Source: Dicyema japonicum (taxonomy: Eukaryota > Dicyemida > Rhombozoa > Dicyemidae). Taken from it: a stretch of 42,855 nucleotides of DNA. Made by a program: the position numbers and the translations under genes. The notes under the pieces were generated by a model, which saw only the letters and a program-made list of their open reading frames with translations, had not been told where the DNA came from and ran no database searches. The stretch is taken from positions 9,402 through 52,256 of the forward strand of contig RDEW01000044.1 of assembly GCA_011109175.1 (NCBI GenBank), given 5' to 3'. Shown here in pieces: positions 1 to 42,855 of the stretch (position 1 is the stretch's first letter; the number at the start of each line of letters is the position of its first letter).

Positions 1-220
1 TTATAAATTTCGGTGTCCAAATATTTTTGAACGTAGGGGTCATTAGACATCTCTCTAAATTTCTCCAATTCTGATAAAGCTTGCTCCATTAGAAAAGCGT
101 GACAGAAAATTCTAGAAGTAATTTAAAATTTATTTTTTTAATTATAATAAATTAATTTTTAATAAAATTTATTAGATAATAAATGTTGGACTTTTTTGTA
201 TTTGTGTTATTATTAAAAAG

Positions 221-345
221 CACTCCCGAGAAAACATTAAATTAGTTAAGTTTCCCTTGTGCCGTATTATTAATCATTTTCTTTGTCAGCCTCGACCATG
301 ATGTTATGTTGTGCGCTAGTTCTTTTAAGTAGTCTTGGTCGTCCG
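221..345 (-). mobile_element. 3' tail of family D non-LTR retrotransposon
   Basis: This stretch is closely similar to the 3' end of the longer minus-strand family D element at 32.8-33.9 kb. It shares the CACTCCCGAGAAAACA tail, the TTTCCCTTGTG block and the sequence encoding the last residues of the RT protein. The copy is severely 5' truncated, as is usual for LINE insertions. No coding capacity remains. Confidence 0.7.
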
Positions 346-1152
346 CCATTTCCATTATAATGTTAGATGGTGCCCACACTCTTGTAACACAGTGAATCAG
401 GTCTTGATAGACTGCAAATCCGATACCATAATGTCGACAGGCTGATGAGAGGGTAAAAAGTGGAATTTTCTAAACAGTTCTGTAAATTGTACGGTCGTTT
501 TTGTCTNTTGTAGACAGCAGAGAAAGTCGTCGTATTTTGTTAGATCGCATGCCAGTTGGTGTTTCCTGTAAGGTTGTTTAAGTGAACAGAAAAGTCGGTA
601 AATAAAAAAGCAATTAAAAGATCCAGAGTGAACGGAAAAGTCGGTAAAGAATACGAACAAGACATTGTGCAGTAGAGGCCTCTCACCACCTCAACCGAAT
701 TTTTTTTTAAAAAATTAAAAAATTCTATTCTTTAGTGGAAAAGCTAATATTGTAATTATTTTTTTCAATCACTGTTTTTAAATTAAATTATTTATTATAA
801 TTTGAAATTGATTAATTCGCCGCGTGTTCCCACGTGGGTACCTGATTTAAAATTTCTCTCTCTATCTTCTGGTGGCGTCATTAGATTTACCCCACACAAG
901 AGATCCCTAATACTTGGCCTAAGTTCAAAAAGATCAATCTATTCATTTCACTGTGAGACAATTTTACACGCTGGAGATTAGTTCTGAAATCGATCTCATC
1001 TCCCCGGACAACGTCCTATGTATCACTGTGCTGGCTGAGAATTCTGCTTGAACTCCTTGGGATCAAGGAATTTTTTAGTTTGGTTTTACCCTTGGTCTTT
1101 GGAATAATTTAATAAATTTAATGCCGTTAAAATTTGCTAAAACATTTATTTA
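346..1152. other. AT-rich DNA without a recognisable gene
   Basis: There is no convincing coding exon in this stretch. A reading frame of 87 codons on the minus strand (397-660) crosses the single N at 507 and has no family I recognise. I treat it as chance. Confidence 0.5.
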
Positions 1153-1380
1153 GATGGTTTAAATAAAATACTGGATCTTCCTATTACAAAATAAGATGCC
1201 ATCACCTTACTCCATGAAGTAAATATATTTCCGTCATCTCTAATCTGTCGAAAAAGAGGGTAATGNGATGGTTTAAATAAAATACTGGATCTTCCTATTA
1301 CAAAATAAGATGCCATCACCTTACTCCATGAAGTAAATATATTTCCGTCATCTCTAATCTGTCGAAAAAAAGGGTAATGT
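1153..1380. repeat. 114-bp duplication around a single-N join
   Basis: The sequence from 1153 to 1265 is repeated almost perfectly from 1267 to 1380, with a lone N at 1266 between the copies. This is what two overlapping contig ends look like when a scaffolder places them side by side without merging them. A real tandem repeat is less likely. Confidence 0.75.
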
Positions 1381-2886
1381 TTATAACTCTAAGAGCTTTG
1401 TAAACGCTCAAAAACTGTGTAAATCACAATGGTAGAACTACACTTATTGTGCTGCCACATGATTGAAAATGAAAACATACCCTTCCCTGATGTCATGCAA
1501 TTTATAATATTATAATTTATAAGGAGAAAACAAATCAGTTGTGATGCTTTCGCTTTCATAGAGATCGTAGATGCCATTGCTTTGTTTCTGCTACCAATGC
1601 TTGGATAAAACGACCACTATTGCGATGATTTTTTAAAAAAATATAATAAAATTTTAAAATAGTGATAGAAAAAAATAAAAATAAATATTATATTTTCCAC
1701 TAAAAAATAGATTTTTTAATAAAACCCAAATTGCTAAAGGGATCGAAAAGTCGAATAATTAGAATAAAAATTTCGGAGGAGAGACATCTATGGAATAAAA
1801 CGGGGGATGTTTCCGTGGTCAACTCATGCAGTGATAACTATCTAAATTTATAGATCACGGTATTCATCAACCTTTTTTCAGTTTTTGGCAAAATCTTCAG
1901 ATCCTCCAGAAATTAAAGTTTTAAATTGTCCGCTGCTTGAAAAGTATCAATTAGTCAAGTGGCATTTACGGGAGACACCTTCATCAAAGTGAGATTTTTT
2001 TAAACAAATATTCTGAAGCGAACTAGAAATTTGATAACAAGAAAGTCTAATTGGAAAAGGAATAAATTACCGAGACCATAAGATCGAGGATCTAAGAGGG
2101 ATCTACTAGAGGTATGTGCTCTCTTAATACTACAATGAGTTTACAAGTACTTCCACATTATTGTGATCAGCCATACCTATAAGATTACTACAATAAACAT
2201 CTAAACGAGAGCTATAATACTTATAGCCCCACTTGTGCAGTAGAATTCTCAGTTTTAGTTTCAATCATTATTATTGACCCAAGAACACCAATAGTTAATT
2301 TAATTACTAAATTAAATTAAGTGATCTCGAAGGCCTCAATCAGATTGCTCATTTTCTCCTAATGTCCCTTCTAGGACCCAACACAACTTCTTAGTTGGCG
2401 GGGTGGTTTCGGGAATAGTTATTGGAGAGTGGTGATGTATACCCTTCTCTTAAGACACGTCGTGAGAGTATATTGATGAGAGTTGCACTGCCTGCACAGG
2501 GTGGCAAATCCCTTTCCATTTTTTTCGGATAAGGTTTTCAAGTGATGAGAGTATTAGCTTTTTCTAGTTTCCCGAGATTACTAATAGTAGTGGCTGTTAA
2601 GGCCTGAATGTCCCGGATTCTTTGTTTGTTCGTCCAGGACAGATTGATCTATTAATGAATCAATTGGCAAGCGATCTCAATAAGTCTACGTCATTATAAA
2701 TTTAAACTTTAATTTTCAACGTTTACGGGTTATTACGGTACAACAGGGTTAGTAGAGTCTTTTGTAGACAACTAGTAAAAAATCATATCTCTTGGGGTAA
2801 TCGCAAATGTAAGAAGCTTAGACGACAAATGTCTGCTCGTATCATCTGCTTTCTATTCATTTACCACAATTGTCAACCAATCAAAG
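1381..2886. other. AT-rich DNA without a recognisable gene
   Basis: I found no coding exon, RNA gene or recognisable transposon in this 1.5 kb on either strand. The short open frames have no family resemblance. The segment around 1960-1990 weakly resembles the SINE tail motif (CACCTTCATCA) but is too short to call. Confidence 0.4.
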
Positions 2887-3140
2887 AACAAGGGATATTG
2901 CAATCTCACCAAAACGCCAAGATTACGAAGAGTGGAACATTAACCTATTATAGAATTCGAGTTTCTTTCCAAATTTCGTTGATATGAGAGCATGTACTAT
3001 TTATAGTTCTATTTATGTCAAGGAACAAGGGATATTGCAATCTCACCAAAACGCCAAGATTACGAAGAGTGGAACATTAACCTATTATAGAATTCGAGTT
3101 TCTTTCCAAATTTCGTTGATATGAGAGCATGTTCTATTTA
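2887..3140. repeat. Tandem duplication, 137-bp offset
   Basis: The block starting AACAAGGGATATTGCAATC at 2887 recurs at 3024 and stays nearly identical for over 100 bases. There is no N at the junction. It may be a true tandem duplication or an assembly artefact like those at the N joins. Confidence 0.7.
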
Positions 3141-3149
3141 TGTCTTCGA

Positions 3150-3890
3150 AAAGGAAATTTCTAATTTTAATTCTTTCTTCTTTCCCCTCTCTTTGAACAG
3201 TTGCAATGGGAATAGTTGGTTCAGTTTCCTTACTCTCTGTAACCCAAAACCCGAAAATATCAAAAAACTGACAATTCTGCTGAAAAAGTGTTCGGAGTGA
3301 TATTTCATCATTAGGATTACCAATGAAACACAACTTCACTTATCAGGGACATACTGGTATCCAAGTTAATATCATCATATTAGTACGTCTTCCGGTAGAT
3401 GATCCTTCGAAGTACCTTTGAAATTAATAGGTGGTATTCATACTTTTTTGTTATTTTACCTACACGATAATAAAATCGTGGTAAATAATTTAATTTAAAA
3501 ATATTTTTTAATTTAATTTGNAAAGGAAATTTCTAATTTTAATTATTTCTTCTTTCCCCTCTCTTTGAACAGTTGCAATGGGAATAGTTGGTTCAGTTTC
3601 TTCACTCTCTGTAACCCAAAACCCGTAAATATCAAAAAACTGACAATTCTGCTGAAAAAGTGTTCGAAGTGATATTTCATCATTAGGATTATCAATGAAA
3701 CACAACTTCACTTATCAGGGACATACTGGTATCCAAGTTAATATCATCATATTCGTACGTCTTCCGGTAGATGATCCTTCCAAGTACCTTTGAAATTAAT
3801 AGGTGGCATTCATACTTTTTTGTTATTTTACCTACACGGTAGTGAAATCGCGGAAAATTATTTAATTTAAAAATATTTTTCACTTTAATT
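3150..3890. repeat. About 370-bp duplication around a single-N join
   Basis: Sequence 3150-3520 is repeated at 3522-3890 with a small percentage of mismatches, separated by one N at 3521. The minus-strand reading frames of 84 and 67 codons here are the same frame seen twice. The mismatches could reflect two haplotypes placed in series. Confidence 0.75.
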
Positions 3891-3993
3891 TTTTATTTAT
3901 TTAATTTAAAAAAAATTAGACAATTTTTTTCAATAACAGATGTTGTTAACTTGAAAAATAAAATGATAAAGTAATCGATTTCATAATATACGA

Positions 3994-4726
3994 ATGACTA
4001 GTAACTCTATGATTGCATTCATTTATTCCGATTGCGCTTTAATTGCCTCTGATTGTGTTAAGGATAATGATATTCCTATGCGTGACTCTTAGTAATTTAC
4101 ATATAGCTGGCGATAACTTTTGCTACAGAATATTTCAAATCACCGATTTTATAGCAGTTGGGATATCAGGGGTAGAAATCGGAATTATAAACTTATACTA
4201 TGAGTCATTCAACATAATATAGTTTCTGTCATCATTAACAGATAGTGAACATTATTATAAGGAATCTCATGTTTCTTTTTCGTTATCATATTTTTCCGGT
4301 AAACTCGCTGCTTATATGAAAAGTCATCGATATCCGACGGTTTGACGTTAATCTATTTTAGGAAGCTATAGTCATTGGCCTTGATAAGGATATGAAGGTT
4401 AATCTGATGAAAATAGACACTAAGGGAAATTTGGCTGTGAAAGATATAGCTTGCATTGGAGCTAGATCAGCAGAGGTTCAGAGAATTTTAACTGAATAGT
4501 ATTTATGTTCTCATTGCTTTTAGTGTTATAGGTTACCATCCTGAAAATACTGATCTTGCTGTTCTAATCTCCTTTAATCTTTTATTTAATGAATCAACGT
4601 TTAAACGCTTTGGGGTTTTCACCAAGAGTATTAGCGTATATTTTTTTAGTGTGGATTATTGGTCCTTCTATGGAAAAGGGATGTTTCATAACTATTAACA
4701 GAGATAGAAAAATCCAATTTGTTTAA
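3994..4726 (+). CDS. PSMB2: Proteasome subunit beta type-2 (beta 4)-like, six exons
   Basis: This is a structural beta subunit of the 20S proteasome core. Exons are 3994-4081, 4107-4221, 4246-4339, 4362-4498, 4524-4627 and 4650-4726. The introns are 25, 24, 22, 25 and 22 nt, all GT-AG. Splicing gives 204 residues; human PSMB2 has 201. The N-terminus reads IAFIYSDCALIASD, matching the LIGIQGPDYVLVASD strand of PSMB2. YRIFQITDFIAVGISG corresponds to the segment leading to the LLCVGEAGD motif, and VIGLDKDMKVNLMKID to LLAGYDE...LYYMD. There is no propeptide and no catalytic Thr1, as expected for a beta-4 subunit. The unspliced sequence has frame breaks at every intron and could be mistaken for a pseudogene. 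A paralogue with the same exon plan lies at 14374-15086 on the opposite strand. I am confident of the family; which of the two copies is the working subunit is open. Confidence 0.88.
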
Positions 4727-5786
4727 ATTATTTAAAATTTAATTTATTAAAATATTTCTTTTTATTTATTTCAAATTCGTCTTATATTGTGGTGTTGTGG
4801 CTTTATGTTACCTGAAAAGATCAGAATGGCTTCCATCAAGTTTGATAGGAGAGACCAGAAGGGCATTCGTCCATGAAGGACAATATTTTTGAATTGTTAA
4901 AAAATCAAAGATTTTAATAGGACGACTTTACTAAGAATTATTGAAAATATACTATAATTACAATGTCTCTGACAATTAAGCTGTTGTCCTAAGAAATGAC
5001 CCAAAAAACTGGAAACTGAGTCGAAATCCACATATGACTTGGTCTTAGTGACACTAAACAATGCAACTATAAGTCATATGCACGTAATAGGTCGATGAGA
5101 GGCTCAATCCATGAAACTTTTGAAATTTAGTTTTTTAATTGTAGCTTTGTACTAAGAATTCTAGTTCTGTTCAATTTATTATACTGAACAACATATGCTT
5201 CCTTGTTTTTAAAAATATTTGCGAGTTAGTAACCCTACTAATATCTCTCTGTTTCTTCTAAAGGTATAATGACCAAGTTCTTCCAAATTTTGTGTAAATA
5301 TGATTCAAAGTGGGAACACAGTATATCCGACGCTTAATGTCTCAAAACTTCTTAGATCAAACGTCTTCTTAGTTCATTACTTCCATTACTTGCAAGATGG
5401 GTTAAATTTGAGACCTCATCCTGAAATCACCGCATCAACCATCCGAAAGCTTGGTTTTATCTTAAATATTTAAAAACGATTGGATGATTCTGTTCACTAG
5501 CCTCTTCCACTCCTTAGGAATCTCAAATCAGCATTGAGAACATCACAAACATCATAGTTGACGTTTACAGAATCTTCCCTGATGCTTATGTAGTCTTCAG
5601 TGATGGCATCTTTCTGTGTGCAGACGGTTGAAGACAAACCTGTTCGCCAGGTCCCAATATTTTCTCCTTTCAATAACCTCGACTCTAGAAGATTTAAAAT
5701 CCACACGTGCTAAAGTTAGGCATATTTGTAATAGGATATATCCATAAAGGGAGTTCATAGTGACGATCAAGTGGATTACTGCAAAC
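4727..5786. other. Intergenic DNA without a recognisable gene
   Basis: This AT-rich stretch lies downstream of the proteasome gene. Reading frames near 5497-5851 on the minus strand are open for 60-84 codons in three overlapping frames but match no family I know. No intron-joined exons could be built. Confidence 0.4.
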
Positions 5787-6150
5787 CAGGGGTACCCAAA
5801 CTTTTTCATCCAGCGCCCCCTTTGCATAATCAAAAACAATATTTTCCCCAAGCAAGTAATATGAATTTATTTCCAAGAATTATTGACGCAGCAAGTTGCA
5901 AATAAATTCTATATTTTTCAATATTAAACATAAACTATTCTCCACATGCGATATCTCAAATGAACTTATATTCTGAGAAGGTTGCTACATTTCTGATATC
6001 AATACTTCTAGAATTGATGGAATAAGTTATTCACCAATTGTGTGAGGCTCCCCAATGATTAAAGTGATTTTATGAAAACAAAATTTTTTGAAAATATTGT
6101 CTCTAACCTGCGTTGACCGTTTTGTTTTTTCTTTAGTTTTTGGTCCGCTA
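5787..6150 (-). mobile_element. hAT-type (ZBED/SCAND3-like) transposon remnant
   Basis: The minus strand encodes ITLIIGEPHTIGE followed by a broken continuation. This matches the KPHTIGE motif of ZBED5/SCAND3-like proteins derived from hAT transposases. The left end at 5787 starts CAGGGGTACCCAAACTTTTT and continues into GCGCCCCCTTTG, a typical hAT terminal inverted repeat. Stop codons interrupt the frame soon after the motif. A second degraded copy with the same motif lies on the minus strand near 17.9 kb. Confidence 0.6.
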
Positions 6151-6476
6151 AATTTATAAAATATAAAAACCGTTTGTATATTCTTTTTCAATCTGGAAAG
6201 TTTCATAACATTGTTTAAAATTATTCCAAAGACCAGAATAACCAAACTAACCAACTCCTTGATCCTTCGAACGTTCCAGAACTTGTCTCCAGGAAACAAC
6301 ATTGTACCCATGGGAAAGAATAGTTGCATCCTCTTGATGCCGGCCAAGAATTGGGCGTCTCCTAAGAAAGGTGGACCCAATGATGCGATCGGAGGAAAGG
6401 AAAATAATATTTGACCAACTAACCACATATCACCACATGGCGTCACGCGCCTCGTTTGAAAACAACTTTGGGCATA
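6151..6476 (-). other. Open frame upstream of the hAT remnant
   Basis: A 139-codon minus-strand frame (6027-6446) begins here and runs into the hAT motif. Its first two thirds are hydrophobic and unrecognised. Its start overlaps a dispersed motif, CCAACTAACCACATATCACC at about 6416, that recurs near 12570 and 18520. I regard the frame as a chance or decayed transposon frame rather than a host gene. Confidence 0.35.
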
Positions 6477-6627
6477 TAGAGAAAAAAAGTTTTTTTACAA
6501 AATATATTTTTTAATTTTTTATAAATCGTGAAAAAAATTAAAAAATATTATTACAATATCCAATTATACTTTTAAGAAATGGCCAGTCCTTGACATTATA
6601 ACATAAACTCGATTATACAACTCGCTA

Positions 6628-7060
6628 GTGAAACTTATACTACTATGTAACGCTGGTACCTGGGCATGCTCAAGAAATAAATTAAGGATGCTTATTGCAT
6701 TTCATAGAGACCAACTACGGCAGATGATGTTCAAAAGAAGTTATGCGAGGATGTTATCTAATCTTCTCTATAAAAGGACGAGGACCTCTGAAATTTTAAA
6801 TGAAATTCTGGATACACGATAGAGGCTTTTCGGCCATATTCTGCGACTAAACCTAGATTTCCCCGCGAGCGTAGCCATGGAGGATTATTTCATGTTTGAA
6901 GCCCCCCGTTTCCATGGTCGCCCAAGGACGACACTGCCAGTCGTTCTCGACGAGGACTTCAAAGAAATGGGACGGCATCTTGGAAGTTGAAAGGATCTGA
7001 CTGGTTACGTACTGCGGCTTTGAATAAGAGGAAGTGATTGAAATTAACTATGAATTGCTA
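6628..7060 (+). mobile_element. Family D non-LTR retrotransposon, C-terminal fragment
   Basis: The plus strand encodes FHRDQLRQMMFKRSYARML, then LFGHILRLN, then FHGRPRTTLPVVLDEDF. This is the C-terminal region after the reverse transcriptase in RTE-like elements, where FGHVLR and GRPRTTLP are hallmark motifs. The frame has stops before and after these blocks, so the copy is dead and 5' truncated. It is the same family as the copies at 11.6-12.4 kb, 32.8-33.9 kb and 36.4-36.7 kb. Confidence 0.75.
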
Positions 7061-7170
7061 ACTCGTGTTGCACATGCTTTGTCAAGTCCTATGTCATAGC
7101 GATAAGTGCAAATAATAATAAATGGCCTGTTTTCTGTCGTCAGGAAGACATGATGATTGTCCAATTTCTT

Positions 7171-7453
7171 ACAAATACGCACGTAAATTCACTTGGTGAC
7201 CACAACGTAAGCGCGTCAAGTGGACACTAATTTTTTTTGAATTAATGAATCACAATAATTCATTAAAGCTTTCGCTTCCGAGGTTAAATGGAGAAATATG
7301 TCCACCCTCGCCATTCCAATTCCTTACAAATACGCACGTAAATTCACTTGGTGACCACAACGTAAGCGCGTCAAGTGGACACTAATTTTTTTTGAATTAA
7401 TGAATCACAATAATTCATTAAAGCTTTCGCTTCCGAAGTTAAATGGAGAAATA
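7171..7453. repeat. Tandem duplication, 155-bp offset
   Basis: ACAAATACGCACGTAAATTC at 7171 recurs at 7326, and the copies stay nearly identical for about 125 bases. There is no N between them. An open frame of 77 codons (7443-7676) starts in the second copy but has no recognisable family. Confidence 0.7.
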
Positions 7454-7659
7454 TATTCACCCTCGCCATTTTCATCACACATTCCTCCGTTGGAGAAATC
7501 ACTTCATTCATTGGCGGAAGACCTTTCACTGTGAAAATTTTCACCTAACTGATTGTCGTTTAGAGAAGCTTAATGTTTATTTGTCTAAAAGCTTATTGAC
7601 CAGCAAGAAAAAAGCTGTTAGGAATAGTGTTTTTGGTGATATATACAAGTCCTATAAAT

Positions 7660-7940
7660 TTGTTAAAACGAGCTAATGCGAGCTAATAGGTGTTTGCTGT
7701 GAATGGCGGAAACACAAATACGAGTGGCGGGTAACGTAAAATAAAATTAACCACATCATTTAGGGATTAGAAATGTGGTATGTGTCGTAGNAAATTTGTT
7801 AAAACGAGCTAATGCGAGCTAATAGGTGTTTGATGTGAATGGCGGAAACACTTGTAGGATTACAAATACAAGTGGCGGGTAACGTAAAATAAAATTAACC
7901 ACATCATTTAGGGATTAGAAATGTGGTATGTCTCGTAGTT
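7660..7940. repeat. Duplication around the single-N join at 7791
   Basis: The block AAATTTGTTAAAACGAGCTA before the N is repeated immediately after it, and both copies end in the same CATTTAGGGATTAGAAATG segment. One copy carries a short extra insertion. The N between the copies points to unmerged contig ends. Confidence 0.7.
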
Positions 7941-8030
7941 GTGCGCCTGTAATAATTTACAAATTGGAGCTTGTGTCCGATCGCAACTTAGCGTTTTATC
8001 AGGTTATTCTTGTGTCCATATGTATTCAAA

Positions 8031-8480
8031 ATTAATTTACATGTCAGAAGAAATGGGAGAAACTTTGACTTCCTCTACGTTAATAACAAGTTTCATTACC
8101 TCCAAAAATGCACACTCGTATTTCAGATGTAAGTGTTCAACCAGACAGTTTCGTTTGTGTATGTAGTTCGTACGAATAAGCATAAGATTTTCGAATTGAG
8201 TGTCGTAGAGAAAATACGAGTCTTTTTTTTTTATTCAGGGATTTTTAATGNCAAAGTTAATTTACATGTAGGAAGAAATGGGAGAAACTTTGACTTCCTC
8301 TACGTTAATAACAAGTTTCATTACCTCCAAAAATGCACACTCGTATTTCAGATGTAAGTGTTCAACCAGACAGTTTCGTTTGTGTATGTAGTTCGTACGA
8401 ATAAGCATAAGATTTTCGAATTGAGTGGCGTAGAGAAAATACGAGTCTTCTTTTTTTATTCAGGGATTTTTAATGAATTT
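8031..8480. repeat. Duplication around the single-N join at 8251
   Basis: About 215 bases before the N at 8251 are repeated after it with a few differences. The plus-strand frames of 74-75 codons at 7939-8357 are copies of one another, and neither resembles a known protein. Confidence 0.7.
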
Positions 8481-9777
8481 ATTACCATGGTAAATGACAA
8501 TATGTGGGATTGTAATTTTAGCTTGAAGCTCTTGTAGGAAAATAAAAAGATAAAGAGCCAATAGTCTTCCAAAATTATTGAGAGTCATATCTTCGTGTCC
8601 TTATCTAAGAAGAGACATTTTATTGCAAATCAGCAACAAAGCCGGTCCGCATTCGAATATTTTTTGAATTATGCAAACACGACACATAGAAAAAGTGTTT
8701 TTTAAAGAACAAATCTGACGCTTCAAGATGGAGAAACAACGATACTGCAGGGCTAAGTAGAGATGATCTTTTCTGGATTTGGGTGGAATTTAAACGTTAA
8801 GGGAGGAAAACATCTCGATGATGAAAATGATGGTTCAGTGAATCTGTCTTATTATCCCATTCACAGGGAAAAAACACAACTTGACACGGATTTGGTGGAA
8901 AGCTTAACAGTGTTAGTTTTTATGTTCCCAACATTAATCCCTTAGGTATGACCGGCAGCTAGATATAGGTAATTTCATACGTTTCTGATAACCGTTAAGA
9001 GGCCACCATCAATCCCTTAACCAGTTTTTGCAGATTACAAAATAACTTTTTACTAAGGTAACATTACAGGATTAAAAAAAATTTACACGCTCTTTCCTAT
9101 CAAACAACTACAGAAAGTGATCCGATGGCCTCATGTGATCCAAGTGTTTCCAGTAACACGATGAAATGAGAAAAAAAATCGTCGTTTTCTTATCTCTATT
9201 CAAGGAGTTCACATAATTAACGACTGAATGTTTTCTTCACTATTTGCTGATATAGATTGACTTTTGTGACATTGGAAAATCTCTTTATTTCTTAGAGAGA
9301 AAGTTAAAATATAAATTTTTAATAGAAATACAATTTATCAGGCTCCACCATCCAAGAGACAGTTTTATTGTCACAGACGATTGCAAGGCGTTGTGAGAGC
9401 TTCTTTCACTTGGGTTTCTGTCTCGTGTCGCGATTATATTTTCGAATTTATTGATAATTCTTGTATCTATTCTCTTAAGGAAACACTTGATGAAAATCGC
9501 ATCCCACGTTTTCTAATACTGTTTCTTCTAGAAATGTCCTTTAATAGGTCTCTCTTACAGATCCGGGTTTTGGATATGGCCTAGTTAACTTCTCTCTGGG
9601 TTTACACGAAGAAAATTAATGTGAAAGTTCAAAAAGACATACAACTTTTTCGGTCCTCGCTTGAGGGATCGGATTTATTCGTAAAGATTATTTCATCAGC
9701 CCCGACTGTTATAGGAAATGACGTTGATCATGAAGTTACTACTCATTTCTATATAAATTCCCTGCTTAACATAATAT
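8481..9777 (+). other. Possible exons of an unrecognised gene (8763-8940, 9330-9580)
   Basis: Two open stretches on the plus strand, 8763-8945 and 9381-9584, have balanced composition. They end near GT and AG dinucleotides that could bound mini-introns like those in the confirmed genes. I could not join them into one unambiguous frame and recognise no domain. They may be real exons or chance frames. Confidence 0.25.
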
Positions 9778-9967
9778 GTCACGAGCCTAGGGTGTTACCG
9801 AGCCTAGGTGGTTTCTTCAAATAGACACTAATTCCCTATGCTGTTTTTATTTAATAAAAAAATTTAATTTCCTTTATTTATCTCAAACAATAAATTAATT
9901 TTCAATCTTTATCGAAAAATAACCTAAGTTTAACCACCTAGGCTCGGTAACATCCTAGGCTCGTGAC
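9778..9967. repeat. 36-bp inverted repeat with 118-bp spacer
   Basis: The left arm 9778-9813 and right arm 9932-9967 are reverse complements with a single mismatch. Each arm contains two copies of GAGCCTAGG, so every arm carries two CCTAGG palindromes. The spacer is AT-rich and non-coding. The structure could form a long hairpin, and it resembles a small MITE without a recognisable target-site duplication. Confidence 0.85.
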
Positions 9968-10152
9968 AAAATAACCAATGGTTGTGACGAAATTAGTAAA
10001 GTATGTTTAAAAAGCCAATAAGTATTGTTCCATAGGATAGTCATATATGATGATAAGAAATACACTAACATTCAAGATGGTCTCTAGATTTACAAATTTG
10101 TTGACTCTTTCATTAAAGAACTTTCGAAGACGATAGTAATCAAAAGAAAAAT

Positions 10153-10223
10153 GCATCAGCCGGGAATCGAACCCGGATCACAAGGTTGGAAGCCTTGCAT
10201 AATAACCATTATACAACTGATGC
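10153..10223 (-). tRNA. tRNA-Gly (anticodon UCC)
   Basis: On the minus strand the 71-nt sequence folds as a cloverleaf. The acceptor stem is GCATCAG/CTGATGC. The D arm is GTATAATGGTTATTATGC, the box A region. The anticodon stem CAAGG/CCTTG encloses the loop CTTCCAA with anticodon TCC. The T arm CCGGGTTCGATTCCCGG carries a perfect box B. A run of five T follows the acceptor stem within three bases, giving a polymerase III terminator. There is no encoded CCA, as in eukaryotic nuclear genes, and no intron. Confidence 0.96.
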
Positions 10224-10806
10224 ATTTTTTATTCATAACTATATAAAACAATAAATTTAAATTTCATAAATAATAAAATATTTTCAATATTAAAATATGT
10301 CTGCTATTTGATAGCTCTTATTTGTGCAAAATTATCCAGAAAAAATTCTTTTAGTTTATTCCTCTTTCGCACGGTTTTGTGAACTTTCCAGAGATGGTTA
10401 GACTGGGATTTCAAAACTTGCAGGATTTTTGTTGCATATATTTTATGTTTTTGTAGCTTCCCTTGTCCGTGATGTTCCCATTTTTATATCAAAAAAGTAG
10501 AAGGATTTGTTAGCTTCACATTTATTAATCGCTAGTAATCGTTATGATGAATTATCTTGTATTTGTCAGGTTTTCTGAACTCTCATAGATATTTTAATCA
10601 CCTGATCTGAGTTTGCTATGGAATATATCATCTTTAGATCGACTTTTTCACGTTTCTGACTATTTTACTTTGAGTTATAATTTGACTCTTAGTAGCGTCT
10701 GAAAATATCATAAGTGACAACGAAAGAACAAATGCGATATTTTAAATAATTTATTTTTATTTTTAAAATTATTATTTATGTCTCGATTTATAATTGTTTT
10801 CCTAAT
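10224..10806. other. AT-rich DNA, no gene seen
   Basis: Nothing recognisable lies between the tRNA gene and the duplicated block at 10.8 kb. All frames are short. Confidence 0.45.
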
Positions 10807-11515
10807 TTAAACATAAATAAATAACACGACGTTCTCGATTCCAGGTTTCCAATCTAAAAGGATGTCACTTCTCAGACGGCCCTTTATTGGCCTTACTAAT
10901 CTATTCTGATACCTTATCAGAAGGACGACATCGATGTATGTTTTCACTAGAGACAAAGCAATCACTTTTACATTCCTCTGCAACACCACTGTCAGATCAA
11001 CTACTAGGAATAATTACTCGAGTAGGAATAAAGGACATGACGACTTCCTAGTTGCTACAATCTCTCTTCCTCTGCGGAATAAAATCTCTCATTACTAATG
11101 AACATAAGAGATGCACATAACCCCTCAGTATAAAGGATTTTGTATTTTCTTGAAGGACTTGCAAAATTATCAAGACATGTTGAGTGGATATACAAATGCA
11201 AAAAATCAAACCTAGTTGANGTATGTTGTCACTAGAGACAAAGCAATCACTTTTACATTCCTCTGCAACACCACTGTCAGATCAACGACTAGGAATAATG
11301 ACTCGAGTAGGAATAAAGGAGATGACGACCCTTTAGTTGCTTCAATCTCTCTTCCTCTGCGGAATAAAATCTCTCATTACTAATGAACATAAGAGATGCA
11401 CATAACCCCTGAGTATAAAGGATTTTGTATTTTCTTGAAGGACTTGCAAAATTATCAAGACATGTTGAGTGGATATACAAATGCGAAAAATCCAACCTAG
11501 TTAAAAAATAAAATG
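10807..11515 (-). repeat. About 295-bp duplication around the N at 11220, with possible exon
   Basis: Sequence around 10925-11215 is repeated at 11221-11515 with a few mismatches, separated by one N at 11220. On the minus strand a long open frame covers much of it and includes LTVVLQRNVKVIALSLV and RLVRPIKGRLRSDILLDW, ending at 10807. It may be a real exon of an unrecognised gene that the assembler doubled. I do not recognise the family. Confidence 0.5.
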
Positions 11516-11591
11516 GCCGTCACTAGAAGAATCCTTATATTGGTATCCTGGAACCTGTAATCCTCAACAATACACGTGGACACTGTATAGC

Positions 11592-12390
11592 ATGGGTTCA
11601 AGATTGGTAGATGGATGGAGACATTCCAGAAAGCTCGGCTCCCTCCTCGGGGATGGTGAGGACATATCCCAGAGGAAAGTACTATCGACGGTCGCACTGA
11701 ACAGGATAAAGACGGATTGGTTGGCTGACAGACAAGTAACGATCGCGCTTCGTTTGCGCATCTATAATGCTTTCGTGAAACCGGTCCTGCTATGTATCTC
11801 TTCCTGCTGGGGAATCTCGGTCTCAGAAGCCAAAAATCTTAACTCCTTCCACCGAAGGCAATTACGAATACTTTGTGGGCTACAATGGGCGACACGGATC
11901 AATAATGAGGCACTGTACCGAAAGTGCTCAACGCGACCTGTGATNATATATCTCTTCCTGCTGGGGAATCTCGGTCTCAGAAGCCAAAAATCTTAACTCC
12001 TTCCACCGAAGGCAATTACAAATACTGTGTGGGTTACAATGGCCGACACGGATCAACAATGAGGCACTGTACCGAAAGTGCTCAACGCGACCTGTGACAT
12101 GAGATGTGGTAGAGGCCCGATGGAGAATGTTTGGACACGTCCTACGGATGGGTCCCACATCACCTGCAAATTTGGCTATGGAGGAATATTTCGCTGCAAG
12201 TGGAAGTAAATATCGTAGACGCCCGTGTACTACGCTACCGGGGGTGCTGGATGAGGATCTTAAGGAAATCAACCGGAGGCTCGTAATTGGGGAGGATCTG
12301 GATTCTATGAGAAGTTTGGCATGTAACAAGAGAGGATGGACGAGATTTATCGGTAAAATCGCTTTAAGTGCCGCACGTGTGGAAACATAA
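11592..12390 (+). mobile_element. Family D non-LTR retrotransposon, C-terminal half
   Basis: The plus strand encodes GSRLVDGWRHSRKLGSLLGD, then RLRIYNAFVKPVLL, FHRRQLRILCGLQW, WRMFGHVLRMG and RRPCTTLPGVLDEDL. These are the post-RT C-terminal motifs of an RTE-like polyprotein. A single N at 11945 separates two copies of about 150 bp, which breaks the frame artificially. Past the join, a stop codon before VVEARWRMFGH is also present. The RT core itself is absent, so this is a 5'-truncated dead copy. Confidence 0.8.
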
Positions 12391-12566
12391 CAATTATGTT
12401 TCTAGGATAGTTGCCTATAATAATAATCAATACACAGTAATGTCTTGATTAAAGTGCATGAAAAAAATTCTAATGGGTCGATTATTCCTTGAAAAAAACC
12501 TATCATTTTGAATTTCAACTATCTTAATAGCGTGAAGAGTATTAACAGACAAAAAAGAACTTCAAC

Positions 12567-12605
12567 CAATTAGCCACATAGCACCACATGCCATACTTTA
12601 TTTTT
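12567..12605. repeat. Dispersed motif (CCAATTAGCCACATAGCACC)
   Basis: This motif also occurs at about 6416 and, as part of a palindrome, at about 18515. Its positions beside transposon remnants suggest the terminal sequence of a non-autonomous DNA element. Confidence 0.4.
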
Positions 12606-12624
12606 TTAAATTTATTACATACAG

Positions 12625-13120
12625 AAGAAGCGCCGGAAGGGGAACACGTCATGCTGCTCTGAATGATGTGATCGTCAGAGCTCTGACGGCTTCAGGCTTC
12701 CCAGCACAGTTTGAACCGATGGGTCTTGATCGAGGAGATTGGAAGAGACCTGACGGGATGACCCTTTTCCCCTTCACGTCTGGAAGATCTTTGGTCTGGG
12801 ACGCAACTTGCATAGACACGTTCTCAAGCACGAACATTTTTAAATCGGTTCAGACACCTGGAGCAGCTGCTTCGACTGCGGAAAACCTAAAAATCAAGAA
12901 ATATTCTTGCCTCGGGGATCGCTACCGATTTACTCCTGTTGCGACCGAATCATCGGGAGCCGTTGGTCCAATGACGGCTGAATTCTTGCAAGAACTCGGA
13001 GGATTGCTTGCCAGAAAGAAAAGGGATCAACGAGAAGGGTTATGGCTAAGACAAAAGATTGGAATAGCCATACTCCGAGGGAACTCGTTCGCAATCCACG
13101 CAGCAGGCTTCCTCAACTGA
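12625..13120 (+). mobile_element. Family B retroelement, KRPDG C-terminal domain
   Basis: The frame from 12668 (150 codons) encodes the C-terminal domain of a non-LTR-like retroelement family common in corals and other invertebrates. Its hallmark order is DRGDWKRPDGMTLFPF, then SLVWDATCIDTFSSTN, then AENLKIKKYSCL. The RPD...D spacing resembles the PD-(D/E)xK restriction-like endonucleases of early-branching non-LTR elements; that functional reading is my inference. The sequence upstream is lost. A stretch of this copy (12790-12930) is nearly identical to 41935-42066, which lies inside another element. Confidence 0.75.
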
Positions 13121-13231
13121 CATTTGTTTAATTGTTAAAAAAAATTTTTGTTAAAAAAAAAAATTATTACATGTAAATCAAAAAATATTAAAAATTATAT
13201 TTTAGAAATATTAAAACTAGGGCAAAATCCT

Positions 13232-13395
13232 GATGATTCAAGTTGTGATGCCTCCGGGATGAAATCTTACCGTGTGCATTCCGACTGAAGGTTCCACACA
13301 TCTATGAAGCTTTGGGTATGCCTAGTAACACCTTCATCAGTTAATGATCACTGTGGAACCGAACCGTCTGTATTTGACCCAAACGCTAGAAAAAA
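13232..13395 (+). mobile_element. SINE body/tail copy
   Basis: AAGGTTCCACACATCTATGA and the following block, through CACCTTCATCAGTTAATG to GTGGAACCGAACC, match the body of the tRNA-derived SINE at 35.5 kb base for base over much of their length. The tRNA-like head is degraded or missing here. Confidence 0.65.
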
Positions 13396-13940
13396 TAAAA
13401 TTTGAATTTTTAAATAAATTTAATCTTCAAAATGTATACGTAACCATCGTTAATGTTCAATTTCCGGGGTCGTGTCCGACATATTAACCTAACTTAAACT
13501 AATTTTAGCCTTTTTAAATATAATAAAATTCTGATTTGTCTGATTTCAGTTAATTGAATTGACAGATTTAAGCATAAGACCTTTGAAAACCGTTTTGACA
13601 GATATTAGTTCCTCATTCTAACTTAGCAGAACTTATCTATCACTTAGGCTTAAAGGTATATCTCAATTCCTCACTTGCGGTATAAGAAGTCTAATTAATT
13701 CGTTTAATGCTAATAAATGCGATCCTTTTTGGATGAGTCATAGATATTTAGTTTCTTATCCACAAGAAACCCAACTTTTCAGGAAGTAAAAAAATGTTAC
13801 AATTTTAACTTATTTGAGTATGATTGACTCCCGAATTGATATGAAGACTAGATAATCTTATCTTTTCATCAAACAGTGATCGTATTAGAGGTCATCTAAG
13901 ACACTTATTTACCACAAAAAGGCATGTCGTTTAGTTTACT
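13396..13940. other. AT-rich intergenic DNA
   Basis: I see no gene, RNA or element here. It is the 3' flank of the small minus-strand gene that ends at 13941. Confidence 0.45.
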
Positions 13941-14301
13941 CTAAAATCCGTGCGATAATGCTAGGTGTGTGATTCCATATAACTCTTGACGTTCATTAGC
14001 TAGCAATAGAGAATTTAACTCGTGTAAACGTATGGTCACTTCTGATAGTAATTTCACATTTTGATCTCTGTGATGAGAACTTGAGAGAACGTGCTCAACA
14101 TGTTTTACCAAATCTGTGATAAATTGTTCAATAACAAGCAAAAAATGTACTTAAACGACCGACAACTAACACGTGGTTACAATTATGAGTAAATAAAATT
14201 CCATTAATGGGTATTTGATGAAATCGGAGGTTTGGTAATTGGATCGAAGATACGTGTAGTAAGGACTCTAGAGAGTACGGAAATAGCTACACAATTAACA
14301 T
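13941..14301 (-). CDS. Unrecognised small protein with two mini-introns
   Basis: I do not recognise this protein. A consistent model has exons 14301-14293, 14267-14171 and 14149-13941, with GT-AG introns of 25 nt (14268-14292) and 21 nt (14150-14170). The second intron removes two in-frame stops. The spliced frame gives 104 residues. A hydrophobic stretch, FYLLIIVTTLHFLLVIEQF, could be a membrane segment. It is followed by an amphipathic region including VKHVEHVL and RLHELNSLLLANERQELYG that looks helical. The first exon of only 9 nt is the weakest part. The gene starts about 70 nt after the stop codon of the PSMB2-like gene on the same strand, so the two could share a transcript. Confidence 0.5.
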
Positions 14302-14373
14302 CAGGAACCACGTGAGTGTTCTTAATTTACGAAATTGTCATTTCCTACCAAAAAACAACCATTAAATTATATA

Positions 14374-15086
14374 TCAGTTTAAAATCATATTTGCAATGTC
14401 GGAAATAAAGTTCCCCTTTTGAATTATCTGATTGAGGTACCAAACTGAATAAGTATGATGACTACTTGTATACTTTCCCAAGTTCGTCAAAGGCTCCGCA
14501 TTGTAGAAGACATTGGAAGCTACCCGGATAGCATCATTAGTATCCGCCGGTCTGTCACTTCTTAGTCTACAGTGATGGAGTACATTTACAAGCGAATTAA
14601 ATCCCTCACCAACAGCTTTGCGCTAGATCCAATGCAAAAGACGTCGTTAGCGTAAACATTGGCTGTGACGTCAAAGCACATCAAACTAATAGAATTCGAC
14701 TCGACTCCGAGAATTAGCAACTCCTAAAGTACGCAATTCCCCCAAACTGTGTCAAATTTTCGTCCTTTCATATATTTTTGAAGTTGGGGTACGAAATGTC
14801 TCATCGGAATACAAATCCGATATTGTTGAAAATATTGGCTATTTTTTTAGTAAAAAAAAAACTTCGCGTAATATACGGATGCGTTGTGTAAGTCCAGAAC
14901 TTCCCATTCCACACCAAACATTCCAACGGCGAGAGACTTTGTTATTTGAAATATCCTGATGCAAGGATCATCGCTATCTGAATGTAATAAAATGTCACAT
15001 TGAGGAGTATCGTTATCACCTGCAGAGTCGGAGGCAATTATTGCACAGTTTGAGTATTTAAATGCAATAATCACGTTACTCGGCAT
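14374..15086 (-). CDS. PSMB2: Second proteasome subunit beta type-2 (beta 4)-like gene, six exons
   Basis: This is a paralogue of the gene at 3994-4726. Exons are 15086-14999, 14977-14863, 14838-14748, 14723-14590, 14566-14463 and 14444-14374. Introns are 21, 24, 24, 23 and 18 nt, all GT-AG. The spliced protein has 200 residues. Exon lengths are 88, 115, 91, 134, 104 and 71 nt, against 88, 115, 94, 137, 104 and 77 in the other copy. All five intron positions are therefore shared. The N-terminus VIIAFKYSNCAIIASDSAGD and the CIRIFQITKSLAVGMFGVEW block match the PSMB2 fold. LQKYMKGRKFDT plus ELLILGVE spans the third intron and corresponds to the [22 protein letters not shown] region of the human protein. 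The two copies differ at most residues, so the duplication is old or one copy evolves fast. Confidence 0.87.
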
Positions 15087-15231
15087 TTTATTCTTATGTC
15101 ATTTATTAATTCTATCCTCACATTACGTGCTTGTCATAACAACTAATTTATTTTAATAAATTGTCATTTTATTTTATGCACTAACGAAAAGTCAAAGAGT
15201 CAATTATTTATTTTTTATATGAAAAAAAGAA

Positions 15232-15612
15232 GTTAATTAAGCTTCCCTTGTGCCGCGGATAAATTATTAAATAATTATAAAAGTGTCCAAGAAAGCTCTT
15301 ATCAATATGACAAAATGGAACTGCCAACCATACCTTTCATCTGGTACTACTTTTTCTTACTCCAATCAAACTGCTTGCATTGAACCGTTTGACCCTACTC
15401 TCTTAGCAGATCCTGATGAAGCTCTGAAACTGATCTCTCGAACGCGCTCGGACGTGACCAATCCTGTGAAGATTCCCAAAGGTGCGAGAACTGCTGTTAC
15501 CGAGGCTCTGATCTACACCATCAAGTTATTTTGGAGCACGTTATAGATTTCGCGTTTGTACGTCAAAAACAGTTACGAGTATGATACCCTGAATAATATT
15601 TTTCAATATAGA
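15232..15612 (+). other. Short element tail and unrecognised 79-codon frame
   Basis: A short tail, TTAATTAAGCTTCCCTTGTG at about 15236, resembles the 3' end of family D. It is followed by an open plus frame with a first ATG at 15307, ending at 15546. The frame includes LADPDEALKLISRTRSDV and has no family I recognise. It could be a small host exon or part of a retroelement. Confidence 0.3.
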
Positions 15613-17030
15613 GCAGTGTTTTTCAAAATAAAGAGCATTGTTTCTCCACAAAGGACCGCGGAACAATCTTTAGTGATTTATATTAGTCAACTTTTATATT
15701 ATATTTTTTTAAATTGTTTGAATTGAATTTAAAAAAAAGTGCTCAAATTTATCCTTGAGGAATTTCCTGTTTAAATAATTCAACAAATAAAAAATATGGA
15801 TTCACTCTGATATCTTCAGAAGGTAAATTAAAACCACAGTGTGTTTTCTGTTCGGTGCACAAGTAATGTTTAGTTGCCGTTCCGGATTTCAAAATTTAGT
15901 CAAGGAAAAGTCCCCAAATGCTATTGGTATACATTGTATGATCCACCGTCATGCATTAATTAAGAAGACCACGACTGAGAATTTGAAAAATGTCATGAAT
16001 GATATAATGATTAAACGGTGAACTATATTATAGCCAAAGCACTCAATTCTCGTCTATTTGCTTGGTTATGCAAAAAAAATGACTCTGAATTTGAGACTTT
16101 TGCTGAATTCGCATGTATATGGCATTCATAAAAAAAATTATTGAAGAGAGCATTTATACTACGAAAAGAAATACATGAATTTCTTAAAGACATCAAAATT
16201 TTCTAATAGTCGTTTTCTGACTTTATTGGCATTTTGGTCGATATATTTGAATCTGTTAAGAAATTATACAAAAAGTTGATAGCAAAAATTAACAAACTTG
16301 TCATCATATCCAAAAATAACCGAAATGGAGCTATTTGCGAAAGAGATTCACTAAACAATACATTGCGGACAAAACACCTTTAAGGGGATTTAAACAAAAT
16401 ATTTTTCATCATCCAACGAACACTGATTAGAGAAGTTTTTCCTTCATGCGTATTATGTAATTTTTCATCAGCTTGGAAAACTTTCGATCTCCAAAATCAT
16501 GTAACGGCAAATACACCCAATGAGCTATTTCAGATAGATTTGATCGATTTATAAGGGTAATAATTTTTTATGATTTCAGATTAAAAAATCAACACGTAGA
16601 CATTGAGTCTTCAACAGGAAGATAAGGATTAATAAAATAAGGTCCATTCACGATCAATTACAAAATATATTATTGATTTTTTCCAGAAATATTATTTTTT
16701 GATTTACATAACAGTTTCTTCGACGTGATCCGTATAATCAGTTACCAGAATGGATCTTCACTCTGACCATGGAGGAATAATTCAAAAAATATAATACAAA
16801 CAAAAAACTCCAAAAAGTGTGCCTTCAATTTGTTTCACTCAAAACTTTCTTCTTGTGCTCCTGTCAGCTCTTGATCAAGATGATTCTCCAACTCCCAACA
16901 AAATCGTCATAGAAGAGTTATACGGACCATCTGAAAGTCAAGATACCCGAGCAAAGGGATGGCAATCATTGCAGAATATCCGTGTGATCGATACATTGCT
17001 GATCTTATGTATCTGAGAAGACATTCCAGA
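15613..17030 (+). mobile_element. hAT (ZBED-like) and integrase-like transposon remnants
   Basis: The left part starts with CAGTGTTTTTCAAAATAAAG, a hAT-like terminal repeat. It then encodes FSCRSGFQNLVKEKSPNAIG and IHCMIHRHALIKK, then IAKALNSRLFAWLCKKNDSE in another frame. These match the conserved CRSGFQ...IHC.IHR.AL block of ZBED5/FAM200/SCAND3-like proteins. Further on, TANTPNELFQIDLIDL (about 16510-16555) matches the start of a DDE integrase core, and LHSDHGGIIQK (about 16753) matches its second Asp motif. Multiple stops and frame changes show that all of this is decayed. It may be one SCAND3-like element or two overlapping insertions. The frame at 16819-17016 is unrecognised. Confidence 0.6.
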
Positions 17031-17254
17031 TTGAATATACGATATTCTTGGGTAATAGTTCTTCATTAACGATTGATCTTAGTATTTTGTACATTAATTG
17101 GCAGAGAATCGTAGTTTGCTCATATTGGAAAGGATCGTTTATTCAGACATCTAATAAGACCCCAATAACATAATTAAGATAATCATCGTAGAATATCCAT
17201 GTGATAGACATCGCTGATCTGATGAATCAGGTTCATATGAGTACTTNAATTAAT

Positions 17255-18012
17255 CACTGTTAAAATCCATTTGAATTCATTATTGTCCGAAGCATATCTT
17301 TTAAGATCGATACAATCAGCCATAAATCGTTCATAATTTTTAGAGACAGTGGCATTTTGATTTCTTCAGATGTTTTTAGAGAATAAAAACTTGTGGAATC
17401 GTAATTTGATATAACTCTGCGAATAACATGATGTTTTGTTTCAACATATTTATCTGATATAAGTTTTGTCAATTTGCTAAAACCAAGATTGCCGCTATTG
17501 TGTTCTTGGGATAAAATAATGAATTCTATCCTTTTGAAAAGCACAAACGACTGTCCTTAGAGATCCATCTTTTTTAATCAAAAATAAGTGATCATTTATC
17601 AATAAAAGACTTTGACATTATCTTCTAAGTGTTTTTTTAGGATGATCAGACATTCCAATAGGATATACTTTCTCTTTCAAATAACAAATAATTATATTCA
17701 GTTCTTGTGACAATAATTAATGTGAACAATGATGTTGCAAATAGTTAGACACAAGTTTCTCAATATTTGGGTTCATGTTTGTGAACCTAATTCGTAGATA
17801 TCCTCTTTAAACAATTTTCAAGCGGTTTCTCATTTTGGTAATTGATACGATACTGAAGCCTCTCTCGTATTGTTGCGAAATCGACTTAATATTCTGGGAA
17901 GTTTGGTGCATTACTGTTTTCAGTACTTCAATAATTAATGATATTATCAGTTCCTCCCCAATTGTGTGGGGTTTCCCCAACTAGGCGATAAGTAAAGCAA
18001 TGTTATATGATG
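17255..18012 (-). mobile_element. hAT/integrase-like transposon remnant, minus strand
   Basis: Reading the minus strand, GKPHTIGEELIISLIIEVL near 17.9 kb is the ZBED/SCAND3 KPHTIGE motif. At 17260-17544 the 94-codon frame contains EHNSGNLGFSKLTKLISDKY, which resembles the zinc-binding H2C2-like region before an integrase core. An adjacent frame reads RFMADCIDLKRYASDNNEFK followed by WILTVIN, the start of a KRBA2/SCAND3-type integrase core. The single N at 17247 interrupts it. Stops are numerous. The order matches the plus-strand remnant at 15.6-16.8 kb, so both probably derive from one family. Confidence 0.55.
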
Positions 18013-18099
18013 CAACAACGCAATCATCACTACGTATATTATTACTGGAGAATATTTTCTCCAGGCTCCGTTGATTTGAAATTCTATTATATTAATTAG

Positions 18100-18410
18100 A
18101 TGATTTTGCAGTAACGTTGCATATAATTAGATCGTAGGAGAGTTTGTTTGTAAAACACAGATTGGCGTTCTTTTGGCATGTTGTCCGCTCTGATTCCCTG
18201 GAAAGAACCATTATGTTGAGCAATATTACTGGGAAGAGAAGACCTAGTTTACTGAGGCCTCGGTGGCTATCCACGGTAGAAGACGTCACGGGAATGCCTA
18301 TATCAAGGCTACTCCAAATAGCAACGGATCGGGGAGAGTGGAGGAAACTCGTTCATGAGATCTCCAAGGGTCGGACACGACTTAATTGGACAACATAACA
18401 TATAAAAATT
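18100..18410 (+). mobile_element. Family C (RTE/CFDP2-like) fragment with inverted 5' segment
   Basis: From 18147 the plus strand encodes KHRLAFFWHVVRSDSLERTI, then SNITGKRRP and GEWRKLVHEISKGRTRLN. This is the C-terminus of CFDP2-like RTE polyproteins (GHVVRSDSLERTIML, VHEVTKGRTRL). Immediately upstream, 18100-18147 carries the reverse complement of the 5' end of the same element: the minus strand reads LSYDLI, as in the copy at 29650. An antisense 5' segment abutting a sense 3' segment is the structure produced by twin priming in LINE insertion. Confidence 0.75.
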
Positions 18411-18510
18411 AAATGATTGATATAAATTTTACGAATAATTTATTATCGCAATGAGATTGGTCTGTATGAACTGGGATCTTCTTTTGGTTTTCCGGCCTTA
18501 TGAATAGGAG

Positions 18511-18560
18511 AGTTTGTTAATTAGCCACGTGGCGCCATGTGGTGCTGCGTGGTTAATCGG
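18511..18560. repeat. Imperfect palindrome with dispersed motif
   Basis: TTAATTAGCCACGTGGCGCC followed by ATGTGGTGCTGCGTGGTTAA is a near-perfect palindrome. Its left half matches the motifs at 6416 and 12567. It may mark the fused ends of a small DNA element. Confidence 0.5.
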
Positions 18561-18599
18561 GTTGAAATTTTCCGCTTGCTTGTCTCTTTCTTTTCTCTC

Positions 18600-18845
18600 T
18601 TCCTATTAGAGTGGCATCATGTGATCCACCTGTCTAGGTGACGCCCAGTGCCAGGCCGGCACGAAAAAGGATCATTTGCTTTTCCTCACTCCACTGGAAG
18701 GGTTTCCACAACTGCATGTAATGGACGTCTTACCCTTTATGTTGATTCCGGATGGACTCTGTTTCTGTAGAAGTGGAAACTGGATACACTTAATTAGTTG
18801 TTTACTTTAACTTATTTTTTGGTGTATCCGGGGTTAATTAATAAA
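18600..18845 (+). mobile_element. 3' tail of family E element
   Basis: The block from CACTCCACTGGAAGGGTTTC through GACGTCTTACCCTTTATGTT to GTGTATCCGGGGTTAAT is the same sequence, in opposite orientation, as the 3' end of the large family E element (37.53-37.70 kb). It ends in a short TAA-rich tail. It is a strongly 5'-truncated insertion. Confidence 0.75.
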
Positions 18846-18849
18846 TAAA

Positions 18850-19145
18850 TTAATTGGAGTGATGAGCGAGTTCTTCCATATTTGGGAGATAGAGTTCCAG
18901 TTAACAAACAGGTTAAAAATTTCCGTTATGTAGATAATTGCGTATTTGCTTAGGTATTTTAGGTGAAATGAAGATACTTTGTCTGGGTCGCAGGCCCGTA
19001 AGTTTTTTAATCCGACGATAACCTCTGAAACCTGCTTATCTGAGAATAGTTCTTGGTAAGGTTCATTTTTCGGTTTTCGGGCACGTACTTTGATATCCAG
19101 TTGTTTAGAGAATTTCTTGAAGCTGATCGCAGCGTAATGTTTCAT
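18850..19145 (-). mobile_element. Family E reverse transcriptase N-terminal fragment
   Basis: The frame starting at 19145 encodes MKHYAAISFKKFSKQL and LFSDKQVSEVIVGLKNLRAC, then IWKNSLITPI. This is the region just before the RT palm in Jockey/CR1-like elements, and it parallels the copy at 41.36-41.7 kb (MKHYVAISHKNFSREH). It stops where the plus-strand tail of another family E copy begins, so two family E pieces lie side by side in opposite orientation. Confidence 0.7.
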
Positions 19146-19571
19146 AAGTAGATTAGGGCGTATATGACAAATATTTTAGGAGAGGAGTTACAGGTTCCAT
19201 TCGCATCTTCCAACTCTGATTTACTTTGTTTTAATGTTTTCCAAAAATGATGAGATGAACTTTACCCGTCAAGGCGATTGATTAGAACAGCATGAGAAGC
19301 AGCGTCCACGAAAAGCATTCGAATACTTGTGCCAATAATTTTTTTCCAATTTGTATTAAAATTGTCTAATTAATAGGGAGAATAGGTTTTTTCTTAGAAA
19401 ATATTTAAAAATGCGCCAATAAGCGAGGATGACTATATAACAAATCCAGATGAGTCTGATAGTGATCTTGACCGTTCTTGACACTAAATGGAGTCCAATA
19501 ATAAAGGTAATAATGGTTGGACCTAAGAAGAGAATATTGAGTTATAAAATAATTACTTTTACTTATTTTTT
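19146..19571. other. No gene seen
   Basis: This AT-rich flank runs up to the scaffold gap. I found no recognisable feature. Confidence 0.4.
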
Positions 19572-19655
19572 NNNNNNNNNNNNNNNNNNNNNNNNNNNNN
19601 NNNNNNNNNNNNNNNNNNNNNNNNNNNNNNNNNNNNNNNNNNNNNNNNNNNNNNN
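19572..19655. other. Scaffold gap of 84 N
   Basis: All bases are N. The reading frames that cross it carry no information over this stretch. Confidence 0.99.
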
Positions 19656-20147
19656 GGCATACAGTGTGTCTACCGCGCTCCCGACAATGTTGGACGGGCA
19701 AAGCGTGTCGACACAAGTAGCGTCCCAGACCAAAGGTTTCCCCTCTTCAAATGGAAAAATTGTGATCCCGTAGGGACGTTTTCCGTCTCCTCTGTCCAGG
19801 ACAACAGGTTCTAGTATGGCTGGGTATCCCGTAAACTCCAGGGCTCGCTTGACAATTTTGTTGATCGCCTTGTGTTTTGGGAATCGTCCTGCACTTCTTC
19901 GACAAGAGAGGGCATGGTGTCTATAACAATAGACGGTGGCGCCACATTGGCATTTGTGAGTCCGGCAAATCTCCAGTCCAAGTCTGGTGAAGATGCCGAT
20001 GCAGACATATCGTCGTCAAGGTGGGTCCCGACATTACCAACGGGGAGTGCATTGATCCATGCGCCACTCGACGTCTGTGTTGGTTTGATTGGTTCAGAAG
20101 CTTCTCATATTTATCCTCGTAGATGGTCCTGTAACGGTCTTATTGCT
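19656..20147 (-). mobile_element. Family B retroelement C-terminal domain, copy 1
   Basis: On the minus strand this encodes NALPVGNVGTHLDDDM, then (in a shifted frame) KIVKRALEFTGYPAILEPVV, DRGDGKRPYGITIFPF and KPLVWDATCVDTL. It is the same domain as at 12.6-13.1 kb, preceded by its degraded Cys/His-rich lead-in. In this copy the RPDG motif reads RPYG, replacing the Asp that would be catalytic if the domain is a PD-(D/E)xK nuclease. The stop-containing frame changes show decay. A near-identical copy follows at 20927. Confidence 0.75.
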
Positions 20148-20330
20148 CAGGCATCATCCCCTACCTGCGAAGACATAATGAGGTGGTTAAATGCATGTGC
20201 ACTTGTGTCGTCAATATGGAATTAAGAAGACTAAAAACAGACTCAGTGCAGTCTATTGTTGCAAACAAGTCTATAGAGATTCGAGTGGATCAACAGTAGA
20301 CACGAAGGTACAAAAATACACCTGAGAGAT
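20148..20330 (+). mobile_element. Family A retroelement fragment
   Basis: The plus strand encodes YLRRHNEVVKCMCTCV and then SIVANKSIEIRVD. This matches the segment after the zinc knuckle in the family A copies at 21.4 and 35.4 kb (YLRRHNEVVKCIYLHLC). It begins abruptly next to GCTCAGGCA at the end of the family B copy. Confidence 0.6.
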
Positions 20331-20925
20331 TAAAGTATGATCAAAAGAACTTATAGCTTTTAAATGGTCAGTAAGTTAAATGGAATAGTGTCCTCTCAAA
20401 AGAACGTCACACTATTTAATGAATACAACAATTTCCTTGGTCAAATTGGACAATTAAAACGCATTCAAAAACATAGAAAGATCATATTCTGTCATTATGA
20501 AGAGATACCCAAATAGTTGGGTTAATCAATCAGTCTTATGTACCTCATTCTACTCTTCTGTGAATATCTAAGGAAGACCCTATTGGATCTCTTTTTTTTG
20601 CTATTGAAAAAATAACAATTTTGTATCTGAGGATTCCGCTTTGATATCTTAAAAATTTGGCCTTGCGTTGAATAAAAATAAATATTAAATTATTAATTAT
20701 TTTTCTCAAGCCTTTTGTTAATTTTATTTGTTGTTAGGTTGTATTTTTTCCTTGGTTCTCTTATAAATAAAAGTGTAGATACAGTTATGTTTAACAAACG
20801 TTCCTATGCCTTCATCACACTGTTTCTACTGAATAAAAGTCCTCATATTTTTCTTTACGGGCAATGCTATATTATATTGATGATCTATTTAACCAGGTTC
20901 ATTTATAATTTTTTTTTCAACTATT
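20331..20925. other. AT-rich DNA, no gene seen
   Basis: Only one open frame longer than 60 codons occurs here (20715-20948). It is Phe/Ile/Leu-rich, as expected from AT-rich non-coding DNA, and crosses the N at 20926. Confidence 0.4.
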
Positions 20926-20926
20926 N

Positions 20927-21380
20927 CAAAGCGTGTCGACACAAGTAGCGTCCCAGACCAAAGGTTTCCCCTCTTCAAATGGAAAAATTGTGATCCCGTA
21001 GGGACGTTTTCCGTCTCCTCTGTCCAGGACAACAGGTTCTAGTATGGCTGGGTATCCCGTAAACTCCAGGGCTCGCTTGACAATTTTGTTGATCGCCTTG
21101 TGTTTTGGGAATCGTCCTGCACTTCTTCGACAAGAGAGGGCATGGTGTCTATAACAATAGACGGTGGCGCCACATTGGCATTTGTGAGTCCGGCAAATCT
21201 CCAGTCCAAGTCTGGTGAAGATGCCGCTGCAAACATATCGTCGTCAAGGTGGGTCCCGACACTACCAACGGGGAGTGCATTGATCCATGCGCCACTCGAC
21301 GTCTGTGTTGGTTTGATTGGTTCAGAAGCTTCTCATATTTATCCTCGTAGATGGTCCTGTAACGGTCTTATTGCTCAGGC
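20927..21380 (-). mobile_element. Family B retroelement C-terminal domain, copy 2
   Basis: Starting directly after the single N at 20926, this repeats the family B sequence of 19690-20150 with only a few substitutions. It ends at the same GCTCAGGCA junction. The near identity and the N suggest either a recent duplication or the same locus placed twice by the scaffolder. Confidence 0.75.
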
Positions 21381-22150
21381 AAGATAGGAATTTGTTTTTT
21401 GCACACACGGGGTCATTATGCAACCATTGCAAAAAAAACAGGAAACTGTAGATCAGTTGGCCACTCAGTGTAGTAAAATACTAAACAGTGATTATCTCCG
21501 AAGACATAATGAAGTGGTAAAGTGTATCTATCTTCATCTTTGTCGAGTTTATGGAATCAAAAGAAGCAGGAAATTGAAAGGACATTCGGTTCAGTGAATA
21601 TTGAGGACTCAAAATGTCGAAATCAAAGTTGACACGTCGATTATGACAGAAACAAAAGTCCAATTCAATAAACCTGATATTTTTGCTTACGAAAAATAAA
21701 GAAAAAAGTAACCTTAATCGAAGTGGGTATTACCTCACAAGACTGACTAAAGCAAGTTGAAGTTTAGAAACTTCAAATATATGATTTGCTTGCAAATGAT
21801 CTTTCACTACTCTATGAATCCCAAGTAAAAATTATTCCAGTGGTTTTGACATGGGATGGAGTTGTCTCATGATGCTTCAGGAATAATATGGGTAACTTAT
21901 CTTTGAAGAATCAACGAGGATTTGCATCTAATCGGTTGTGCTAAAGAGTATGCTCATTGAACATAAGCATGGGATGAAAATATACGATGAAAAGTACGCC
22001 TCTGCTATCTCCCAACTTGTAGAAATGGCATGCCTTGAGGACAGCCCACTTGAATCTAACAGATATATTTTGACTAAATCTGATGTGGAGATGGGGAGTA
22101 ACAGGGAGTTTATGGCACACTTTTCTAAGAGAAGTTTTGAATTTATGTAA
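21381..22150 (+). mobile_element. Family A retroelement C-terminus with restriction-like endonuclease
   Basis: This is the C-terminal region of an RLE-type non-LTR retrotransposon of the CRE/R2 kind. In order it encodes a zinc knuckle CNHCKKNRETVDQLATQC, then YLRRHNEVVKCIYLHLC, then MTETKVQFNKPDIFAYEK, TLIEVGITSQD, YDLLANDLSLLYESQVKIIP and VLTWDGVV. KPD followed by LIEVG is the PD-(D/E)xK active-site arrangement of these endonucleases. Several stop codons and frame changes make the copy inactive. The last frame (21938-22150) is the decayed end. A second copy of the first third lies at 35.35 kb. Confidence 0.75.
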
Positions 22151-22256
22151 TTAATCAGATCCTTTATTGCCCAGAGACTGAATATCTTGTAATATATAAT
22201 TTGTGAACAATTATAAATAATTAAATATCAATATTCACTAATTGTAAAACAGTTGA
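22151..22256. other. Short AT-rich spacer
   Basis: Nothing is recognisable between the retroelement end and the minus-strand exon cluster. Confidence 0.4.
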
Positions 22257-22790
22257 TTAGGCAAATATTGTTGATGCGAAATAAAATACCTGGAAACTGT
22301 AGTCTGGTCCATTAGCCACGAAAACTATTTTGTCGTTGCTTGGTAAGGGAGAGAGTTTGTTCTGTTCGACACTAATGTAGGAATTTTTCTCCACAAATAG
22401 GTGACTCATGTGTAAACCACAATAATGGTCAGCCTTCTCCGCCATCGGATATACCTGGAACGTCCGCTTAGTTTCCTGTTTGACACTGGATTCCTTCACT
22501 TGAAGGAAGTAAATAAATAAGATGTAAAATGACTCAGATTCAAGAATTTCCTCTTCAAACATTCACTTTATTATAGTTACTCACAATCTTCACCTCAATA
22601 GACTCGAATATAGCATTATCAGATAATAGCCCATAGTATCCACAAATTTAGTGAGTTAGTGGGGATTATCTCAAAGGTCAAACCAAAAATGCCATAAAGG
22701 GTTAAACTTAGGGAATCGTCATCAAAACTAAATCTGAGAATTGAAATATCTTTAAATAATGAGAGAATATAAATTATCACAAAATTAATA
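22257..22790 (-). CDS. Unrecognised exon cluster downstream of the DLC1-like gene
   Basis: I do not recognise this product. The minus strand has good open stretches that look like exons. The largest (22562-22257) encodes VYPMAEKADHYCGLHMSHLF and NSYISVEQNKLSPLPSNDKI, then VFVANGPDYSFQ, ending at a GT that could be a donor. Upstream pieces include SFDDDSLSLTLYGIFGLTFE and SIEVKI. The alternating hydrophobic pattern suggests a beta-rich fold. Candidate mini-introns exist between them, but no single joined frame is clearly best, so start, end and exon borders are uncertain. It lies on the same strand as the DLC1-like gene, 3' of its stop codon. Confidence 0.4.
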
Positions 22791-22831
22791 AATATTTGTG
22801 ATTATTAAAAAATAATTAATGATTTTTACAT

Positions 22832-24547
22832 CTAAGCTGTAGTTTCCAATGTTTTGCGCAATTCATTAACATAAAATTTAAGTCGTTTTCCAAGGACGAT
22901 GTTATTCCAGTTTAGAGATCTCCCCCTATCATAATTATCACATTTTATACTTTGGGTCGATTGATATAAAGTGGGTAAGCTTACAGCATTCACCACGCGG
23001 TTCAATAAAGTACCCGAAAAACTGACAGTCCATTACAGCAAAATTCCCGTGATTACTGTATTCTAGGGATCGTCCAACGATAGCGTAGTTTCCATCAATA
23101 CTCTGTTTGTGCCTTTCCGGTAATAATATGAGTTGTTACCATATCATGTAGCATATTCTGTCCACAATCCATTTTTCTTTGAATGTTACAATTTCCGTAT
23201 GCTTAGTGAGACTAGTCACACTGTACTCATCCTGCAAAAACCAGCCAATCCTTTAATTAACAAATTAATGCTACTTTTTATCAAAAATCTGATTGACTGT
23301 CGTTTTTACGTCGCACTTCAATCCATTTTTCTTTGAATGTTACAATTTCCGTATGCTTAGTGAGACTAGTCACACTGTACTCATCCTGCAAAAACCAGCC
23401 AATCCTTTAATTAACAAATTAATGCTACTTGTTATCAAAAATCTGATTGACTGTCGTTTTTACGTCGCACTTTACGGAAGTCTGACATCGCCAAATCTTC
23501 AAAATGGTGTCCTCGAACAACCGGGATTTTAATTCCACGCCATTTCCATTTGATTCCGTGGACTTTTCGTCCTCAAATTCACAATAGTTCACGTACTAAT
23601 GTGAAACAGACTCAAACTTGATACAAGTCACTGATAAGCTTGTTTATGATAATCATAGGATTTTTGGGAGGGATAAACCTAACATTTCCCTGGAAGTCTT
23701 CAATCTGGGGTCTGCGAGTAAACAAACCTCAAATATGAAGTCATAGTGATTTATTAGTATTTCAGAAAATTCAATCGACTGGTTTTTCCATGCTATTTCC
23801 TCCTTCAATTTTGAACTCATACTCCTCATAGACCTTGGTTTTGACATTTTCCTAGTGAAGATTGTTTCACAGAGACAAACACTGAGATTGTAGGCAGTCA
23901 TCTATTAAATTTAACACAGTTCATACATGAGTTCGTTCACTGTTTTTAGATATTTTGTTTAGCAGTCTAATCCACATAATCAACACTTCTCTGTTTGTGT
24001 CTGGTAATAGGGTCACCAAGTCTCTAAGTAGATTAAGTCGCTTATTCTTGTCAACTGGAATTACTAATAAATCAACCATCAAAGTGAATCAAATCAGTGA
24101 AAGGTTTAGTAAACAAAGGTTCTGTACTATTTCTGAGATATTTGCTAACAACAGTGGAAATAACGTAATTATTGTATTCCAGTAGAGAAAAACATTCTAC
24201 ACTGGTAAAATTAAGATACCATTGTTGAGTATTTTTTGATACAAATCTTCGTTCATCGTCGCACTTCCTGCTTTTCGGAAAATAAACTGAAGATCTGTGG
24301 CATTCTCGTAAAGGTGACAAATTGCTTCTTTTATGACAGAAGGGATGGGGGACCCTGTAGTTATATAATTCACAAGGTAGTCATTTTTGTTGTTATCTGA
24401 CAGATATTTTTTCGAGAATCTAGAAAAACTTGATTTTTTACTTTGGGATTATTTTGACGATTTCTGACCTGGCAAGATTTCGAGAGACTTCAAGCTGTGA
24501 AACCGAGGAATTCCATATACTATTTTTGCGACTAGAATGAGGCACAT
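22832..24547 (-). CDS. DLC1: RhoGAP-START protein, DLC1/STARD13 family
   Basis: This is a Rho GTPase-activating protein with a C-terminal START lipid-binding domain. The RhoGAP part includes VYGIPRF, then GSPIPSVIKEAICHLYE, LQFIFRKAGS (the arginine-finger loop; DLC1 has VGLFRKSG), STEPLFTKPF (DLC1 PEPLFTNKL), DTNREVLIMWIRLLN and MTAYNLSVCLCETIF (DLC1 MTPMNLAVCLAPSLF). The START part includes IWRCQTSVKC, then SIDGNYAIVGRSLEY, VMDCQFFGYFIEPRG and CKLTHFISIDPKG (DLC1 LTHICRIDLKG). GT-AG introns are at 24197-24219, 24055-24076, 23902-23926, 23705-23727, 23596-23617, 23113-23139 and 22926-22950, that is 22-27 nt. Another of 18 or 30 nt lies near 24441-24458. Joining near 23410-23450 is unresolved, partly because of a tandem duplication there. 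The start at 24547 is tentative, since the frame is open further upstream to a possible acceptor. No SAM domain is seen. Confidence 0.85.
23165..23472. repeat. 154-bp tandem duplication inside the START-encoding region
   Basis: Sequence 23165-23318 is repeated at 23319-23472 with about one difference. The unit includes exon sequence for DEYSVTSLTKHTEIVTFKEK. Read literally, the gene would encode this segment twice with a frame conflict, while a single copy aligns with the family. An assembly artefact is likely. Confidence 0.7.
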
Positions 24548-25020
24548 AATGCACCTCTCAGAAAATGGTAGACATATGTTTAACTGAGATTTCTGTGATT
24601 TGCTTATCTAAATTTTATGAAAAATTATGACATTTGTGAGGTATTTTAATTTAAAATCTTCTTTATTGTTATTATTGACGTTGGGTTTATTCGAATATTT
24701 GATCAAATCGGGAATCTCGTAGTCCTCGCTTTTGGGAATAAGTTTTATGTTATCTAATGAAGATGAAAACTATATACTCAGAGATCCACTTGATAAATAT
24801 CTATGCTTTATAGTGAACTGTTTGATGTATGATTCCTTTCGGGCTAGTCGAGGTTTAACCAAATATTCTTTATTTGGAAGCAACATTTATCGTTTCTACT
24901 AACTACGTGGTTAACGCAAAATAAATTGCATATTAGATAGTTGCCATAGCGATTATACAGATATTCACTGCGTCTATTCGTTTAAAATCATTATAAATTA
25001 TGAATAAGCTAGAAATGACA
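24548..25020. other. Upstream region of the DLC1-like gene
   Basis: The minus frame stays open for about 17 codons above the tentative ATG, back to a TTTAG acceptor-like site, so an earlier exon may exist. Beyond that I see no exon that I can attach and no SAM-domain sequence. Confidence 0.35.
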
Positions 25021-25248
25021 TATTGTTTCGATTTTTACTTATATTATAAGTGCTCTTAATGAGAACCATGCTTAGGCGATAATTTATACTGATTAACTTT
25101 GAATTCAACAAAATTAACGATAACACCAACATATTATTGTTTCGATTTTTACTTATATTATAAGTGCTCTTAATGAGAACCATGCTTAGGCGATAATTTA
25201 TACTGATTAACTTTGAATTCAACAAAATTAACGATAACACCAACATAT
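25021..25248. repeat. 114-bp tandem duplication
   Basis: The unit TATTGTTTCGATTTTTACTT at 25021 recurs at 25135, and the two copies are virtually identical for 114 bases. The internal repetition in the 82-codon minus frame here comes from this and is not a real protein repeat. Confidence 0.85.
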
Positions 25249-25275
25249 AAAAGTACGATGCACTCTAAAATACCA

Positions 25276-25475
25276 CAGTGATTGATATTGGAGAAATATC
25301 TGAGCAGTCAGCATAATCAAGTGAGACTACATTCTCCCAGGCTTGTTTGAATTTATCATTAATACCATCACTTGTTTTAGAGGCATAAATCAATTCCTTA
25401 GGGATATTTACGCATTATAGCCAAAACCTTATTTGTATCTTCCAACTTGCGATCACTCACGTGTGCTCTAACCTC
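25276..25475 (-). other. Candidate exon, unrecognised
   Basis: The minus strand is open through ELIYASKTSDGINDKFKQAW and ENVVSLDYADCSDIS, ending at a stop near 25272. A possible 31-nt GT-AG intron precedes it, joining to KLEDTNK. It lies 3' of the valyl-tRNA synthetase and could be a separate small gene or a missed last exon. I do not recognise the sequence. Confidence 0.3.
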
Positions 25476-25477
25476 GA

Positions 25478-25662
25478 TTTGATGCCAGAATATTCATTAT
25501 TGATTTTTATTAATTTAATAAAGCATTATTTTAAGGAAAATCTAAAATATCAGTAGCAGAAACTCTAATATTTGATGCCAGAATATTCATTATTGATTTT
25601 TATTAATTTAATAAAGCATTATTTTAAGGAAAATCTAAAATATCAGTAGCAGAAACTCTAAT
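25478..25662. repeat. 93-bp tandem duplication at the 3' end of the valyl-tRNA synthetase gene
   Basis: Sequence 25478-25570 is repeated at 25571-25662. The unit contains the last coding bases, the putative last mini-intron, the stop codon and an AATAAA polyadenylation-like signal of the valyl-tRNA synthetase gene. The second set lies beyond the stop and is not needed for the gene model. Confidence 0.85.
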
Positions 25663-28493
25663 TCCGTCATTAATTTTAATTATAGTAGGATTATCAGGTA
25701 AGGAGAGCACCAGTTCATCCACTTTAGTGAGATATTTAATGACATCACAATACTCATTCAAATAATCTAGATCAGTTGCGTCAACGTAAACTGCACTTAT
25801 AAAACACAAAATACATCTTTTTGGTGTCCTGAATTCCCCTCTGAGAGATCTGACTAACTGAGTGACCTTTATGACGGTTTCCATTCTTCTACATGCTACC
25901 TTGCTATCAAAATTCCACATTTCAGGCCATTTTCTGTAAGCAACGGGTTTGTACGATTCCTTGCCTCCGTGATAAAGCAGCCACTCGCAAATAAATGGAA
26001 TAAAGGGACTCAACAAGACTAAACAGCATTGACTACACCTATAAAGACACTGTTGAATAGACTGAATCTCATCACTGCATACAGTATTGAACCTCCACTT
26101 TGTCGCCTCCTTATTATCAAAGTTATGTGAATAACAACCAAATAAAATCCACACAGTTCATTCAGCCAAAAATTGCGAAGTTGTGACAGAATCAAATGAA
26201 AGTCTCGATTTTCGAAATGAACGTCAAACGAGGCCACAATCTGTGATGTCCGAGAATACATCCACATCTCCATATCCGTTTCAAATCCAGTCAACTAAGC
26301 ATTATAACCAACAATCACAAGTGGAATTGGCAGTGGAGTAAAATCAGGGGACAATTTCATGTTAATAAAGCGAATAGTCTGCCATATTTTATTAAAAAAC
26401 ATGCGCACTGAAGTGAACAAATCTGAGCCTACCTTTACATGTGAGACTAAAATAAGAAAGAAGGAAACCTTTTATTTCATGAGAACACAAAGCAAATCTC
26501 AGAGAATCTGCTCCAACGACAAAATTATTATGCATAGGTCTCTAAGCATAACAAATCACAAACCTCAATAAAATTAAGGGGATCAATGACATTGCCCACA
26601 GACTTACTCATTTTCCTACCCTTTCCGTCACAAACTAATCCGTGAAGCAAAACACCATCAAATGGCATCTTCCCCAATAATAGCAAAGACATGAGCATCA
26701 TACGGGCAACCCAAAAGAAGACGATATCACCACCAGTTTCCAAGAGAGCTTGAGGAAAATATTGATCAAGGTTTGGATTATCTGGCCACCCAAATACAGC
26801 AAATGGAAGAAGAGCAGCAGAAAACCACGTGTCTAGCACATCGCTATCCTGTTCAACTGTTATTGTCTCAGGATTCGAATTAGGGAACATCTGACCAGCG
26901 ATATTGAACGCCTGTTCCTTTGATCTAGAAACAATCCAACTCGAATCAACGCCGTTGGATACTTTGAAGGCTGGAATTCGGTGTCCCCACCACAATTGAC
27001 GAGAAATACACCAATCTGGTGACTTACTCAACCATTCCTTCAATATATTCTCATAAAAGGGGGGAGTAATCCTAGGATTTCCAGATCTTAGTGTTTCGAG
27101 AACTTTTCGATGTCCATCTCGACAATCCATAAACCACTGTTCCATGATGATTTTTTCCAAAACATCTCCAGTTCGACTGCACGTGGGTATTTGATAGGAA
27201 TGATCAACATTTCCAGAATACAAATTTTCCTCTATCAGTCTGTCTACCAGAAGTCGACGAACTTCAAATCGGTTTAATCCCTAATTTTATGAGATAATAA
27301 GCTAAACGTCGAAAGGAGTATCTGTCCCAAAAATATTCCCAGAGTCATCGATAATCCTACTTCCCGGTTTAAGCCCATGTTTGCTGGCTAATTCATAGTC
27401 AACTGGACTGTGATGAGGAGTTATTTTCAGTCCTCCCGATCCAGTCTCTATATCGACGGATATGTCTCCAATAATGGGAAGATTTTGACGCGTGAAAGGG
27501 TGGAAGACAGAACGACCAATAAATCTGTTCCATCGTTGATCGTTTGGGTGCACCGCCACGGCCATGTCTCCCAACATTGTCTCTAGTCGTGTTGTCGAAA
27601 CTGTCAATCGTTCATCTTAACAGTAAAAATGCAAACTACCGGAATCAACAATTGGATAAATAAAGTTGTGAAGGACCCCAAATTGTACTTTATACGGGTA
27701 GTTGGGGACATTCCTAAAACACTCCCCGTCGACTTTCAGGAGATTTACCTAAGACATAGAAAAGATGAGTGCCTCAATATCTGAAACAACTGATTGCAGT
27801 GCAGGACACCAGTTCACGAATCTATTAGATCGATAGATCAAACCCATCTCATAGAGACGAATAAAGGACTCCTCCACCGCGGCAGTCAGATTCTGTCTTA
27901 AATTACGAGACCAACCTTATCCATTGTGAAATATTTGAATCGTTTATCGAATGAGCATCCCAGTTTAGCCAACTGGTTGTAAATCTCCCCTTCTTTGCTA
28001 ATTTTATAATATCACAAAACCTTATCCGCCATTTCTGAACCTCCTGGATAAAACCATTCCTTCCAAGATCAAATCTGTTCACTCCTTTAGATTCTGCCAA
28101 ATGTCGTTCAACAATCGTCTGTGTTGCAATTCCAGCATGGTCACAGCCGGGGACGAACAGAGTTTTCTCCCTTCCTTCAAATCTCTTCCTGCGAACTATG
28201 ATATCCTGCAATGTGCAGCCAAGAGCGTGCCCCATATGAAGATTTCCAGTTACATTTGGCGGTGGCATGCAAATTACAAATTTTTTGCAAGAATCCTCCT
28301 TTTCTATATTGAAATGCCCTGATTTCGTCCACCATTTTGTGAGGACTGGTTCTATTGACAGAGGATCGTATTTAGTATTTAATTGCCCTGAAATTATGTA
28401 AAAGTTACCTTTTTGGCCAAATATTCGCTGGAGGGAATTACCGCATCCCCTTATGACCAATTTAATAATGTTATTTGTTTTTAAATTTCTCAT
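25608..28493 (-). CDS. VARS2: Valyl-tRNA synthetase, probably mitochondrial (VARS2-like)
   Basis: This class I synthetase charges tRNA-Val. Introns are 28388-28408, 27998-28020, 27893-27915, 27749-27772, 27616-27639, 27281-27307, 26542-26563, 26447-26468, 26295-26318, 26110-26138 and 25635-25656: 21-29 nt, GT-AG except the GC-AG one at 27749-27772. The twelve exons sum to 2625 nt, giving 874 residues. In order: [16 protein letters not shown] (HIGH motif), [11 protein letters not shown], an editing (CP1) region with [64 protein letters not shown] (KMSKS motif), [12 protein letters not shown] and an anticodon-binding domain with [20 protein letters not shown] and NKIW are closer to vertebrate VARS2 than to cytosolic VARS1. 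The Arg/Lys/Asn-rich start [16 protein letters not shown] fits a mitochondrial presequence. The C-terminal coiled-coil arm of VARS proteins is missing. An AATAAA follows the stop. The last intron is optional, since reading through it also meets a stop. Confidence 0.93.
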
Positions 28494-28709
28494 TCTTTAA
28501 AAATATTACAAATTAATTACATTTTATTATTATTAATGAGCTTTGAATTCTCGTTACAACTTCCCACCTGAAAACTAATAAATAGTATTTTTAAGTTTGT
28601 TGTATTATTGTTATTGAGGATTTTGAGGTTTATTTTCTAATTATTATTTATACTCACGCCAATCAAACCCTCACAAAGGGCTTACATAAACTAAATATTT
28701 TTTCAACTC
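28494..28709. promoter_or_regulatory. 5' flank of the valyl-tRNA synthetase gene
   Basis: This AT-rich flank lies upstream of the minus-strand start codon. No specific promoter element can be assigned from sequence alone. Confidence 0.3.
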
Positions 28710-29170
28710 TTGTTAAGTGAATTCCTTATATGGACGAATTTATACAAAAACTTTAAGGACACACCATTTCACCGACTGTTATGCGAAAAAGGGTTCCCGC
28801 TACACGTATCTCTTTTTTTGGCAAATGAAAGTCGATCGACTCAGAACTTCTCTTCCACAATCGATTTCCTGTTCAAGAACGAGAGGAGGTGTTCCCTGGA
28901 AACGGTGGGTACAATGGAAGATCATAGACATTACTGGTTGTGGGAATTGGAATTATAGGGGATTACAATGAGCGTTTTATCCTATTTGTTGAAAAATGCG
29001 GCAGAGAAAGGATGGCAAACTTTTTAAAAAGGGATGCTATCATTGACTCGTATGTCGCAGCACAGAATAAACCATAAGAGGGGTTTAAGGCGCAGAGGAG
29101 ATTCAAGCTATGGCAGGACTTGAGAAGCCTCAAATTAATATTCTCTCTACTTTCCTTTGTTAATAAAGTT
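28710..29170 (+). mobile_element. Possible decayed endonuclease region of an APE-type retroelement
   Basis: Overlapping open frames (28710-28958 and 28717-28971) contain GSRYTYLFFWQMKVDRLRTS in one frame and ERFILFVEKCGRERMANFLK in another. These loosely resemble the RRYTW...IDYIL and GDFNA...RLVEFC blocks of CFDP2-like endonucleases, in jumbled frames. The resemblance is weak and no full motif survives. It may be nothing more than chance. Confidence 0.25.
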
Positions 29171-29598
29171 TTTTAAATTTATTACGCCCCTAGTGTTGAA
29201 GTGAGGGTAGAAAACAAATAAGAATCATAAAAACACGTATTCGACATTAGTGAAGGAGAGGTACGTCACCCTTTCAATCAAAAATTTCCAAAGTTTTATT
29301 CTATCCAAAATTATTGCTCCTCTAAATCCGCCTTTGCCCTCGTCAACTCTTTGAGGTCCCATTTGGGAACACGGCGTTCACTAAGTTACTCTCATACTAT
29401 ATGCGGTGCTTTTCATTCACATGCAGATCTGCTCACTCAATTTAGTGATTAAGTTCTTTAAAAGTATTCCATATCCAAGAGCATTTTCCATCTTTATTTG
29501 ATTTAACACCAACATAATAATAAATTCACTCGATTAACTGTAACGTGTTTGTTGTGGTGTTTATACATTCTCTAAAACTTATTACAATATAAGAGCTG
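29171..29598. other. No gene seen
   Basis: This is AT-rich sequence between the weak remnant and the family C element, with no recognisable feature. Confidence 0.4.
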
Positions 29599-31830
29599 TT
29601 GATAGGGAAAGACCTAGCAACCTACCCTATATTTAAATGCCAAGAAAATCTTATGAGCAAATTCTCCTACGATCTAATTGGAAGCAACGTTACTGCAAAA
29701 CATCAAATCTCGAGTCTTCGTCACACAGAATCTCACAAGTTCGCAACATGGAACGTAAGAGGCTTAAGCGAAGGGAAACTAGAAGTCGTAAAAAGAGAAA
29801 TGAGAAGGCTTGATATTGACCTGCTTGGAGTAAGCGAACTTCATTGGATTGACAGTGGTTTTTTTCGTTCTGATGATTTCGTCATATATTATTCTGGTAA
29901 CATTAATGCGAAGAGAAACGGAGTGGCCTTCATTGCTTCAAAGAAAATTGCACCTGCTATTGAAAGTCATAGAAAATTTAATGATCGGATAATACTAATC
30001 CACGTCCGTGGACGACCATTGAATATTACGGTCATGCAAGTGTATGCCCCAACATCCATTGCCAAGGATGACGAAATTGACCAATTTTATTATGAATTTC
30101 AAGAAGCACTAAAACTAATACCCAAAAAGGACATAACCTACATAATGGGGGATTTCAATTCAAAAGTTGAATGTATGCCACATACGGATATTGTGGGAAG
30201 TTTTGGTTTGGGGAAAAGAAATGAACCACTAAAACTAATACCCAAAAAGGACATAACCTACATAATGGGGGATTTCAATTCAAAAGTTGAATGTATGCCA
30301 CATACGGATATTGTGGGAAGTTTTGGTTTGGGGAAAAGAAATGATGCTGGGGATCGACTGGTCCAATTCTGTCAGGAAAATGGATTTCAGATAACTAACA
30401 TATGGTTCAAATAGCACAAACGACGATTATACACTTGTACGTCGCCAAATGGAATGTCTAGGAACCAGATTGATTATATTTTGTGCGCCAAACGTTGGAA
30501 AAGCTCTATAACAGCCGTCAAAACATATCCAGGGGCAGACTGTGGAACAGACCATCAGCTACTTGTTGCAAAAATTAGGAAGAAATTCAGAAACACTTGG
30601 AATACCCCCCGAGTAAAAAAATTCGATGTCTCAAACATACCACCAGAATACGCAATGGAAGTTAAGCACAATATTGGATTACTGGATTTGAACGGAAGGA
30701 TGCCTGATGAATTATGGAATGATATGTAGTTGGTTATCAGGAACGCTGCAATAAAACATGTCAAATACAAAACGCCGGCCAAGTGCTCTGAGTGGCTTTC
30801 TGCCAACACCCTAAACATTGCTGAGGCTCGTAAAACTGCTAAAGTCTCTGGGAATATAGACGAGATAAGAAAACTTAATTCTGAATTCAAAAAGGCAGGC
30901 AGGAAGGATAAAGAAGACTACTGAAGGTTACACTGCAAAAAAATGGAAGATGAATATAAGAGAGGTCACACTAGAAATGCGTATTTACAACTAAAAAGAT
31001 TACGAGCCCCCTTTACGAAAATGATGGGCAAAATCAAGGACAAGGATGGTGTAGAACTGCTAAGCCAACAGAACATCCGATATGGTTGGAGAGAATATAC
31101 GGAACGACTATATTCAGAAACTGTGTCCCTGAGATTCAGAGAAGGGAGCGCCGTCTTTGGTTTATTGCTGAATGTCAAGAAGACCAAAATTATGACTGCT
31201 AATAATGGAATAATGGAACTAAAAATTGGGAATGAGAAAATAGAGAGTTGCGATAATGCTTTCTGAGATGTCTAATTAATTAGAATGGTGAGGCTTGGAA
31301 AATTATAGGCGAATTGCAGCCTTCCTGAAATTGAATAGAATTTGGAAAAACAAAGATATTTGCTTAAAGACCAAATGCAGACTGGTTAATGCAATCGTGT
31401 TCACGGTTTGTCTATACGGTGCAGAATCATGGATACTGAAAAGGCGAATAGACGGAAAATTGATGCTTTTGAACTTTGGTGCTAGAGGAGTTTACTAAGA
31501 ATCCCTTTGACTTGCAAAATAACAAACACCGATGTACTCAAACGGGTGGAGACGGACATTTCGCTAAAAGGAAGAATCGTAAAACACAGATTGGCGTTCT
31601 TTTGGCATGTTGTTCGCTCTGATTCCCTGGAAAGAACCATTATGCTGAGCAATATTACTGGGAAGATAAGACCTAGTTTACCGAGGACTCGGTGACTATC
31701 CACGGTAGAAGACGTCACGGGAATGTCTATATCAAGGCTACTCCAAATTGCGACGGATCAGGGAGAGTGGAAAAATTGGCTCATGAGATCTCCAAGGGTC
31801 GGACACGACTTAATTTGGATAACATAACAT
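29599..31830 (+). mobile_element. Family C (RTE/CFDP2-like) non-LTR retrotransposon, internally deleted
   Basis: The element starts with an APE-type endonuclease: KFATWNVRGLSEGKLEVVKR, LLGVSELHWIDSG, MQVYAPTS, DITYIMGDFNSKV, then SRNQIDYILCAKRW and GADCGTDHQLLVAKI (catalytic N, E, D/N and D/H motifs in place). A 120-bp in-frame duplication doubles the MGDFN block. After GWREYTERLYSE the frame jumps to GLLLNVKKTKIMTA, so the RT palm with its YADD motif is deleted. The C-terminus follows in broken frames: RIWKNKDICLKTKCRLV, then HRLAFFWHVVRSDSLERTIM and SKGRTRLN. Stops near 30412, 30727 and 31264 confirm it is dead. It is the same family as the fragment at 18.1-18.4 kb. Confidence 0.88.
30106..30345 (+). 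repeat. 120-bp in-frame tandem duplication in the endonuclease
   Basis: Bases 30106-30225 and 30226-30345 are nearly identical and encode the same 40 residues, including TYIMGDFNSKVECMP. Because 120 is divisible by three, the frame is kept. It may be real or an assembly effect of the kind seen elsewhere in the window. Confidence 0.85.
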
Positions 31831-32760
31831 ATAATTATTACGACTGGATTTACGTTATTTTTGAAATCCTTAAGGATCCATGAATATTCCCTTAATTTGT
31901 TTGTAGTATTTTTTTACAATTGTCATCCATTCAAAAGTTATTTTCAGTTCTTTACATTCTAATTTGCACACATTTTTTCAATAATCTTTGGTGCATTAAT
32001 ATTTTTTGTTAACTTATTTGAAGTTGTCTGTACAAAAAAATCTATAGATACCACAGTCTACAAGCCAACTTTGGTTGTTTTCTTGCCGTTTAGCTAGTAT
32101 TCCAGCCAGTCTGTGCAAACTTTTTCTGATTTTTAACTATTTCATTTTTGTGACTAGTTGATTATTCATATTTATTCTGTTCTCTCTTGATTTTCTTTTA
32201 GTGGTGCTGAAACCACAGTTAACGCACTTTTTCAGTTTAGTAACTCGGGAACAATGAATTATTAGGATGATATACGACATTTTTTGTGATTAACACCTTT
32301 GTTACTAGTGGACATATTATAACTTCCTTCTCTTCTCTACCATGAGGAACAAACTCTCATTTTCTCAAACATTTTCGAAATGCAAGGAAAAGCACATGTG
32401 CATGTCAATGGTTATTCACAAGAATTTTTATTTAGATTTTGATTTATAATCGACCGTCTGTTTTCTTACTCTCTTGTTTAAGGTAAGTAGGGTTGTAACT
32501 GATTTTTATAGGCTCGTCAATAGACGAAACCTTTTCCATTATGAAAATTAATACAGGATTTCAAAAAAGCCATATGAGAAAGCTTTGCATGTACACCGGA
32601 GCACTCATATAGAAAATATTTCTTAACTTTTTTCTTGTGGTTTCTGAGGTTAATAATTTAATTAAAACCACAATCCAGAGAGTTATAGACATTCAGTTAA
32701 GAAAGCAGTTTTCTAACTATAATTATTGTTGCTATTGATTAATGTCGGTGTATTATTTAA
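31831..32760. other. AT-rich DNA, no gene seen
   Basis: No coding exon or element could be supported in these 900 bases on either strand. A sequence like the hAT terminus (CAGTGTTTCTCGGCGAGGGG) starts at about 32764 but has no partner that I can find. Confidence 0.4.
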
Positions 32761-32822
32761 ATCAGTGTTTCTCGGCGAGGGGAGAATTTTATTTGTCCTG
32801 GGGCGATTTTTTAATTATTATC

Positions 32823-33880
32823 ATTAAAAAACACTCCCGAGAAAACAAAATTAGTTAATTTTCCCTTGTGTCGTATTCCGAATCTCCGTCTGCCTCGACC
32901 ATGATCTACTGTTGCGCGCTAGTTCTCTTAGGTAGTCTAGGTCGTCTGCTGAAGTCAGTCTCGTATAACGTCGATAGGTCTTCATTCAAGATAGTCAGAA
33001 GTGTCGTTCTTGGCCTTCCACGGAATCCGGCTCCTGTGTGTGCGACATTTGCGGAGACCTGGTCATTTAGACGTAACACGTGGCCAAAGAGGCTCCATTT
33101 TGATTTGAAAATATCATCTGACAGCACGCTGGATTTGTATTTATTATAAAGGTTTGCATTAGAGATTTTCATAGGCCAGTTGATCTTGATTACCGATTTG
33201 AGCTGAGTTCTGTGGAAAGAGTCAAGACTGTCCATTTCCAGCTTAGAAATTCCCCAAGTCCAGGAGTTGTAGGTTATAACAGGGATGACAAAAGCTTTGT
33301 ATATTCTAAGCCTGACGTTTAATCCTATCCTCTTCTTGTGATTCCATATTAACGATATTTTTTTCAGTGCACTCATAGCAAGGATCTTCTTACGAGTAAC
33401 ATCTTCAGAGTTTCCTAGAAGCGAGTCAACCTTTTTTTGCCTTCTCCATGACTCTTCCGATCTCCGATCAGTACGTGTAAGTATTGTAAACTCCATTTTT
33501 TCTGGATTTAAGGATAAGAACCATTTCTAAAATATGTGTGGGAGTACGCTGAGCATGTGCTAAATGTTTGAGTATCCTCAGAAACAAATTCCAGATCGTC
33601 CGCATAAATTATCTCCTCATAGTTGTTTCCAATCAGGGTCCTGAAATCTCTTAGTGTAGCTTCAAGGTAAACAATAAAGAGGCCCGTGGATAGCGAGTCC
33701 CCCTGTGGAACTCCACGTGAAGTCGGAAAAAAGTTGGAGGTACATTTGCCAATTTTGACAGAAAATGAGTGTTCCGCATGAGAAGGCGTATTATTTAACG
33801 TCGTCTGGGTGAAGAAAACTTTTCAGTACTTCCATAAGTTTTCCCCGGTGTACCGAATCGAATGCACGGGGCATATCAAT
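32823..33880 (-). mobile_element. Family D non-LTR retrotransposon, RT palm to 3' end
   Basis: The best copy of family D. In the upper part (33500-33880) the minus strand encodes the RT core in broken frames: SRGVPQGDSLSTGLFIVYLE, then NYEEIIYADDLEFVSEDT, the catalytic YADD. From 33496 an intact 196-codon frame continues with SWRRQKKVDSLLGNSEDV, LRIYKAFVIPVITY, SLFGHVLRLND and FRGRPRTTLLTILNEDL. Its last residues differ from the expected DLDYLRELARNSRSW, which is found one frame away, so a frameshift lies near 32950. The tail after the stop (CTCGGGAGTG on the element strand) recurs at 221-345. Confidence 0.85.
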
Positions 33881-33959
33881 GTCAAGTAAAAATGATCAAT
33901 AAGCATAAATGATCAATAAATACACTATGTATTTTAATAACGGTAAAAATGGAATTTTC

Positions 33960-34955
33960 ATAAACCACTTGTGGAAAAAGAAAACTTATGCATGATGGCT
34001 ATGCGTACATTATGGATAGACAATGTCATATATTAGAGATATGAGCTGAAAGGAAAATGCAAAGGCAGAGTAAGAACTGTTAACGAAGAACGTAATGGAA
34101 CTATGACACCACATGAACATCCACCAAATGCAGGACGTTTACATCACTGAAAACCGTCAATACGATAAAGAAGAGAGCGAGAGATTCTGAAGAAACTACA
34201 TCCACAGTTATCCAAAATTGTTTAAGCACATACCCTATTGATGCTGATTGTGCGCTACCCAAAAAAACCTTTGCACGTACTGTTCGATAAATACAAGACG
34301 ATAATGTTCTTACTGATGAACTTAAAAGTACTCTCAGAGGAGATGATTTTGTGCTACATGATAGTGATGGATTGCTTATATTAACAACAGCAAGAAACCT
34401 TGATCTTATGTCTATGAAAGAACATTGGTTATGTGATGGTATGAACATTGGTTCAGCTCCATTAGGTTTTCAGTTATACACATGTTACATTATGTAAAAC
34501 ATGTACGGTTCCATTAGTGTACGCTATTGCTCGAGAAAAATCTCAAAAGAGAAAAGGCACAATTGAATCCACTATCATTTACCATAGATTATGAGCGAGC
34601 AATGATCAATGCTATCAACAGAATTTTTTAAATGCAAATGTGTATGGCTGCTACTTTCACTTTGGGCAGTGTTTATTGCGAAAAATACAAAATCTAAGAC
34701 TGCAGGTGTGGTATAATGACCCAGCAAATGCAAACTTAATTAAAAGTATTCAAGCACTAGCATTTGTTCCTTTACCTCAAGTCATTGAGGGTTTCCGAGC
34801 GCTCCTTGAAACTATAGATGACGAGACTGATGACATGTTGATAGATTTTCTGACCTATTTTGAGACAACATGGATCGGAGCCTTGCAACGTGGAAGGAGA
34901 AGAAGACCATTGTTTAATTTAGAAATGTGGATTGTACACGACGAACATTTTTAAT
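33960..34955 (+). mobile_element. MULE transposase with FLYWCH-like N-terminus, decayed
   Basis: This is a Mutator-like (MULE) transposase relic as found in many invertebrates. A FLYWCH-like start (HDGYAYIMDR, then YELKGKCKGRVRTV) precedes TPHEHPPNAG. Next come STLRGDDFVLHDSDGLLILT, TARNLDLMSMKEHWLCDGM (the WLCDGTF motif), PLSFTIDYERAMINAIN and GCYFHFGQCLLRKIQNL, ending in FLTYFETTWIG. These are in several frames, so the copy is dead. The intact 104-codon frame at 34640-34954 is only its C-terminal third. Confidence 0.82.
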
Positions 34956-35229
34956 TAGTGATTTTTTATTAGGAAAGTTATAAATTTTAAGTAAAATTAA
35001 TTATTTTATAGCACCCGTCTAACTCTCGTAATAATAATTCTCGAATCCATTACTCCAGTTCCTTAAAAGTTTGGAAAAACAGTCGACTGTATGTTTGCGA
35101 AGGTCGGGAATTTTGTGAGAATAAAAAACAAAAAATGGCACTTGGCAACAATCACAGAATTTATGGCCTCTAAATATGCAATTGCCGACAGGGAAAGCAG
35201 AGGAAATATTTATTTAATAAATTTTATTG
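34956..35229. other. Spacer, no gene seen
   Basis: Nothing in this short stretch between the MULE relic and the family A copy is recognisable. Confidence 0.4.
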
Positions 35230-35544
35230 CAGAACACTATACTCTATTATGTTCAAATATATAAATGAACCAAATGTCGACCTATCTACTTCCTCAGAAT
35301 GGTTATCCAAGGAAAATAACGGCCCACGGAGCGAAGCATTGTACTGTCTTCTGCAAGATAGGAATTTGTTTTTCGCACACACGGGGTCATTATGCAACCA
35401 TTGCAAAAAAAACAGGAAACTGTAGATCAGTTGGCCACTCAGTGTAGTAAAATACTAAACAGTGATTATCTCCGAAGACATAATGAAGTGGTAAAGTGTA
35501 TCTATCTTCATCTTTGTCGAGTTTATGGAATCAAAAGAAGCAGA
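35230..35544 (+). mobile_element. Family A retroelement fragment cut off by a SINE
   Basis: The plus strand encodes EALYCLLQDRNLFFAHTGSL, then CNHCKKNRETVDQLATQC (zinc knuckle) and SDYLRRHNEVVKCIYLHLC, RVYGIKRS. From 35358 on it is almost identical to 21382-21560. It ends exactly where the tRNA-like head of the SINE begins, so the 3' two thirds of the element are missing. Confidence 0.75.
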
Positions 35545-35545
35545 A

Positions 35546-35715
35546 ATGGGCATAGTGGTTAGGCGTCGGGCTAAAGTGACTTATGTTACGGGTTCGATTC
35601 TCACTGCTGTTCACCTGGTAAAAGGTTCCACGCATCTACGATGCTAAAATGGCTTGACGAGTGACGCCGTCATCAGTGGATACTCACTGCGGAACTAGAT
35701 TGTCTAGAAAGGAAC
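35546..35715 (+). mobile_element. tRNA-derived SINE
   Basis: The head GGGCATAGTGGTTAGGCGTC contains a box A-like sequence, and GGGTTCGATTCTC, 33 nt later, is a good polymerase III box B. The spacing is that of a tRNA gene. A body follows with AAGGTTCCACGCATCTACGA, GTGACGCCGTCATCAGTGGA and GCGGAACTAG, shared with the copy at 13.23 kb. The head recurs on the minus strand at 37.41 kb. Three copies in one window imply a family. Confidence 0.82.
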
Positions 35716-36349
35716 CACACACAAGAAAAAGAAAAAAGAAGTTAAGATCATTCTTTGGTTCTACGATTAGCTAAAATTAACTGTTCTTTACTTAAATAAA
35801 GTGTGTGTCCCTGCCTATGTGGAACTATAAATATTATGTCTCTCGTGAAAAGGCTATTATATCTAAAAACTTGTCATTGTCTGCGCCTTATTAGGATTTT
35901 TTCCATTTTCCGACCGATAGCGTAACTTTATATTCATTAACATGGGATAAGGGTAAATATATTTTTGGATAAAAGAACATCTTAAAAGTCACAATAAGAT
36001 CGGGTTTTTAGATCCTAAAGACCAAGACGAAGAAGAGCTGTTTCAGGATCTTCTAAATATATTCCTGTAGGGGCCATCAGAACCAGAAATTGCACCAATA
36101 GATAATTTTTATTGAATCCTTAAAAAATTTTTTTATGAAGAGAGAGTAGAAGACCTGATATCTTTGATAATGCCTATCATTACACGGACAATCTCTATGT
36201 TCCATTATCCCTCACTTGTCATTTCTCAATCCGATTGAGAATTTATTCAGTACGTGGAAAAACTACATGTTTCCGAAGGTGTTGAAAATGAGAAAATTAA
36301 AAAAAAAAGTTTGTTTTTAACCTTAAAAAATTTAGTAACTCATAGCTCT
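35716..36349. other. AT-rich DNA, no gene seen
   Basis: I could not support any exon or named element in this stretch. Confidence 0.4.
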
Positions 36350-36720
36350 AATTGTTCATAACAGTTTCGTTAATTATTCTCCTCCAAATAGTCCTGTTTC
36401 TTGCTTTTTCTCTTAAGTAGTCAATGTTTTCAAGTTCTTTCCGATATTTTTCAGTTCCTGGTTAAAAATAAATGGTATTATAGCTCTTGACGTTCTACGG
36501 AATCCTCCTCCGCTTTGCGTGCAGTATGTTTCCATTGCAATATTTGCCGAAATATTTATTTCCATTCGTGATTTCAAAATATCCATCGATAGTTTGTGAT
36601 ATTTGCTACAGTTGTATAGATCCGAGTTCGAGATCTTTACCGGATATCGTATCTTTAGTGCGGCATGGAGCTGGGATCTATAGAAGTTGTACAGTCCCGT
36701 GCAAATGTTACCGCCAGGGT
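36350..36720 (-). mobile_element. Family D non-LTR retrotransposon, C-terminal fragment
   Basis: On the minus strand the sequence encodes FYRSQLHAALKIRYPVKISN, then MEINISANIAMETYCTQSGG and GFRRTSRAI, then ELKNIGKNLKTLTT. These align with the family D copy at 32.9-33.5 kb (FHRTQLKSVIKINWPMKISN, QVSANVAHTGAGFRGRPRTT). The GRPR motif has decayed to GFRRTSR. The plus-strand frame at 36487-36801 is its shadow. Confidence 0.65.
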
Positions 36721-36884
36721 CAAGTAATTCATAAGATAAGCAAAAAATGTTACTTTTATTTGATAATTTTTATTATTTTAAAAAGCAAATATGCTTTTTA
36801 AATTTTAGCCAACCTAATCAATTTTTTATTTTTTTATTTCATCCCTTAAAAATGGGATTTTTCCACTTTTTATTTTTTTAACGA

Positions 36885-37205
36885 AAATTAACCCGTGCAT
36901 ATGTTACCGCCAGGGTCAAGTAATTCATAAGATAATCAATTTTTATTTTTTAATGAAAATTAAGCCGTGCATATGTGAATAAAATTGTACGCTTTAGTTG
37001 AGTAGAAACTCTAGTACTTCTGGGTTAGATGAAAATCTGACTCCTGTTAGAGAATATATATTCTTTGGAATATTTTTAATGAAAATTAAGCCGTGCATAT
37101 GTGAATAAAATTGTACGCTTTAGTTGAGTAGAAACTCTAGTACTTCTGGGTTAGATGAAAATCTGACTCCTGTTAGAGAATATATATTCTTTGGAATAAT
37201 TTTAA
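36885..37205. repeat. 126-bp tandem duplication and a shorter repeat
   Basis: TTAAGCCGTGCATATGTGAA at about 36960 recurs 126 bases later, with the rest of the unit nearly identical through TATATATTCTTTGGAATA. A shorter block, TGTTACCGCCAGGGTCAAGT, is also repeated at 36706 and 36902. No coding potential is seen. Confidence 0.8.
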
Positions 37206-37411
37206 TATACATTCATTATAAAGATCACAGAATTAGTTTTATTCTGATTTACAAAACAGCTACTCGGTCAGACCAGATTCGAGTTAAATGAGATTGTGAA
37301 GGACAGCAAATCCAAGTATATAGTGTCTATATGTTTTTGGGAGAGTAATTATAATTATATTTCCTAGTGCAGTGTTCTGCAGTTTTCGTGTCTTGTAGAC
37401 AACATATATTT

Positions 37412-37475
37412 ATCCCAAACCCGTAACCTAAGCCACTTAAGCCCGACACCTAACCACTATGCCACCCGGCTAAAG
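37412..37475 (-). mobile_element. SINE head, minus strand
   Basis: The reverse complement reads GGGTGGCATAGTGGT, TAGGTGTCGGGCTTAAGTGG and then GGTTACGGGTTTGGG. It matches the tRNA-like head of the SINE at 35546 with a slightly decayed box B. The body is not present. Confidence 0.7.
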
Positions 37476-37529
37476 AACCATTGAATGATCTTCATTTTTT
37501 TTTCTTTTTGTTAGGTATGTCCTATTTAT

Positions 37530-39740
37530 TAACCCCGGATACACCGAGAAATAAGTTAAAGTAAACAACTAATTAAGTGTATCTAGTTTCAACTTCTACA
37601 GAAACAGAGTCCATCCGGAATCAACATAAAGGGTAAAAGACGTCCATACTTGCAGTTGTGTAAACCCCTCCAGTGGAGTAGGGGTGAGTCCTATGCCAAT
37701 CATTTATTTATTTAACACCCCTAGACAACGGTAAAACCAAACTAACTATCACTTGATCCCGATGCGTTCTACCAAAATCCTCATCCTTTTTCGGTGCTCC
37801 TCCCTCATGCCCACACAAGCTCCTACTGGACGGCTGACTGTATTTGCAGGGCCACCTTTCCGCAAGCCGGAGTTTAGTTTCATGAGGACATCCAGAGTAG
37901 TCGGTCCGGTTCTGTGTCTCCCACAAGTCCACCGCTCCGTGACTCTGAAAGCCTTCTTTTGTACGTCCTCGATTTTCTTAGTATTCGTCCATGATAACGA
38001 AGGTCCCCACGAAGCACACGCGTACGAGAAGCATAGTTCAATGTATTGTATGTAGATATTCATCAAGACCGAGTGGGTACCGGTCTTCCATATTTTAGAT
38101 AAACATTTCAATACATTGATTTCCTTCTCGCACTTAAGAACAATGTTTGCCACGTGTGGTGACAAACATAAGTGCGTATCCAGTGTCACGACCAGGATCT
38201 TCTGACATTTGCTGAAAGGGATTTTAACGTTTTCCAATTTTAAGGTCTTCTCCAACCTTTCGTCCGAAGTAAACATAGACCGACTTTCTGGAATTTACCG
38301 TGAGTTGGTTATTAATAACCCAGGCGTTGAGTCGGTCCAAGTTAATTTGTAATCTTTCTGTAGCATTTTGGATATTTCGATCACGCGAGGCCAAAACAAT
38401 GTCGTCCGCATATGATAGTAGAACATCGTTCTTGGATTCTGGTGTCGGGAGGTCTGTCAGATATAAATTGAATAAGGCGGGGGATAAAGGAGATCCTTAG
38501 GGGAAACCGTTTGGGAGAAGACGTGAGACTGATTTCAGTCCTCCGAGGCATACACTTCCCCTCCGTCCACTTAGAAATTTGTTATCCAAAGTTTAAGCTT
38601 CCCCGGGATCTCCGACTGGAAAATTTTCTTTGATAATATTTTTCTCGAAATAGAATCAAAGGCCTTGTTAATATCAATGGAACATAAGACTGTTTTCAAA
38701 TGCTTTGGTTTGTTTGAAAATCCGTCTCTAATGAAGTTGGTTAATTTCTGTAGGTACGTTGATGTAGAACAATCGCTCTTGTATCCGTGTTGAAAATCCT
38801 TTTCTAATAAAAAAGCCTTGATTCTTCCAAGTACAAGCCTCTCCAGGATTTTCGATACGGAACATAACAATAACACAGGTCTAAATGATGCCGGGTCTTT
38901 CTTAAGTTTTCCAGGTTTCAGTATAGGTCGGATGTTGGCTTGCTTTCATAATAACGATTTTACATTCCAATTAATTGAATAGTTGAAAATCGACGTTAGA
39001 AAACTGACTCCCATATCTCAAAGGTTCTTCAATAACACTACTGGAATGTTGACTTCTCTCTTGATCTTCATCACAATCGGGTTATGATCGCTTCTTGTTT
39101 CATAGAAGACTGACCAGGTAATTTTCGATGAAAGTGATGTGGAACAGAGTGCTACGTCAGGAGAGGTAGGCTGGTCCGTCTCTCTGAGTGGGGTCTTTGT
39201 ATTTCTCGCTGAGTTATTCAGTATCGTTAGGGAGTCCGTTTTCCATAACAATTGCTTCCCTCTCGTGTCGGCCTGTTGGGTTGACAACCATAAGGGGTGT
39301 TTTGAGTTTAAATCTCCACATTTGATGATCTCCTCGTAGATAGCCAATCTTGATAAATTTGGAATAACATAGTACTTTGGAGAGGAGCCGGGAAGAGACA
39401 AGTAGATATTCACGAGGCACAGACTTCCTTTCGTTGTCCCAAGCGAGATTCCAACTGCCTCAGTAACCTCGTCGTTTCCAACAAGTTTTCTCACTTCCGA
39501 AGTAATGTCTCTGCATTTCAGGTTCTTTTTGAATAGAGTAAGTAGTCCGCCCCCTCTTCTCTTTTTGCGGTCCATCCTGATAGCCTCGTATCCAGGGAAT
39601 GAAGGAGTGGGATCATTCATGCGGAGTTTAGTTTCTTGGATCATAGCCACGTCGATCTTCTGATTTGCCAGAATTGAACGGAGTTCCCTGACCTTGCCTT
39701 TAGTTCCGTTGATGTTCAATTGGAGAGCAGTAAATTTCCT
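37530..39740 (-). mobile_element. Family E (Jockey/CR1-like) non-LTR retrotransposon, nearly complete ORF2
   Basis: From right to left the minus strand encodes an APE endonuclease, an RT and a C-terminal region. Endonuclease (39719-39018): MNINGTKGKVRELRSILANQ, IDVAMIQETKL, CGDLNSKHPLW, RSDHNPIVMKI. RT (38940-38380): LLLCSVSKILERLVLGRIKA, FQHGYKSDCSTSTYL, LCSIDINKAFDSISRKIL, NGFP-stop-GSPLSP, then LLSYADDIVLASRD. C-terminal part (38276-37749): SKCQKILVVTLDTHLCLSPH, NIYIQYIELCFSYACASWGP. The stop replaces the Q of the GFPQGSPLSP motif, which alone would inactivate it. The frame between endonuclease and RT is also interrupted near 38960. The 3' tail is shared with 18600-18845. Confidence 0.88.
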
Positions 39741-40049
39741 TTCTCCACAGTGGGCTGAGGGTTTTCTCCAGGAATGTTTAGACTTTTTTTGAACACATCG
39801 CCGGGGGGTCGATAATGACCCCGAGAGGAAAGGGTCTAATGGTCCTTTTTTGGGAGTGCATTAGAAGCTCTCTGGGCGTTGCCAAATGCTTTTGAATTTT
39901 TTGAATTGATGGACCACATAACGCCACGTTACACACGCTACAATGACTAATTGTGTACACAACGAGGGACACGTGGTCACAACGAGGATTTCGAAGTGCT
40001 CCGTTCAAGAGAACTGTCCGGTCTAATTTAATCGAAGGTGGCACCCATA
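39741..40049. other. Junction between two retroelements
   Basis: This stretch may be the 5' part of family E or of the family B copy that starts to its right. It contains no intact motif. A minus frame at 39778-40056 has no recognisable domain. Confidence 0.35.
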
Positions 40050-41290
40050 CAGCCATCAGGGCAATTTCCTCAAGTTTGATTGCATCAAACGATGAAATTC
40101 TCTACGAAATATGGAATTTTCCCCTAGTAGCAGTGGCGGGCTCGACGGAATGAGACCTGGCTACCTGAAGTATCTAACCTCTTTGTCTGTAGAAGAGCAG
40201 AACTTCGTCTTACTAATTCAATTACTTCACTTATGAATTGGATCATGTCTGGAGTTCTTCCCGAAGTTATCCGCCATGTCCTGTTCTCCACCAATTTGAT
40301 ATCCTTTGATAAGAAGGGAGGCGGAGTACGACCAATTGCGGTCGCGTTTTTCTTCAGAAGACTGATTGATAAAATTGCCTCCAGACATTCTATTCCACTC
40401 GTCACAAAATTCTTGAACCTTTCAAGTATTCGCCTGGATGCTGTCCATTCAATGAGGACATTCACAAACCGCAGTATAAAAGAATCCCGGGGACATGTCC
40501 TGGTCAAACTGGACATCAAGAACGCCTTCAATAGTCTAAGGAGGGACAATATCCTGGAGGCGTGTGTTGAGAGATGCCCTAATATTTTCGAATTTGTGAA
40601 TCAGTCATACAGTCTACCTTCATCTTTACTTTTCGGGGACTACCTAATCCATTCGTATTCTGGAGTGCAACAGGGAGATCCCCTTGGACCCCTATTGTTT
40701 TGTCTTGCAATGGAGAAAATCACCAAACTTCCGTGCTCGCCCCTCAACCTATGGTATCTGGATGATGCGGTCCTCGGAGGACCCCCGGATACTGTTTTCC
40801 GGGATTTGGAAGTGATAATTCCAGCATTGTTGGAGGCTGGACTAGAATAAAATTACACTAAATGCGAAATCTACAATTGCGGACTTTCAGAGGAGAAGTA
40901 TTCATAAGCTTTGTCATGTTTCGGAAATTTACTGCCTGGAAGTATTTCCACACCCGATGAAGAACTTATATTCCTCGGATACCGGATCACCATAAATGCA
41001 ATGGGAAGAGCTATACGTGAAAAACGACTGTTACTCGAAGAGACTCTGAACCGCTTGTGTCTACTCGACATGCATACAGCATTATTCCTCCTGAAAAACA
41101 GTCACAACATACAGAGGCTTGCATATGTCCTAGGACTGCTCCCTATTTCACCCTGTATGACCAACTCACATAGATTAACGAGATCTTCCGTACGACAGCG
41201 GAACTTATCTTCAAGAAGCGATGGACATCACTTATTGATTCTCTATCGCCAAATACACCCGAGACACTGATATGGAGGAAAATTAAATAT
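40050..41290 (+). mobile_element. Family B retroelement, reverse transcriptase body
   Basis: This is the RT-containing part of family B. It encodes SSSGGLDGMRPGYLKYL, GGGVRPIAVAFFFRRLIDKI, GHVLVKLDIKNAFNSLRRDN (RT motif A), SGVQQGDPLGPLLFCLAMEK (motif B) and PLNLWYLDDAVLGGPPDTVF (motif C, with the YLDD catalytic pair). Further blocks follow in another frame: LIFLGYRITINAMGRAIREK and LLKNSHNIQRLAYVLGLLP. The stop after AGLE at 40848 and one near 40907 break the frame. In related invertebrate elements this RT is followed by the KRPDG domain seen at 12.6 kb; here the sequence switches to family E instead. Confidence 0.82.
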
Positions 41291-42855
41291 TTGAGACGTT
41301 GCAATGAAGGCTCTGAAAAAGTCCTCCACGGACAGGGATGTAGCAACATCGACCCAAATATTTTAATGAAGCACTATGTCGCGATCAGCCATAAAAATTT
41401 CTCGAGGGAACACAGAGTCTACAAGAAGTTGTATCCATCATATGATTTGATTGTCTTTACTCCAAAAGAAGTTCGAAATGCAATCATGGATGTCAAAAAC
41501 TCCAGTTCCCGAGGTGCTGACAATGTCTCGATGATGGAACTGAAACACCTTGGTGAAAAAGCAACCAAATTCCTATCATACGTTTATACTATATCTGTGA
41601 ACAATAATATGATATTTTCTATATCGAAGAAATCCATAATTCTGTCAATTCGGAAGCCAAACAAGCCTGCAAACGATCCCTCTTCTTATCGTCCAATTGC
41701 AATACTATGTGCAATGTCCCGAATTTTAGAAAAATTAATCTTAACACGAATCAAAAATAGTGTACCAAATCGAGTATTCCAGCATGGATTCCGTGAAAAT
41801 CATTCTACTACGACTCACTTAACAAAATTAACTCTACATATTTCTGATGGATTCTCTTATCCAAAACCACATAAAAGGAGCATAATGGCTTCAATAGACT
41901 TGAAGAAAGCATTCGACTCCGTTTCCCTTTGGTCTGGGACGCAACTTGCATAGACACGTTTTCAAGCACGAACATTTTTAGATCGGTTCAGACACCTGGA
42001 GCAGCTGCTTCGACTGCGGAAAACCTAAAAATCAAGAAATATTCTTGCCTCGAGGATCGCTACCGTTTAGATCGCTACGTAAAAATTTTTGTTTAAGAAA
42101 ATAAATAAATATATTTCTGACCACTAATCCAAAACCACATAAAAGGACCATAATTGCTTCTATAGACATGAAGAAAGCATTCGACTCCGTTTCCTGGACG
42201 CTGAAAATTTCTAACACTCTTATAAATCCAAACATTAAAAGATGGCTGTCGAACTTTTTAAGTGGAAGAAGAGGACAAGTGATGTCAGACAACAGAAAAT
42301 CTAAATCCCGTTTATTGCCGAATGGTGTCCCTCAAGGTTCACCTCTCTCTCCCCTGCTCTTCAACCTGTATACCAATGACCTCCCACCAACGACGATCCC
42401 TATACATTAATACTCTCATATGCAGATGACATTGTTATTTCAACGAGAGACTCTAACTATGAGAAGGCAGGGATAAAACTTCAAAGTTATATTAGTATGC
42501 TGGAACATTGGCTCACATCAAATCGACTGGAAGTTTCTACAGGAAAGTCGTTTATAACAATTTTCTCTACATATATAAGATCATTATCAAATTGTTTGGA
42601 TATGAAATTTCTATGAATAAGTCTCCAACAATACTAGGATTAAAGTTGGATACTCTCCTGACATTCGGCCAACATGTCAATGACGTTATTACCAAAGTCA
42701 GGAGAAGGACCAACATATTGAAAATTTTGTCCCGATCACCAATCGGGCACAAAACCTTCTTACTACAGAAAATTTACAGACAATACATACTGCCAGTAAT
42801 CGAATATGCATGTCCCTCCTGGAGCTCGATGATTTCTGAATCGTCGTCTCAAAAA
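41291..42855 (+). mobile_element. Family E (Jockey/CR1-like) retroelement, interrupted, runs off the window
   Basis: The 220-codon frame encodes MKHYVAISHKNFSREH, then PSSYRPIAILCAMSRILEKL, FQHGFRENHSTTTHL and MASIDLKKAFDSVS (RT motif A). It is then broken at 41935 by a family B fragment. RT resumes at about 42127 with a repeat of the last 70 bases, MKKAFDSVSWTLKISN, then NGVPQGSPLSPLLFNLYTND (motif B). LLSYADDIVISTRDSN (motif C) is in the next frame. The C-terminal part ILGLKLDTLLTFGQHVND and YILPVIEYACPSWSS reaches the window end. The element is inactive. Confidence 0.85.
41935..42126 (+). mobile_element. Family B fragment embedded in family E
   Basis: Bases 41935-42066 match 12790-12930 almost exactly, including the sequence for WDATCIDTFSSTN and AENLKIKKYSCL. 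A short AT-rich tail follows before family E sequence resumes. The family E sequence on both sides overlaps by about 70 bases with roughly five differences. A clean target-site duplication would be identical, so a junction of two different family E copies is likely. Confidence 0.75.

Follow-up and report, generated by a model that had tools for sequence, protein, structure and literature searches.

The window, the whole stretch of 42,855 nucleotides that was analysed, carries two PSMB2-like genes, a DLC1-like RhoGAP gene and a valyl-tRNA synthetase (ValRS) gene. The observation that predicted ultra-short introns of about 23 nt interrupt these genes holds. The putative introns, and two ValRS segments kept outside the count, are as follows.

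4082..4106, plus strand: PSMB2-like copy 1 intron 1, 25 nt GT-AG; paralogue-guided spliced alignment, Pfam 38.7 bits
4204..4245, plus strand: PSMB2-like copy 1 intron 2, 42 nt GT-AG, beyond the first-pass range; paralogue-guided spliced alignment, frame kept
4340..4361, plus strand: PSMB2-like copy 1 intron 3, 22 nt GT-AG; paralogue-guided spliced alignment
4499..4523, plus strand: PSMB2-like copy 1 intron 4, 25 nt GT-AG; paralogue-guided spliced alignment
14978..14998, minus strand: PSMB2-like copy 2 intron 1, 21 nt GT-AG; alignment to copy 1 with a small gain (151 versus 146 without), Pfam
14839..14862, minus strand: PSMB2-like copy 2 intron 2, 24 nt GT-AG; hand-placed, supported by paralogue alignment and Pfam (45.7 bits)
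14724..14747, minus strand: PSMB2-like copy 2 intron 3, 24 nt GT-AG; hand-placed, supported by paralogue alignment and Pfam
14567..14589, minus strand: PSMB2-like copy 2 intron 4, 23 nt GT-AG; hand-placed, supported by paralogue alignment and Pfam
24197..24219, minus strand: DLC1-like intron, 23 nt GT-AG; hand-placed within the RhoGAP domain (87.9 bits)
24055..24076, minus strand: DLC1-like intron, 22 nt GT-AG; hand-placed within the RhoGAP domain
23902..23926, minus strand: DLC1-like intron, 25 nt GT-AG; hand-placed within the RhoGAP domain
23705..23727, minus strand: DLC1-like intron, 23 nt GT-AG, weaker; hand-placed, open frame only
23596..23617, minus strand: DLC1-like intron, 22 nt GT-AG, weaker; hand-placed, open frame only
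23405..23428, minus strand: DLC1-like intron, 24 nt GT-AG, weaker, in two copies through the tandem duplication; hand-placed
23113..23139, minus strand: DLC1-like intron, 27 nt GT-AG, weaker; hand-placed, open frame only
22926..22950, minus strand: DLC1-like intron, 25 nt GT-AG, weaker; hand-placed, open frame only
28388..28408, minus strand: ValRS possible intron, 21 nt GT-AG, in frame and stop-free, outside the count; read from sequence, the homology alignment starting inside it
27998..28020, minus strand: ValRS intron, 23 nt GT-AG; spliced profile alignment
27893..27915, minus strand: ValRS intron, 23 nt GT-AG; spliced profile alignment
27749..27772, minus strand: ValRS intron, 24 nt GC-AG; spliced profile alignment
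27616..27639, minus strand: ValRS intron, 24 nt GT-AG; spliced profile alignment
27281..27307, minus strand: ValRS intron, 27 nt GT-AG; spliced profile alignment
26542..26563, minus strand: ValRS intron, 22 nt GT-AG, weaker; chosen by hand, the ab initio model agreeing
26429..26468, minus strand: ValRS probable intron, 40 nt GT-AG, outside the count; spliced profile alignment
26295..26318, minus strand: ValRS intron, 24 nt GT-AG; spliced profile alignment
26110..26138, minus strand: ValRS intron, 29 nt GT-AG; spliced profile alignment

The PSMB2-like copies have four introns each, and both appear to encode Proteasome-family products: Pfam scores are 38.7 bits for copy 1 and 45.7 bits for copy 2 (residues 6-166), with a cut-off of 22.4. 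"PSMB2", rather than another proteasome subunit, is only a putative label, and a solved-structure search with an earlier model of copy 1 gave no match. When the DNA of copy 1 is aligned to the protein of copy 2, the score is 268 with introns and 90 without them; the maximum in 40 shuffles was 46. A 38-nt intron first placed in copy 1 was rejected because stop codons remained, and the 42-nt placement replaced it.

Aligned with splicing to a profile built from 12 animal homologues, the ValRS gene scores 1421 with introns and 589 without. The alignment returned introns of 23, 23, 24, 24, 27, 24 and 29 nt, including one GC-AG, together with placements of 13 and 40 nt; at 26542-26563 the aligner's 13 nt was set aside by hand in favour of 22 nt. 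Leaving the boundaries free does not change the first five lengths. GT-AG is the best of 256 boundary pairs compared (1390), by a small margin over the runner-up (1367), and the rest average 930.

The spliced RhoGAP domain of the DLC1-like gene scores 87.9 bits, versus 17.7 when the first stretch is simply read through without splicing. The best solved-structure match is Rho GTPase-activating protein 7, which we take to be DLC1; Pfam gave no START domain match in the product. Three of the eight introns lie within the RhoGAP domain and the other five restore an open frame. The gene contains a 152-bp tandem duplication. Single-N junctions, some adjoined by repeated blocks, occur in the window.

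The first-pass annotation had counted 28 introns of 18-29 nt in these four genes. Of the 24 placed here, 23 measure 21-29 nt and one measures 42 nt; with the probable 40-nt ValRS intron, this shows that the range is not strict. The mean it gave, about 23 nt, agrees with 23.96 nt over the 23 window introns other than the 42-nt one. In the same 23, donors are GTTT (8), GTAT (4), GTTG (3), GTGA (3), GTAG (2), GTAA (2) and GCAC (1), and acceptors are TAG (15), CAG (4) and AAG (4), so GTTT, GTAT and GTGA are frequent donors and TAG the main acceptor, as had been described. That each removal restores alignment with the family was borne out for 18 of the 24, by homology or domain alignment, but not for six, which depend on a restored frame or hand placement alone.

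The same intron size recurs outside the window. All 37 introns of PRPF8 are GT-AG and 20-26 nt long, though lengths up to 300 nt were allowed, and the spliced score is 9746 versus 816 without introns. This size is shared, on several contigs, by genes for aldolase, U2AF2-like and SF1-like proteins and the proteasome. The earlier statement that such introns occur throughout is thus upheld over a small sample of loci rather than the whole genome: PRPF8, two copies of aldolase and nine gene models confirmed by Pfam.

Dicyemids are tiny parasites of octopus and squid. Removal of five introns from aldolase leaves 361 amino acids that align without a gap to the 361-residue protein of Dicyema acuticephalum (A4PCF1), with 269 of 361 identical (75%), a fit that lends indirect support to removal of the introns from RNA; the other 119 aldolase matches listed (of 7999) reach at most 62%. 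Searches with the ValRS and PRPF8 proteins named no dicyemid among the matches listed. On the aldolase sequence the window is dicyemid DNA, in agreement with the link drawn at first pass, and this kinship rests on that one gene.

A pooled set of 100 introns has a mean length of 23.5 nt (SD 1.68), with 97 within 20-27 nt. Left out of it are the 42-nt intron, three ValRS segments (the 40-nt and 13-nt placements and the possible 21-nt one) and those model introns that fall beyond Pfam ranges. Ninety-nine are GT-AG and one is GC-AG, ends that were required for placement. Interiors are 83% A+T, G stands at +5 in 13, and a 5' splice-site consensus beyond GT is nearly absent. Complementarity to U1 at +3 to +6 is in slight excess (1.48 of 4 versus 1.25 +- 0.09 shuffled) in an earlier set of 98, which still contained the rejected 38-nt placement. 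A depletion of lengths divisible by three is not convincing (28/100 versus about a third expected).

The gene finder trained mainly on PRPF8 retained only four models, and a second model was applied to the loci. With flat 15-120 nt priors, the first model, its codon scores largely PRPF8-trained, recovered 34 of the 37 PRPF8 introns correctly, and the second, trained on other genes, 26 of 37. Over 50 sources the second model placed 91 of 137 introns in 19-27 nt (58 of 88 without PRPF8 and the window). The 31 Pfam-confirmed introns are uninformative on the long tail because the model was restricted to 16-40 nt; introns of about 40 nt also occur, in ValRS and PSMB2-like copy 1.

That the introns are spliceosomal, as first proposed, agrees with the lead of GT-AG over the other 255 boundary pairs and with genes for U1, U2, U6, PRPF8 and U2AF2-like and SF1-like proteins in the same genome. 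Genome searches matched U2 snRNA at 155 bits and U6 at 108 bits. The best U1 match has 69 bits, none of 11 exceeding the 69.5 cut-off, and 5' ends read ACUUACCUGG in five of six loci. Canonical pairing stretches are present in all three snRNAs. U2AF2-like and SF1-like genes are present, and apparently SPF45-like and PUF60-like genes; the PUF60-like assignment is our own reading of two RRMs and a C-terminal part without a Pfam match, and the SPF45-like one our own reading of the G-patch half only. Loss of U2AF2, SF1, PUF60 or SPF45 was rejected as the cause of short introns, since relatives of all seem present; for the same reason gene presence does not single out the acting factor. U12 and U6atac snRNA matches were also found. 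None of the 100 introns has the U12-type RTATCCTT donor and TTCCTTRAY branch site, and a short U12-type pattern searched genome-wide gave 38 matches versus 65 for a reversed control, not above it. Three textbook-looking candidates among the 38 were inspected and rejected, none lying in an open frame.

The introns seem to carry a weak, degenerate branch-point-like signal at a fixed place, with the A 6-7 nt before the 3' end. The triplet TNA, its A falling at -7/-8, occurs in 60 of 100 introns and is missing from 40; dinucleotide shuffles predict 30.9 (z 6.5), and none of 600 reached 60. The signal appears in this positional test only: YTNAY, YTRAY, CTRAY and other motifs counted anywhere in the intron are not enriched. 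It is unlikely, though worth weighing, that the introns are real and this TNA is an effect of composition rather than a branch site. The two positions were selected after the first 100 introns had been viewed, PRPF8 introns abound in runs of ATT, with A falling at -4, -7 and -10, and PRPF8 alone gives a weak signal (20/37, expected 13.6, z 2.25). Against this, the signal survives dinucleotide shuffling and is stronger without PRPF8 (40/63, expected 17.3, z 6.55). It recurs in a second set that played no part in the selection, 53 model introns of 19-28 nt outside Pfam ranges that are unverified predictions from the same loci (28/53, expected 13.0, z 4.9), and A+T-rich GT-AG decoys fall below expectation (47/200, expected 61.7), with no enrichment.

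Readings that dispense with splicing fare worse. Assembly or sequencing errors, or decayed gene copies, might be suspected from the single-N junctions with adjoining repeats, the 152-bp duplication, the divergence of the PSMB2-like copies and the lack of a solved relative for copy 1. Random indels would not, however, produce GT-AG ends, with a mode of 23 nt and the frame conserved, at 37 places of PRPF8, and the pattern is seen again in other genes on several contigs (aldolase, U2AF2-like, SF1-like, proteasome); PRPF8 by itself already makes this reading very unlikely, and we give it hardly any weight. Least probable of all is that the segments are excised as DNA, like the internal eliminated sequences of ciliates, which have comparable lengths, or are kept in mRNA and bypassed in translation. 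TA-TA, the mark of such ciliate sequences, comes second to GT-AG among the 256 pairs in the A+T-rich PRPF8 gaps (9170 versus 9746), the genome has snRNA genes of the spliceosome and the introns a branch-like signal, and PRPF8 is animal-like (81% to a bird across the 1345 residues used in the search).

What very probably accounts for these features jointly is that the protein genes of this dicyemid are cut by ultra-short U2-type introns, normally 20-27 nt and some near 40 nt. The major spliceosome would define an intron by its pair of ends, set a fixed distance apart in A+U-rich RNA. The U2 snRNP would pair with a weak yUnAy, the A of which would lie about 16-17 nt from the intron start, leaving 6-7 nt to the end; this choice would also set the 3' AG, and U1 pairing would be only loose. 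Because there is little room in the intron, U1 and U2AF/U2 could probably not sit side by side and would act in sequence, with an SPF45-type protein as a plausible stand-in for U2AF2. We lean towards the more specific view that dicyemid introns do have a branch signature (degenerate yUnAy, A 6-7 nt before the 3' end), that length varies mostly upstream of the branch A, and that this geometry is what ordinary U1, U2 and U6 use to select introns in A+U-rich RNA, a convergence on the layout of Stentor; with its U12 and U6atac snRNA genes the genome may also have a minor spliceosome that operates under that constraint. We found no earlier report of the positional signal or of the U12 and U6atac matches in the literature searched.

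An animal spliceosome that removes introns of about 23 nt would be a natural test of the minimal intron need and of site choice without a strong consensus, and a positional signal would make the branch A and its distance from the 5' splice site predictable. Genomes of this kind would probably be misread by gene finders and splice-aware aligners whose minimum intron setting exceeds 20 nt.

The core finding is already known, ultra-short dicyemid introns having been published since 2007. Those of D. acuticephalum are reported as 26.2 +- 1.9 nt (n=16) and 24.93 +- 2.51 nt, median 25 (n=41) (Aruga et al. 2007, PMC2222250; Irimia and Roy 2008, PMC2483917). Uniform ultra-short introns and a very weak 5' splice site are common to that species and to ours. 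Our introns are a little shorter, at 23.5 +- 1.7 nt (n=100; Welch p 0.001 versus n=41), in a set of non-random genes with the two longest placements left out. Irimia and Roy 2008 report no branch-point signature in D. acuticephalum introns, unlike the positional signal found here. Short introns, with a reported median of 27 bp and mean of 38.2 bp, are given for the genomes of Dicyema sp. (PMC6543705) and Dicyema japonicum (PMC6736024); the mean may, we infer, be raised by tool length limits. The D. japonicum genome is described as 67.5 Mb with 36.7% GC (PMC6736024), versus 64.7 Mb here, with 36-37% GC in the parts examined.

Introns of similar size are those of Paramecium, about 25 nt, and of the Bigelowiella natans nucleomorph, 18-21 nt (cited in PMC2222250), but these come from protists or a relict nucleus rather than from animals; in PMC2483917 they are grouped with dicyemids as intron-dense and weakly constrained in sequence. 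The first-pass annotation placed the present size near the known lower limit; the known minimum is lower, 15-16 nt in Stentor coeruleus, where the branch A is nucleotide 10 or 11 and lies 5 nt before the end (PMC9505925). Stentor is a ciliate, whereas the introns here are of 23 nt with a candidate A at about 16-17, 6-7 nt before the end. The two share A+U-rich GU-AG introns and conserved snRNAs, and also a weak branch consensus and a near-fixed branch A close to the 3' end, both of them candidates here.

Twenty-four introns were placed in the four window genes, which are two PSMB2-like copies, a DLC1-like RhoGAP gene and a valyl-tRNA synthetase (ValRS) gene; 18 are well supported and six are weaker. 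The first-pass annotation had proposed 28 introns of 18-29 nt in these genes. Spliced alignments confirm that the introns are short, but the count is lower and one intron is 42 nt.

The ValRS gene, on the minus strand, has a spliced product whose best named matches are for the most part ValRS enzymes of animals (about 37-43% identity) and whose first 621 residues match valS models. Aligned to a profile of 12 animal references, with introns of 12-120 nt permitted, the gene has introns of 23, 23, 24, 24, 27, 24 and 29 nt, and additional placements of 13 nt and 40 nt in a less conserved part. With free boundaries the first five lengths are unchanged and the later ones are 10, 22, 24, 29 and 39 nt. 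When boundary pairs were tested singly, GT-AG ranked first of 256, with a narrow lead over TT-GA (1390 vs 1367).

The RhoGAP domain of the DLC1-like gene scores 87.9 bits when spliced, compared with 17.7 bits for the first unspliced read-on stretch, and the best solved-structure match of the product is Rho GTPase-activating protein 7. A Pfam domain search of the spliced product detected no START domain, and good support is therefore confined to the three introns within RhoGAP. The gene also holds a 152-bp tandem duplication (window 23167-23318 and 23321-23472) whose copies are one difference apart and carry an identical 24-nt intron; it is either a real duplication or an assembly artefact.

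Four-intron models of the PSMB2-like copies score 38.7 and 45.7 bits against the Proteasome family. Alignment of copy 1 DNA to copy 2 protein gives four GT-AG introns of 25, 42, 22 and 25 nt and a score of 268, compared with 90 when introns are disallowed and a maximum of 46 among 40 shuffles, although this test is partly circular because the copy 2 reference was spliced by hand. The reverse alignment, of copy 2 DNA to a copy 1 reference, yields only the 21-nt intron because that reference was truncated, and a solved-structure search with copy 1 returned no match.

Single Ns at window 7791, 8251, 11220 and 11945 are flanked, by eye, by repeated blocks of at least a hundred bases and look like unresolved assembly joins. 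Other features of the window are as follows (reading frames identified by eye).

10151-10224, minus strand, tRNA-Gly (TCC)
12536-13117, LINE-type reverse transcriptase/endonuclease-like reading frame
29593-31263, LINE-type reverse transcriptase/endonuclease-like reading frame
32909-33822, LINE-type reverse transcriptase/endonuclease-like reading frame
37752-38945, LINE-type reverse transcriptase/endonuclease-like reading frame
39021-39860, LINE-type reverse transcriptase/endonuclease-like reading frame
40131-42613, LINE-type reverse transcriptase/endonuclease-like reading frame

The same intron size is found elsewhere in the genome, which comprises 64.7 Mb in 191 contigs with a GC content of 36-37% in the parts sampled. 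The gene for PRPF8, a core spliceosomal protein, lies on contig C87; across a searched stretch of 1345 residues its product shares 81% identity with a bird PRPF8. An alignment that permitted introns as long as 300 nt places 37, every one of them GT-AG and 20-26 nt long; it scores 9746 with introns and 816 without, and the next boundary pair, TA-TA, reaches 9170. An ab initio model with a flat prior of 15-120 nt predicts 34 of these 37 introns correctly, with four wrong, but PRPF8 supplied most of the training data for its codon scores; a second model, with ValRS and aldolase as training genes, finds 26 and has 14 wrong. From 50 sources (253 kb) the latter kept 32 gene models with 137 introns, 91 of them of 19-27 nt and the remainder, which are probably mostly errors, thinly spread up to 120 nt. 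With PRPF8 and the window excluded, 58 of 88 predicted introns are of 19-27 nt.

Two aldolase genes are present. One, spliced of introns of 23, 27, 23, 23 and 23 nt, encodes 361 residues that align without gaps to the aldolase of Dicyema acuticephalum (269/361 identical), so an orthologous dicyemid protein lacking these segments is known. That protein, from a species different from the one studied here and in a sequence that we infer to be that of Aruga et al., is the top match at 75%, the other 119 matches listed being at 62% or less; next by score among the matches listed are two plant and two nematode proteins of more than 450 residues. This lends support to the link with dicyemids drawn by the first-pass annotation. 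The second aldolase copy has a 26-nt GT-AG segment at the intron 2 site (locus L055, 2018-2043). Splicing would shift the frame; left unspliced, the segment is in frame and adds nine residues, and it is possibly an intron turned exon or a sequence error.

In the available text of earlier reports, dicyemid introns measure 26.2 ± 1.9 nt (PMC2222250) or 24.93 ± 2.51 nt, the latter with the weakest known 5' score and no branch-point signature (PMC2483917), their median is 27 (PMC6543705), and their mean is 38.2 in an account that gives the D. japonicum genome as 67.5 Mb with 36.7% GC (PMC6736024). The core finding was therefore already known: the observation is confirmed with small corrections, its interpretation is supported, and the phenomenon is a known one.

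One hundred introns were pooled from PRPF8 (37), Pfam-confirmed domains of nine gene models (31, limited by design to 16-40 nt), aldolase (9) and the window (23). In this non-random gene sample, from which the 42-nt and 40-nt introns were excluded, the mean length is 23.5 nt (SD 1.68, median 23, range 19-29). The ends, which were demanded during placement, are GT-AG in 99 and GC-AG in one. Acceptors are TAG (74), AAG (18) and CAG (8), G occupies +5 in just 13 introns, and the interior is 83% A+T. Matching to U1 at +3 to +6 slightly exceeds that of shuffles.

U1, U2 and U6 snRNAs each have several matches, and none of the 11 for U1 exceeds the Rfam cut-off. Despite the weak intron donor, the U1 5' end, ACUUACCUGG, is kept in five of six loci, and the pairing stretches of U2 and U6 are standard. 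The U1 genes at L021-L026 keep the 5' end but score only 52.6-69 bits (Rfam cut-off 69.5), which points to a divergent U1 body. The genome encodes a U2AF2-like gene, an SF1-like gene and two genes that, from their features, we take to be a PUF60-like gene and an SPF45-like G-patch gene. Human SPF45 is described, in the available text, as replacing U2AF2 on short introns with a reduced pyrimidine tract (PMC8363638); by analogy, the SPF45-like protein here may have a similar role.

Single matches were found to U12 snRNA (85.4 bits, cut-off 53; L066 1501-1629, C68:163471-163599) and U6atac snRNA (37 bits, cut-off 33; L059 1501-1598, C34:237761-237858). The pooled set contains no U12-type intron (0/100). 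An exact pattern for short U12-type introns has 38 matches in the whole genome compared with 65 for the reversed pattern, and none of three matches inspected lies in an open frame. A broad minor-intron survey omitted introns shorter than 30 bp, and the available main text does not mention dicyemids (PMC10639083).

Branch-type motifs counted anywhere within the intron are not enriched. Counted by position from the 3' end, the pooled set has more A than expected at -7 (48 against 33.4) and -8 (42 against 33.5), with p 0.014 for the largest excess among 13 positions. The branch-point-like motif TNA has its A at -7 or -8 in 60 of the 100 introns (expected 30.9 from dinucleotide shuffles, z 6.5), in 40 of 63 excluding PRPF8 (expected 17.3) and in 20 of 37 in PRPF8 (expected 13.6); at the remaining positions from -14 to -4, z is below 1.9. 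These two positions were picked after inspection, so the weight rests on a second set and on decoys. The second set consists of 53 introns outside the pooled set, predicted in the same loci and unverified; the model behind them takes A+T content and base -3 into account but not -7/-8. Of these 53, 28 carry the motif (expected 13.0, z 4.9); A+T-rich GT-AG decoys from the window have it in 47 of 200 (expected 61.7). Of the 50 introns outside PRPF8 that have an A at -7 or -8, 41 have T or C as the following base, and TNA followed by a pyrimidine presumably corresponds to the animal yUnAy. In the 60 motif-bearing introns the mean position of the A is 16.8, with 6 nt (33 introns) or 7 nt (27) left after it, a spacing that is fixed because the introns were selected on it.

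In the available text of the open-access dicyemid literature no report was found of a branch-point signal or a minor spliceosome in these animals, and it is the positional branch-point signal that merits follow-up. In Stentor, according to the available text, the branch A lies 5 nt before the intron end (PMC9505925), whereas the predicted A here lies 6-7 nt before it.
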